A stretch of DNA of 64,000 nt from Kappaphycus alvarezii (taxonomy: Eukaryota; Rhodophyta; Florideophyceae; Gigartinales; Solieriaceae): contig NADL03000629.1 in the NCBI GenBank assembly GCA_002205965.3, positions 1,240,001 through 1,304,000 of the forward strand, read 5' to 3'. Numbering within the stretch: position 1 is the first letter of the stretch; each line of letters begins with the position of its first letter. The position numbers and the translations under genes were made by a program. This document shows positions 1 to 64,000 of the stretch, piece by piece. The notes under the pieces were generated by a model. It was not told the origin of the DNA, did not search any database, and worked only from the letters and a program-made list of their open reading frames with translations.

Positions 1-72
1 CTGTTCACTGTACTGTACTGGACTACAGTTTGGCTACCAGTGAAGAAGCGGCTGGCAATGTTAGGGAAGGAT

Positions 73-1008
73 TCAGCAGTAGAGGAAAATGCACCATCGG
101 AAGATGCAACATTGGAAGGGCTGCACGTACAATCTAATGTGCTCAGCTGAAAAGAAAAGCTGGTGGCTGCAACAGGATGTCTCCAGGCTCGAGCTCGGTG
201 CGTGAGAAGAAAAGGGGGCCTCGACCTCGTAAGACGGGCAGAGATCGGCCGCATGATCCCCATATAGATCCATCTGCTATCGGCAGTGATGGCAAGGAAG
301 CAGCGGATGGTGCGGGTGAACTGGAAGGCCAAGCCGCCTTTGCAACGTTCACGTCCAATGAGACGGGGATCATTGTAGCGTTTACGGGATGGGCGGTGAG
401 GACAGATGCAGCCGGTCTCTGCTGAAAGGCGAGGTCGCGGGTGAGGAGTCTGCGTCGCTGTAGTGGGAGGGGGTCCGGATGGCGTCCCAAGAATCATCCC
501 TCCGATAATCCCGTGCTGTGGCATTCCGCTGTACCGTGCCTGGTCAAGATATCCCTGGATGAAACAGAAAGGGCGTGAAGTGCGTACGGGTTGAGGTCTG
601 GAGAGGTAGGGTGGCCAGGGACGGTGGCGAGGAAGAAGCAGATGACGGATTCAGCCTGGACGAGAGAGAAACCTGGTCGGCAGGGCACGGGCGTTCAAGC
701 AGTCGTGAGGAGCGAGACGCGGAGTACTGAGCGGTGCTTGCATGGGCGGAAGCCGCGTCGATTACACTGGCGGCGACGGTGGCATGGAGGGAGGGGTGAA
801 TGGCAGAAATATTCTGGACTGCCCAGTCGGACTGGGAGGCAGCCTGAATCCAGGCCTGGTCCTTGAGAGTGACGCCGTTATGGGACTCGTAACAGCTCCT
901 TCGGTGGTCGTCGAATTGGCGGGCAGCGGTATGAAAGCGTTGCGGGTCATGATGCGGGCGGAGGCGCAGCAGGTGCATGTGAAAGGGTGCGCGAGAGTCG
1001 GGGACCAC
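73..1008 (-). pseudogene. Non-LTR retrotransposon ORF2 fragment, C-terminal half
   Basis: Decayed C-terminal part of a non-LTR retrotransposon polyprotein, read on the minus strand through several frames. Around 544-1008 the translation contains RSCYESHNGVTLKDQAW, then a run ending VAASVIDAASAHAST. This lines up with the segment between RT and zinc knuckle in the copy at 31.4-32.0 kb (HGIALTDRAW, AAASIIDAAPAR). Lower down, near 240-270, it reads LYGDHAADLC, equal to the GDHAADLC of the 32.1-kb copy. Near 145-200 it reads TELEPGDILLQPPA, matching TELRPADIFVQPP. Order and spacing agree with one element running toward coordinate 1. No frame is open throughout, so it is dead or badly sequenced. 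The RT domain is not present here. Confidence 0.7.
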
Positions 1009-1609
1009 GTGCAGCAGGCAGAGGGTGCCACGGCAACCCTCGAGTTTGAATTGGAGGAAGGTGGCGGTGAAATTCTGATCACCGAGCGGTGCTCCGAGAA
1101 GTCAAAAGCGATGGCCGATGCATTGGTCTAGAGGGATTTCATAGAGCAAGAGCGAGCATAGGAGGAAATGGGAGGCCAGTGAATACGCGAGTTGCGCAGG
1201 ATATCTGTGGTCACCGTAATCTGGCGGACGAGAGGGTGGATTGTAAGGGAAAAGAGCAACATATGTACTTGCTGGGTACCACTGATTGGTATCCTGGGCA
1301 CTCTGGCACGGATCAAGATGTGTTGGCTGTTCGGAACCAGTGTACTTTTCACAAGCGGCCACAACGAATGCCCGCAATACTCTGTTTCTCGGGTACAGTC
1401 CCCGCCCACCTTGGACCCCGTTGGGAGACACGCAACACACTGCCCTCGGTGAAGGGCTTTCTGCGACGTCACAACCATCTGCGGGACAAACTATACTCCT
1501 TCCTCCGACACCTTACCGTTCTTGACACAAAGCTGGAATATACCCTTCTGTGCAAAACCCATGCACCGCCCCAGGATCGCCGCAGAATAGACATCTTGAT
1601 GGACAACCT

Positions 1610-2110
1610 TGAATTCCCCCCCCCGCGACCACGCGCAATCGACGTGCTTGTCGCAAGCCCCTACACAGAGCGGGCTCTCCCAAGAGCACGCAACACCGTA
1701 GCGGGTGCCAGCCTGCTCATCGAGGCGCACGAGAGGGCACACTATGCCGACCTTTGTGCGACAATACACGGTCAGTTCTTCCCTGTTGGGTTGTCGTTTG
1801 GCCGTGTGGTTTCAGGGGCATCCACCGGCACCATTGTCTATGCAACGCCGTGGCATACCACGTCATGTGCGCCGCTGGACTGGACTGGACTGGCAGTTGG
1901 AGGTCCGACTCCTCGTGGTGGGTACGGAACTCTGGCCCGCGGACATAGTGGTGCACGATCTGACGCTCCCCGCCACTGCCCCGCCCAGCCCCACAGCCTT
2001 TGATATCACGATGGTGTCGCCATTCAAGACTAGCGCCACAATAAAGGGCACCCAAGGTGGGGTGGATCCGCTGCCGGGGCCACGCACCTGCTGGACGAAT
2101 TTATGCGTCG
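1610..2110 (+). pseudogene. Two adjoining non-LTR C-terminal fragments
   Basis: The plus strand carries two short pieces of the endonuclease-like C-terminus of non-LTR elements. The first, about 1640-1830, reads AIDVLVASPYTERAL, then EAHERAHYADLC and FFPVGLSFGRV. This is the usual layout after the catalytic region in a second subfamily. The second, about 1870-2035, reads RRWTGLDWQLEV, GTELWPADIVVHD and FDITMVSPFK. It matches the GLDTWHEV, GTELRPADIFVQ and CDITVVSPFK motifs of the 32-kb copy. The order (a late motif before an early one) shows these are two different copies abutted or rearranged. A long open frame spans both, but it is a chance fusion of frames. Confidence 0.6.
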
Positions 2111-2329
2111 TATAGGTGGGCGATATCTCAGCTCCGACGGGGCGATTCGTCGGCGCACTTGGCAGCGCCTCAGTAGTGTGGTATGGTGGTCCATGGCGAT
2201 GTGCATCCTACCTGGCACCCTGCTGCATGTGGGTGATGGGCAATATGCGGTTAGATGTAAGATCAGAAGAGTCAGAGTGGCGCACGAATACGGGTTGCTC
2301 TAAAGATGTTACAAAAGGGTGCTTTCCAT

Positions 2330-2471
2330 TGGGCAGTTGCTTACAATACAGCGGGACGTGGAACTTGGAGTGGAAACTCGCAGCACGGAAGACATGATGT
2401 GCGAGGGCGTTACGGATGGAGTTGCAGAGCCCCGAGGAGTAGAGGTCAGCCGCATGGTTTCCTGTATACAA
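2330..2471 (-). pseudogene. Small non-LTR zinc-knuckle-region fragment
   Basis: On the minus strand the translation reads GNHAADLYSSGL, then RNALAHHVFRAASFHSKFHV. This lines up residue for residue with GDHAADLCCPGF and RHDMFATHVTRAAGLDTWHEV in the copy at 32.1-32.2 kb. Two hallmark positions of the CCHC region (first Cys pair, last Cys) are missing or changed. It is a short remnant only. Confidence 0.55.
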
Positions 2472-2519
2472 TCAAGCGTCTGGTGGAAATGGTGCCCAGG
2501 ACTGTAAGGTTACGGTAGT

Positions 2520-5500
2520 CTGTATTGTAGTACTACAGACTCTCAAGCAGCACGACAAGGTCTCCGCATCCAAACATGACTCAAATTTTGTCAAGCACGC
2601 ACACGACTAGACCTCCATACTCTTGCTGTGCAGCGCAACCGCCCTCCAAGTGATGCTGCAAGTATGATTGCTCCCCGTGCTAAACTGTGTGGCAAAGTGC
2701 TCACCAATTCTACAAAGCTGGGGATTTCTGCGTAATATGCCATGCGCGGTACTACACGGTAGTACCTGAATCCTTGCCTGCAGGAATCTTTTTCCAAAAT
2801 GGGCCAAGCGTCTACAGCGATAATACATCCACGCTTTGTAACCGTCATTGAAGAGAAATTGCTATGGGAGCCCAGTGATGGCAGCAAAAATGAATCAAAA
2901 TCTGGCTGTGCTCCTTTAGTGCGGCTGCAAAAAATGCATCGCTGAACAGCACCTGCCCTCGGCTAGATCCGACTGCGTTCAGCAAAACTGTCAACCATTA
3001 TTTCTATTGATAATTCGCCTGCTGTGAACTTTAACATTAATGTGTATAAGGACCGCATTACCGTAATCCTTGATATCTTTTTCTTAGGATGGCCCCTTGC
3101 CGCAGTGATATCTCCAATGATGCAAAGATTTATTTGTCAACTGAGCTGCTGGCGAGGAAGAAACAGTACCAGCGAAATAAGGCAAAAGAGAATTTATTTA
3201 CTGTGGCAGATTCTTATTGAACATTTTGCTGAGTGTTTGCTATTTGCTACCATAGCCGCGCATCCCAATCAGGGAATGCCTCTACAAATACCAAATACAC
3301 TGACATCGTCTTCACAGAAATGCACGTCATGGCTTTACGCCGTACTACATTTTCGGCTGCGATCTGCAACCTTTTACGTGAACAACAACATGTGTGCATC
3401 GGGTGGTGAGTACACTGGCGAACAACCAACTCGTTACAAGAACAACTGAGTTAGATCCCGGAAAGCAAAAAGAAACGCAGTGAAATGTAAGATACAGGCG
3501 AGAGGGAAACAGAGCGCTGAATGAAATTGTAGACGGCTGCAAATGACGCAAGGGTGACATTTATTATCAAGACACAATAGCGGCTCTTTTTTCAAAAAAG
3601 TTGGCGCTTCATTATTACGGCAAGGCACAAGCACAGAGAATGACATGCTCTACTGATATTTCTGCTGAATCATTGATCCTTGCTTTGAAATTGGTGGCCT
3701 TTTTATTTTGACTTGAATCTTGAAGATTTTTCGTAATGGCAACGTACCAATGTAGTGCTCCCAGTCCGATACTGATATTTCCGGTATCTATCCGAGGATT
3801 ATTTTGTACACAGTGCGCCGCTCTGCATGGAATTGATTCGCACACACTGAGTGCCAGAATCAACTAGTTTTCGTAACACACTGATTACATTTGCACATGA
3901 GCGTTAATTTTATAAAGTTGGGTACCTAGTACGTAGCCATCAGCGGGCCAAACATTGGGTAGATGTAGTATTGCGAAAGTGCAGTGTTAGGGAGCAGACG
4001 GCACTGTTGTGGGTCGGCACTCAACATGATAATGATAACCAAATACATTTTGCAACGACCTGAACATTAATAATAATAATAATAGGTTGCAGGAACACTG
4101 ACTTTGAAGAAATTAATTTTCAGTAACATCAGAATTTTGGATGAGGAATACCGCAATCCCCGCAAACAGTGCAGACCGATATCAAAACAGTGCGGTATCG
4201 TAGTAGTCATGCCGCAGGCAGAAATGCGTGCAGACAAAAAGCGTACAGACATTACCAGTCAAAAACACCTTTTTGTCTTACCTTTTACACTATTCGAGTC
4301 CTTGATCGATTGTGCTTCTTCCTCACCATTGTAGCCCGCGACGCACCAAACTAAAAATCCAGCTCACAGTGCACAGGTGCAAAACAACATCCAATCTATT
4401 GCAACCACCTAACACCTATATCTTGCCCCTTTCCGTTCCAGACCCTGAAGGTTAACCCACACAAAATTTGAATACCGATCCGATCAAACATCCTATCGCG
4501 CCCGGAGTCAAAACACCCTATCTCTGCATACAACCCTGTGAAACCCGTGCAGTTGCATAATACCTCGACTGCAAATTTCCCAACCTGTACAAATAAATTC
4601 ACGATATACAAGTTGCTCTCTAAGCTACCAACGGTAAGGAACAATCTTCTATTTCATCCCGTGTGAAACCCTCAAGAATCAATCGTTTCTAAACCAAACA
4701 CTGTCATCGTAACCTCAAACTAAGGGCAAGAGACAAATATCCATGCGTCTGCTCGGACGATAACTCAGCCGTTATATCCTGACCGCAATTTGTCAACAGA
4801 ACTGATACATGCTTCTCCCACCGCAGTAAACAATCTTCGGTACAAAGAAAACAGGATATTTTTCAAGCAACTGTAAAGCACCGCTTAGCAAGTAAACTAC
4901 TGAGCAATTTTGTTAACAAAAAGGCAAATTGTAATTCCCGAATTTTGGGAGCCTGCATGGGCATGCAATTCCTATTACTCGTATATTAACTTACAAAAAT
5001 CGACATGGTGTTTCCCTGCGACCACTACTTTTTAAAGTCCTCCCGCCGCCACTTTTTCTGCTGTTGCCTTTTGGATGGCCATCGCGCTCCTAAATCTGGG
5101 CAGAAACGGGAAAAGCTACCCGTGTGCGTTTTCAGTCTGCAAGCATAATCAGGGATGTGACTTGCTTTAAACTTATCCACGTTGCAATTACCTAGTTCTG
5201 ACCAATTCGTTCTTTTCTAGAGGAAGCAGATTTTGCTACTCCCTAACAAAAAGCCAGACAAAACAAAAAGGATTCACTGCTCAAGAAATGAATCTCCTGT
5301 TCTAGATCACGGAGTAGGATTTGCATGTGAAAATCAATTCAAATGGATACCGTTACCAGGAACTGTTTGTCTCCGAAAGGCTACAGCCCACAGTAAATCA
5401 GAGAAACCTAACCAAAGTCTCATGTCAACAATATGCATTTCACGGCATGTGGACTGCAAAGCCATTAACAATATCGCACAATTACGTTAAAGATAAACTA

Positions 5501-6740
5501 ACTTTTTGGCAGCATCTGCTTATCGATACGCCAAGATGTGGCCGCAGAACTTGCATATACAGTATATAGAAGAAGTTTAATGCATTCAGTATATACATGA
5601 CCCCTATTTTCTCCTTGTATATTATGAGAGAAATAAATGCCAAAGGATTTTATCTTGAGCTTGCTTTATGGGCTCATTTAACCGTTCCTCGGATTAACCG
5701 CAGGTATTTTCTGTGATTAAAACAACCTTTTTATAACGGTCTGCGTCCACGAATGCAATCCAATTACTCATCATGAGTTAATCCAGCTCGCAGCCATCAA
5801 CGCATACCTTTTCGAATCTACCTTCTGGGAGTGTCAGTGCTCTACGGTTAAATTGAGTTTCGATGGGCCCTTCCCATTTTGGATGGGATGTGTGGGTGTG
5901 GTTGCAGTGCCTGAAAGTGCAAGCATAACCATTCATTTTCTTGCAATATCTTTTGATATTTACAATTACAAAATAGTGGCGAGAATTAATTTACCACATC
6001 CCACGGATATTTGGTGCAAAAACTGCAGGTATAAAATTGAATTTTCTGCACAGTGAGCGTTTTCTTCTGCTCCTTGATCCTACATTTACTGGTTTTTCAA
6101 TTCAAGTGCAGTTCCCAAAACAATATGAAGATATTTTCCTCGACAAAAGAAAAATATGTAAACATGTTTGTACTGCACATTGTTTCCTCGAAATAGGATT
6201 TGTCGAAAGAAGTAATGCGGGAAGAGTCCATGTGGCCACCGCATCACTCGAGATTACAGAGACTCTATACGCCCTCTTAGATGTAGATGAAGACAAGAAC
6301 ATATTGGGTGATGAAATGAAAACTTCTTACAATTGTAAGACCCTCTGCAGTCTTTAGTAGCCATTTTCTAAACGTTGGATTTTTTCGCTAGTCACAGTCG
6401 AGTGGCATTATGTTCATTACTTTGTTTTACTCTCACATCTACATCTGAATTTAGATTTGTCTAAAGAGACCAACTCTCGACTTGTCTTTGAATTTTAGGA
6501 TTTACTGCCGGTTCTCAGAAGTTCTGAAACTTTTTGTCCAATATTATAAAGTTCTGAGACGTTTTCCCAATACTATTACATCCAAAACTGGGATACTTGG
6601 ATTTTGTCCTCGAATAGGACAATCATACTACACCCGTGTACAATTATACAGAAAGCATTTTTTGTAGACTGGTACATATACATTATTACGTAATATACAG
6701 ACTTGTCGGGAAACCAGCATTCGACGAGGAACAGCCAGAG
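2520..6740. other. AT-rich stretch without a recognisable gene
   Basis: No open frame here has a recognisable motif. The longest, a 141-codon plus-strand frame at 3024-3449 and a 106-codon frame at 6037-6357, have atypical composition and no family resemblance that I can see. There is an (AAT)n microsatellite at about 4068-4084. I see no RNA gene or LTR in this interval. Confidence 0.5.
4068..4084. repeat. (AAT)n microsatellite
   Basis: A run of five to six AAT/TAA units is visible directly. It is simple sequence with no coding role suggested. Confidence 0.8.
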
Positions 6741-6746
6741 AATCTA

Positions 6747-8077
6747 TTAACCATTGCGAGTCTGGAGGTTTAGCTGCTCCTCTCTCGAATTTGATACATC
6801 AGAATTACAAACTGAAAGCATTTCCATGTCAGGGCACCCACGTTCATACGAATCCGAGAATTCTAAAAATGGATCCATAGCGGGAAGACCGTTATACCAC
6901 AGCTCCTGTCCAACTTCTGTTGCATCAACACCCTGACTGTCTTGAGGAGAATCGAGAGTAAATGAAGCGACATCAGTGTCGAAAGAGTCCTGAGAGCCAG
7001 TAAGTACAGAATTACAGCTCAGGTCAATTTCTCCTTGCTCTGTGTATCCACGTTGTTGGTGAGAGTCTTCAAAGAGGAGCCGCGGTGCTTGGGCAGTATC
7101 ACGATGGTGCTTCTCTACCTCCTCGTGCTCAAGTAGATTAGACAACCGCTGGAATACCTCGCCGCACCCAGTAAAATTACAAACATATGGTCGAATGTTA
7201 TCCAAAGGTCTTGCTCTTCCGGTGCAGGTAAAAACGAGGAGGCCATAATTGCAGATGGTGACTTGTCCTCAGCTTTCACAGGGAATTCAAAATGGGGTGG
7301 GATGGGAAGTTTTAGGGCATTGCTGCTGTGACTGGTACAGGCAGCTGATGAGTTATTGTTGTTGTTGTTGTTTTTGGTTGGGGCCTCTGATTCGAGACTT
7401 GGATTCGTATTCAAGGGCGCTTTGGTATGGAGCGAGGATTCACTAGTGGGTGAACTTGGAGAATCTCCAGATGCCAAGTGAACTTTGATGTGGGGCTTGA
7501 GGGAGGATTTCCAACGGAATCGCTTGTTACATCCCGGAAAGTGCAGGGGTACGGTAAAACACCGCTATGAACTCTCATGTGGCCTTCAAATTTGACCTTT
7601 TGCTGAACATTTTGCCGCAACCTTCTTCAGGACAGCGGCAGGGCTGCAGAGACTTGCTTTTGGGCGTTGAGGCTTGATGAGAGAGGCGACTGCGGGCAAT
7701 GGTACGGTGCGTTCCATGACGGTTGAGTTGAAAGACTTTGGACGAGTGCTGCACGTGTCCACCACTTGACATTGTGAGATGGATCCGGGTGGTGAGGAGA
7801 TGCAACGAGGAGGAGTAGGGATGAGTGATTGAGAGATCGGACTGCGTGGGTTGTGATGGAAAGAAGCGTTGGTGGCGGGTCGCAGTTTACCGAGATGCTG
7901 AGGTATATGTAGTGTTATGACGTAAGCCGGGAGACGAGTTTGAACCTGGCCGACAGGTCTGGTGGTGAACATGGTGACCGGATAAGTTGCACCGGTAACA
8001 AGAGGTGGTGTGGGTTGTGACATTGTAGTTGGGAGGGGATGAATACCAAACGGAGTCAAATGATATTGCGGGCCCAT
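6747..8077 (-). pseudogene. Three-finger C2H2 zinc-finger protein, frameshifted
   Basis: A probable DNA- or RNA-binding regulator of the TFIIIA finger type. Three fingers can be read on the minus strand, but in different frames. Finger 1 (about 7570-7650) has C-x4-C-x12-H-x3-H with CPEEGCGKMFSKRSNL. Finger 2 (about 7485-7560) has C-x4-C-x12-H-x3-H with GCNKRFRWKSSLKPH. Finger 3 (about 7090-7185) has C-x4-C-x12-H-x5-H with CNFTGCGEVFQRLSNLLEH. The N-terminal third is rich in Pro, Thr and Ser. A polyasparagine run lies near 7350-7375, and the C-terminus is acidic. I chose the Met at 8077 as start because the frame upstream of finger 1 opens there; another in-frame switch near 7800 seems needed. 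One-base shifts near 7208, 7536 and 7581 separate the fingers, each explained by one missing base in a C run. It is either a pseudogene or a real gene with sequencing errors; I favour the latter slightly. Confidence 0.65.
7349..7374. repeat. (GTT)n run encoding polyasparagine
   Basis: GTT repeats on the plus strand give eight consecutive Asn codons on the minus strand inside the zinc-finger gene. Polyasparagine linkers are common in transcription factors of microbial eukaryotes. Confidence 0.75.
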
Positions 8078-8299
8078 TGCTAGTGCGGAGGTAAATTAAA
8101 TGAAGGAATTTCGGGCCGGGTTGACTTGAGACAGAGAATAAACTTGCGTTGGTTTGTAATCGGCCATCTAATCGGGACACTAGTGCCTCTCCAAGCAGTT
8201 TCGAGCCTTTCACTTAAATGCACCATGACCCGTACAAATATTAAAATGTATTTCAGACTAGGAAAATTCTTTGTTTCTACAGAAAACAAAGAACATTAG

Positions 8300-11200
8300 G
8301 CAAGAATTGTCCTCTTATTTTTACTTTTTAAACGTAAACAGTACCGTGGTAGTGCAGTGCAATCGGTTCTTTCCAGAGAATTTTTTATTTAGCTCTCTGG
8401 AAGACGAATCATTGCATTTAATTTAATCATTGCAGAGAAAATGAGTTGACAGGGGAGCACAAACTGCGGATTTAGAAAATAGAGAAACTTGTGAGCCCTA
8501 TATCAATTACTTTATACTTACGAAAACGATGCAGTAGGATCCTGAACCTAACTTTTAGAATTTACTGCACAGCTGCACAGTACAGTATCTACAGTACTGT
8601 ACAGTACTGTACGATAGGTGGCTAGACTACTGGAAGCGGACAAAAAAATTAAATTATTATAATACAAGCTGACCAATGGAACGGTTTACCTCCACAATGG
8701 TAATAAGCAATTTATTTTGAAATTAAGTTGGAAAAGTGTGAATGTTTGGCGCTGTGGTCATTCGGGCCGCCTTGAATCATGACTCAACAGGAGGTTGACG
8801 CATAGTGTTCATCGGGCTATCAAAACATACAATACGAAATGTTTCATAAAAGTAGCAATGGAGTGCAACACACTAGTTGAGGCAAAGTTTTGGGTACGGT
8901 ATCCGAGTAAGCCTCGACCGGCAAAGGATTCTGGGAATCAAGCAATCCACTAATTGTACAAGAATTGGATTTGCGATTTTAGGATTCAAAGTGAACTAAC
9001 GGTGTGATTGTTCATTCTTTCTTTTTCAAGGTTGATCTTTTCCCTTGTGAAGTTTTCAGTGATCGATGCTGTCGGTACCCCTATCGGATCTAGCAGTGGA
9101 CAGGATAGAAAGTATAGACAAAAAGGCTATATTTTTTTATTGCTGAGGAAAAATGAGGATATACTAAATACGTTGAGTGGCTGTGATTGGAAGAATAAAT
9201 TTTGGAGTTTAGTTATTTTTTTGATCATCCACGTCACTATATGACATTTATACTGTACTGGTTTGTCCATCTCGCATGACATGTCAGCTTATAAAAAAGG
9301 TATCAAAATGGCTACAGTAGTGTACAGTACAGTACAGCAGCATATGGGGTTTGTTGAGGCACATAATAATATCTCTACCCAACGCTATTAGAGCATTACC
9401 TGTTCCGGTCAGATCCTCCATGGCTATTGGCTGAGGTATTTCGACTTGACCATAGTAATTTTCGGATGCACAGTTATTTTCATATGGCGCAATGAAACCG
9501 CAAGAGGCTGCCGACTTTTGTCAGATTTATTATATTACAGACTGTACTGTTTTAATTAATATCGTAATTGCCTCACGTGTTTGAAAAGATCATTGGCGTC
9601 GGTTTAGTTACAAAACCTCTCAAATGTGCATTGTACTGTACTGTACTACAGCGGTACAATAAGAGCATATGTACAGTTGGGTAGTGTACCCATCCTGTAC
9701 GTACGGTAATCGAAGCGGCTGCCAGTGTCAACATTCTCCTCAGCTCTCTCAGGAATACCCCACTGTATGCTATGGAAAACAGCACTGTATTTTGTAAAGG
9801 ACATACAGTATCATTCGACAAAAATATTTGTCTCAGCCGTACGTGCTCAACTCACTTATCATCCACCCTACATCCTACCGATATTCCAGTGCCAGATTCT
9901 CAGTGAATGACATACAAGCCTCTTACTCTGTACAATACAGTACAGTAAGTATTGGCTGGTACTGGTAAAGCCCCATACCACCCCATTTGAGACCTTTCGT
10001 TCACCTCTAGGTTGCTCTCGTCTTTAATGGAAAAAATGCCAGCATTGTTTCGCATCACATATTTGCATCATTTTCACGCCATTTTACACCAAACTCCGAG
10101 TCATTTCGAAAACTACAAAAGCCTTTCATTTTCGCACAAGTTCTTTCCAGTTTGTCCATTCTTCCTTTCCAAGTCGTCAGCAACACCATCCTACAATTAT
10201 TCGTTTGCTGCATATGTATTTCCCTACCCTGCATCTCGCTGCGGTTCACCGTACACTATGTTGCTAGCTACATCCCTCGATGCTCCTACGAATTCCTTGT
10301 TTCTCATGATTCTCTGCTTTCGCAAGGGACGCAGAAATGTTTCTCTGCACCCAACCGATTTTTGCATCTGAGTGAAATTTGCGCGAGCCGGGAGAACCAT
10401 TCCGATTTATGATTACGTTCTTTCGAGTCAGCATACTGTTGAAAAGCTTAAGCTTAGTCTCATTCGTAGCACCATTTCAAAAAAAAACTGTTTATTGCAT
10501 ATAATAACCGGTCCAGCTCCATCCCGAAAGCCAGGGTGCGGACCTACAATGTGTACTGACCTTCTGTAAGTACAGGTTTCCGCACCGCACCGAGGGCGGA
10601 GACATGCACACAGTACAGTAGTTGTCACCGAGAATATTTCAAAGATTTTCGTGCGTTTTGAAATGGTTAAAACTCAGATGATGGCATTCAGATCAAACTC
10701 TGACACCTCTCGCTTAAAACTGGTGAACGATTTCCTACATTCTCTCCTTCAAACTGATCTGTGGCGCAATCCTTACATAGTAAAAACCATACGGTACCAT
10801 TCCCGCCAATCTATCTATTCTACAATGGAGAACACCAATATATTTGCTGAAACCTTCTCAAGTCAAATTAGTTTGGGCCGGGCTCACCCTTGCCTTTGCT
10901 CATGTAACCCTCAGGGTCAGCACTGTTCTGCAGTTCACTTCAGCATGGACCAAGCTGTGCTCGCTAAATGACAGCTAGAGCATCTCGGCGGGGGGGGAAT
11001 TTTCAAAAAGACTTGTGCTATGTCTTATCGCCTGCTGGGTCGATACGCTTGCCAACGGGAGAAAGCTCTCCGCTTTTGCAGAATCCTTAAGCCAAAACAC
11101 TTCACTCACAGTCAGACCAACTTTGTTGTATATTTTGATTAAATATTTTATGTACCACATTCAATGAAACACCTTGGAACCAGATCGACTAAGCCATCCT

Positions 11201-13000
11201 GGATCCTTCCTTAGAAGGCAAAGTGGCGTCAAATAAGGAAAATTGGTCTGAAGAAATAGGCTTTTAGGGATGCTATTCTTCTTGTTCGTCGATTTCAGCG
11301 AGAATATGTATGCCGTGTGGTGATATGCAACTTTCTATTGATCTGTACGTCATGCTACTCGATATAGGTATACAAGTTCTCCATACCAGTTTGAAGTAAA
11401 GCTTCGAGGATGCAATTCCATTTTGCAATTTTAAGTAGGTCTTTCGATGGTGAGTGAGTCAGAGGTACATGGCTGGAGTTTCTATATCGGTGTTGGTTAA
11501 GTCAGCACTTATGGCGATACGTTTTGTATTTTGTATTGTTTTGTGCTTGAAATACTGCTCGTCTCACGCCGGTTCATTCTCCTTATTTCTGTTGACACCG
11601 GAAAAATACTTTTTTCAAGTGGGCTTCCATGTTACGAACCAATGAGCCGCAGAATTGCGAGCAAGTACACCAAAGTGTGTTCACAAGGCCTAAGCCAGCG
11701 CTAGAGGCCTGGGAAACTTTCACAAGTTGGTGGGTGTTCTACAATACGTTTTACCGATACATTTGTTCTTGGAGTAAAGAGTAAAGACAAGGACCGCTTT
11801 AAAATTAAAAGGTACTGTGCAAATGAAAAGGCGCCAGCTCGCAGAGAATTTCATGGGTCCCTGTGGACAGGAGGACTGCGAGATATTTTGGAAAGGTATA
11901 TTTGTAAGATAATAAGAGAATGGGCCGAAGAAGAATTCCTTGCAAGTTAGGATTGAGAAGGATAATTGAAATCGTTTGATAAAACAATTAAAAATGCGCT
12001 TTGAAAACGTCAACTTGGAGCCGCTTGATAAGTCACATGATAAAGGCAGGACGGCGGAATGAAATCGAAGTCACGGGCATTATTTAGTTAAGGAGAGTAT
12101 GGAATAGTCCTCTGTGTTATGAAAAAGTTAGTTACCGTACAATTAATATCTTTTTGACAATAGATATTTATGATCAAAGGCCATGAGTCAATTATGTAAG
12201 AGGCAGGTGTCCCTCTGTAACGCAGTTTTAACTGAAGATTTTACAATAAGTGCTCTGTACAGATTCAGGATTGTGAGTGGCGAGAGAAAAGAGTGCAGAA
12301 GCTGCAACATAAATTGACAAGAGGTACCCATTTCATTAAATATCAGTGGTCCATTCCATACGGCCGCCATTTTGCAAGAGACTATGGCGGAACAGCAAGA
12401 AATCGACCGTTTTTTTTACATTTATTTCAACGCATAATCTGCTTCACATTCCTCATCTGCCGCATGGACACAATTCATCCTCTGAAGCAGTCATTTACAC
12501 AGCTTAAGATTTTTTAAACAAGCACGTGATAGGAGGCACTTTCAAACTAAGTGGACGATTGCAACCTGCTATAGTTTAGACATTAATTTCTTAGAATCAA
12601 AAAATCTGTCATGAGATGAGACGCACGATTATTGCGACAACCAACTCTTTAAAAAATGTGCCTCTCATCATAATTTACAGTAGTTAATTGCTCAATCAAA
12701 TCATTGGAATAACAGGGCTGTGAAAAGCTGTGTACCTCCGGGGCCATCACCAGCTCTATACCGCCACCAATTGACCTCACAGCAGACGTGCATAATGTCC
12801 TTTACGTGTCTTATTCTTTCTCACAACCTAAGATCTAACAAGTTTGCGGCTCAGCATGGCCGCTGGAATCCCAACAAAATCAGCTCTGTTTCAAGTACAT
12901 TTAATTCAAAAAATACCGTACAAACAGGGTTCTGGTACTGCACATTCCGTTCCATAGTCGCGCTGTTGTCCTCAGGACATATGCCCGTAAACGAACTTTA
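8300..13000. other. AT-rich intergenic stretch with dispersed ACTGT/ACAGT clusters
   Basis: No gene is recognisable. Visible structure is limited to short clusters of the pentamer ACTGT and its complement ACAGT near 8575-8612, 9310-9340, 9540, 9628-9650, 9935-9950 and 10610-10620. Several short open frames, for example 10012-10371 on the plus strand, show no motif and overlap frames of similar length on the other strand. Confidence 0.5.
8575..8612. repeat. ACTGT/ACAGT pentamer cluster
   Basis: TACAGTACTGTAC-type sequence in which the pentamer runs in both orientations, giving small palindromes. Similar clusters lie at 1-25, 9310-9340, 9628-9650, 15175-15190, 26328-26342 and 30130-30175. Confidence 0.7.
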
Positions 13001-14410
13001 CACATAGTCAAACATACAGGACAACAAATTCTAACCGATACGCAATTTCCCAGTAATCAACAGGTAGCAAAATATTTTTAGTTGCGAAAGTTGAGAGATT
13101 CATCCAATATGTCTTTGGCGCATTTTGGAGCGGCCAAGATGAGCGGCGGAATGGAACCATTAAATTTCTTCTGAGGGGTTCAGGCACCTGGCCAATTTTT
13201 CTACAACACTTTTCTCCGCGCATTATTTCCTATTCTTACCTCCAAAAATGAACAGCATTTCGTAACAATGCTCCTCCTGGGGCCAGTCCACATTCCAGTC
13301 TTTGCGTACCGAACTAGGCCGGACGCAATCCTGATGAATGACGGAGCCGAGCATGAATCTTCTCTGTTGCGGCCGGGAAGAAGGTAATACTAAGAGCATT
13401 GGGTTGGAATATCTAATCGTAGATGACGTGCTCCATGAAATGCTTTTCGAAATGAGGAACAGGTACTCAAGTTGCAGAACCGCGGCCTGACGCAGGTAAT
13501 GATTTTGTTGTATCAAATTACGGACATGCAGATATTCCTAGTGCAGAGACAGGCATTAGATAGAGGAGGAGACATCAATAACTACGCATGCTCGTCTCAT
13601 ACTTGGTAGATACTTGCTAGAAGGATTGCAGAGCTGGGGCAGAAGGTCGTCGACTTTGGCCAAGTGCGACACTTTTCGAACCCATCTGAGATAGACGAAT
13701 ATCTGTTGCCCAACTGGAACAAAAGGTACAAGGGAAAATAGAATCCACACTCCTAAAAATCTTCCTTCAAGAAAGAAAAGCTCATCTTCCGCTCGACGAG
13801 GTGTACGATATGATTTAGAACTTTTGCCAGAGGAATGTGTTCTTACGGAGACCTTTGTAAAGTCCAGCAGCTTGCGAGAGAAATCAGAGAAAGAAAACTT
13901 GGTGATGCTCCGTAGCACTGCTAGATTCTCATTCTTTCGAAACCCAATTCCGCGAAATTGAATATTGCGGTCCCGATGAATACCTTATGATTTTCAGAGC
14001 TCTTAGGAAGCCCCCTGCGAACGAATAAAGTTTATTTCAACCGTTTCTCAAACCAAAGTTGGTTCAAAAAAGTGAGTCAAGTCAGGCTAGGGGTAGCGAT
14101 GACTGCCGAGTTAATCGACCGAGGTACTGACAATTGATGGGGTAACCAATCAACGCTCGCCCATGTTGTCGGAATACGACTTGTGCTTTGCATTTCTGTG
14201 GAAGGATTGTTGCAACCTGCACTTGTTGACGTAATCAGATGCATCCATCACACAATGAAAGGAAAAGATCTGTACGCAATCCCAAGTCTCAAGGTCATTT
14301 TTCCGAGGAGTCCGGCACCAAGGGTAGGGTATCGAGAACCCTACGTACGAATACCGTTGCCAAACACAAGAGCGGTTCGCGTGACTAGCAGCAAACTAGA
14401 AAAAACCATT
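13000..14410. other. Unassigned stretch with consecutive minus-strand ORFs
   Basis: Minus-strand open frames of 120, 97 and 71 codons lie end to end at 13918-13556, 13516-13223 and 13223-13008. This is the pattern a frameshifted gene would leave. None contains a motif that I recognise. The first has a hydrophobic stretch (GVWILFSLVPFVPV) that could be a membrane segment. I cannot say whether it is a gene. Confidence 0.25.
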
Positions 14411-14533
14411 TCCTAAAATCGACACGAGTTTTCGTTTGTACGGGCCATGGAGTAGGAGTGAGTTGAAACGGAGGGATGGAATTTATTCTTTGTAGGAATC
14501 CTCAGCGATGATAAATTAGTGGCCACGGTTGAT

Positions 14534-15085
14534 TCATGAGAAATTAGTTCGGTACAAGACTGCGCTCCTCGCCCAACCCTTCTGCGGCCGCAACGACGAT
14601 TGGCTGCCACTGGTGGATCGTGTCGAGGATGATGTGCCAGTGAGCGGCGATTTTGCAAGCCTGATTTGCGGCAGCGTCAACTGTTTGGACAAACGCGGCA
14701 TTCGACGGGTATTAATGAGTGCTTGCAGTTTGGCCACGTGCTCTAGCAGCTCGGAAACCATAGGAATGATTTGATGCAGCTTTGCGCGACACCATTGCGA
14801 TGGAAGGGTAACGGCAGTGGTCTGTACCACAGAAGAGGGGGGCGTGGATCGTAACGTTGTGAGAAAAGCTGAAAGCAGGGATGTAAGGGTTGGTAGGTTG
14901 TCGCGGAGATGACGGAGGAGATGCTCTGCGCGAAGGAGGCGGCGTGAAGAAAGGATAGAATCTGGAAAGTAGGGCAGTGGATGAATGAGCGGCCTTGATT
15001 GCGGATTCTGCGGAGACGCGTAGGACCCGAAGGATGAGTTGAGTAATGGGAGTTGGTCAAGAGCAGATCGAAGAGGACCATCCAT
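14534..15085 (-). CDS. Hypothetical 183-residue protein
   Basis: An uninterrupted minus-strand frame starting at the Met at 15085. It is rich in Leu, Ser, Arg and Thr, with an amphipathic-looking central region (MVSELLEHVAKLQALINTRR) that could form a helix or short coiled coil. It ends in a Ser/Thr-rich basic tail. I recognise no family. It lies just downstream of the truncated end of the minus-strand non-LTR element and could be part of that element's flank. A second frame of 112 codons overlaps it, which lowers confidence that it is real. An ACTGT cluster and a TATATA sequence lie about 100 bp upstream of the Met. Confidence 0.3.
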   Translation of the reverse strand: MDGPLRSALDQLPLLNSSFGSYASPQNPQSRPLIHPLPYFPDSILSSRRLLRAEHLLRHLRDNLPTLTSLLSAFLTTLRSTPPSSVVQTTAVTLPSQWCRAKLHQIIPMVSELLEHVAKLQALINTRRMPRLSKQLTLPQIRLAKSPLTGTSSSTRSTSGSQSSLRPQKGWARSAVLYRTNFS

Positions 15086-15219
15086 GTTTGAACAGTTTGG
15101 CGAGGAAACTCTGTGGACTTTGGACTAGGCCACCGGTACGTATAACTGCACTACAATAGTATTCTTCCAACCTGCACTGTACTGTACTGTATATACACGT
15201 GTGCAACACAGTGCACTAC

Positions 15220-18200
15220 TCTAGTGTACAGGTATGCTTCACTGCGCGGCGCTGTGGTCCTCGGATTCGGGACCGATTCGGGACCGAGCCCACACTCCGT
15301 CGCCCCAGTGTGCCTTGGCCTGTGCCTCCTGCTGCACACCCTTTACGTAGATTTGGACGTGCGTGTGCGCTGCAGAGAGGGGAAGCGGGTCGTAGGAGCC
15401 CAGGTCGACGGAGTAAGGATGGCCGGGGATGCGGAGCACAAACTCGCACATGGGGATGGAGGCTTGGCGGAGGAAGAAAGACTTATCTAGATAGCACAGG
15501 CGGTACATGTACTTGCGCGCCGGGGGTCGTTGACCTCGTGCAGCAACTCGAGGGTGCGGGCGGCAGCTATCGATCTTGCCTTGCAGGAACGAGTCTGTGA
15601 GCTAGAAATTGCCGATTGGAGCGCCCAATAATTCGAACCCGTCGGAGGAGCACTGGGCGAGGCGGAACTCACGGAGAAAAGCCTCGCGCGCTGGCTGCAG
15701 GACGGTTGGCCAGTAGATGCGGGTCTCTGGGCATTGAGGTGCACGCCGTACTCGGGTCCTTCGTCACGGAGGAGGCGGCGGGCTGTTCGGAGGTTGGGGA
15801 GGGACCCCATGAGTGTAGCGTCATCCGCATACCAGTGGTTTCATGACGACACCTGTTTTCCTGCGATCCGGCGGATGAGCGGCTGGATAGTGAGGGAAAA
15901 CGGGAGCATGCCGGCAGGGTCGCCCTGCTGTGACGGTTCGAGACGATAAACGAAGGTTGCGTACGCCCGTTAACCATGTTAATAAATCGGGGAAGCCCGG
16001 GGTCTAGGACGGCAGGCGGTCGAGCATTGACTGGCGATCAACTTGGATGAAGGCGCTGTGCGCGTCAATGAGGACGGAGGCAGTATCACAGCGGCGGAAG
16101 AAACGGCGGAGTAGCGTGCGCGTGTCGTGGACTATCTCGTCCACTCTTGTCCAGATTCCATTTGCGATTTGGTACGGCGAGAAAGTCGAGAGTGTCATCG
16201 ATTGCAGCCGGGAGCAGCGTCTTCGTAACCATGCGGCGGAGGACCGACCCAACAGCGATGGGCCAGATCTTGTCGGGCTTTGGCCGAAGCGGAAGCACAG
16301 TTGCAGCAGCCACGAGAAGTACGACCGAGCATGGCAGGTCACCTCTGGCGATCCAAGCGACGAGTTGGGTGAGGACCCCATTTCCGTGACTCCAGCTTCT
16401 GGGCTGACTGGACGTGAAACCAACGCGTCGGCGTGCGGTGAGGTCCAGCAGACCTATCGAGGGAGATGCGGCGAAACGCAAACTCGACGGCAACACTTGT
16501 GACGTTGAGGGGGAGGTGGGAGGCTGTCAGCTGGCAGCGGTGCGACGGGGCACCGCGGCTGTGGGTGTCGGATGCGGAACGATTGGATGGTCTGCGGGTC
16601 GTTCATGTCCGCCGCGGGGCGTTGTGAAGGGACCGCATGACCTTGGTGTAGCGGGCATCGGCGCACAACACTGACGCGCGGCGAGCCTGAAGCCGAGTGC
16701 TGCAAGCTGGCGGGGGGCGATGCTGTTCAGTCTACTGGGTGCGGGCATGTTGCACTCATTGCTTCGGACCATAGCGAGCCCCACTCGGTACCAGTGTGAG
16801 TTCGCCAGATGCGAGAGCTCAGCGCTGCTCATTGGCCCTTCGAATGCTGCCATCCGTCTTCACCCCGGAGGATGCGACTCATGATGGCGGTCGGGACCTT
16901 GAGGAGGTGAAGAAAGCACGGTATGTCACACGTGTCGCCTCAGGCGTTCGCCGCAGCACGGACCAGCTTGATGAAGAGGAGGATAGGGGCTTTAGGCATG
17001 GAAAGGGGATGTCCTGAAGATGTCAGCCTCGCGATATGGGGTGCGCAGCATATTCTTAGGGGTGGGCAGCAGATGAATTGGTGAATGCGTCCATTGAAGT
17101 GGGGGGTGTGGGGAAGGGTTGGGGTTGGTAAGGGATTATTGTCAGGAGGCCGTGGTCTCCTGCGTTCTACTGGGCGGGGGAGCGTGACGACCTCTTCGTT
17201 CACAGGTTGGACGGTCGAAGTGTCGCGGGGACGTCGAACATGTCCGCGTTCCCAAAGGGCGCGGAGCGGTCGGCAGCGCAGCCGTCCCGGCTTGGTCGAC
17301 TGGGGCAGAGGGGGCGTGAGAGCATGGTAGTGTCCACGCGGGACACGGCCTCTGCTCTCGAGGTGTCGGAGCAGCGGCGTTTGGGAGTGCCTAAGGAAGA
17401 GCTCGGCCGCGAGCCGAGTGGCGAGCTTGGTAAGGGTAAGGACGGAGTTACCTTGGAGGCCGAGGGGCTTAGGGGCGGTGTGGGAGCAGAGGGGGGTTGG
17501 ACGGTGCTGGTCGGAGAGGCGGAGGTGGCGGTCGGGGTGGAGGCATCCATAGGCTCGACGGCAGTTGGGTCGGCGGCGGAAGGGGTTGGTAGAGTGGGCT
17601 TGTCGGGCCTGGCGGCGGGCGGTTAGGGCCTTTGGTAGGGCCTCTCGTGCAGCGTCGAAGGCGCTGCGGAGGGCTTGGCGGGATTCAAGAGGCGCTCCGC
17701 GAGTTGGAGGCGGCTGAGGTCATGATGTTCGGCTCTCCCGGGCCAGGAAAGCCGTGGCACCTTCTGCGGCACGTACGGAGAGTTCGACGGAAACGTCGGT
17801 GGGCAGCGCACGGTGACTTGGAGTTCCGGGAATATGTGGCGGAATGGGCCAGCGGGAGAGGGTGAGTTTAGGGATGAACACGTAGATCCGTCGGCCGAAG
17901 TGCGGTAGGAGGACATGGACGGCATGTGATGGTTGGCGGCGGCGGCAGAATGACCAGGGCCCGCTGGGCATGGTGGTAGGACCGGAAAGCCTGGCGGGGC
18001 TTGGTAGAGGGGAAATGTCAATGGCAATTTTCCTCCTGAGGTGGAAAAGGGAGGAGCGGTAACAGAGCAGAGGTTTTAGATGGGGCCGACCGAGGCAGAA
18101 ATGCGCTTAGCATCCTTGCGACGAGGGTCGGAGCGAGGGGTGGGGTTGGCGGTGATAACGTGAGCCTGCGACAAGGACAAGGGTCTCGAGCGCTGGGGCT

Positions 18201-18320
18201 TACAAAGTGAAGGTCAAGGATGGCGGTAACCGGAACTTTGACCAGTCGCACTTGAAAAACGGGCGGGGCGGCCACTGAGGCTGCTGGCGAAACGGCCGCG
18301 TACGTAGCCGGTGGCATGCT
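15220..18320 (-). mobile_element. Non-LTR retrotransposon copy 1, RT-bearing, 3' truncated
   Basis: The longest minus-strand copy of the non-LTR family. Reading from high to low coordinates: a Pro-rich region (18.3-17.2 kb); a conserved N-terminal block PKAPILLFIKLVRAAANA near 16.94 kb; and RT fingers and palm with LRPKPDKIWPIAVGSVLRR near 16.25 kb. An LIDAHSAF..VDR block near 16.05 kb supplies the first catalytic Asp. The catalytic YADDATLMGSLPNLR follows near 15.8 kb, then a post-RT segment ending KSFFLRQASIPMCEFVLRIP near 15.45-15.3 kb. The zinc knuckle and endonuclease-like region found in sister copies are absent, so the copy ends near 15.22 kb. Frames change several times. Known elements of this kind copy their RNA into nicked target DNA. 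Confidence 0.75.
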
Positions 18321-18864
18321 GGTTATGTGGGGGGAACGTTTGAGTTTGGTTTACTGCGAGTGGAACATAGGGTGAAGTTCCCGTTAACCTGTGCAGTGTG
18401 ATTGTGTTGGTTATGTTGATGGTGCAATTGTTGTTGATGTTGATGTTGTTGACGGCGGGGGCAAGGTTGAGTTGTACATCACTTTCCCCACAGTATGGAA
18501 GTGGGTTACGTGTACTCAGATTAACGCGCGGGGGAGGTTGGGGTGCGTTACAGATTGAGGATGCAGGACGGCTATTTTCCGAAGACCAGCTAGGGGGGAC
18601 AGATCTGTGTACAGTATTGGAAACTGGAAGTGAGGCCGAGTCATGAGGTACTGTACTCCGATTAACTCGCACCATGCTCCAAAGTACTGTTTGTTCGTCA
18701 ATTTTGTAATGATGATACATTTTTTTAAAATAATTATGGAGATATTTGAAAAGCTTTACAGTTCTATTTGCATTAGAGTACTTCGCAGTACAGGTACTGT
18801 AGAAGGCTCCAAGGCACGGATAAGTTTTTACCAATGATCCACTTGGTGCAACATGCAAAGTCAT
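18214..18864 (-). CDS. Hypothetical Asn-rich ORF upstream of non-LTR element
   Basis: A 216-codon minus-strand frame overlapping the 5' side of non-LTR copy 1. Its middle is a low-complexity Asn/Ile/Thr run coded by GTT/GTTGAT repeats near 18410-18455. No domain is visible. It could be ORF1 of the non-LTR element, which usually lies upstream of the RT frame, or a chance frame lengthened by simple sequence. The position favours ORF1 weakly. Confidence 0.25.
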   Translation of the reverse strand: MTLHVAPSGSLVKTYPCLGAFYSTCTAKYSNANRTVKLFKYLHNYFKKMYHHYKIDEQTVLWSMVRVNRSTVPHDSASLPVSNTVHRSVPPSWSSENSRPASSICNAPQPPPRVNLSTRNPLPYCGESDVQLNLAPAVNNININNNCTINITNTITLHRLTGTSPYVPLAVNQTQTFPPHNQHATGYVRGRFASSLSGRPARFSSATGQSSGYRHP

Positions 18865-18891
18865 TGAAGATCCCTAAGGAACTGAAAAACA

Positions 18892-19579
18892 TGTTGAGGA
18901 TTTTGCATTACAGATTGCGACGTTACATTACAGAGATATGTGAGGCCATTGTGTTGCACTATGATTGGTCGAGGGGAGATGAGTGACCTCGGTTCGAGTG
19001 TAGTACAATAGCACCTGGGTGTACAGTAGCGGCTGTAAGCCGGGGAGAGTGGACTGGACCGCCATAGCCATGTGGGGACACCAGGTGGACCATTAGGTAA
19101 TTGATTAGATATTTTAGAATAGGTAGCTCCTATTGGTGGATCGAGGAGTGGCGGTAGTGGGGCCACTTGTTCTTTAGGAGCAACGGTCAGTAGGCAGATT
19201 TACAGTAGTTTAGTAGGGTAGCTCACCTTATAAGGAGGACGGTAGGAGTGGAGTAGCAAAGTTGTAAAGGCAAGCACCCTTTGGCCCCAACTGCAAGGTT
19301 TCCAAGCCGTCGACACCTCTAAGGTCAATCCTTTTCCCCTTAAGGTCAAGCCCCCGCCCAATGAACCTCCTCCTTTACTAGTGCTTCCTCGAAACCTCCT
19401 TTAGGAGAATATCCGTGCTCCTGGGTGCTCGTCTGCGTTCTAGGTACCCTTTTGTTAGTGGCTACCGACGCACCCTATTGGTCTTATACCACATCGAGAC
19501 CAACCGGCTTTACTGTACGATAATAAACGGGCAGTCATGCTGGTGACCCTAAGGGGGAGAGAAGGCAGACGAGTTAACA
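18892..19579 (+). repeat. Copia-1 5' LTR, split by a solo LTR
   Basis: Segments 18892-18998 and 19499-19579 together match the 3' LTR at 23822-24007. Shared sequence includes ATTTTGCATTACAG at the start and GGCAGACGAGTTA near the end. The 5' copy is interrupted between the two segments by 500 bp that the 3' copy lacks. The copy begins TG and ends CA. Confidence 0.8.
18999..19493. repeat. Solo LTR of another element inserted in the copia-1 5' LTR
   Basis: 495 bp starting TGTAGTACAATAG and ending TTATACCACA, with TG..CA termini. It is flanked on both sides by TCGAG (18994-18998 and 19494-19498). The copia-1 3' LTR has a single TCGAG at the equivalent point and no insert, so the empty site is seen directly. 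The size and ends fit a solo LTR left by recombination. Its strand cannot be told. The opening AATAGCACCTG..CTGTAAGCCGGGG recurs in part near 28588-28612. Confidence 0.75.
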
Positions 19580-19913
19580 TCTTTCGTGGTAGCATCGCAT
19601 TGAGCAAGAAACCCCTTTTGCCTTTTCTATACATCTGTTCACGCACGATGTCGTCCGACGCCATCGACAAGGTCTGAATTCAGCCCTTGACCAGTTCGAA
19701 CTATTCGCATGGTCTGTGATGGTTCGTGAGCTTCTCAGACGCGAAAACCTACTAGGGTTTTTGGCCGAAGACCCTCCCGAACCAGGAACTTCTTCCGCAG
19801 CCCGCCGTTAATCGCTTCGAGTCGAATGATCGCAGAGCCCGTTTGCATGTTGTATTGAATCTGGAACAGAAGCCATCACCAATGTCACACAGCTTCTTCT
19901 TCCATCGTCCACG

Positions 19914-22685
19914 ATGGAAGAAATTCCACCCGTCTTGATGTGTTCGACAGGCGCACAGGCCAAATCGTGTTTTCGCAGCCCGGAAGATAATGGCTTATAT
20001 CCCGTACTGAAGCCACAAGGAAAACTCCCGAGCGCAAGAATCACCAATACAAGGAGCGTCGCCCACATCTGGCATGCGCGCCTTGGGCATGTTGGTAGAG
20101 AGAGGCTGATCGCAGCATCAATCGCCAACATCGGACTACCCAGCTTCGCAAGGAAGACCTCTCTGAACACCAATGTGTTCCGTGCCTACAAGCTGCGACT
20201 AAGCAAGCCCCAGTTCACCCGATCGACTACATCGCACAAGATCCTTTGGACTTAACCCATACCAATCACGGGACCTATTGACCTCCAACATTAGCAAGAA
20301 ATAAGTATGTCGCCGTGTTTCTCGATGACGCCACCCGTATGGGTGCCGTTTACTTCTTGGTCGCCCGATCCGAGTTCTTCCAAGCACTCACTGCGTACAA
20401 GGCTCTCGTTGAGAACGAACACCGAGGTCGCATGTTCCGTCTTCGCCTCGATCGTGCAGGAGAGAACACAAGCGCAGCTGTCTTCAACTTCAGTCTCCAG
20501 GCTGGGATGAAGTTGGAATTCTCTCCGCCTCACGCCAGTCAATCGAACGGAGCAGCCGAGATTGATTCAAGAACTTTGGAAAGTCGCCCGTACGATGCTC
20601 CTAGCGTCCAAATTGCCACTCCATCTATGGGCAGAGGCTATTTCGCATGCAAACTGGTTGCGAAACCGTTTGCCGAACAGTAGGGTTGAGATGCAAATAC
20701 CATTCGAGCTTTGGTATGGATACAAGCCGAATCTCTCACCAGTTCTAGAGTTCGGTACTCCCGGTTATGCATTCGAGTACCGTTCCCATGCGACCAGGCA
20801 AAAGAAGCTTGCTTGCCAAGATCACATATTCCTTCTTCGTTGGCATGGAAAGCCAGCAATCCGTCTATCGCCTCTATGCACCTTCAAAGGAATCCATCAT
20901 GTTCTGCCGCACCAAAGACTTCACCCGCTCCGAAAAGACACAGTGCTACCCTCTGTTTCTTCCATCCTTGATGGAATCTCTCGCCAACGAGCTTTGGACG
21001 AAGAAGCGCAACAGGAGGACGAAGCAGACGGAGCCGAAGAAACCTTATCACGTTGCATGTTCACCTTCTCCATGTACTCAAACCCAATTGCTCTGAAAGC
21101 CAAGGCCAAGGATCCCCGTGTCCCAAGAAGTTTCGCGCAGGCCTGCTCCATCCCAGGATGGGCCGACGCAATCGATCGCGAATACGACGCTCTCCAAGAA
21201 AGGGAGACATGGACGGTCATCCCGTTTGAAGGGGATGCAACCGGTACCGTATACATGGGATTTCAGGATTAAGGAGAACCCTGGGACAGATGTACCTGTA
21301 CTCTTCAAGGCAAGATGTTGCTTGCGTGGCGACAAGCAAGTCGCCTTCCGCGACTTTGATCCAGAGACGCTCTATGCGCCGTCGTTCGCCACGAGACGAT
21401 TCGCATGTTGCTTGCGAAGGTAGCTGCCCAAGACCTCATTCTAGAAGGGGTCGACGTTGCCGCCGCTTACCTGCACGGTGAGCTAAAGACCCAGTAATTA
21501 TGGAACTACCAACTCCTCAGGGATCCCCTGCAAACCAAACCATGTAGCACTCGTCAAGTCGATATACGGTCACCGCGAAGCCGGTAATATTTGGGGCACA
21601 GTCGTACACAAAAAGTTCAACTCTTGGGGATTCAAGCAGTCTAAAGTGGATTATCGACTGTACTTCCTTCACAAGCCGTATGGCGTACTAGTCCTTGCCG
21701 TCGTGGTCGACGACATGGCCCTCGCATCTTCATCACGTCGCCTTATCGAGGAAGTCAAGTCGCTCCTATCGCATTCGTTCAAGGTCAAGTTACTCGGCTC
21801 CCTTCGTTGCTTCATTGGATGGGAATTGTACCGCACCCCATCCGGCCTTTATGTGAACCAAACTAAGTACATTGCGAAGTTCGCTGCCTCTCTTGACCTT
21901 TCCCATGTCAAGCCTCAACCGTCTCCCATGGCCCCTACAGCCGACTACTCCGCACTTCACGCATCTGAACCACCATTGAACCCAGTCGCCCACGCTCGGT
22001 TTCGATCGATCATCGGTGGTTTGATGTACGCCGCCGTTTGCACTCGCCCCGATATTGCATTCGCTGCCTCGGTTCTAGCGAGACAAATGCATGCTCCGGC
22101 CGCTCGGCATCTTGTTCTCGCTAAGAGGCTGGTGAGATACCTCCTCGGCACGAAAGACCTAGCACTCTTTTACCCATCAAGCCCATCTTCCGCACCGCTA
22201 CTGCATATTCTGATTCCGACTGGGCCGGATGCAAGGATACACGCAAGTCAACATCAGGAATTTTGGTGACTGTGAATGGCGCCGCCGTATCCTGGTCATC
22301 AGCACCTGGTATCACTCAGTTCTGCAGAGGCTGAATACATCTCGATGTCCGCCTGTGGCAAAAGCGTCACATGGTTGCGCCGTTTATTCCTGGAGTGTTG
22401 AAAGGCGAACCACTGGATGATGAACCGCAACTACCGCCGACCGTCATGCACACCGATAATACCGCCGCAATTTCACTTTCGACCAACGATCAGGTATCCG
22501 AGCGGAACAAGCACATTGAACTCAAGGTGCATCACATCCGTGACCTGCATCGCAGAAGAATCATTGACATTTCTCATGTACCCACTTCTGAACAACTCGC
22601 TGACATGCTTACCAAACCTCTCGCAGCCCCACAGTTGAACTATCTCATCAACCGCTTCATGACATTCAAACCAAAGCAAAACTAA
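19914..22685 (+). pseudogene. Copia-1 pol: integrase, reverse transcriptase, RNase H
   Basis: The pol gene of copia-1, broken by at least five frameshifts or stops. In order: GAG-pre-integrase with WHARLGHVGRERL near 20070-20110; integrase catalytic core with YVAVFLDDATRMG near 20310 and a downstream HASQSNGAAE near 20530-20560; and a family C-terminal block YAFEYRSHATRQKKLACQD near 20770. The RT starts near 21170 (WADAIDREYDALQERETW), with VVDDMALAS as the catalytic pair near 21710. The conserved GGLMYAAVCTRPDIAFA follows near 22015. RNase H comes last, with SDSDWAGCKDTRKSTSG near 22215, HTDNTAAISLS near 22450 and ADMLTKPL near 22600. Together these identify a classical copia polyprotein. 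It can no longer make an intact product as sequenced. Confidence 0.85.
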
Positions 22686-22689
22686 GAGG

Positions 22690-23821
22690 TAAGATCAGAA
22701 AGTTAGCATGTGATTAAGAATGACTCACTCGTGTGCTTGTTATGTTGCATATGTGTTAAATTTTTTATGCGTATTGAAACTGAGCGAAGCGTGCGCTAAG
22801 GGACGGAACTCACTCGATAAGACTTACCTTTTCCCCAGAGCGATAGGTTTTTCCCAAAGGTTTTTTACTAGACGCTACTGTTGGGTTTTTAACGGAGTCG
22901 AGACCAGTATAGTCGCCGTCACACATGCTGATGAAGAAGCCGCATTCGATTCGCGCAGAATTCCGTATCACCACGAAGAAGCCGCGCCATAGTGTTTGGC
23001 CAACATGCAGCAGAGCCCAGGGACCCACACCGTTTTGCGGGCATGACATGGGGGAGGAATATCCGCGTACGAAGAAGACGTGAGGACACGCATCACCATT
23101 GACGAATGGTATTCCCTATCCGTGCAGCGAAGAAGTCGCCAGAAATTGACTCGATGGCGCAAGCATCTCGCATCTATTTGCTATGATGTACCCCATTGTG
23201 ATCAAGAAAAGGAAGAAGCCGCGGCAAACGCGCCGGTTACATCCCCGTGGCGTCTCCAGCCGTTTGCCAAATGAAATCTGATACCCCTTTTCCAAGCTGC
23301 AGCGCGCATAGAATTCAGGCCACCCCAGAGAGCAGCCTGCAATATTCAGGCCTTACCAAGTCTGACCGCAGGGCATGGATTGATTGAAGTTGTGCATTTG
23401 CTGATGACGTCCACCCCTGTACTCGGCCGGAGCACTCAGAGGCTGAGAGGGGGGGACGTCGGTTGAAATTGAAACAGTTGTATTGCACTTGCATCGCACG
23501 CATCGCACGCTACGCCTTCCATCTCCAAGATCTTCTATTCATCATCGTCGATTAGCAATGTCCCTATCCCAACCTTTGCAACCACGCGGCCCTCTCCATC
23601 CAGTCCATAACAAACGCATGCAGCAATTTTGCGCTTGTATCGGTATTGAACAGCGATCGACGTGCGCTGTGAGGCTCATTGCGGTTGGGAACGAGAAAGA
23701 GAGAGTAGGACATTGAGTTTGGTGTTGCGTCGCCATGGCTTGTGAGGGCAGGTGCAGGGAGTCGTATGGTCATGTACAAATCGTGCAGCACAAGGTCGCG
23801 TCACTTGTAATGCAGGGACGG
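22690..23821. other. Copia-1 3' internal region, content unassigned
   Basis: Lies between the RNase H stop and the 3' LTR. A plus-strand frame at 23080-23274 (TRITIDEWYSLSVQRR, then DVPHCDQEKEEAAANAP) looks protein-like but matches nothing that I know. The bases just before the 3' LTR (GCAGGGACGG) are a short purine tract that could prime plus-strand synthesis. Confidence 0.4.
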
Positions 23822-24007
23822 TGTTGAGATTTTGCATTACAGAGTGCGACGTTACATTACAGAGATATGTGAGGCTATTGTGTGCACTATGATTGGTCGA
23901 GGGGAGATGAGTGATCTCGGTTCGAGACCAACCCGGCTTTACTGTACGATAATAAAAGGGCAGTCATGCTGGTGACCCTAAGGGGAGAGGAGGCAGACGA
24001 GTTACCA
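23822..24007 (+). repeat. Copia-1 3' LTR
   Basis: 186 bp, TG..CA ends, with the same order of motifs as the 5' LTR and without the 495-bp insertion found there. A few substitutions and one-base indels separate the two copies. Confidence 0.8.
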
Positions 24008-24039
24008 TCTTTTCAAAACAGACCTCATTAAATTAGGTT

Positions 24040-24205
24040 TGAATAGGGTGACCAAACTCTGCATGTTGCGGGGCGCGACACGTTAAGGACGCCGCGCACG
24101 TCGATCATATTGCATAACTTAGCTTCTGATTGATCCGGGTTTTCACTCCTCCCTTAGAACATCCTCTACGAGTCGCGACGGCAGCCGCGTACTGCTCGGT
24201 GACAT
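24040..24205 (-). pseudogene. Non-LTR element 3' end fragment
   Basis: The minus strand encodes a piece equivalent to EYAAAVATRSAYSAGGVKTR followed by LSYAI in the copy at 29466-29954. The DNA matches over about 150 bp, including GCATGTTG..GGGGCGCGACA and CGGCAGCCGCGTA..C. It is the extreme C-terminus and short tail of the family. Copia-1 lies directly downstream on this strand and separates it from the rest of the tail. Confidence 0.65.
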
Positions 24206-25130
24206 TTATTGACACCTAAGGTGACTTACACTTAGTTTCTTGACACTGTCAATGCATGACATTATAATGATACTTGGGGTTTCCCCACCCGGGCTTAATT
24301 GCACCCTTCCGTGGTCCGATATTTTTAAAGGGCCCTGCCTCCTATTGGGCCAAGTGTCCGGACATTTGTTCACTAACCTGGAGCTAACCTCTACCCCTCA
24401 GGGCCTGACACTGACTTTAACTGTTTTTACTTGTAGTTTACTGCAGTGTAGTGTTAGTCTAACTAGTATTTAAGCTAACTACTCGAGCCAATGGCTCCAA
24501 CTACAGAAAGCCAACCTCGGTGCTAGCTTGGACTTGTTCCCAACTTTCGCTTCGTCGACTAACCCTCGTCCTCAGCGGCTTTGGCCATTGCACTTCCAAG
24601 GTAGGAGTATTCGCCTTTGGCGCCACGGTAACCAATGTCTATATACAAGTTGGTTTCCCTTTCTAAGGATTCAAGGTCGAAGTGATCGCCCTTCGTTTTC
24701 CGCCTTTGTGGCCTCCGGTAACCGGCGTCTACATACAAGTTGGTTACGTTGCCACGGTGACATCGGGTCACCATTCACTCCAAAATAGAACTAGGTCTCG
24801 TCCGTAGACATTCCTCGTGACGCTTCGGTGATCAGCACATTACGCCACGACCTATTCCGTCCCGAGGACTCGTTCGTCTTGTCCTAAGGACACCCCTCGT
24901 TCCCAAAGAACACGGACCGGCCTTACAACCCGGGGAGCCGCTACTTGGCTCAGCCGTCTTACGGAACACCCCCGCTCTACCACACCAAGAAGTCTCCCTC
25001 ACGGGTTACTTCCCGGGCTACTGCGGTGCAAGCCGCTTAAAGAGAAAGAGGGTTCCCGAACGCCCTGTGGGTCTTTGTGTGTGTCTTTTCGTGTGTCATT
25101 GCCTAGGGAATTTCCGTCAAACGGCTTCGC
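24205..25130. repeat. Hairpin-rich unidentified element fragment
   Basis: No coding frame is recognised. The stretch holds several perfect short inverted repeats: CACC-TAA-GGTG at 24213-24223, TTGAC-ACT-GTCAA at 24239-24251, GGTGAC-ATCGG-GTCACC at 24756-24772 and TGTCC-TAA-GGACA at 24880-24892. It also holds an imperfect direct repeat containing ATACAAGTTGGTT at about 24635-24660 and 24720-24745. The texture resembles gypsy-A and suggests part of a related element, possibly an LTR. Confidence 0.4.
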
Positions 25131-25434
25131 TACACTTCAACCGCCCATTGCACTACACCCATCAGTATTTCGGACTATGAACCCACGGTGCAATAGGAGG
25201 GAATTTCTCGAACGCGCTCCTTGTATCTGATGACCGTGCGGAACTCAAGAACCTTTCTTGCCTGATTGGTCATTTTCGTGGACAATTTCACATCCAGGTG
25301 ATACCCAGAAGGACCGCTGCAATTACCGCAGCTCCTGTACCAGCAACCTGCAACCAGTGATGAAGCTAAGGTCCCCTGCTTCAAAGCAGTTGCTTCACAT
25401 CATGGCTTTAACCACCTAATCGTCCGCAGCCTCC

Positions 25435-25565
25435 CCATTTGCATCCTCACCCTAATCACCTTCATTCATATCTGCATCCTTACCATCACCCAAATCTACA
25501 TCCTCACCTTCATTCATATCTGCATCCTCACCCTCATCTACATCTACATCTTCATACACACTTGC
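25435..25565. repeat. Degenerate CATCCTCACC-type low-complexity array
   Basis: Loosely repeating units such as CATCCTCACCNTCATTCATATCTG give a His/Pro/Leu frame when translated. It is simple sequence; the open frame that covers it (25439-25741) is most likely a by-product. Confidence 0.6.
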
Positions 25566-25569
25566 ATGC

Positions 25570-28500
25570 ACATTCCCGTATTTTTCACGCGCCTGCTCCG
25601 AGCCACTGGCAAAAAATCTCCTTTACTCATCCTTTCCTGTTCCACGCTCCCCTCTTCCACCGCTTTAACTTTTCCCCCGGCCATTCTTTTGCTGCTATTT
25701 TCTTCACTCTGCACATTGCAGCTTTTCCCCCACTCATCTAACTGATGCTGCTTTTTAGATCGCTTCCAAACACCTGACGCTCGATTTACAGCATCTCTAA
25801 GGTTTTTTCTTGCGTGCACCTCTTCTTCTTGCCCAGCCTCCCATTTGTTTTATCTCGTACCATGTTCGCAGTTATAGGCATACCCCGGAAGGATGGCCGC
25901 TCGCCGCTGTTGTTTTGCAGTGTCGAGATCAGAATGATTACGAAAGGGTCCATTTGGCACCCTTCTTTTGCTACCGTTGTGATATTGGTACTATTCTTAG
26001 AGTTCTTAAGTTTTGTATTATTACTGTCATCTGTTCGCTTGTGTAAACCACACCTCCTGTTGCGTCATTCGATTTTTTGCATTATTGGATTTTTGGGTCA
26101 ATCCTTATGGGAATTTTATTTTTAATCATTTTATTTTTCTTCCTGCCATTTTGCGTGGGATCTCGAACCCTGGAACTCAGTGCACGCTCCTGATTTCCAC
26201 TGTAACATATATGATTTAATTGGCTCAGCACAACAAAGTGCACGTGCTCCCTTTATTTGCGCAAAATTTACGGTACACTGTATACGCAACTATGAGCACA
26301 ACAACTGGCAACAGACGGGGAGTGTCGAACTACAGTACAGTATTTTCATTATTTTCATGCGCACTGCAAAGGAGACTACAGTGTTCCCGACGTCCTGTAT
26401 ATATATTGTTCAGCTACTCTATTCAAAATTAATTTTGTAGCGACTTCTCTGCGTTGCACATACAAATTAAAGTGAGTTATCGTTCAGCGCTCGCGCCCAC
26501 GCTCTCGCTGACCGGAGATGCAATCGAAAAGTTTAGCAGCGTCGACATTCAGGTCCGTTTTCCAGTCGAGGTGTGCAGCCCCAGCCCTTCTCAGTAAGGA
26601 AGTTCATTACTTTATTCCTCCCCATGTCTACCTTAAGTTTTTTCTACCACTATCCAACCATCTCCCAAAGAGATTGATAAATACCCCTGATTGTACAAGG
26701 GTACGATAGCGAGCGCAGTCATTGTAGTAGACAAGACACCCCGCGCCATCTTGCATCCGTTCTGTAAACCATCAGACAGACCGGCAGAAAGCCAAAACGA
26801 CATTCGGCAAATACAACAATGATTCAGAGAAATTACATTCTCGAAATTCCAAAAACTCACTTCTCGAGAGGCGTCCTAAGGTCCACAACACACGTCTCAA
26901 CTCACATCCACGAAGAACTTAGTCATCACAGTACTGAACTTCTGACGTGAGTACTGCATCCCCGGTCAAATCAACACAAATGACAGAAATTTTATTCCCG
27001 TAGTTTTAAGGCAAAACGTTTCACGCCCTCGTGCACCTTCTGGTGGGTGTGTCGCCCAGAATCCCACAGTTTCCCCGGTTCGTATCGAAGTACATATGCA
27101 AAGTATCACTCCTGGTTAACAAAACCGATATAGAACAGTTTTTCAGCCCATTCCCCAACGCTAACCTCCTCACCCTATCCTAGGACCCCTCGCGATTGCC
27201 CTCGATAACCCCCTTTCAACATCATACTCGAGAATTTGATCTCGCCAACTTCCCGACTGGACGCATCCCACCCACAGCATCTCCGTGACGAAATACTGGC
27301 GTACCTCTACACGGATACAATCCTTAAAGAGTGGAAATTGGAATATGGTGGTGTCTGGACCTAAAGAGCGATACAAAAATTGAGCCTTCGTGAAACTGTG
27401 CGTGATTATTCGTAAAGTCAACCTGCCCAACCTTCAAAATATCGCTGTCAAGGTCTCCCTCCTCCCCCACTTCAGACCTGTTTATGTCCTTTTGGGACAC
27501 GTTTGAAAAACCCGCTCCTCTCTGACGTGGTTCTTAAATACAGGTCTTCATTCGTTACTCCTGCATGTCCTGAATCGTTCTCTAGTCTGTAGATCCTCAG
27601 CTCTTCTTCCTCTCAACAGACTCTAACATCACCCTCGCTAGTCAATGCTAGGCCCAATCTTGGCTCCATTCATTTATCCATCAAGACCATCTCCCAATGC
27701 CGTATGTGGCCATAGGTGGGCGAGGTTGAGGGAGATTAATTTTGTTGCAGTTCATGCATTCGTATTACAGTAATGGTAGGGAGAAATTCCGGTCGGTGTG
27801 ATATGGCCTACAGAAAAGCGTTAAATGGACAAAAAGTGGCAGCAGAGACGGTGTCTAGAGCAATGGCTACTCCGTTAGTAGGATTGGATTGGATGCAGTG
27901 GAAAGACTGCATAATTGGGATCCATTCGGTCGTACTGGTTGTGCTTGGTAGCAGATGGGCAAGAAAGGGTCATCTTATTGGCTTGACCCGTCGATGTAGT
28001 CACAGGCTCACGGAAGCGCAGACCCGTTTCTGTTTTCTCCTTTCCTTCTCTCCAAACTTCATTTTGATTCCCCTCGCTATAAGTGTCAGACGACGAAGTA
28101 AACTACCCCATCATTCCCCCTATTGGCAGGAGTAGAAGTATAGTTGCAGGAGACGTAAAAGGTGATGGGTACATTTTTTTGAAGCAATTAAATACTCCAG
28201 GATGAAAAATTCAATTGGGTTCAGTGTATGGGTGATGGGTGATGTGGATGTCAGTAGTAAGGGCTGTGCTTGGTGCCGGTGGGCAAGACATGAGCTATGA
28301 ATGGGGAGGGAATGGATTCTGGTACAGGCACTATGTAGCAATGCAGCGCTCCAGAGCGAGGTGTTCATAGAATGCATAGTATATTTGGTGAGGATGTCAG
28401 TGGCAGTGATCCGCTTTGCTCGTAAGGGATGCGCAAGTTAGCGATAAAGGACTGGTAGGGAGTAGAGATACGTTTCAACGGGAGGACACTTACTTTGATG

Positions 28501-28600
28501 CGGTTGTGCTTTAGCGTAAATTCTGCTCGATTGCCGCATTGAAGATAGAGGGTAGCTTTCTATCTATATATAGGTCGCCTTCTACCTTCAATAGCACCTG
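25570..28600. other. Stretch without a recognisable gene
   Basis: AT-rich with short frames only. The 120-codon frame at 27773-28135 and the 103-codon frame at 25814-26125 have no motif, although the latter is hydrophobic. An ACAGT cluster lies at 26328-26342. No LTR pair or RNA gene is visible. Confidence 0.45.
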
Positions 28601-29373
28601 CTGTAAGCCGGGGCTCCATCAGACTCGTAGCTCTTCATGGTTGCAAGAATTCCAGCCGATACCCAAGAGAGTACGGCTTTCAGTGGGACAGTACAAGAGA
28701 TGTTAAAAACTATTTATACGCACGTCGGGGTTGATATCTTTGGCGCCTTGGGGGACGAGGGCCAGAGGTTTTTCCGACGCCTTGCTTTCTTCGCTGCTTC
28801 CCATCGTGGTTCCTCTCCTCAGCAATAACTTCGCGACTTCGTTACCCGCTCTGCGTTTAGCCTCCAAGTGGTGCAGGCGCGACAGGTTGCCACCCGTCGC
28901 CTGCCAGTGCAGTTGATCTCTGAATACTCTCCACACACTTTCGTGCTTTAAAACTCGTACAATTTTCAAGGGGGAAAAGCCGGGGTTCAGTGGGGTGGGA
29001 CCGCATACTTAACTTTCCTGATTAAGGTACATGTAATAGAGGCCTAATGTGAGTAGCAACTGACATCCCCTGAGAATTCTCTGGAATTTACATACATATG
29101 TACATGTACTTTCAAGTCGTGGCCTTACGTTCGGGGGGTTTTGATGCAAAGGCACGCTGCAGCAGCCGTCATGTCCAATGCGGCCTGCTTGATGGCTGGC
29201 CTGAAGGTAGCATTTTAGGGAGCGTAGTTCCTTCCCCATTACGGTGTCGGTATACCCTTTTTGAGTCGATTATGGTTGTCTGGAAAACCATGGGATAGAT
29301 CGGATATACCTTCCAAGAGTAAAACACCCAAACGTTCCCCCCTTAGGTGTTGCTCAAAACCCCTTCCAACGAA

Positions 29374-30044
29374 CTAAAAGAGGGTTGATGAATAACTTTA
29401 CCACAGACATATGCAGGTGCAACATGCATAGTCTTGAATACCCCACTGTAACAAACCTAAAACAACTAGGTTTGAATATGGTGGCTAAACTCTGCATGTT
29501 GTGGGGCGCGACATAATACAGACGCCGCACACGTGGACCAAATCGCATAACTAAGCTGCTGATAAAGCCGAGTCTTTACTCCTCCCGCCGAGTATGCGCT
29601 GCGGGTCGCGACAGCGGCCGCATATTCGTCGATTACCTTCGACGTCGTCGCAGACGGCGATCCAAGTGAGTCGGAGGCTAGCGGCACAAACTTCCATCCC
29701 AGTTCTGATCGTCCTGGGAGGGCTTCACCGGGTATGGCTGCTACTTTGCTGCCAGGCTCCCTATTTTTCCGTCTTTCCGCTGCATTGGCAACGGCGCGCG
29801 CCTCACGCGCTCCAATGGACATGAACCCGTCTTGGAATGGCGATGTTACTGTGACGTCGTACGCCACCGGGAGGGCGGCAAAGTGTTGATCTCTTTCGAT
29901 CTCGGGTAGAATGTCGGCAGGCTGTGCATTCAGTCCGGGAAGTAAGTATTTCACCTCATATTGGACGCACTAAAAGAGGGGTTTACTTGAATGGGTTGGT
30001 ATACTTAATTTTCCTAAAAGAGGGGGTTGACTTTAAAAGAGGGG
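29374..30044. repeat. Recurrent TAAAAGAGGG motif
   Basis: TAAAAGAGGG occurs at 29375-29384, 29971-29980, 30015-30024 and 30034-30043. The first two bracket the non-LTR fragment and share the longer context CG-ACTAAAAGAGGG with one mismatch. The last two are in a short direct repeat (TAAAAGAGGGGGTT). Confidence 0.65.
29466..29954 (-). pseudogene. Non-LTR element C-terminal fragment
   Basis: A continuous 162-codon minus-strand frame covering the end of the polyprotein. It contains GLNAQPADILPEIERD (the P-x-D pair of the nuclease-like region), AYDVTVTSPFQDGFM (second acidic motif), a basic linker, FVPLASDSLGSPSATTSKVIDEYAAAV and the terminal WSTCAASVLCRAPQHAEF. The frame ends at a stop at 29466. 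It is one of the cleanest copies of this region in the window. CTAAAAGAGGG lies close to both sides (29374-29384 and 29970-29980), which may be a target duplication. Confidence 0.7.
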
Positions 30045-30129
30045 GTTCGTTTACTGTGACAGATGTTTTGGCCATAACCCAATCACATTTCATAATATGT
30101 GAGATATTATCTGAGTGTTACGTTGGATG

Positions 30130-30176
30130 CATGTACAGTACAGTACAGTACGTACAGTAGTGAGAAGTACAGTACA
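30130..30176. repeat. ACAGT pentamer cluster
   Basis: TACAGTACAGTACAGTAC followed by GTACAGTAGTGAGAAGTACAGTACATG. It is the longest perfect run of the pentamer in the window. Confidence 0.75.
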
Positions 30177-30611
30177 TGCATGTAACGATTTCCCGTTCCG
30201 TGCACGCATTTTGACAAAAAATCTGTGAATTGCCAGTAGATACTGAACGCATTAAACTTCTCTTCACTTTATTTTTTCCATGGCATTTACCGCTTCATTC
30301 CATTCAACTCCGTATAAATTTCTACTAAACTAACCGTATGCAGAGCCCCTGACCATCGCACCGATACTGTTCCGTTGGAACAAAAATGGGTCTTGCGCTG
30401 TCTTCGCGTTGAACGACATAGGCACATCAATCATTACATTACAGCAAAGGCTACCACATAATTAACTGGACAAATCTGAAATCAAGCAAAATTTCTCGAA
30501 ATGTTTTACTGCACGGTACAACTCGAGGGATTGGAAGAAGATCATACGGACATTTCGGGATTAAGTGAAGGGAAGAAAAATTGTACTCCACCTCCTCGAG
30601 GAGTAAACGGA

Positions 30612-30685
30612 TACCCCTAGCAGGGCTCGAACCTGCGACCTTGGCGTTATTAGCACCATGCTCTAACCAACTGAGCTATAGAGGC
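30612..30685 (-). tRNA. tRNA-Ile (anticodon AAT)
   Basis: A 74-base cloverleaf on the minus strand with no intron. The acceptor stem is GCCTCTA with TAGGGGT (two G-U pairs), followed by A as discriminator and no encoded CCA. D arm: GCTC..GAGC with AGTTGGTTA in the loop. Anticodon stem: TGGTG/CGCCA around the loop CTAATAA, giving anticodon AAT for Ile. T arm: GCAGG-TTCGAGC-CCTGC. The A and B box positions are normal (TAGCTCAGTTGG and GGTTCGAGCCC), so RNA polymerase III promotion from within the gene is expected. This is one of the few features in the window that looks intact and host-owned. Confidence 0.92.
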
Positions 30686-30904
30686 CTTCCCGTGCCTGCC
30701 GTGTGGAGAAAGCACAATTATTTATACCAATATTGCTACTTTGGCCCGAACGGTCCATATCTCCAATGCATGTGGACCTTCCGGTCCTCTTGAAGTTCTG
30801 CCAGCCACACAGATCCGTCCCTGCATGCTTAGTTTATGGAAGACTATGATACTTTTATAACTGGTGTACAGTCCAAATGTGCAACGTTGGGAAGTACTGT
30901 ACTT

Positions 30905-31290
30905 AAAATTAAGTTGGAATTGGGTGACTAATCTCTGCGTGTTGCAGTGCGCGACAAATTACGATTGCTGCACATGTTGACCAGATTGAGTACCTAAGCA
31001 TCTGATACAGGCGTCTTCACCCCTCTAGAGTCGAGCATCCGCTACGAGACGCTACTGCCGCCGCGTATGTCTCTGTAACCTTGGATGTTTCTAAAGAGGA
31101 TGTTCCTAACGAGTCGAAAGCTAGTGGTAAAAAATCCCATCCTATCCTTGATCGTCCCGGCATTGCCTCGCATGGAATCGCTGCCACTTTCATAGCTAAG
31201 TCTCCCTTCTTCCGCTTTCCTCCTGCGTTTGCAACAGCTCGCGCTTCCCGCAGCTGCATGTTTAGTGGTATTTTGTTTCCCTAGTTTTTG
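30905..31290 (-). pseudogene. Non-LTR element C-terminal fragment
   Basis: The minus strand carries AREARAVANAGGKRKKGD-like sequence, then PLAFDSLGTSSLETSKVTETYAAAVASRSGCS. This is the same block as at 29466-29700. The fragment extends toward 30905, where the tail sequence GCGTGTTGCAGTGCGCGAC parallels the other copies. Two frames are needed, so it is not intact. Confidence 0.65.
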
Positions 31291-31364
31291 ATGCCACTTG
31301 GTGTATTGACGCCACATGGTGCCCTGTCTACCGCTCGCCGCGACACGTTATTTACAGTTCGAAT

Positions 31365-32700
31365 GTGCAAAACGATTCGGTCCGGATCTGGGTCTCTGCA
31401 TGGCTCCTATCGATGGCTCCTATCGCATGCATTCAAGCTCTCCGATCCCGCTTAGCTGAGTCCGCTGCAGAAGAATTCGATGATCTACAACGGTCGTCAT
31501 ATGGAAGGTTACATGGCATCGCACTCACGGACCGAGCTTGGACCAAGTCTACCTCCCCATGCACCTTGGCGGTCAGGGCTTCGAAAGCATCGCCTCGATC
31601 CTCCATGGTGCAGCCGCCGCCAGCATCATTGATGCAGCGCCCGCACGGCAGCGGACTTCCGCATACGCCACGCCGCGTGCTTGTGCACTAGCTTCTGTCC
31701 GCTTCCTCGGCGACCGGTCCTTCCTCCTCCGTCAGGCTGGTCCTTCTTTCCGCCGTTTCGCGCTGTCCATCCCTGGGATTGTCGACCTTTCGACCCTTAA
31801 CCCTCCCACTATAGCTGCTCCACCCACCAACACTCTAACCCTTCTCAAACCGGTGCAGCAAGAGGTGCGGGCAAGAGTTCATTGGCACGACGAATCCTGG
31901 GCAACTGCCCCAAACCCGACCGCTCACAGCGACGCCGACGTCCGCCATCGCATCCGCGGCCTTTCTCTTCGCCCACCCCACGGCAGCAACGAAGGTGCAC
32001 ACAACACACTGGCAGACCATGCTCCGCCGTCACCTAGGACTGCCACTGTATGATGGTTCGATGCCTTTCAACTGCCACCACCGTGACCACCCCTTGGACA
32101 CGCTCGGGGATCACGCCGCCGACCTCTGCTGCCCTGGTTTCGGCCGTCGTCAGCGCCATGACATGTTCGCGACACACGTTACCCGCGCCGCGGGTCTGGA
32201 TACTTGGCACGAGGTTCCGCCCCTCGTCCCGGGCACTGAGCTCCGCCCCGCCGATATCTTTGTGCAACCTCCCCCAACCCCGGAAGGCATAACGTTGCGC
32301 CCCATTGCGTGTGACATCACTGTCGTCTCGCCGTTCAAGGCCGCGTTCGCACCAAGCCGACCCAGGTTGCCGGTGGCGCTGCTAAAGTGGCGGCCCGCGA
32401 CAAGGTTACAACCCTGGAACGCAACCTCGCCCGACGCCTCCCCCGCTCCCTCAACTGACCCACCTTCTGCGCCATACACGCCGAATTTCACGTTTCGACC
32501 TCTGGCGTTTGATTCCCTGGGTGCCCCTTCCCCTGGTACTATTGCATTTATCGAGGAGTTAGTTTCGCGGATCACGTCCAAGTGTCACTCGACACCTAGG
32601 GTTATCCGCCGCCGTATCTACCAGCGACTGAGTTGCACCCTCTGGTCATCAATAGCTCAAGCTATCCTGTCCCGAGCCCCGATGCGCGTGGACGACGAGG
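31365..32700 (+). pseudogene. Non-LTR element fragment: post-RT, zinc knuckle, nuclease-like C-terminus
   Basis: The plus strand carries the C-terminal half of the polyprotein in two long frames joined by one shift near 32000. It begins after the RT domain (EEFDDLQRSSYGRLHGIAL, then GGQGFESIASILHGAAAASI). Next comes a knuckle-like C-x(n)-H region with TLGDHAADLCCPGFGRRQRHD. The pair TELRPADIFVQPP and ACDITVVSPFK follows. It ends with FRPLAFDSLGAPSPGT and RRIYQRLSCTLWSSIAQAIL near 32600-32680. A zinc knuckle followed by P-x-D..D-x-T resembles the restriction-like endonuclease of early-branching non-LTR elements, which nicks the target DNA. The RT itself is missing here. Confidence 0.75.
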
Positions 32701-32929
32701 CACATCTGGTTAGATCTTATTCGTTTAGTTACCTATGCTATGCTATGCTATCTGGTCGAGTGTTGGTACTGCTCTCCTTGCTCGCATGCCGTGTCACGGT
32801 GGTGGTCTTTCTCAACCTCAGTAGGTCGTAATCCCTCGTATGGCATTGTTTGACGACAACCCCTCACAAAAGTAAGAGTGAGTTTTTTGATTTACTTTAA
32901 TGTAGCGAAGATGTGGTCGGTTGCATCCT

Positions 32930-33220
32930 ATACTGAGCTGCGACCTGCCGACATACTGGTCCAACCACCATCAGCACCTGACGGCGCTGTGGCCCGCCCG
33001 ATCGCCTGCGATGTCACCGTTGTCTCTCCCTTCAAAGACGATATACGAACAAGAGCTACAAGGAAAGTGGGCAGTGCTGCTGCAATTGCGCACCGCAACA
33101 AAGTGAACGACCTGGAGCGAAAACTGTCGCGTCAACTCCCCCCACCCTCAGATAACCCTACACAGGCCCCCAATTTCGACTTTCAACCGCTGTCCTTTGG
33201 TTATGACGGCGTATGCGTCT
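32930..33220 (+). pseudogene. Non-LTR nuclease-like region, duplicate fragment
   Basis: A short plus-strand copy starting abruptly at TELRPADILVQPPSAPDG and continuing through ACDVTVVSPFKDDI, then AIAHRNKVNDLERKLSRQLPP and NFDFQPLSF. The last part matches 36890-37005 (CDKVTDLKCKMSLRLPP, NFDFQRWL). It lacks both ends and lies 100 bp downstream of the previous fragment in the same orientation. Confidence 0.65.
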
Positions 33221-33699
33221 GGATCCCAACCGCCCAGAGTGAACATGGGCACGAGGACGAGTTTTCCTCAAGAGGAAGTAGCAGTGAAGGGTTGGTACTT
33301 TTTTTCGCCGCTTGGGCATCGTTAAGGGAGGTAAACGAGTTGAACGTGTAGACTCTCCTGTTTGATGGCGCTATCTATTTTGTCGCGCATGTCGCTGCAC
33401 GTGGCCGACGTGCACCACCCGGTTAGCTCTTTGCTAACAATATAGTCGGATCCTGCAGCGGACACCTGCCATACTGATGTCGTAAAGTGTACTCATCCAC
33501 GACGCTGGGAGTGCGTTGCGAGGGCAAGTGATCACTGGGTAACACCAACACTGAACAAAATTAACATGTTTTACTCATTTGTCATTTCGAGTATACAGAC
33601 TGGCCAGCTATTCAAATTAAGATCTAATGAGGAAGAAGTTTATTGCGTTCAGTATCTACTGTGGACTGCGCACGTCCTAACTATACGGTTAAGATCTAA

Positions 33700-34030
33700 C
33701 CGGATGTACTTCGTCGTCCATGCGCATCGGTGCTCGCGACAGGATAGCTTCAGCGATGGAGGACCACAGGGTGCAACTCAGTCGCTGGTAGATACGGCGG
33801 CGGATGATCCATATCGGTAATGTGCAGTGGAGCGCGCCATCGCTGCCGGCGACCATATCATGCATCTCAGGCGTTCATATATACGCGTGCGAAAGATGGT
33901 GGGAGAGACGAGATATTTCTTCGCAGCTCAGTCGATAAAACGTTCAAGGAAACGGAAGGTATCAGAGCATTCAGTTCCTAGCGAGTCAAAGGCGAGGGGC
34001 TGAAACTGGGAACCAAGGTCGCGTGTACCA
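33700..34030 (-). pseudogene. Non-LTR C-terminal fragment, inverted
   Basis: The minus strand reads FQPLAFDSLGTE near 34000 and, near 33730-33800, a stretch equivalent to YQRLSCTLWSSIAQAILSRAPMR at 32615-32690. The DNA identity around GGAGGACCACAGGGTGCAACTCAGTCGCTGGTAGAT is evident when inverted. It faces the fragment at 31.4-32.7 kb, giving a loose inverted pair. Confidence 0.6.
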
Positions 34031-34379
34031 CGAGAAGGGTCCAGGGTAGCGGGATATGAAACTTTATTGCATTAATATCGAGGGTCCAGTGCTTTTTCAA
34101 GCTGTCTTGATCTCGTATGTACATGGTGGAATTTTCTTCTGGTTCCCCTTCGCTTTTGTCGGAGTGGGTGCATGGTTCAGCCGTCGCCTGGAGATTTCCG
34201 TAGTCTAATGTAACCCACTACCCGCATGTTCAGGTTTGCACTCGCCGCCAACGGCTCGCGCCCCATACGGCGAGTGGTTGCAGCCTAGCAACGCGGTCGT
34301 TGGCTCCAGACGACCCCCTTCCCCTACGAACGTTTCGATCTCTCGTGAAGCTCGACAAGGAACTATTTTCGGTCGCGGG

Positions 34380-34800
34380 ACTCTGTGTACAGTATAAAGT
34401 TCCACACCTACTTGGACTGAACGTGCGCTCAGCGGACATTTTCTCATGAGACGACACGAGGGACGCATCACGCCGGCTCCCGTCCCCGCAGTGTACGACG
34501 TTACGGTCGTGCCCCCTTCCAGAAGGCAACCACGCCCGTCGGAGCGAAGGCTGCGGGGGGCGGCAGCAGAAAAACGGAAGATGGCCGACCTGTTGAGGAA
34601 AGTGGCAGCTGTCCCCAGAGAGGCACTCCCTAGGCGTTCTCGAGTCGGCTGGACACCTATGCCCCTAGGGTTCGATTCGTTGCGATTTCTATTCGAGCCT
34701 TCATCTAAGGTCATCGATGAGCATGCCACAACTATCGCGACGCGAAGCGGCTGCTGGAGCAAAACCGTTTTCCCTGAAAGTAGCCCTTCTCTGCTCCTAG
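34380..34800 (+). pseudogene. Non-LTR C-terminal fragment
   Basis: The plus strand contains LNVRSADIFS (a P-x-D-like block), AVYDVTVVPPSRRQP, then KVAAVPREALPRRSRVGW, PLGFDSLRFLFEPSSKVIDEHA and IATRSGCWS. These match 29466-29900 block by block, including the ALPGRSELGW equivalent. It ends just before a new copy starts at about 34818. Confidence 0.65.
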
Positions 34801-34817
34801 TGATGCCCTAATTTATC

Positions 34818-37215
34818 ATGGATGCATCCCCCTACACATCTGCCCTGCCCACCCGTAAAGTTGTACTTCGCACCCCTTCCCGCGAAGCCGACATCTTTCA
34901 GGAGATCCCCATCCCATGCCTCAAGCCCTCTATCCTCCTGTTCATCAAGCTGGTCCGTGCTGCGGCGAACGCTCGGGGTGGCGACGCCACATACCGAGCC
35001 TCCTGTACCTCCACATGCTACCCACCATAGTCATGCGGCGCTCCCTCTAAGGTGAAGTGGGATGGCTGCATCCGAAAAGCCGACGAGGAACGATAAACGC
35101 GGGCCTTCGCCGGCGCCGAATGGACAGCACTCTGGTCGAAAGCCCTGCAGGCGCATCCTGCTCGTACCGAATAGACTTAACACACCACCCCCTGCCCGCG
35201 TCCAGCAGCGCGCGCCAGGCGCACAGTGCGGAAGTGTTATGCAAAGACGCGCGATGTGGCAAGGCAAGCCGGCCTCATAACAACGCCCCGCTGGCTGATG
35301 TGAATGACCTGCAGAAAATTGAAAAGCTGCGTACTCTGTACCATCAGCCACCATGTACGATCACTCCGCTCCCGGCCGAGAGCCTCCCACCGGCCCCACA
35401 GTTACAATGGATGCAGTTGAGGTTTCGGTTCGCGGCATCTCCCGGGATACGTCTGAGGCGCGCTGGTGCGCTGGTTCCATCTGCTCATACCCAGCCGCCA
35501 TCCGCCAGATCGCCGAGGAAACAGATGTCTTCATGAACCAGTGGTATGCCGATGACGGTACGCTCATGGGGACCCTCCCCGACCTCCAAAGAGCCCTCCG
35601 CCTACTCCGAGAAGAGGGACCCGCAAATGCCTTGCACCTCAAAGCTAGAAAACTCGTGTCCACCGGCCAACCGTCCCGCGGCCAGAACGCGAGGCCTTTC
35701 TCCTTGAGTTCCGCCTCTCCGACTGCTCCTCCGACGGGTTCAAACTATTGGATGCTCCGATCGGCAATCGTCGGTTCACAGAGTCCTTCCTGCATGGTAA
35801 GATCGTTAGCTGCCGCCGCACTCTTCAATTGCTATATCATGTCGACGACCCAAGGCGCGCTACTACGTGCTCGGCCTGTGCGCGTCGGCCTGCCTAGTCG
35901 ACAATAATTTCAAGCACGCCGACCCGACAGACGCCCGCGCCGCTGCTGAAGCCTCTGATTTACTACAACGGTCGTTCTTCGCGGGACTTCATGCTGTCAC
36001 GTTGTCGGACAAAACGTGGTTGCAGGCCACCCTGCCTTCCCGCCACTGTGGTCTTGGCTTCACATTCATTGAACCGTTCCTCCACGGTGCTGCTGCCGCA
36101 AGTCTAATCGACGCCGTACCGGCCCGTGTGAGGAGCGGGGCACACATCGAACCCCGCTCCACTGTCCTAACCAGCTCCGGAGGCCGCCGCGACAAGTCCT
36201 TCCTCTGCCAAGCCGTCAACCACATGCGCGAGTTTGTGCGCATTCCCGGCCATCCCCACCCCGTCGCCCTGGGCTCTTACGACCCGCTTTCCCACTCTGC
36301 AGCTCACAGCCACGTTCAAACCTACCTAAAGGGTGTGCAGCAGTGGGCGCGGGCCAAGGCACAATTGGACGACGAAGCCTGGGCCTGATCCCCAAATCCC
36401 GTCCATCAGACTCCCGCAGAAGTGTGGCATAGGAAACGCGGCCTCGCTTTCTGCCAAGGACCCGGAGCCACTTTCCTCTTCGACCATCTCTCCACGGACA
36501 CGAAGGTGTTCAGAGCGCACTGGCGTGCAATGCTTCGACGCCACCTCGGACCTGCCCGTATACGATGACTCGCTGCCCCGTCAATGCGAGCATTGTAATG
36601 ACCCCTTGGAACCGTTTGTAGGCCACGCGGCGAACCTCTGTGCAACAGGTTTCGACCGCTCGCACCGCCACAATTCACCGTGCACCGTTATACCGATCCC
36701 TAACGCCCGTATAGCGGGCATGAACTGTCAGACGGAGGCTCCGGTACTTGTACCAGACACTACACTGCTGCCAGCCGAAATCCTGCTACAACCCCCGCTG
36801 CTCCCGACGGCATCGCAACCCTGCCCATCGCTTGAGATGTCGCCGTTGTGTAGGTCCGCACAAAGGCGCTTCTGGCGGCGCTGTTGACGTGGCCCACTGC
36901 GACAAGGTCACCGACTTGAAGTGCAAAATGTCGCTTCGCCTCCCTCCCTCTTCCGACAACCCCACACTGGCCCTTAATTTCGATTTCCAACGCTGGCTTT
37001 CGACTCCCTAGACTCGCCATCCCCTGCTACTACACTTTATGTAGGGGGTCTCTCGCCGTGCATAGCGGAGAAGCGCTGTCGCATCTCACAGCGGGTGTTC
37101 TGCTGCAGGAGTGAGGACTCGCTTCTATCAGAAGCTTAGCTACATCATTTGGTCCACATTTGCGGCAACTGTAATTTGTTGTGTCTCGCAACACGCAGAA
37201 CTCAGTCCCCAATTA
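34818..37215 (+). mobile_element. Non-LTR retrotransposon copy 2, near full ORF2 on plus strand
   Basis: The most complete plus-strand copy. It starts with the N-terminal block PSILLFIKLVRAAANARGG near 34925-34980. An internal deletion removes most of the RT fingers: near 35400-35480 the text passes from the Pro-rich region to the palm. The catalytic WYADDGTLMGTLPDLQRALR follows at 35545-35605. The post-RT segment (HGAAAASLIDAVPARVRSG) is near 36090. A canonical CCHC knuckle, QCEHCNDPLEPFVGHAANLC (C-x2-C-x9-H-x4-C), is at about 36583-36642 with RSHRHN after it. The nuclease-like pair is degraded (LLPAEILLQPP, with Glu for Asp). The C-terminus SYIIWSTFAATVICC lies near 37140-37190. Several shifts show that it is inactive. 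Confidence 0.75.
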
Positions 37216-37219
37216 TAAA

Positions 37220-38106
37220 TTGCGGAAGAAGGGGGGTGTCTTTATTGAGATGTATGGATTGGCTGGAACCCATTTGGAGTTGCAAATCTGCATGTCATAT
37301 TAATTACATGTACCGATAATAATAATAATCATCTTTACTTCATGTATTATAAGAGGCGTACAAGCCTAGCTGATCGATGGTCCACGCAATGTAGAAATTA
37401 GAATTGTCGTTTCTTCGTATGGATACATGCTGTACAACAGACTGTGAAGACCCGTCTACAGTAGTTGCAGTTCCAGCAATGCCCGAGTAAGGGGCACATC
37501 GGTCCGTGTAAGGGACTGTAAAGCAGGTGAGCTTGGATACCTCCAAGCTCACCCAAATGCAAAAGACCGACTAGCCCTAGCTAGGGTCACAAAAAAACAA
37601 AGAGACGCCACCGAGAAAGTTGAGGTAGCAAAAGTTATCACTTTCACAGACCAAATCTTCCATAAATTAAAATTGCAGGTCGGTAGAACGTTCATAAGTT
37701 AGTTACAGTTATCAGCACGGGCAAGTTTGAAGAGATGTTGGAAGAGTTGGTCGCACACCGCACAGAAGGGATCTTAAGGTGACGAAATTCAAATTGCAAA
37801 GTAAAATTATGCAGTACGTGTACACCGTGCACCGCAATCGCAGAATCGGCACACGAAGCCGTGGTTCTGACTCGGAAACTCAATTACGGCAACCCTGTTT
37901 TGGAATAAAAATAAAACAAACCGTGCAATTGATGCGAAATCCTACCAACATATTTCTTTTAAATATCATATAAGAGCATCCCACTGGTCAGACCTAAACA
38001 CATAAATGAACAAATTTGTCGCTTTCACCCTTTTGATTATTCCCACCCTTAGAAAAATTAAATAAATATTTATTCCGGGCCTAAAATCTGAGGCTATATC
38101 AATCAT
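37220..38106. other. AT-rich stretch with no gene seen
   Basis: Contains an (AAT)n run at about 37315-37332 and no coding motif. It separates the non-LTR cluster from the start of the copia-2 element. Confidence 0.5.
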
Positions 38107-38111
38107 ATCTA

Positions 38112-38464
38112 TGTCGAAAACCGATCCAGATCCTATATGAATCCGGATGTCGATGTGTCAATCTGAATGAGCAAAAGCACTGAAATTTCTACTGTCGGTA
38201 TTCACATTGATTATCAAGACTCCTAGGTCTGGAGAGCACATGCATCAATGTGCAATTGTCTCACCTGGGGAACGAATCTTTACGCCAGGCCCCGGCAGCA
38301 TATTTCTGTACTTAAAACGTATGTAGCACAGTGTAACCTACACTATCATCAATATCATGCCATCATCCGAATTACAATAAAGCGTGACATACACTTTATC
38401 CTGGCCCCGTGAGCCATCTTTGTCCTGAGACGAAGGATTAGTATGTCAAGCGCTGTGATCGACA
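38112..38464 (+). repeat. Copia-2 5' LTR
   Basis: Begins TGTCGA and ends TCGACA, a perfect 6-bp inverted terminus. It matches 62647-62999 throughout, including GAGAGCACATGCATCAATGT and GACGAAGGATTAGTA. An AATAAAG sequence near 38380 could be a polyadenylation signal. Confidence 0.85.
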
Positions 38465-38507
38465 TTCGCGAATTAAGACCAAGTGCTAGACACAATGAGC
38501 AGCCCAA

Positions 38508-39429
38508 GTGTTGCGAACACAGGAAATATCAGGAATCGAGCTGCACAAGCCGGAACCGAAGACAAACTACCCAACTTTGATCGTCCTAGTCGTTCTAGTG
38601 TGGCTTGCAGCTATTGAATGGAAGGCAGATAGGACTTCGCAATCGTTTTGTTGCATAAGAAGCAGACGCAAGGCTTGCAGGTCCAGCTCTCAAAAAAATA
38701 TCACGGAGGAACTGACAGCGAACGAATTAGCACATCCCGACATTGTCATCAACCCAGAAATCTACAAGCGCCTACGCACATTTTTGGAATCTAGGGGTAT
38801 ACCCTGTGATCTACTGAGAGATCCGGGAGACTAATCCGACGTCGAGTTATCTGCGGGCTTTTTTAGGAAACTTCCAACGAAGAATGACAGGCAGTATTGT
38901 CTCTTTATGATGCAGTGAGAAGAGGAGAGCAAGTTATCATTACACCGTGTATATCCCCCTTTGGCGTAGACACCCCTTCCCACCCTTTCCGTCATGATTT
39001 GAGCGGTTTGGTCGAAGCGCGGTTAAAAGTTGAAGTGTTCTTCTGGGCTCGATTGCCCTCAGGGTTTACTGAACAGACGCAGGCTAGCGTCTTAAGTACA
39101 CAAAGACCTTCAATGGAAAGTGAGGGGATTGAAACACAATCCAAACAGTTGGCTACCTACTGAAGTCTAAGATGTCGGCTGCAGAAGTCCTGCGTGTCTT
39201 CTTCCAGCATCACTATTTGATGATTTTCTTCCACTTCAGCTTTGTAGAGTGTTATACGCCCAAAGTAGCTGCCTATGTCCTCCGTGTCTCTCGTTCATCA
39301 TTCCAGTAGATGTACTCCATATAATACACGTGAGTTCCCCTCCAAGGTTCATTCAAATGAAAAACAGAATGTAAATATTTCAAAGATCCTTGCTTCTAAC
39401 TTTAAGAATGACTGTGACAAGCTCTCCAG
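38508..39429 (+). pseudogene. Copia-2 gag, 5' part
   Basis: The N-terminal part of the capsid gene, directly after the 5' LTR and interrupted at 39429 by gypsy-A. The first frame (38508-38834) has a hydrophobic stretch (TLIVLVVLVWLAAIEW) followed by a helical segment ending FLESRGIPCDLLRDPGD. A second frame begins near 38897 and a third ends near 39428 with NDCDKLSS. That last frame reads straight on across the insert into GALEENLPRYLTTYQQL at 58258, so the junction is precise. No intact reading frame remains. Confidence 0.6.
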
Positions 39430-40161
39430 TGTATAGTAGAATATACTGGAAGGTCCACGCATCGGTGGGGGTTTTAGAAGCGAGGCTTCTTCGGGAGACC
39501 AGTCTAGCTGGGCTAGACAGCTACGAAAGTAGCAGGGTAGAGCGACCGTAGGTCGCGCTCGAAAAGGACTAGGAGGACGCAGGATCCTCCAGGTGGGCCT
39601 GGAGTGGGATTTGAGAAGGAAAAAGGGAGAAAAGGAGAAAGGAGGGGGAGATGGTTAGTTAGGGTAGGCGATCCTACTCCGGGAAACGCCCGAAAGGGTT
39701 AGTAAAATGTGACTACTCCGGTCACTGTGTCTACTACGGACACGAGTAGCGCCGCCTACTCCGGACGCACGCTAGTTGTCTAGCTGTAGTGATCCCGTGC
39801 AGCGCTAGGCTTGCCGGTCACTCAACTAGGCAAAACCTAGAAAAATACACCGACTACTCCGGTCTCGGTGGTGCTGGTCAGGGAATTTTGGGGATGGAAG
39901 TTGGTCATTGGTTTTGGTTTACTGGTAGGGTCCTAAGGCCGACGGCCCTAAGTAGTAACGGTGCCAACTACTGTGGCACTGTCAGCTAATTAGTCCTACA
40001 GTAATTACTAAAATAAAGGGATAATTAAGGGAATAAATGTAATTGCCTTGGCCCTACACGTGGCTAATCACACGTGGCACGTGTGCCCGGGACAGGGCAG
40101 CCTGTCCGTACTGTAGTGAGAACAGTATGCGCGCGCGAAAATAAAAGGCCAGGTTCCCACA
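39430..40161 (-). repeat. Gypsy-A 3' LTR
   Basis: Pairs with 57509-58257; identity looks to be in the low to mid 90s by eye, with several one-base indels. It contains five copies of a CTACTCCGG-type nonamer (39674, 39713, 39731 with one change, 39756, 39854). The coding strand start is TGTGGGAACCTGGCC. Confidence 0.85.
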
Positions 40162-43100
40162 TGCCCCACGCCCAGCGTCGAGCGTGTCCCACCGCGAAAA
40201 ACGCGAGGAAGAAGACCAGTGAACCGGTCTTGGATGTAGTTTGCGCTGCGCTTCCGAATGAGTAACACTCACTTCGCATCGTGGTCGGGGGTCCCGATCA
40301 CGTTGGCAACCCGGTACTTTGGGTGCCGAACTAGCTTCGCTAGTTAGCGTCAGTACGCTGATATCAATCTGGTCGAGGTTATCCTCGACAAGGTCGTGTC
40401 GGTATGGGGAGTGGTTAACCCCATCCGAATAATTTGCCGTTTCAGGTCTTACCTGAAAAGGGGGTTAGTAAGACTGACTCACTTTTCCCACGTAGTAGAG
40501 TAGCTACTAGACGTTATACCCATCGTGGGTCGCAGTTGCACGCGCGTTTCCAAATTCCGTGCATTTCCTTCGGGGTGCAACTCGAGTCGGGCCAGGTTGA
40601 CTGGTGAATTAAAATGGTTGGGGCGGTCGGGTGAACACGCCCCTTCGTTGGCATCTCAAATGCCTTCACTGGGGCCCAGTGGTACTGTGGTCAATCCTCG
40701 ATGGTTGTGCCGGCACGTGCGGCACAACCCTGAAAAACCAATAAAATTCGGTAATCGAGGTGGGGATTCTGCCACGTTACAAGGGATTTCCTTGTATGTC
40801 GGTGCACGCTTCTGCTGTGCAGTGCGGTATTTAACCAGGAGTCCTGGTGATTTCATTTGTATCCGTCACCTCTTCCAACATCACAGTCCGATCAACATCT
40901 CGTCGCCATCCGCTTGTCTTCCTTCACCATCACACATCCTCATCGTCCTTCCTCCACATCCCCATCGTCATCCATCATCAGCTTCTTTTCCTCCTTGTCA
41001 ACTAACGGACAGCCTCTTGTCATGTCCGGTCTTCTTCCTGATGCTGGATCAGCTGCGAGGGCAGGTCACCTGCCCAGTGCCGCTCCGGGTATCCCGAGGG
41101 CGATGGTTGCCAGCAGAGACTGGCGGTGCGCTTCGACACTGACGCTGGGTCCGTCGGCCAGCGTCGCATCGAGAGACTTCGTGCCTGCGCACGCCGACGC
41201 GGTCAGTACTTCGACCTGCGTTTCGCTGTCGAGGAGAACCTCGATTTGGCTTTTGCGCGTGTGCCAATGAGGCACCGTACGCTACGAGGATTTCCTCGTT
41301 AAATAGGGATGATATGGCTGTGACGAATACTTCTCGTCGGCCTTACTGTTTGCGCGGGAGCGCTCCTTGCTCCCAGGTCGTACGGGTTCCCCCGAACGTT
41401 GTTTTAGGGCGGATCGGACTATTACCCGATCTATGGGGATCGTAAGTACGAACGCAAGATGTCACACCCACGGTGTGTTCCTCTACCACAACCGAGAGGC
41501 AGAGATCCTAGACTCAGCGGCGCTGAGTGGGAAGTATGTTCCCGTGCCGGTTTGGTTCCACAAATATGAGGTACCTACGGCTTCTTACAGAGACTCCCTG
41601 GTATCTGTCATACCGCGGATTGGAAATTTCCGGCGGTTTTGCCAATGACGAGGATGCCTCGTGGAATGTCACCATTTCCGAATGGGTACAGAACTGCGTT
41701 ATCGAGGCCATGTACGAGGCACGCAGGGCAAGCTATGGTACTTGCCAAGCGCTGTGGTCGAAGCCGCACGCGAGATGGGTATGGAAGCGATACTTCCGAA
41801 TAGTCCTGAGGATGACCGTCAGGATGCTAGCGCCATGCTAGACTTCGTTGACCAGCTTCGCTGGTCGCATGTTCCCCCTGCGAACCGTATCCTGCCCGAG
41901 GTCCAGGATATGTGTACACCAGTCCATACTAGTGGGGATTGGGTTGAGGTCAACCCGGCGATATGGGCTCCCGTTAGCCTCCAGGTGGATTGGTCACACG
42001 CAATACAGACGGACCATTCGCGCGTGATGACCACGGTCCACGTCTGGTTGGTAGTCTGCGGAATCTGCCGCAAGAATCTCGCCCACAGGGTGTGGCTGGG
42101 GCGTTTGGCAGTGCCATTGGGACGGGAGCTTTTCCGTCCGCTGCTCAGCAGGGGTGTTCCCGTGAGGATTACAAACATGCCGAGCGCATACTTAGCACCG
42201 TTGCGTACAACCGTGGGATCCGTCGTTTTCGGCGGCCCTTGCTCGGAACGGGCAACCCGGTCGCATCACCATTGTCGGCGTGTTGGATCTCCTACGGAGA
42301 TCCTCGTATCTGGGAAAGCGGTCATGCTCCCCGAAGGCGTCACGTCGGCTGGACCGGCGCCTGCGGTTGTAGAGGGAGAGAATCCTCCCATGGATGAGGC
42401 CAGTGAGACCTCCACGCCGATCAATATGGGGTCTGGCGCGTAGTTGTAGTCATGGGGATAGCCCGCAATTGTTGTAAATGAAAGTCCGGGTCGGTTAGTC
42501 CAGACTCCGTTGTGAAAATACTGCTTCTTGTGTCCTCAGTATTCTGTAGTTCACAGTCCGTTGAGGCGTCTTCCTTGTTCAGCTTAGACTGAACAGTAGA
42601 TTGTCCATAGTAAAAGCGGTGTACTGTTATACATTTCCATAACAAGTGAGCCTTGTTGTCGAGTGGGGCCGTGCTCCCACTAATCCATCTGAGAGAGTGA
42701 GACCTGTGCTCACTAAGATTTTTAGTAGCGATTAAGCTCGTCTGCATACCATAATGGTCTTCCAAGGGTCGCCTTGGCAACACAGCTAACGCGAGGTTGT
42801 GGGTATGTACGCCAGCGCGGTGTCTTTCCGGACAAGGTGTCCTTTTCAAATCAGCCGTTGTGGCGGGGCGAGACGTGCCTTGTATGTGAGTCATGGACGA
42901 TACCCATGTGTATAGTGAACAATCTTCACCTGTCAAGGTTTTTCCTTGACAGTCGTACTCGATTGAGTGTAGTTCAGGGACTTCTTGAACACAGCAGCTT
43001 TGGGCATGGTTACACCCGAATACGACTCCTAGGATGGTTCTTCTCATCTTCGTCCTCTTTGGGACCCCACTCAGGTCATCCTGGGTTGTCTTCCTTCTTC

Positions 43101-43964
43101 TCGGAGGGCGATGAGGTCGTCCCCGACGAATATTTCAGGCAAGGATCTCCTCGTCCGTTTGCAGTTGGTCTTGGCATCAACCCCACAACACCTTAGCACT
43201 CAGGGGTTACCTGGGCAATCACAGTAACGGGTCAACCTGTTACATTCGTTCTACAACAAGGTTGCCTTGTTCTTGAGCACACACAGGGTTGATGTTGTCA
43301 GCGGCGCTGGACGATACTGTCTTCACGATGGCGGACGCCACCATGTTATTATCTCGGTCCAGGGTACCTGGATTCTCACGTAGTCAAGCCACTGCTGACT
43401 TGTTGACAAGCGGGGCTTGTTGACCCTGACTCTGCTTGACAGAGTACAGTTTCTCGTGGGATGGGAGTTCCTGTCCGGTGTGACATGATGCAAGCCATAT
43501 CATGAACTGGGCTCCAGAAGGGCGCCTTGCGGGGTGTAGGAAAGTTCTTCCAAGTCCTTATATTTGAGCTCAGGTGTTCCTGAGGGACAAGTGTGATCTT
43601 CTACGGCGACCACTACAGTAAGGGGGTCCTTACTCGTAACAGGGGAAGACCGACTCACCCTCTCATTCCAGCGAACGAGGTAATCCTCGTTGATACGTGT
43701 CTGTTCTCCTGTCAGGTAGCCTGAGTAAGTTGAGAGTCGGGGTACATTGCTTCCGTCCTTGCATATGTCAAGGGGGACCTTGACTCGGTCGGTGCGATCG
43801 TATCCTCACCGGGGTACGGAAAAGGTTTGCCTTATTTGCGTAGCGATCGGCAATGGATGTCCATTGACGATAGGGTTAGTCAGGTGTCCTGACGCGATGT
43901 TCGCACACGAGTTCTTTCGTGTCGAGGGAAAGTCAGGTGACCTGCCTGTAGTACGCGATAGTAG
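40162..43964. other. Gypsy-A 3' internal region with antisense open frames
   Basis: Lies downstream of pol in the element and on the opposite strand has open frames. A plus-strand frame of 260 codons at 41661-42443 contains AAREMGMEAILPNSPEDDRQ and RILPEVQDMCTPVHTSG. Shorter frames upstream, at 41022-41270 (starting MSGLLPDAGSAARAG) and 41367-41648, run in other phases and could be the same frameshifted gene. A 208-codon minus-strand frame covers 42421-43047. None matches a family that I know. The region is dense in perfect short hairpins, for example at 40372-40389, 40441-40457 and 42930-42952. Confidence 0.4.
41022..42443 (+). CDS. Possible antisense gene in gypsy-A, unrecognised
   Basis: Candidate gene on the strand opposite to gag-pol. 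Three successive open frames in different phases cover nearly all of the interval: 41022-41270, 41367-41648 and 41661-42443. Frameshifts would be needed to join them. The last frame is Pro-rich at its C-terminus (VTSAGPAPAVVEGENPPMDE). No signal peptide, membrane segment or known fold is seen. Long antisense or additional ORFs near the 3' LTR are reported in some plant gypsy elements, but no homology to those is visible. Chance is a real alternative because hairpin-rich DNA tends to give open frames on both strands. Confidence 0.25.
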
Positions 43965-43969
43965 TTACC

Positions 43970-44305
43970 TGTGCTGGAGCGGGGGAAGCGCGACGGATTG
44001 CGGGCTGAAACAGACTGTAACAGCCTGGAGTAAAGGGGGTTACTGCGGCTCGGTGAGTCGGCCTAAGGTCAAGTGAGTCTGACCTGATCGGGTGAGTCGA
44101 TGGCTCGAACTCGAGGGAGAGACGGGAGGCCAGAGGCCGGCGGTCTAAATCTAGTCTGTACAGCCCTGAGCTCTGAGGACAGTCTGTCGACAGACTGTCC
44201 TTGAGTCTCGAGACGAGACAGGCGTAGATACGACCTGAGGATTTAACGCAGATAGAGGCCATACTGGACTTGGTGGCTGTGCACGCTCAAGTGCTCAGCA
44301 CCACA
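43970..44305 (-). repeat. Gypsy-B 3' LTR
   Basis: 336 bp, about 94 percent identical by eye to 49155-49496. It contains a perfect 24-bp palindrome at 44177-44200 (GGACAGTCTG-TCGA-CAGACTGTCC) and a GTCTCGAGAC palindrome shortly after. The copy in the other LTR has lost perfect symmetry. Confidence 0.9.
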
Positions 44306-45338
44306 CTCCCCTCTTTCAAAGAGCAAGGACGTCGCGCGCCTTTTGGACCAAATGGGCGGGCATGTTTCTTGCGCTTGAGCAGGCGCTTGACCATCTCAGG
44401 GACGTCTTCGTAGATGGTCTTGATCGGCTCTGGCGAGTCTTCGGACTTGTCAAGGCCCTTCCAGCGGACGATGACTTTCAGTCCATCTTGGTCTTCGCGC
44501 AGGCCCATGAGTCGGGCGACAGACATGCCCAGCTCTGAGTGTAGGACGTGGGACAGGATGACCTCTTCGTCCAGGTCGTCGTCTCGATAAAACTTGAGAC
44601 GGGTCCCGTGGATGTCGTCCAAATGGCCAGTCCGGAGGTCTTCGACTTGAAAGACATAGTCGCTTAGCGCCTTGCGAATGCGGCGGGGACCACGCCAACG
44701 AGTCAAAAGCTTGTCTCCAGCACCGTATTCATCGCGGGCCACTAGGACATAATCGCCCTCGTCGAAGTTGGCAAGCTTGCCCTTCGACGCAGCGGCGCGG
44801 GACTGTGCACGGTGTTTGGCCAAACTGGTCTGGACGAGCGGGTGGATCTCGTCGCGGATCTTGACGAGTTCCTCGACGTTGACGCTGCGCTCCATCTGCG
44901 CGTCGGTCAACGTGATTGCCTTAGTAGTCCAAGTGCGGATGAAGTCTTGATAGGCGGCGTCGCCTTGCGGCCAAGAAAGGCCGTGACCGGAGGGACATTC
45001 GCTCTCGCCGGAGAGGGCGAATTGTTCAAGACCGATTGGACTATTGGCAGGATGTCGGGCCATTCCGTGTGGCGGATCTGGATCTCCGACAAGACTGAAC
45101 GGCAGACGCGGATCAACTCCTTGCCCAGCCGTTCGACTGCCCCGTTGCTCCAGGGGCAGTACGGCAGCGTGAAGTGGTGCGGCACCTTCAGGCCCTTGCA
45201 GACCAGACGGACAGTATCGTTGCGGAAGTGTGTAGGCCCGTCGGACATGAGGCCATTAGGGACACCGAAGCATGAGCACCAGTCGATGATCGCCGTCGGG
45301 CGTTCTGTGCGTCCGTGTTTGGGAAGGGTACAAACCAC
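44287..45338 (-). pseudogene. Gypsy-B integrase C-terminal half and chromodomain
   Basis: End of the polyprotein. The integrase core shows its second Asp in MSDGPTHFRND and its Glu in SNGAVERLGKELIRVCRS near 45190-45100. A GPY/F-like region follows with LTRWRGPRRIRKALSDYVFQVEDL near 44700-44630. The C-terminus VARLMGLREDQDGLKVIVRWKG with YEDVPEMVKRLL near 44530-44380 is a chromodomain-like module. In known gypsy families this part binds histone marks and guides insertion. The frame from 45063 to 44287 is open for 258 codons. Confidence 0.8.
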
Positions 45339-46540
45339 TTGTAGTCCGAATGGTCATCACGTAGCATGAGCACGTACTTGAAGCCGGACACCGACACGCC
45401 GAGGTCGATGTAGTCGAACTGAAGCAGGTCGTTGGCCGCAGTGCCGTGGACGGCCGGGCCGAATGGACGTGGTACCTTCTCCCCTCCGACTGTCGACAGA
45501 CAGTGGATGCAGGAACGGACAAAGGTCCGGACGTCCTCAGAAAGCGTAGACCATTTAAAGGACTCGGAGAGAGACTGCTCAGTCGATGCCGCGCCACGGT
45601 GGCCAGCGGGGCCAGTGGGGCAATGACAAAGACGGAGATGCATGTCGTCGGCGGCGTCTGGGATCCAGATGACGTCGGACTCCGGGTATGTCCATAAGTG
45701 GTCGTTGAGGACGAGGTTTGCAGGACGCGAAGCGGCGTGGTCCTGCTGGACTTTGGCGAGCGCTGGCCGGGACGGCCAGTCAAAGTCCGAGGCGGATAGG
45801 ACGGAAGTTCGGGCACGCGCACGATGCGGCGCAGAGTCGCCGGTGGCTGACCAGCGGGACATGAGATCCGCCCAGACGTTGTCGTCGCCTTTGATATGAA
45901 AGCATGTGTAGTTGTACATGCTGAGTCGCACGGCCCATCGTAGGACTTTGCGGAGAGAGGTGGCTGATAAGTCGGGGACGACGGCCAACGGGTCAAAAAG
46001 GAAGACAAGATTGTTATGGTCCGTATAAAGGTCGAAGCCGTCGGGAGTAGCGACGATCCAATGCATGCGGTCCAAAGTGGTCATGACGGCGTAGGCTTCC
46101 TTTTCCAAGACTGACCAGCCAAGTTGGGTCGCGTCGAAGCGACCGGAGAGGAACGCGAGCGGAGCGTGGGACTGCTCCGCGTGAGGCCGTTGGACTTGAT
46201 CGTGTGGGACCTGGGTGAGGATCCCAGACCAGGCCGTATCGGACGCGTCGGTGTACACGCACAACTGCTGCGACTTGTCGCGGTGTGCGAGCGTGACCTG
46301 ATGGGCTAGTGCATGTTTGCACGACTCAAAAGCGTCCAGTTCGGCCTTGCCCCATCCGAGCGTTGAAAGTTGAACGCTCGTGACGGCGCGTTTCGTCCGT
46401 TTGCCCGAATGGTCATAAACGCGTTCCATGAACTCGTGCAGCGGCGCGACGAGTTCGGTGAAGTTGGGTATGCCCTGCTTGACCCACTGCAGGGCACATA
46501 CGAATTGCTGCAGGTTGGCCCCATTGGTCGGCGGTTCCAT
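45188..46540 (-). CDS. Gypsy-B RNase H and integrase N-terminal half
   Basis: A 450-codon open frame, the longest in the window. It begins within the RT connection (ALQWVKQGIPNFTELVAPLH). RNase H follows with its first catalytic Asp in LCVYTDASDTAWSGIL near 46270 and the conserved Glu in LGWSVLEKEAYAVMTTLDR. A third Asp is in YTDHNNLVFLFDPL near 46000. After a linker comes the zinc-binding H2C2 of integrase (LCHCPTGPAGHRG ... SCIHC) near 45640-45500. The first integrase Asp is in LLQFDYIDLGVSV near 45420. A frameshift near 45330 separates the rest of the integrase. RNase H removes the RNA template; the integrase inserts the DNA copy. Confidence 0.85.
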   Translation of the reverse strand: MEPPTNGANLQQFVCALQWVKQGIPNFTELVAPLHEFMERVYDHSGKRTKRAVTSVQLSTLGWGKAELDAFESCKHALAHQVTLAHRDKSQQLCVYTDASDTAWSGILTQVPHDQVQRPHAEQSHAPLAFLSGRFDATQLGWSVLEKEAYAVMTTLDRMHWIVATPDGFDLYTDHNNLVFLFDPLAVVPDLSATSLRKVLRWAVRLSMYNYTCFHIKGDDNVWADLMSRWSATGDSAPHRARARTSVLSASDFDWPSRPALAKVQQDHAASRPANLVLNDHLWTYPESDVIWIPDAADDMHLRLCHCPTGPAGHRGAASTEQSLSESFKWSTLSEDVRTFVRSCIHCLSTVGGEKVPRPFGPAVHGTAANDLLQFDYIDLGVSVSGFKYVLMLRDDHSDYKWFVPFPNTDAQNARRRSSTGAHASVSLMASCPTGLHTSATILSVWSARA

Positions 46541-46582
46541 CGTCAGAAGGCCTTCCAGACGGCGGGGTCGTAGCGGACGCCC

Positions 46583-47210
46583 TCAGCGGACAAGTGGCGG
46601 CCGCACCAACGGACTTCCGTCGCGAAGATCGTGCACTTCGCGGGGCAGCTTGAGGTTGTACTCCGCGCAGACCTTGAAGAACTTCTCGATTGACTGCATC
46701 AGCCCGTCGACGGTCGGTGCGTGGAGGAGTATGTCGTCCAGCCAGCTGAGCAAGTTGGCCTTAAGGTCGTCGGGGATGATGCCCGAGATGGACGACTGGA
46801 GGTGAGTGACCGCGTTGGTCGTTCCGTGCAGCACGCGCGTCGGGGTGAAGATCCCGTCTGGCGTTATGAACGACTGACACTCTCTCGACTGTAAAGCCAA
46901 CAACAGCTGCCAGTAGCTGTGAGAGAAGTCGAAGGTTGCGAAGAACCTCGACAAGGCCACTTTGGTCAGCTCATGCACGATGTTCGGCATCGGGTACATG
47001 TGCCGGATGGTGAAGAAGTTCACCGGGCGGGTATCGACGGTGAACCTGAAGAGGTCCGCGGAGCCAGGCTTCGGCACGAGTAGCGGTGCGCTGGCCCACT
47101 TGGACGTAGGGTTCGGATACGCGAGGCCGTGTCGGACAAGATCCTTGACAAACTTGTCGAGGAATTCGCGCTGCTCTTGCGAGTAGTTGCGCAGGGACCT
47201 TCACGGGCTT
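46583..47210 (-). pseudogene. Gypsy-B reverse transcriptase
   Basis: RT palm and fingers of gypsy-B. The frame at 47077-46583 contains FRFTVDTRPVNFFTIRHMYP, the first catalytic Asp in FFATFDFSHSYWQL, the block ECQSFITPDGIFTPTRVLHG and the catalytic LLSWLDDILLH near 46740. It copies element RNA to DNA in the virus-like particle. The frame shifts near 46580 before entering the thumb and RNase H. An upstream shift near 47080-47200 separates it from the protease region. Confidence 0.85.
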
Positions 47211-47329
47211 GGCATCCGGGTGAGCTCAATCTTGAGCGGGGGAGGCGCGCAGCCGGACCAGAAGAGAAAGATGTGCGGAAGATGTCCGTATGGCCGGCCA
47301 GGAGCTTGGCGAGCGCGGGACGTCTGTCT

Positions 47330-47990
47330 TCAGCCAGGCCGTTCTCGAAGGCCTTTTTCTGCATCTCGTCCAGTGCGGTCTTGATGTCTTCGTGCTGTCC
47401 GAGTCGATCGGTCCAGCAGGGACGGATCCGGTAGCGGATCGTCATCAGCACGTGCGCTGAAGTAGTTGACCCTCGGGCGATTGGGGTCGGCCGCTGGCGG
47501 AACGCCGACTTCTTCATTGCTGACTCGGTTGAGTCGCGCGAGCATCAGTCGGCTGACTTGTCCACCATGGGCCGTTGGCAGCAGGTCGGGGCTGCAGTCG
47601 GTCCCGTCGAGGGACGAAAGGCGCTCCTCGAGAAGTGTCTTTGTGTCGACACGGAGGTGGCGCAGGACCGGGCGGCCGATCAACATGTCCTCACAGGCCA
47701 ACGCGTCGTCGGTATGATAAAGCGGAGGTTCTTGAGCGCGAGGCGACCAGACGCCAAGTTGAGGACCGTTGTAGGGACACTCCAAGCGCGGGAGAACTCG
47801 TAAGTCTTCGGCTCTTCGTCCTTTTTGGTCAGCGCAACTTGAAGTTTGACCGTGTCGATGGCCTGGATTTTCCCAATGCCCTTGAGCGCCGCGCGTTCGG
47901 CGACGGGCGGCGTGGCGATGTTTTCGTCGCTGCCGTCATCGCAGCGGCCGACGAAATCGAGATGAGTCTTGAAGTCCGAAACGGTCATGA
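47330..47990 (-). pseudogene. Gypsy-B aspartic protease region
   Basis: The frame at 47988-47680 reads HLDFVGRCDDGSDENIATPP, in which DDGSD is the likely catalytic Asp-Ser/Thr-Gly variant. It continues FSRAWSVPTTVLNLASGRLALKNLRF. The overlapping frame at 47785-47330 completes the fold with ACEDMLIGRPVLRHLRVDTK, the usual hydrophobic-hydrophobic-Gly partner motif. The protease would cleave the polyprotein. One frameshift near 47700 breaks it. Confidence 0.7.
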
Positions 47991-49055
47991 CGCACGACGG
48001 TTTGTCGTCGCTGGCGTCTGTCCTCGGGTCTCTTGTCGAAGGCGTGCAACGCCCCTCGAGCTAGACGACTTCGCCTCGGCGGCGAGGTTCGTCTGACTGC
48101 GGGTTGACCTAGCCGGACCGTCACGGGCGCGTGCCGCGGCGACCTTGTCCTTGAAGGCTTTCTTCTCAGACTCTGGTGAGTGTGGGCAGTCTTCTGCCCA
48201 ATGCATGCGCTCTTTGCCCTCGCAGACTTGAGCGGACAAGGAGAGGGGGCTCCCTTTTCTTGTTTTTGGTCTTTGAGGATGAGCCTGATGACGCGGAAGA
48301 AGATGCGGCCTTCTTCCCTTTGCTTGACTTTCATCGTCCGAATCGGCCTTTTGTGTACGGGGTTCCCGTTGTCGAGCTTCTCAAATGCTTCCGAGAGCGA
48401 GATGGCGTGCTTCATAAAACCCTTGAAGTCGGCCTTCAGGCTGACTTCGAAAAGGCGATGTCTTGCTCGAGCCTCGTCTTGAGTTGAGCAGGCTTGACGA
48501 CCAGAGGACGTGGCGGATTGCCGTCTTCTGGTTGGTGTCTGTAACCCAGCTCATGCCGTGTTGGCGCAAGAGCGACTTGTAGCCCATGAAAAGAAGCTTC
48601 ATTCGGCCCGTTGCGGACCGACCGACATGTCCATGCGTAGGTTCTTCTCAACCATGCGCGCGAGGTCCGTTTCGGTCACTGTCGTTGTGGACTCTTCGGC
48701 TTTTTGTCCAGATAGGCCCTTAGTTCAGTGTCCGTTAGGTCTTTGATGTCTGTGCAGCCGTCAACCATACCGAGGTCCACGGCGGACTCGATCTGCTCTG
48801 TGTTGACGCACACAGTAAGACCAACAGGACGAACAGCTCAACAGGAACTTAGCCCTTTTGGACGAGCCGTTTAGCGCGTGCCTTGAGCTCGCGGCAGTAC
48901 TGGTCGTGCCGCCTGAGGAAGACGCGGATCGACGTCGGGTCGAAGCGGGCGAGATAAGTCTGGTCGGCGAAAAATGTCATCCTTGCGACCTTCACGTTGG
49001 CCGAAGAACCTTGGCCTTGATTGCCCGTACCAAACTGCGACGAAGTGTCTTCCAT
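47985..49055 (-). pseudogene. Gypsy-B gag with Cys/His motif
   Basis: The N-terminus starts at the Met at 49055 with a Gly/Ser/Gln-rich leader, then FDPTSIRVFLRRHDQYCREL, a typical start of the capsid helices. The frame is broken several times between 48850 and 48240. The C-terminal end (48239-47985) has VCEGKERMHWAEDCP, a zinc-knuckle-like Cys..His..Cys group, followed by a basic stretch. Gag packages the element RNA. Confidence 0.6.
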
Positions 49056-49154
49056 AGTGCTTTTTGTGTTGACCTTTTGGACTGTCCTCTTGACTTTTTG
49101 TCCGTCTCCGTCAGTTGTGTCTCACAATCCTCTCGAGGATAGCGAAGTGATCAC

Positions 49155-49496
49155 TGCGCTGGCGTGGGGGAAGCGCGCGACGGATTGCGGGCTGAAACAG
49201 ATTGTAACAGCCTGGAGTAAAGGGGGTTTACTGCGGCTCGGTGAGGCGGCCTAAGGTCAAGTGAGTCTGAGCTGATCGGGTGGGATCGATGGCTGGAACT
49301 CGAGGGAGAGACGGGAGGCCAGAGGACGGCAGTCTACATCTAGTCTGTACCGCCCTGAGCTCTGAGGGACAGTCCGTCCGACAGACTGTCCTTGAGTCTC
49401 GAGACGAGACAGGCGTAGATACGACATGAGGATTTAACGCAGATAGAGGCCATACTAGACTTGGTGGCTGTGCACGCTCAAGTGCTCAGCACCACA
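49155..49496 (-). repeat. Gypsy-B 5' LTR
   Basis: 342 bp, TG..CA ends, followed outward by TTACC (target duplication). On the coding strand it starts TGTGGTGCTGAGCACTTG. I did not find a convincing TGG-type tRNA primer site directly after it. Confidence 0.88.
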
Positions 49497-49501
49497 TTAC
49501 C

Positions 49502-50700
49502 GCATACGTTGACGACGAGAAGAGAGTAAGGGGATTCCTTGCTGGAACTCGGACGGTGTTGGCAGTTTGCGCGTCCGGAAGGGGTAATGTCAGCGAATCC
49601 TGAACGGTATGATGGACAAACATTGCCATCATGAGGGCAAGGAGTCCTCGCCGACTTCCGCGAGGGAGGACAAGAGTTGGGCGTGGTACGCGGGAAAGAG
49701 AGGAGTCAGGTGTTCCTGAACGAACAACGGTAATACGACAGGGGTACTCTGTAGTAGAGTGAGGTGCAAGAGGTGACTCTGCCCTGTTCAACTCAAGGAG
49801 CCTGAGTGTTGGTGTCGAGTTAAACTCGATTTTCGCTCGCTGGGCAAGGAAGTCCTTGCCATTTTCGACCACCAAGTTGTGGAGGGTCGTGTTGGGGCTT
49901 CCAGAGTCAGGGTATCCTGACTTTGACTGAAGAGCGATCTCGTCGTTCGGAGTTTCGTTGTGCCAACTCATGTTGGAAAATATCGCACACCCCGCGCTCG
50001 AGGGTTCCGTAGTGGGAGGAGTTCCTCCCAAGCCTTCAATTGACTCATGGATTCTTGACCAGCTGTCCTTGCTGGCGGTGTACAGTTGTACAGATGTACA
50101 CTTGAGCAGGTATCCAAGTGTACTTAGGACAGGTTTCCTGACCAGTGTGCCTGTCGTTGCTGTACCGAAATTGGGCTTGGCACTTGGTAATTTCAAAACC
50201 AACTCTGCTGGTTGCTCAACTCTCAAGTCAATGTCTCAGAGTTCATCAACTCAGAGGAGGTAGGCCTCCTCAGATAGAAGTACTACGACCAAGTCGTATG
50301 TAGTTAGGATACCTAACTGATATAAGGTCAGCACCGGGTACCGGTGTTCGACTATAACATACACAGGAGTGTCCCTGTTGGGAGTATAGTACGGTTGCCC
50401 TATACAATACGAAGGTGGAGGTGGTCCTCCACATAGCAACGTAATTCGCCATGGTTATAAACCATTATCAGGTAGTCCTGATAGACGGATGTGTCTTCTT
50501 ATAAAAGTCGTCCCCACCAGGTAATCCTGGTTGTTTCACCACAGTAACTAGGAATCTAGTCTGCGCCAGCGCGAGCAGGTCCCCCCCCACTCCCCGCGTG
50601 AAACACCAGGGTGCCTGGTTAACAGTGATCCAATGGGGATGTCCCCATTGGTGTTACCCAAGGATCTCCTTGTTGTTTGGCCATCTGGTTTTCACTCAGA
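49502..50700. other. Gypsy-A region downstream of chromodomain, with a minus-strand ORF
   Basis: A minus-strand frame of about 240 codons (50226 to about 49502, then running into the gypsy-B LTR) sits where an env-like gene would be. It has Asn-x-Ser/Thr sites and one hydrophobic stretch (GLLALMMAMFVHHTV) but no signal peptide, so the env idea is weak. Before gypsy-B inserted, the frame would have continued into 43.96 kb. Hairpins are dense here, including the 9-bp stem at 50630-50651. Confidence 0.35.
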
Positions 50701-50723
50701 TGGAGGGTAGTACTGAGGTGGTC

Positions 50724-51302
50724 TCAGCCGCTTGCGTCGTGGTACTGCGCCACCGCGTTGTAAGGGATTGACGACCTGGGTTCCCAGGTATCATCACTGG
50801 GTGAATAGTTCGTCCAGCGGACGCGGTACAATCCGCTGTCAAGATCGTGATCGACTATCCGATCGAATGCATAGGGACCAAGGTCACCCGGAACTTCGAT
50901 GAGGTCTCTCACTTTCCTCTGCCATCGGGGTACCCGATGCAGGCGAATCTTCATTAGTCCGAGGTGTCCTCGGTTGTCCCTGCCCTTGTGCAGCAAGGCG
51001 GGAGGAACGACGAAGCGTCGCTCGTGTGGATTGTCATCCACGTCGGGGGTGTGATCCCTCCGACCTAAACGAAGAAGCGGGGCTTCTTGTTCTTGTTCTG
51101 CGGTGGGGTTTGGGTTCTCCACCGTTATCGACTCAGGGTATCCTGAGATGATTCCGTCCCTTGCTGAGAAGGGGACGGGTTGTGACTCCCGAGTCAGGGA
51201 TGTCCTGACTTCCTTGAATATCAGTTGTAACTGATTGATTTGCACTCGGCATTGACCGAGTAGGTGCCTTCGATATGCGGTCTTGAGATACCGTATCCTC
51301 AA
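50724..51302 (-). pseudogene. Gypsy-A chromodomain region
   Basis: The end of gypsy-A pol. The sequence YAFDRIVDHDLDSGLYRVRW, then TNYSPSDDTWEPRSSI, near 50880-50760 is a clear chromodomain core with the aromatic cage candidates Y, W and W. An upstream frame (51345-51133) holds the link from integrase: VVRVTSHTVTILRDGL is the GPY/F-like barrel. Known chromoviral elements use this module to target heterochromatin. The frames are joined by shifts. Confidence 0.8.
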
Positions 51303-51341
51303 GTCCGTCTCGAAGGATGGTCACTGTATGTGAGGTGACCC

Positions 51342-52461
51342 TCACAACGGGGTATGGACCCAGCGCCTTCGTTCGGAGCTTGTGCTCCGGTAGATTGTCA
51401 ACCGGCTCGTTGCTCGGCGCGTTTGCTCATCGCTCTTTGTCCTCTCGCGGCTGACAAAGACCGAGTCACCCACTGAGATATCCTCAGTACTGGGTCGCAA
51501 GCGTCGATCGTAATCACGCTTGTATGCACGTTGAGCTTTGCTCAACTTCTTCTTTGAAGTTGCCAAAAGGGCCTTCAAACGATCGTAGAAGCGTCGCTTC
51601 ACTTGGCTCGGATGTACATCCTCGAGCTCAATTGACCTCACTCCCTTCAAGGCGAGTGGGTTAGGGCCCGACTGAGCACCAGCTCAAATGGGGTGTGACC
51701 GGTTGCCCGGTGCACGTATTGTTGTAACCGTAGGTTACAGTTGAGTGGAACTGGTCCCAGTCCTGCCATGCTCACTGCAAAAGTGACGCAAGGCCGACAG
51801 GATTGTCCTGTTGAATCTTTCCGTCTGACCATTGGTCTGCGGATGATAGGCCGTCGTAAACAGGTTACGCGTGCCCAAGACAGAGCAATGCTCTGGAAGA
51901 ACTTGCTGACGAACTGACCCCGTTGTCAGATAGCAAATATACGGGACTCCCGTATACGAACACCCATTCTTCGCAGAATGCTTTGGTGATCGTCACTGCG
52001 GTAACGTTCCGCAATGGAACTGTTCGAACAAGCTTCGAAAATCTATCCGTGATGACCAACAGATATCGATAGCCCAAGGAAGTCCTTGGTAAGGGACCGA
52101 GGATGTCGATCCCCACAAACTCGAGTGGGCTCGAGGCTGGGAATAACTTGAGGAAGTTCGCATGCTTCCTAAGAGCGATCCGCTCTTTCGCGCAGCTCGT
52201 ACATTGCCGCACGGTATTGTAGACGTCCAGCGCCATGCTGGGCCAATAAAAAGTACGACGTAAGGTCATGTACATTCTTGTTCCTCCGGGATGCCCGGAC
52301 ATCTTTGCGTAATGAGATATCATTAACACGCGCGAGCGTAGCGACGATGGTACGTAGATCTGTACTGAGTCGTCGATCTTCGCTAGGCGCACGACCAGTC
52401 CACGCTGGTCGATCGTAAAGTCACGAACTTTACGTTCGTCAGTGGTGAAGGCGTCCTTCAC
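51342..52461 (-). pseudogene. Gypsy-A integrase
   Basis: Integrase of gypsy-A in three frames. The H2C2 zinc module includes HYAKMSGHPGGTRMYMTL and QCTSCAKERIAL near 52330-52180. The first catalytic Asp is in EFVGIDILGPLPRTSLGY near 52110. The second is in VYLLSDNG near 51925. After a shift, the Glu is in TAYHPQTNGQTERFNRT near 51860-51810. The C-terminal basic region (AYKRDYDRRLRPSTEDISVG) lies near 51530-51470. This enzyme joins the DNA copy to the target. Confidence 0.85.
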
Positions 52462-52597
52462 TTCCTTACAGAAGTTATCCTTCTCTTTTCTCGGAGGATC
52501 TCCTCCGTTGTGAGCGGTTCCAGCTCACACGCTGGCTCGTTACCGAGATCGCGTCAAACGAGACTAACTCGTGTCCAGACTGTCTTCACAGTCGATG

Positions 52598-54060
52598 TCA
52601 TCGAGGTCCATGACACTCGATGGATCCGACGCAGGCTCCCTGCGTTTGGAAACAACACGTCGGAATGTTCCGTGTTTCAGCAAGGGTGGCCTTGCTTCGT
52701 TTAGGAGTTGGGAAAGTCCCAATCCAATCCGAAGGAACATTCTTCAAGGACTGAGGACTCCTCCTCAGCTTCGACCAGGAAGCAAGGTACTTCCCAATCT
52801 CCGGCGAACTCCGTTTCGCCCTCGTATGCAACCGAGACATAGCATCTGCTATTTGATTCTTCACCCCCTTTCGGTATCCAAGGGTGAAGTCGAATTCAAG
52901 GAGGCGTAACCTCCAGCGAGCCAACCGACCTGGTGTCGGTGGATGTCATCAACCAGCGTAACGCCTGGTGATCTGTGAAGAGTTGGAATTCTTCCCCTTC
53001 AAGGTACGGGCGGAGCAGTTGTACTGCCCATACAACAGCGAGGCATTCCTTCTCGCTCGTGGAATAATTTCTCTGGCTTGACCGAGCGAGCGGCTCCAAT
53101 AGCCGATAGGATGGCGAGTGCCATCCGGGTATTCTTGAAGTAGGGCACAACCTACTTGTTCGTCGCACGCATCGGTGTCGACCGAATAGGATAGATTAGG
53201 TTGAGGTAACCTCAACACAGGCGGCTCGATAAGTGCCTGCTTCAGGGAAGTAAACGCTTCCATTTGGTCAGAGTCAAGCTCTGGAAGTTGGAAGGTGTTT
53301 CCCTTCTTCAACAACTTGTTGAGTGGCGCCGCCACTCTGGAGAAGTTCGGACGAATCTCCGATACACATTACAAAGACCGAGGAAACTCCTCAGTTGCGT
53401 TTGCGTCTGCGGCGGTTTGAAATTTCACCGCTTCAATGTTCTTCGAGGCAACCTCGAGTTTGCCCGGCCGAATAACATGGCCGAGGTAGTTCACCGTAGG
53501 TGAACCACGAACACTTCTTCAATTTCAGGGAAGCTCCTGAATTTCGGAGTACCTTGAGCACTTCGTCAACATGATCGAGGTGCTCCTCGATGGACTTGGA
53601 GAAGATGATTATGTCATCCAAGTATACCAAACAAGACTTCACTTGTATCTTGCCAGCAGGATGTCGACCGTCCGCTGGAACGTGGCTGGTGCGTTGCACA
53701 GCCCGAAAGGCATCCGGCAAAACCGGAAACAGCCTTCATGACAGACAAATGCTGTCTTTTCCTTGTCCGCCTCGCGGATAGGTATTTGCCAGTAACCGCA
53801 GTTACAATCTAAGGCGGTGAATACCGTCGCCTCACCTAGGGAGTCTAAGCATTCATCCATACGGGGCAGCGGGTAGCTGTTTGACCGTGATGGCGTTGAG
53901 CTTGCGGTAGTCAATGCAGAACCGCTTGCTCCCATCCGGTTTGGGCACCAGCACCACAGGGCTGGCGAATTCCGATTGAGCGGGCTCAATCACCTTCGCG
54001 TCAAGCATTCGCTTGACTTCTTCCTTTTCCACTTCGCGGCCCTTGGGCCGGCGCGATAGG
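52598..54060 (-). pseudogene. Gypsy-A reverse transcriptase and RNase H
   Basis: RT with the first Asp in VFTALDCNCGYWQIPIREAD near 53800. The FCRMPFGLCNAPATFQRTVD block follows near 53720-53670 and the catalytic VYLDDIIIFSKSIEEHLDHV near 53625-53570. Upstream, [21 protein letters not shown] is legible in mixed frames near 53960. RNase H follows, with [16 protein letters not shown] near 53180, [19 protein letters not shown] near 53040 and [11 protein letters not shown] near 52960. Frame changes occur at about 53900, 53650, 53400 and 53100. The DNA contains perfect 7-bp-stem hairpins at 53200-53216, 53321-53337, 53489-53505 and 53574-53591, inside conserved coding sequence. Confidence 0.85.
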
Positions 54061-54228
54061 GGTGGGATTCACTGGGACTGACCCAGGGATCAAGTCTATC
54101 CGGTGTTCGTTACCCGGATTTTACCAAGGTGGCCTGACCACATGGCTTCGTGTTTGACGAGCATTGCTCGTATTTTCTTCTGTACGTCGGGGTGAGGTGC
54201 GACAAGTCAACGTCATCAACCCAACTTC

Positions 54229-54975
54229 TCATCGGCGGGCCGAGTTGCGACGGCACAGGCGTTTCCTCCTGGCCGGTTTTCTTCTCATCGAGGTTAACCT
54301 CGAGTACAGTATCGGGCATCGCGATGCGTACCCTACTATCTGGCCCTTTGCCAGGTCTCGCGTCTTGGTTGAGAAGTTCGCGATCTTAACCAAGAATGGC
54401 TTGCTCGGTTGAGTTGAGACTATGCCATTGCTCAGGCTAACCTGAGACTTCCGGTATAACCTGGGGTATGTCTCCAATAAGAGATCCCCTTGAAGGGAAG
54501 CTTGAACTTCCACGACTGTCTCCGACTCGGGAGGCAGTTCAAATCGGCGGGTGGTCCGCACGAGCTTGTTTCGAGGCACTTCCTCGAAGAACGGTTTCGT
54601 CTCCACTGATACGCGACGAAACGGTACCGCTGCGGGTCTTTTGTGGATCCGCACTGTAGCTCCGCTACAGAGGACCACCTCTCGACGACGGATGTGGATG
54701 AGTTCCACCTGCCGGTCGATGAAGGTAGTACCGATGATAACATCGGCGCCGAGTTCCTCGACGACTACAAAGGGTTGCTTGACTGTCAAGTCCCCAATGC
54801 GTAGCGTCAATGCTACCAATCCCATTGTCTTCAGACGATGGTTTGAAGCACTAGATAGGTTAACTATCTCTTGTTCGCGGTTGGCGTTAGCAACAACCTC
54901 TTCTGGCAGGCAAGCTGCCTTGACCAAGTTTGGTCCTGCACCGGTGTCAAACACGGTGTTGTATGCTTGAAGCAT
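54229..54975 (-). CDS. Gypsy-A aspartic protease region
   Basis: A 248-codon open frame. The catalytic motif is NTVFDTGAGPNLV near 54940 and the partner motif is LGADVIIGTTFIDRQ near 54740. Beyond the protease fold the frame carries a linker (RFELPPESETVVEVQASLQG) that usually joins protease to RT in gypsy elements. It is the best-preserved open frame in gypsy-A. Confidence 0.8.
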   Translation of the reverse strand: MLQAYNTVFDTGAGPNLVKAACLPEEVVANANREQEIVNLSSASNHRLKTMGLVALTLRIGDLTVKQPFVVVEELGADVIIGTTFIDRQVELIHIRRREVVLCSGATVRIHKRPAAVPFRRVSVETKPFFEEVPRNKLVRTTRRFELPPESETVVEVQASLQGDLLLETYPRLYRKSQVSLSNGIVSTQPSKPFLVKIANFSTKTRDLAKGQIVGYASRCPILYSRLTSMRRKPARRKRLCRRNSARR

Positions 54976-55530
54976 ATCTTGGGTGACCCAAGTTCTGCGA
55001 CAACCTTGTAGTTGTATCGCGATAGGTAGCAGATAGGATCTGCTCGATACTCCTCCACTGTGACGTGGGGAAGGCCAAAAGGCCTAGGTAGGATTCCTAC
55101 CTTTGGAGGTCCCGAGTCGGGAACGCCCGACCGTCCCCTCGAGGGAGGGGTTCCGCCGGGGGATTCTTGTTGTGGCGGACCCCTCTTATTTTTCCGACTC
55201 CGTCGGAACGTCGGTGTCCGAGAAGGAGACATGGCGTTCATCCTTCTTTGCGATAATCGAGGCTTCCCGATGGTGATTCCGATCTCACCGGGTGCCGGTG
55301 CTTCTTGAACATAAGACGGGCCTTTCCCGTCCGCAGTTAGGAAGCGCGGTGCTCTTCCTACGGCTCGAAGGAAATCCTTCTGTTGTTTGGACAACTTGTT
55401 GTAGTTGTCCTGGACGACCCTCGCAAAATGCGGGTCTGCATCAGGTCTACCCTGATCTGGACAGTTGGGACGACGATGTCCCAGCCGGTAGCACTCAAAG
55501 CAAATATCTGAGGGTTGATCCTCAGTTGTA
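54976..55530 (-). pseudogene. Gypsy-A gag C-terminus with CCHC zinc knuckle
   Basis: The minus strand contains ICFECYRLGHRRPNCPD at about 55455-55505, a perfect C-x2-C-x4-H-x4-C knuckle for RNA binding. A basic, Pro/Arg-rich segment follows, with RKNKRGPPQQESPGGTPPSR. A frame at 55394-54864 leads into the protease. In gypsy families this nucleocapsid part packages the genomic RNA. Confidence 0.8.
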
Positions 55531-55602
55531 ACCCAACCAGGTTTCTGGTTCTTGGTGGGCTGTGTCCACGGCGGGCGCGCGGGTTACGTGCCGGTATCAC
55601 GG

Positions 55603-57149
55603 CTAACGTTGCGTCAGGTTCCTCCTGACAAACCCGTGAACGGGCTGACTCGAACTCTGTTGCTGAGTGATGCGGTCTTGAAGAGGCGATATCCTCTTCC
55701 GGATGTAAGGCGAATACTCGATCGCCATTGTGTCGAGCGGCCATTCGGCGCGCTCTTGCGAGGCGGTTACTCGTCGATGTATCCACGGAAAGGGCTGCTG
55801 CTCTCCGGGATGATCTTGGCAGGGGTGCCTGCTTCTGCACAAGGGCGCGGTGTGCGTCCCCAAGTGCTGCGGCCTTCTCGACGAAGTCCAGAAAAGCCCT
55901 CGGTTGTCCCGAGTCTGAGCGGATTGACGCTCAATTTGAAGCAACGGCTTCAAGTCAGGTAAGGATCCCTTACGAAGGCGTGATGAGGTCCTGCTCGGTG
56001 TAACCGCACCACAGGACCTCGCAATCTGCAGGCGACTAGCAAAGGCTAGCTCCGTTTCATCCGGCTTCTGCCGGAGGTTGTTGATGTCTTCGACCACCTT
56101 CGATCGTGCGATCGGTGGCGTACATGCGCAGCAAGAACTGCACTGCTCCAGGGTAGGAGTCGAATCCTCCACTACCTTCTTCGCCAAGTTCGAAGTTGGC
56201 TTCGAAATGTTCTCGGGCCTCACCCGAGAGAAAGTGTGGTAACAAGATGAGGGCGGCTCCCTCACTTACGCGATTGTTATCGCATACCTTCTTGTACGCA
56301 GACAAGAACGGGATGATTGAGATGGGATCTGACCCATCAAACTTACGCGCGCCAAGCAAATGCTTGAGGCGTTTGTAATGGTCGCCAGTATCGGCGAGCA
56401 CGTCACGACCGATGTTCTGGTCGGTGTTGCGCAGGCGATACCTGCGATACGAAACGACGCGAGAAATTCGGCTCGGGGGTGGATCTCTCTGAGACCCTCA
56501 TATCTGGGACCTACCCAGGGTTGTCGTTGGGGGTAAGTTCTCGCTCCCACGGTTTGTCCATTCCGAGATATCCTCGGCCTCGGCCTTGCGGGCCTTCTTT
56601 TCCAGATGGTTCTGGAACCAGCGATTGACTCGCTCGGCGGAGTCACTGCGGACACTCCGCGGCTTCCCACTGATGTCACAAGCGCGACAGTGGAGTCCGG
56701 GCAACCGGGCCTTGGTCACGGACAGGGCTTGTGCGACGTGTCCCTTGTACCTTTTGGTACGGGGCTCCGGCTAGATGCCGGAGAATGATCTCTGCGGAGG
56801 GCAAGCTCCCGAATTGATCACGCAAGTCCGAAACCTTGCGCTTCTCTACCTCAAGCTCCTGCTTGAGGTCCTCGAGCTTCTGCTCGAGAGGTGAGTCGGC
56901 CATGGCGGCTCCGACGAGCCGGCCAACGTGAGTAGCATCCGCTACTGTTCGCTCCTCTTTGCAGAGGGCGACCATCTTCTGACGGAGAATCGTGTGGAAG
57001 GAGTCTTCCTTCTCTTTCATCTTCTCTTCCAGCACTGACTGGAAGACAATAACACGATCTTCGAGCGCTTGCTCAAAATGCGAAATCACCAAGCGAAGCT
57101 CGGGAGGTAGTGAAACTTGAGTGACATCCTCAAATCTACATCCGGTCAA
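55603..57149 (-). pseudogene. Gypsy-A gag, N-terminal and capsid parts
   Basis: Starts at the Met at 57149. Residues about 20-120 look like a coiled coil with charged heptads (SVLEEKMKEKEDSFHTIL, then EQKLEDLKQELEVEKRKV). The capsid follows in other frames: ARKFDGSDPISIIPFLSAYK, CDNNRVSEGAALILLPHFLS and GEAREHFEANFELGEEG near 56350-56180. KVVEDINNLRQKPDETELAF then follows near 56090-56040. Several one-base shifts break the frame. Hairpins with 7-8 bp stems at 56849-56868 and 56871-56888 fall within the coiled-coil codons. Confidence 0.75.
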
Positions 57150-57488
57150 GTCTTCGGCCTTTGTTGAAACTGGGGAATTCCAGTCGACTCCTCCGGCATC
57201 GTCGGTGGTTGAGCAACTTGACCGGGTTCGCCTGTTATCGGTTCCACCAACTGGGACGATCCCAGCTTGGGAAGAGGATCAGGAGTTCCCTGATTGCGCG
57301 GTCGCGAAGTATGCGATCCTTCTCCATTGTTGGAGTAATTGACACGAGGATCTGAGGTTCTTCCCCGGTTGTTTGCGTCCGAAGCAAGAGGAATCTCGCG
57401 GTTCTTCAGTGGAAAAAACCACGAAACGAAATAGAAGGTAGTCCTTCTTCAAAAAATCCACTCAGTGGTTCCACAGGAAGGAAAAACT

Positions 57489-57506
57489 TTCTAGGTCGGG
57501 AGACCA
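57489..57506 (-). promoter_or_regulatory. Gypsy-A tRNA primer-binding site
   Basis: On the coding strand, two bases after the 5' LTR, the sequence TGGTCTCCCGACCTAG occurs. It would pair with the 3' end of a tRNA finishing CTAGGTCGGGAGACCA, that is with CCA at its end. Position and start are typical of gypsy elements. The tRNA type is not identified. Confidence 0.6.
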
Positions 57507-57508
57507 CT

Positions 57509-58257
57509 TGAAGTAGAATGGACTGGAAGGTCCACGCACCAGGTGGGGGTTTTAGAAGCGAGGCTTCTTCGGGAGACCAGTCTAGCTGGGCTAGACAGCT
57601 ACCAAAGTAGCAGGGTAGAGTGACCGTACGTCGTGCTCGAAAGGGACTAGGAAGACACCCTAGGATCCTCCAGGTGGGCAGGAGTGGGGATTTGAGAAGG
57701 AAAAAGAGGAGAGAAAAGGAGAATGGGGAGGGAGATGGTTAGTTAGGGTAGCCGATCCTACTCCGAGAAACGCCCGAAAGGGTTAGTAAAATGTGACTAC
57801 TCCGGTCACTGTGTCTACTACGGACACGAGTAGCGCCGCCTACTCCGGACACACGCTAGTTGGTCTAGCTGTAGTGATCCAGTGCAGCGCTAGGCTTGCC
57901 GGTCACTCAACTAGGCAAAACCTAGACAAAATACACCCGACTACTCCGGTCTCGTTGGTGCTGGTCAGAGAATTTCGGGGATGGAAGTTGGTCTATTGGT
58001 TCGATGGTTTACTGGTAGGGGTCCTAAGGCCGACGGCCCTAAGTAGTAACGGCGCCACCTACTGCGGTACTGTCAGCTAATTAGTCCTACAGTAATTACT
58101 AAAATAAAGGGATAAGTAAGGGAATAAGTGTAATTGCATTGGCCCTACAACGTGGCTATCACACGTGGCACGGAACGTGTGCCCGGGACAGTGCAGCCTG
58201 TCCGTGCTGTAGTGAGAAAAGTATGCGGGCGCGAAAATAAAAGGCCAAGTTCCCACA
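57509..58257 (-). repeat. Gypsy-A 5' LTR
   Basis: 749 bp, pairing with 39430-40161. It has the same CTACTCCGG-type repeats as the other LTR, one of them altered to CTACTCCGA near 57749. The outer end (TCCCACA on the plus strand) abuts the resumed gag frame of copia-2. Confidence 0.85.
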
Positions 58258-59280
58258 CGGTGCACTCGAAGAGAATTTGCCCCGTTACCTTACCACATAC
58301 CAACAGTTATGCGAAGAGTCAGGCATGTGAGCCCAAGAGAAATTACGGTTCATTCGCCATCTACTTAGTGGCGAGGCTCTCGAATTTTATTACAGCGAGG
58401 TCCATGAACGCGCTAAAAATTGGGTCTCCGGTGTTGCTACGCTAAACGGGACATACTCAACTGAATCCAAAATGGACATAGTGGCAGAGCGTCTCCATGC
58501 ACTGAAGCTCATTGATTATGAGAAAACGGCTGCAATGAACGGGAAGCGCTTAATACCCTTACATCTGATTTGGAAATACTTTGCCCTATGGGTCACAGTC
58601 AACTATGTAATGATTTCTATAAGCGCTCGTTTTTTGAAAGTACTGTACAAGGCCGTAAGTGGGCACTTATGGTGTCAGCCAACCATGAGGTCATGCCAAT
58701 GTCCTACCTCCGCTACAGCACGATACTGGAAACTTTTCAGTCTTTATGGTCCCTATAGAACTCCAACAATGCAGGATAGGCTGTCTTTGCGAGAAAAAAA
58801 GGTTTTCGCAGCACAAAGTGGACGGTAAATTATGCAGGACCAGCCATATATGGATGCAACGCAGGCTCATCAAAGCCACTCCACCGCACCTTTCACAAGT
58901 TCAAATGCTTAAACTGCGGGAAAGAGGGATGTAGCGTCAAATCATGCAAAGATCCAATTAACCTCGAACATGTTGTGGAGAATTTGGCTCGCTGTCGTGC
59001 CGACAAGAGATCTAGAACACATTATACTGACGCCTTTTACGACCTTTGCCAATTTCTAATCACTGCAGGCAAGAAAGGATCCATCTCTGTCACTCAGAAT
59101 GGCAACGACTCTGACAATGCCAGCTCTGACTCCGACTCCGAATCGTCTACCCCTACTGGCAATGTCAACCATGTCCGTTTCGAACATGACATAAAACCAA
59201 ATGCTACTATGTTCGACGCTGGCTCAGCATCAGCAGAAGATGAATCATTACTACTCAACCTACAAGGCGAGGATTTTTAA
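58258..59280 (+). pseudogene. Copia-2 gag, 3' part with zinc knuckle
   Basis: Resumes the gag reading interrupted at 39429 with GALEENLPRYLTTYQQLCEE, then FIRHLLSGEALEFYYSEVHE. The latter is a typical capsid helix block. The nucleocapsid knuckle FKCLNCGKEGCSVKSCKDP lies near 58900-58960; the usual His position is occupied by Gly-Cys, so the motif is atypical. The C-terminus is acidic and Ser-rich (SDNASSDSDSESSTPTG) and ends at a stop near 59280. Two or three shifts are present. Confidence 0.7.
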
Positions 59281-59336
59281 ATCAGAATCTACCTGTCCAA
59301 CGGGGTCCGTTACTAAGGCCCTCTGAAACTCCAGAC

Positions 59337-60898
59337 ATGCACCGACATCGGACGCATGTAACCAATCATGTTCGCACTGTGAATGCTGCGCAAACCGTCG
59401 CTGGTCACCATATTTCCACCCGCTCCCGATATCTTCACAGCCGTCGTAATTGTTCATATGTTTTTGTGTACCGCATGAAATCTGGGACGCAATATAGCAA
59501 ACGGTACTTTGACGGGGCTTGCCTCGACGTTGGTGCATCTCGGTCTGCAATGGTCTATAACCAAGCCCTCGCTTACTGTCGTATGGTCAATCATCCCCTA
59601 CGTCTGAAACCATCAAATATGACATTTTATTTGGTGACGGTAGCTGCGAGAGCTTGGGACAGTTAGACGTGCGTCTACATCTCCCCAAAGGCTCATTTTT
59701 AGAGTTGCCGATCGATGTGCTCCGTGCCGACGTACCGCTCTAAATAGGACTTGACATGTTGGACAGGGAATACCTAGTTCCCGATAACGCTCTAGTTAGC
59801 CGACGTGACTACTAACGATTACCAATCACCCGCCAGACTGGACATATTTTTATTTTCTAGGGACGTGAATCAGTCCGCTTTACCAAAGCTGAACTGCAGA
59901 AGCTGTACCTGCACTCTTTCTCACCTTAACCTCCACAAACTGTACAACCTATTGAAAAAGCTCGCCCTGGCGAGTTAGACGCCAACACACGGCGCACTCT
60001 GGAAGAGATTGCTGAGTTATACCGCATTTATCACTCGCACCGCTCAAAGCCATACAGATTTCGAGTTTATATACGTGAAAATAAAGTCAATTTTAACCAT
60101 AAAGTGGCCGTCGATTTAATGTGGTTAAATGTAACCCACTATTACAAGTAATAGATAGTCATAAACGCTTTCAGAATGCCGTCTTACTCGAAGCAGAATC
60201 TGTACGGGATGTATGAGTTGCTTTCGTCGAGGCCTGGGCATCTGTTTACATTGACTATCCTAATCGTATCCGATCTGACCGTGGCTCCGTGTTTACATTC
60301 AAATTATGGAAGGACGTGAATTCGCTACATGGGAGTGATATTCAATTATTGGATGTAGAAAGCTATAATTCAATCGGGGTATGCGAAAGGTATCATGAGA
60401 CTCTGCGTCAGGTGTTTGAAAAGTAAGAACAGACCACCGTTGAATAGACCCTGAAATTACCATACGCCTATTCGTTAAAGCCAACAAATGACACTATTCG
60501 TTAAGGCCAACAATGAAACCGCTGTACCTGACGGTGTTGTACCGTCTCTTCTCGTTTTTGGCTCCCTCCCATCCTTCCCAGCAGTTCACATGGAAGTTCC
60601 AGTACAAAAAGAACGCATGTCTGCGTTGCAAATAGCCCTACGTCAAATGGTATCCATAACTGCCCGTTTACGTGTACAGGAGGCACTAAGATCCAAATCC
60701 TCACCATCCAAACGCTCTCTCATATCTTCCGGTGATGCTTTTCATATTTATCATGAGGAAAAGTCCTCAGCACGGGCAACTGGTGCATGGAGTGGCCCTT
60801 TTACAGTCGTCAGTGTATCGAGAAAGCAAGTTTCTGTTGACTATGAGGGAAAGTTAAGCATTTCAACATCTCTCAGGTTTTACGAGACACCTCTTTGA
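59337..60898 (+). pseudogene. Copia-2 protease and integrase
   Basis: Protease: FDGACLDVGASRSAM near 59510-59550 with the catalytic Asp. After one shift, LFGDGSCESLGQLDVRLHL and IGLDMLDREYLVPDN follow near 59630-59790. Integrase: HKVAVDLMWLN with the first Asp near 60100; NRIRSDRGSVFTFKLW with the second Asp near 60260-60310; and SYNSIGVCERYHETLRQV with the Glu near 60365-60420. A C-terminal segment runs in a good frame from 60488 to 60895 (ATGAWSGPFTVVSVSRKQV, then SLRFYETPL). There are stops in several places, so the product is not made. Confidence 0.8.
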
Positions 60899-61079
60899 TC
60901 AGGTAACGCGAACTTACACGCCTCATCTCAGCATTTGATCAATTACGCTCCTCCGCTCTGCCCTGAATCCTCGTCACTGAATAATATCACCCAAAGACCC
61001 CTGTGCTAGTACACCCGATATGGAAGGCGCCAAGCGCAAGGAGTTGATGGTATAATGGATCGTAATGTGTTTTAAATTG

Positions 61080-62560
61080 TTCGTCGTGAAGACATCGACG
61101 ACACCAAAACATCCCTCAATATCATGAGTGGACATTTTATATTATCAATCAAAAAAAATGATACAGATGAAGAGTGTAGTAATGCTCGCTTTGTCGTGCA
61201 AGGGCACAACGATTCTGAGAAGGACGCGCTGGTCCACAGCAGCAATATCCTGAGAAAATGTTCCATCCGCTTATTGACTGCGCTTGCTCTGGTATTCGGG
61301 ATGCGATTTGGGACTCAAGACATATCTCAGGCCTACCTCCAGTCAGCCGCAAACGCATGCGAGATATTTACGTTTGGTCTTCTAAGGAATTTCACCTCAA
61401 GCCGAACCAATTACTGCGACTTTTAAAACCTTTGTATGGGCTGTCAGAGAGCGCAGATCATTGGCACGAAACATTCTTTCGCCACTCGACCTACGATCTT
61501 AGAATGACTCCCTCTGTTGGCTATCTTTCTCTATTTTTTCAAGAGAGAGAATGAAGCTTTATTGTTTGTGGAAAAGTCCGCACTAAAAAGGACCTCAGGT
61601 TCTGCTAGAAGGACAACTCCAGTCAATGGCTGATTTTTTCAAGTAGTGCGTGGGAGGCTTACAGGACTGGTGGGAACCTACGTCGATGACACTCTCTCTG
61701 CCGAGGGTGAGTCTTTCTTTGATCAACCGTATATAACTGAACAAAATGTCGAGGCTAAACAACGGGAGTATGATGGCTTTACATTTGCTGGCCTGCAGGT
61801 CGAGAAAGTCAACACTGCCTATCTTCTGCATCAGAAGCGCTATGCCCGGCGCCTCAAGGGGCTCATCTAGGACTGCTAATTTGCAGAATGTCATTTGTGG
61901 CGCCAGGAACTGGATTGGTTAACCAGCACAAGGCCCGAAATATGTGCTGGTGTCAACCTGGCGAGCCAACTCACTGAAAGAAACTGGAGCCGTAAAGATG
62001 TACGTGATTTAAACGAAATCATCCGGCATTTTTAAGGTTCATCATGCCGTGGTTTGCATCAGCAAAAACTATACTATGACCTACTTAGTATTAATGTATT
62101 TGATGATAGCTCATTCTCCAATAATTCGTGTTTACACCCCCAGTTGGTTTTTATTGTTCTGTTATGCGACGGCTCAGGTAAGGCTGATATACTGTGCTTC
62201 TGCAGCTACAAGTATAAGCGTGTTGTGAGGTCCGTTCTATGTAGTGAATGCTACGCTTTTGACTATGGGTTCGACTGGGGATACACGGTACTCCAAACAG
62301 TCGAATCAATGATCGGCAAGAAGATGCATCTTCAACTTTACACAGACTCGGACCGCCTCTTCAAAATCATCGTCAAAAACTCTAAAACAACCGAGCGACG
62401 ACTTATGATTGATGTTATGGCCACGAGGGAGGCATATAGGAACGGTAAGATATCAGATATTGGTTGAGTCCGCAGTGAGGACAATCCGGCTGATTCCCTA
62501 ACCAAGCGCGGGTCATGTAAGGCCATGACGTATTTGATGGACACTGGACGTCTACAATTG
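61080..62560 (+). pseudogene. Copia-2 reverse transcriptase and RNase H
   Basis: RT: ARFVVQGHNDSEKDALVHSS near 61180, FGTQDISQAYLQSA with the first Asp near 61315, and LLRLLKPLYGLSESADHWHE near 61415-61470. The catalytic TYVDDTLSAEGESFF is near 61680. RNase H: LLCDGSGKADILCF near 62160, LCSECYAF near 62235 and LQLYTDSDRLFK near 62335. The closing ADSLTKRGSCKAM near 62490-62525 is the copia ADxLTK motif. Five or more frame changes are seen. Confidence 0.85.
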
Positions 62561-62646
62561 GATTTATTGCAGTGGGTTTTGTGCCCAGACGGTAAGATAG
62601 GGAAACGGAACTAGTCCCTCAACTTTTGCGCTTAAAAAGCCGGGAG

Positions 62647-62999
62647 TGTCGAGACCCCGATCCAGATCCTGTATGAATCCAGATGTTGATGTGTCAATCT
62701 GAATGAGCAAAAGCATTGAAGTTCTACTGTCGGTATTCACATTGATTATCAAGACTCTTAAGTCTGGAGAGCACATGCATCAATGTGCATTTGTCTCACC
62801 TGGGGAACGAATCTTTAAGCCACGCCGGCAGCATAGCTTTGTACTTAAGACGTTTGTAGCACAGTGCAACCTACACCATCATAACCATCATATCATCATT
62901 TGAATTAAAATAAAGCGTAAACGACATTTTATCCTGACTCCCGTGAGCCACTTTTGTACTAAGACGAAGGATTAGTAAGTCAAGCGCTGTTGATCGAAA
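62647..62999 (+). repeat. Copia-2 3' LTR
   Basis: 353 bp, begins TGTCGA and ends TCGAAA, colinear with the 5' LTR at about 90 percent identity by eye. It is preceded by a purine-rich tract. An AATAAAG lies near 62910. Confidence 0.85.
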
Positions 63000-64000
63000 A
63001 TATAGCCCCAAATTTAGCTGTATGATCCCAAGATTAAAACAGTTGGCGGCTCATTATTGGGCGATGACAAATAATATAAAACCGATTCCAGCCAATTTTA
63101 GCACCCTTCATCTAGTGTAGCCTTTACCTACGTCCTTCAAGTGTCCAAACACACCCATTTCCTAAATACCGCCCATAGCGGCAAATCTACTCATATCAAT
63201 GTCACAACACCAGACTCTTTCAGAATTTAACGGATCTGCAGCATCTCCCACGATTTAACCCGATGCATACGCGCGATTTCAAACCACCAACCTTCTCTAA
63301 GTACCGCAGCGATTTCAACACAACAAAATGAAGCCGTGTTAGGGAAAAAACTACACCTCTTAAGAGGATCAGGCCTTAGCTCATGCTTGGCTGAAGGTTT
63401 CCAAAGACCCTATTGTAGGGCATGAACAGAAGTATCTGGACTTTTTATCTCGAAGTAGGGATGTCTACAATCATTTAAAGCCCCTCATGTGTAGCTGTCG
63501 TACTTGTTAATCACTAAATTGCAGGGCTGAGCTCATAAACAAAGAGTGTGTGACGTTTTACGGATGCGTTAGCACTATTAGTCGCTCTAAGTCAACTGGT
63601 TTTAGCGAAAATGATGTTTATCGTATGGCCAGGGCTATCTATATCGGGTAAAAACGCATTTAGCATGTGGAAAACGCGTCAAACCTTTCAAGTTTTTGAA
63701 ACATGGAATATTCTGCGTGATCATGAAGTGTTTATGAGAGGCTCCTTCCTTCTCACGAAAAAAGCCAAAAGAAGAGACTTTCATTCCCACAGCGACAGGA
63801 GCTATCGTGAGATTAGATAGCAATGTACAGTCAAATGGAAGCTCTGACTCTCTCAAAAGGCCGAAAGGAAGGCGCAAAGCAAAAGAGCTGTCTTTGAAGA
63901 AAGAAACAGGACAAGCAAATCAGGATTGCGTTACAAGCTATCGAACCACAAAAGGCAAGAAATGAGTCACTGGAACGATACAACGAAGTAATGCTCTTCT
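63000..64000. other. Right flank, no gene seen
   Basis: Sequence downstream of copia-2. Short frames only (69 and 80 codons on opposite strands around 63611-63877), with no motif. No LTR or RNA gene is apparent. Confidence 0.5.

Follow-up and report, generated by a model that had tools for sequence, protein, structure and literature searches.

In RNA viruses, genome-scale ordered RNA structure is known as an excess of local pairing over shuffled sequences that extends through the whole genome. According to the passages on dispersed packaging signals in the source, the genomes of ssRNA viruses (MS2, picornaviruses, HBV) carry many short stem-loops along their whole length, with stems that vary and a loop or closing sequence that is partly shared (PMC6281560). 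In the genomic RNA (gRNA) of yeast Ty3, according to the corresponding passages, structured regions are dispersed along the molecule and stable regions account for as much as 30% of it; six palindromes lie close to the 5' end, and a short hairpin of high probability holds the dimerisation site (PMC11381356).

The element considered here, gypsy-A, lies in a window of 64 kb (the whole stretch of DNA that was analysed) and belongs, as a degraded copy, to a lineage of Ty3/gypsy chromoviruses (LTR retrotransposons). As in other Ty3/gypsy chromoviruses, protease, reverse transcriptase (RT), RNase H, integrase and chromodomain follow one another in that order between LTRs; unlike them, gypsy-A is saturated with hairpins, a feature missing from most other gypsy loci examined in the genome, and its 3' part measures about 5 kb, none of the five ORFs tested there having a Pfam match. 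Yeast Ty3 belongs to a related element class, but the passages on its gRNA describe no saturation by uniform, perfect hairpins. As with dispersed packaging signals, so far as the source passages describe them, the gypsy-A lineage carries many stem-loops genome-wide. AGG/CCT closing pairs and A-first loops recur in family A, and locus L030 has no shared motif. The stems of gypsy-A differ in being perfect, rarely longer than 7 bp and very dense, and binding by Gag is putative. The folding energy of the lineage lies below that of shuffled controls, as in genome-scale ordered RNA structure, but here the carrier is a retrotransposon, the units are uniform perfect mini-hairpins and G-U pairs occur no more often than chance would give. 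No described element resembling gypsy-A was found in a literature search with narrow terms that covered few subscription journals.

Structure of gypsy-A and of the nested gypsy-B

Gypsy-A spans positions 39430-58257, which amounts to 13,301 nt once gypsy-B (43970-49496) is left out. The features are as follows.

39430..40161, minus strand: 3' LTR of gypsy-A (element sense), with many short hairpins; pieces of 57542-58257 recur here as direct repeats (91-97% alike)
40162..43969, minus strand: hairpin-saturated 3' non-coding part, piece before gypsy-B; 31 hairpins (stem at least 6, loop 3-6)
43674..43691, unstranded: one of the hairpins of the non-coding part, as an example, with a 7-bp stem and the sense-strand tetraloop ATTA
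43970..49496, minus strand: nested gypsy-B, internal control; bordered by a target duplication of 5 bp, TTACC
49497..57507, minus strand: internal region saturated with hairpins, comprising the leader, gag-pol and the first piece of the 3' non-coding part
50727..51320, minus strand: chromodomain at the end of pol (PF00385, E = 4e-8)
51868..52524, minus strand: integrase, zinc-binding part and core (PF17921, E = 2e-16)
52952..53368, minus strand: RNase H (PF17919, E = 1e-17)
53574..53591, unstranded: example of an AGG/CCT-closed hairpin, with a stem of 7 bp and a loop of 4 nt
53642..53989, minus strand: RT fragment of 348 nt (PF00078, E = 6e-14)
54232..55083, minus strand: ORF with weak matches to retroviral aspartyl protease (PF13975, E = 4e-4, below its cut-off)
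57508..58257, minus strand: 5' LTR of gypsy-A (element sense); inner edge approximate, taken from the LTR alignment and flanks

The order RT, RNase H, integrase and C-terminal chromodomain is that of a Ty3/gypsy chromovirus, and the domains lie in separate ORFs of a broken copy. The copy is old, with LTRs 91-97% alike in pieces; TG..CA ends are present in the 3' LTR, the inner end of the other LTR is diverged, and no short direct repeat that could represent a target-site duplication was seen by eye at 39430/58257. Rfam and tRNA scans over the whole window returned one tRNA-Ile and nothing else. The stretch around the 3' LTR (39381-40200) contained 20 hairpins with stems of at least 5 bp and loops of 3-8 nt, and that around the 5' LTR (57451-58300) contained 15 with stems of at least 5 bp, mostly placed as in the other LTR.

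Excess, placement and shape of the hairpins

Perfect inverted repeats (stem at least 6 bp, loop 3-6 nt unless stated otherwise) were sought in 39430-58257 minus 43970-49496 and compared with 20 dinucleotide shuffles and, for the ORFs of gypsy-A and gypsy-B, with 200 synonymous-codon shuffles. Gypsy-A contained 267, 148, 66 and 9 hairpins with stems of at least 5, 6, 7 and 8 bp, against 48.8 ± 7.7, 13.4 ± 3.4, 3.0 ± 1.9 and 0.9 in dinucleotide shuffles, the excess falling mainly at loops of 1-11 nt. Five coding ORFs together held 37 hairpins against 4.1 ± 1.9 under the synonymous-codon null (shuffle maximum 11); the RT ORF alone (348 nt) held none with a stem of at least 6 bp. The saturation claimed by the sequence-only reading was thus recovered under both nulls, and more strongly than it had supposed. 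All 17 hairpins that it listed are perfect inverted repeats where it had placed them, two of them with understated stems (8 bp at 40440-40458 and 9 bp at 56848-56869).

Its further observation that the inserted element lacks this texture also holds: gypsy-B contained 12 hairpins (6.2 ± 2.2 in dinucleotide shuffles), and its three ORFs contained 5 against 3.9 in synonymous shuffles, that is, no excess. At the same stem threshold the flanks gave 42 against 32.9 (positions 1-38000 of the window), 10 against 6.5 (58258-64000) and, in the short stretch 38000-39429, 4 against 1.3, so that gypsy-B and both large flanks remained within about twofold of their shuffles. The counts in gypsy-A are therefore neither at the level of codon-preserving shuffles nor matched in density by gypsy-B or host DNA.

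Coding and non-coding parts are populated alike, and all three codon phases are occupied, as had been proposed. Gag-pol (50701-57400) contained 91 hairpins (13.6 per kb), the 3' non-coding part (5,012 nt) 45 (9.0 per kb), the LTRs 7 and 4 (9.6 and 5.3 per kb; one LTR climbs to 15.0 per kb once 7-nt loops are included) and the 5' leader, counted apart from the 3' non-coding part, a single one. Spacing is roughly one hairpin per 50-90 nt. In the lineage the stems are mostly 5-7 bp and rarely longer than 7 bp, with loops mostly of 3-5 nt; among stems of at least 7 bp, 26 of 154 reached 8 bp (p = 0.010 against 0.25), a proportion not significant in L020 alone (14/62). The eighth pair is clearly avoided in the AGG-closed stems of A, only one of 29 extending beyond 7 bp. 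The closing pairs AGG/CCT were found in 16 of the 31 hairpins of 40162-43969, and the tetraloops began with A in 7 of 10 cases there and in 14 of 18 once the piece of the 3' non-coding part beyond gypsy-B is included. As a consensus, family A shows AGG-loop-CCT (loop 3-7) at 96 sites; 54 of these extend outward by 3 or 4 pairs and one by more. Loops of this family are A-rich on the sense strand and, in the 3' non-coding part, also G-poor there.

The integrase of gypsy-A (51868..52524) contained 14 hairpins with stems of at least 6 bp and loops of 3-6 nt. Because about nine of these cover residues at which the homologues shown align gap-free, the insertion of small hairpin units was rejected as a general source; of the remainder, one borders a two-residue gap and the others lie in poorly aligned ends. 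In the integrase, protein identity to homologues was 0.45-0.47 over arms and loops against 0.53 outside, and therefore part of the protein conservation may in addition be lost to the hairpins.

Related loci, turnover and strand of the stems

Hairpin saturation is a trait of one lineage, relatives of which elsewhere in the genome are equally saturated. Among 20 RT loci, L020 and L024 had 14.4 and 13.7 hairpins per kb and the other 18 had 1.1-2.3; L029 and L030 had 13.8 and 7.5 per kb. Among 20 integrase loci picked by the analyst from about 150 listed, eight of the nine with at least 61% identity had 6-17 hairpins per kb, and all 11 with at most 57% identity had 0-4. Several of the loci lie on different contigs, and the lineage trait was also read from a tree that carries no support values. 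L020 has an open pol frame of 1091 aa with RT, RNase H and integrase and no chromodomain match inside; in L030 a chromodomain was found in one ORF. The L020 frame contained 47 hairpins against 4.0 ± 2.0 in synonymous shuffles, and the control ORF L018 was also above its null (9 against 4.7 for stems of at least 6 bp; 6 against 1.6 for at least 7 bp, where none of 100 shuffles exceeded 5). L030, with about 52% identity in integrase DNA, carries hairpins of equal shape at unrelated places: 2 of 38 positions coincide with those of L020 against 2.3 expected, which is not above chance, and its hairpins share no common loop or closing motif, including the AGG/CCT closing triplet of family A. Scans of GTDB genomes and viral contigs with one peptide pattern confirmed no relative.

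The stems were shown to be conserved and covarying between the two main subfamilies. Between L020 and A, about 22% diverged, one-sided changes of stem pairs occurred at 0.157 against 0.313 in control pairs, and double changes paired again in 28 of 50 cases against 0.362 expected. Covariation weakens below 75% identity: against the 59%-identical L051 none was detected in the stems of L020 (46/129), A (36/103) or L052 (21/58; null 0.35-0.36), and of the double changes in L051 stems read in L020, 5 of 29 pair. Copies at 90% identity or more gave 0 of 8. Recent private changes were shown to be random with respect to hairpins, since 181 such substitutions gained 6 hairpins and lost 28, where random placement would give 4.2 and 30.9. 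In newly arisen stems both arms had changed in 16 of 23, with no gradient between inner and outer pairs.

RNA structure normally includes G-U pairs. At the inner positions of the 7-bp stems of A, 23 G-U, 23 A-C and 47 other combinations were counted; in L020 the counts were 23, 45 and 107. Sense-strand G-U pairs are thus not above chance in either, and a sense-strand RNA thermodynamics that includes G-U is not supported by these counts. Sense-strand A-C, which is G-T/U on the other strand and in excess would point to the minus strand, was nominally commoner in L020, L024 and L029, not in A or L030, and the apparent excess shrank once double counts were removed. By a rough estimate from the counts, the A-C excess of L020 looks small after base composition. 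The minimum free energy (MFE) of the sense strand was 5.0-5.6 kcal per 80 nt below dinucleotide shuffles in A (5' part) and L020, against at most 0.8 kcal per 80 nt in three control families. Sense exceeded antisense folding slightly (p = 0.047 in A5, 0.056 in L020, 0.31 in A3 and 0.57 in L030). A strong strand signal was rejected; loop composition and the folding difference give a weak one.

Possible role of the hairpins

The hairpins look selectively kept, as if the RNA or the DNA copy of the element had a structural task so far unrecognised. The explanation that we tentatively prefer, while rating it somewhat below an even chance, is that selection keeps the genome of the gypsy-A lineage folded locally, during its life cycle, as a string of short hairpins, with packing or packaging by Gag as the most likely use. 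Selection would act on the whole single-stranded replicating form, on the density and shape of hairpins and not on fixed sites. The long genomic RNA would probably be packed and selectively packaged by the element's own Gag, each hairpin serving as a weak, repeated ligand of Gag/NC, and the family-specific AGG/CCT closing pairs and A-rich loops would reflect co-evolution with Gag.

Hairpins of 3-5 nt loops also suit DNA, and it is conceivable, though unlikely, that they act in single-stranded cDNA, or in both strands, where folding would protect, compact or time the cDNA in reverse transcription. At the DNA level only Watson-Crick pairs would count, in line with the loop sizes, with the missing G-U preference of the sense strand (A-C and G-U counts being similar among one-sided changes) and with the weak sense-strand A-C excess in L020, L024 and L029. 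However, that excess is estimated to be small in L020 given base composition, sense-strand loops are A-rich, and G-poor in the 3' non-coding part, the sense strands of A and L020 fold slightly more strongly, and no known step of the cycle demands a folded cDNA.

High hairpin density independent of position, together with the scarcity of stems reaching 8 bp (significant for the 154 stems pooled, not for L020 alone), would also be expected if local structure hid the transcript from small RNAs, with siRNA targets of about 21 nt often overlapping a stem and stems shorter than 8 bp escaping Dicer-like enzymes. This we consider rather unlikely, as most other gypsy loci examined in the same host are free of saturation and the closing-triplet preference of family A is not expected from it.

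A mutational origin, in which the element's RT snaps back on its product or uses one arm to correct the other and leaves functionless perfect hairpins, would explain the Watson-Crick strictness, the compensated changes, the presence in coding and non-coding parts and the family specificity. It is nonetheless improbable: snap-back copying is disfavoured by the changes in both arms of new stems, which show no loop-to-base gradient, and by recent substitutions without clear hairpin gain; moreover, hairpins are no rarer in gag-pol than in the 3' non-coding part or LTRs, and the bias in closing sequence and loops stands against it. Chance, base composition or an assembly artefact has nothing in its favour and is refuted by the excess over dinucleotide and codon nulls, the saturated loci on several contigs and the stem covariation.

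Selection for a locally folded genome may be cast, with the same reserve and as a plausible reading short of a probable one, as a mini-hairpin architecture restricted to Watson-Crick pairs and to about 7 bp. It would be selected for density instead of sites, would work on the strand that replicates (possibly the cDNA, or both strands) and would have been adopted independently of position by two or more sublineages. If true, the protein-coding sequence of a eukaryotic mobile element would be subject to a genome-wide structural constraint of a new kind. To our knowledge, arguments for selection on the folding of whole genomes have concerned mainly RNA viruses; the gypsy-A lineage would present it in an extreme and simple form, readable from DNA alone, in a eukaryotic LTR retrotransposon whose host also offers controls, namely related families that are not saturated. 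Questions of packaging driven by Gag, of escape from silencing and of structure in reverse transcription therefore become directly testable. The finding also suggests that the shape of the nucleic acid can set the choice of codons, and perhaps some residues, in the genes of mobile elements.

Layout and hairpin content of gypsy-A

Gypsy-A, a degraded Ty3/gypsy chromovirus-type LTR element, and gypsy-B, used as an internal control, were located as follows:

39430-58257: gypsy-A, minus strand coding according to its Pfam domains
43970-49496: gypsy-B, inserted within gypsy-A

The Pfam domains of gypsy-A were, from right to left, protease (weak match), RT, RNase H, integrase and chromodomain. Immediately inside the 5' LTR (in the sense, i.e., coding-strand, orientation), a stretch starting with TGG (57470-57512) resembled a tRNA primer binding site and is a putative one. 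A 264-aa frame without stops (41649-42443), antisense to pol within the 3' non-coding part, had no Pfam match. A diverged repeat pair (38121-38291 and 62657-62826, 93-94% alike) enclosed gypsy-A with its adjoining DNA, suggesting that gypsy-A may be nested in another LTR element. A 190-nt family was present in three diverged copies (24017-24206, 29450-29639 and 30893-31082; 67-76% alike to the first), one of them close to the tRNA-Ile gene at 30612-30685.

Perfect hairpins with a stem of at least 6 bp and a loop of 3-6 nt (the default here; elements dense in them are termed saturated) numbered 148 in 13,301 nt of gypsy-A vs 13.4 ± 3.4 in 20 dinucleotide shuffles, and 66 vs 3.0 at stems of at least 7 bp. 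The sequence-only reading that gypsy-A is full of such hairpins and gypsy-B is not was borne out, all 17 hairpins listed there being present and gypsy-B containing 12 vs 6.2 in dinucleotide shuffles. With stems of at least 6 bp, as for this gypsy-B count, 42 vs 32.9 were found in the left 38 kb of the window, 4 vs 1.3 in 38000-39429 and 10 vs 6.5 in the right 5.7 kb. The proposed codon-preserving check gave 37 vs 4.1 in gypsy-A (200 synonymous-codon shuffles; five Pfam-supported ORFs, 2868 nt), distributed among chromodomain (9), integrase (14), RNase H (5), RT (0) and protease (9), and 5 vs 3.9 in three gypsy-B ORFs (2973 nt).

Most of the excess was in hairpins with loops of 1-11 nt, peaking at 3-4 nt; beyond about 7 bp, stems ended sharply. 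The commonest sense-strand hairpin was N4-AGG-loop-CCT-N4; among 171 hairpins (stem at least 6, loop 3-8), the closing triplets were AGG in 53, AGC in 21 and GGG in 11. The 96 AGG..CCT sites of gypsy-A (loops 3-7) had 0-6 further outward pairs in 10, 15, 16, 26, 28, 0 and 1 cases, and the 50 sites in the rest of the window had, from 0 up, 39, 3, 6, 2 and 0. By the default definition, the gag-pol region had 13.6 hairpins per kb, the 3' non-coding part 9.0 and the LTRs 9.6 and 5.3 (15.0 in one LTR counting 7-nt loops). In the 3' non-coding part, AGG closed 25 of 45 hairpins (loop 3-6), A came first in 14 of 18 tetraloops, and G made up 11.6% of loops vs 25.3% outside hairpins. Since the hairpins of the two LTRs were mostly identical and some were broken by inter-LTR differences, they are older than the present insertion. 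At 39709-39850, several adjacent LTR hairpins had differing stems and a near-identical loop (CGGAGTA / CGTAGTA, sense), resembling a single ligand repeated in tandem on altered stems.

Distribution among related elements

Relatives were surveyed in the 336-Mb genome (884 contigs) to which the window belongs. A protein search with the gypsy-A integrase returned 207 proteins; among the 120 matches listed, identity reached about 70% over a portion of the query. Eight RT loci of the same genome had 1.2-2.9 hairpins per kb (stem at least 6). The suggested check on other genomic copies found 14.35 per kb in L020 and 13.65 in L024, and 1.06-2.26 in the other 18 of 20 further RT stretches. These two loci belong to the gypsy-A family (integrase 91-92%, RT 96-98% protein identity over the longest matched pieces), the pol frame of L020 being open (1091 aa); L029 is a third member (13.8 per kb). 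L030 had 7.5 per kb (RT 70%, part of integrase 60% identical), and L017 and L026 had 1.06 each (RT 66-70% identical). Of the 150 RT matches listed, six were 483 nt long; four of these were at saturated loci and two at unsaturated ones.

In twenty integrase loci chosen by the author from about 150 matches listed (1.5 kb each, loops 3-7), density was 6.0-17.3 per kb in eight of the nine at least 61% identical, 3.3 in the ninth (L038; 69%, four stops), and 0-4.0 in all 11 at most 57% identical. In the integrase tree, midpoint rooted and presented without support values, saturated loci formed a single clade, plus L030 within the sister clade. In four other loci of the latter (L040, L042, L043 and L046), the 1.5-kb stretch contained five or six hairpins (3.3-4.0 per kb), which may represent an intermediate stage.

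Against the synonymous null (stem at least 6), L020 had 47 vs 4.0 in pol and 18 vs 1.1 in the protease ORF, and four L030 ORFs had 13/1.8, 2/0.4, 5/0.3 and 4/0.7. The longest ORFs of seven control loci gave 0/1.2 (L017), 1/1.2 (L026), 0/0.6 (L009), 4/4.0 (L013), 2/3.8 (L025), 1/0.5 (L021) and 9/4.7 (L018). It should be noted that the ORF of L018, which is a gypsy locus but falls outside the clade, had a mild excess (6 vs 1.6 at stems of at least 7, more than in any of 100 shuffles). Literature searches with narrow terms turned up no description of an LTR element saturated with hairpins.

Conservation and covariation of stems

L020 and gypsy-A differed at about 22% of aligned sites. One-sided change affected 15.7% of 770 stem pairs vs 31.3% of 28,084 Watson-Crick pairs outside stems, and both-sided changes restored pairing in 28/50 (56%) vs 36.2%; the reverse comparison (26/41 vs 38.8%) and that of L029 to gypsy-A (23/36 vs 36.5%) overlap with these counts and are not independent of them. 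From L020 to L052, 14/27 were re-paired vs 36%, with one-sided change of 0.205 vs 0.299. Covariation was absent against L051, which was 59% identical overall and had 4.7 hairpins per kb (L020 46/129, gypsy-A 36/103, L052 21/58; nulls 0.35-0.36). In the reverse direction, one comparison was under the null (5/29) and two over (11/21, 10/19), and the stems of L051 itself were unchanged in these three elements at 0.64-0.72 vs 0.37-0.40 for control pairs.

In pairwise comparison of 12 integrase sequences, in which inherited changes are counted repeatedly, 0/8 double changes were re-paired at identities of at least 90%, covariation held at 75-85% (154/270 and 48/72 vs 0.36 and 0.39), and the signal faded below 75% (58/138 and 24/69 vs 0.35 and 0.37); the bins at about 45-55% gave 158/326 and 34/89 vs 0.35 and 0.32, the pairs not being conserved. 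Hairpin centres coincided in 39/48 cases between L020 and L029 (5.8 expected) and in 2/38 between L020 and L030 (2.3 expected). About 9 of the 14 integrase hairpins lay over residues aligned gap-free in the homologues shown. Compared with 32 homologues, protein identity was 0.47 and 0.45 in arms, 0.47 in loops and 0.53 outside.

Possible use and origin of the hairpins

Genome-scale ordered RNA structure is known as a trait of RNA viruses. Gag may pack or package the long genomic RNA via the hairpins, a use that fits their even spread, the family-specific motif and the lineage specificity. A role in cDNA, or on both strands, would fit as well, given the missing G-U preference. Structured RNAs normally contain G-U pairs. 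Inner mismatches of the 7-bp stems were G-U 23, A-C 23 and other 47 in gypsy-A (positions 1-4 summed), where the same site may count at more than one loop size, and 23, 45 and 107 in L020, counted once per site; therefore, the coding strand shows no preference for G-U. Among one-sided stem changes between L020 and gypsy-A, comparison one way gave 31 G-U and 28 A-C, and the opposite way 20 G-U and 32 A-C. Sense folding energy lay under shuffles by 5.0 (gypsy-A 5' part), 3.0 (3' part), 5.6 (L020) and 3.1 (L030) kcal per 80 nt; the effect was slightly smaller on the other strand (p = 0.047, 0.31, 0.056 and 0.57, respectively), and three control families gave -0.1 to -0.8 (sense) and -0.2 to -1.1 (other strand).

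Concealment of the transcript from small RNAs would fit in part, namely the density and short stems, although other families of the same host lack saturation. A mutational origin driven by RT is disfavoured, since 181 recent substitutions among L020, L024 and L029, assumed mostly post-insertion, gained 6 stems and lost 28 (4.2 and 30.9 under random placement), and new stems had polarised changes in both arms in 16/23 cases (14.9 expected with independent arms) at similar rates close to the loop (33/288) and farther out (46/350). In L029, 108 of 120 neighbouring differences were at most 20 nt apart, so L029 may be partly mosaic; such clustering relative to L020 and L024 suggests a mosaic copy, family gene conversion or local misalignment.

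The short perfect hairpins are a lineage-specific, element-wide excess superimposed on coding sequence. Between the main subfamilies they are conserved, with compensatory changes, whereas changes of recent date are random. Together, these features form the pattern of selection on structure. What is selected seems to be density and geometry, because positions and closing sequence vary between sublineages.
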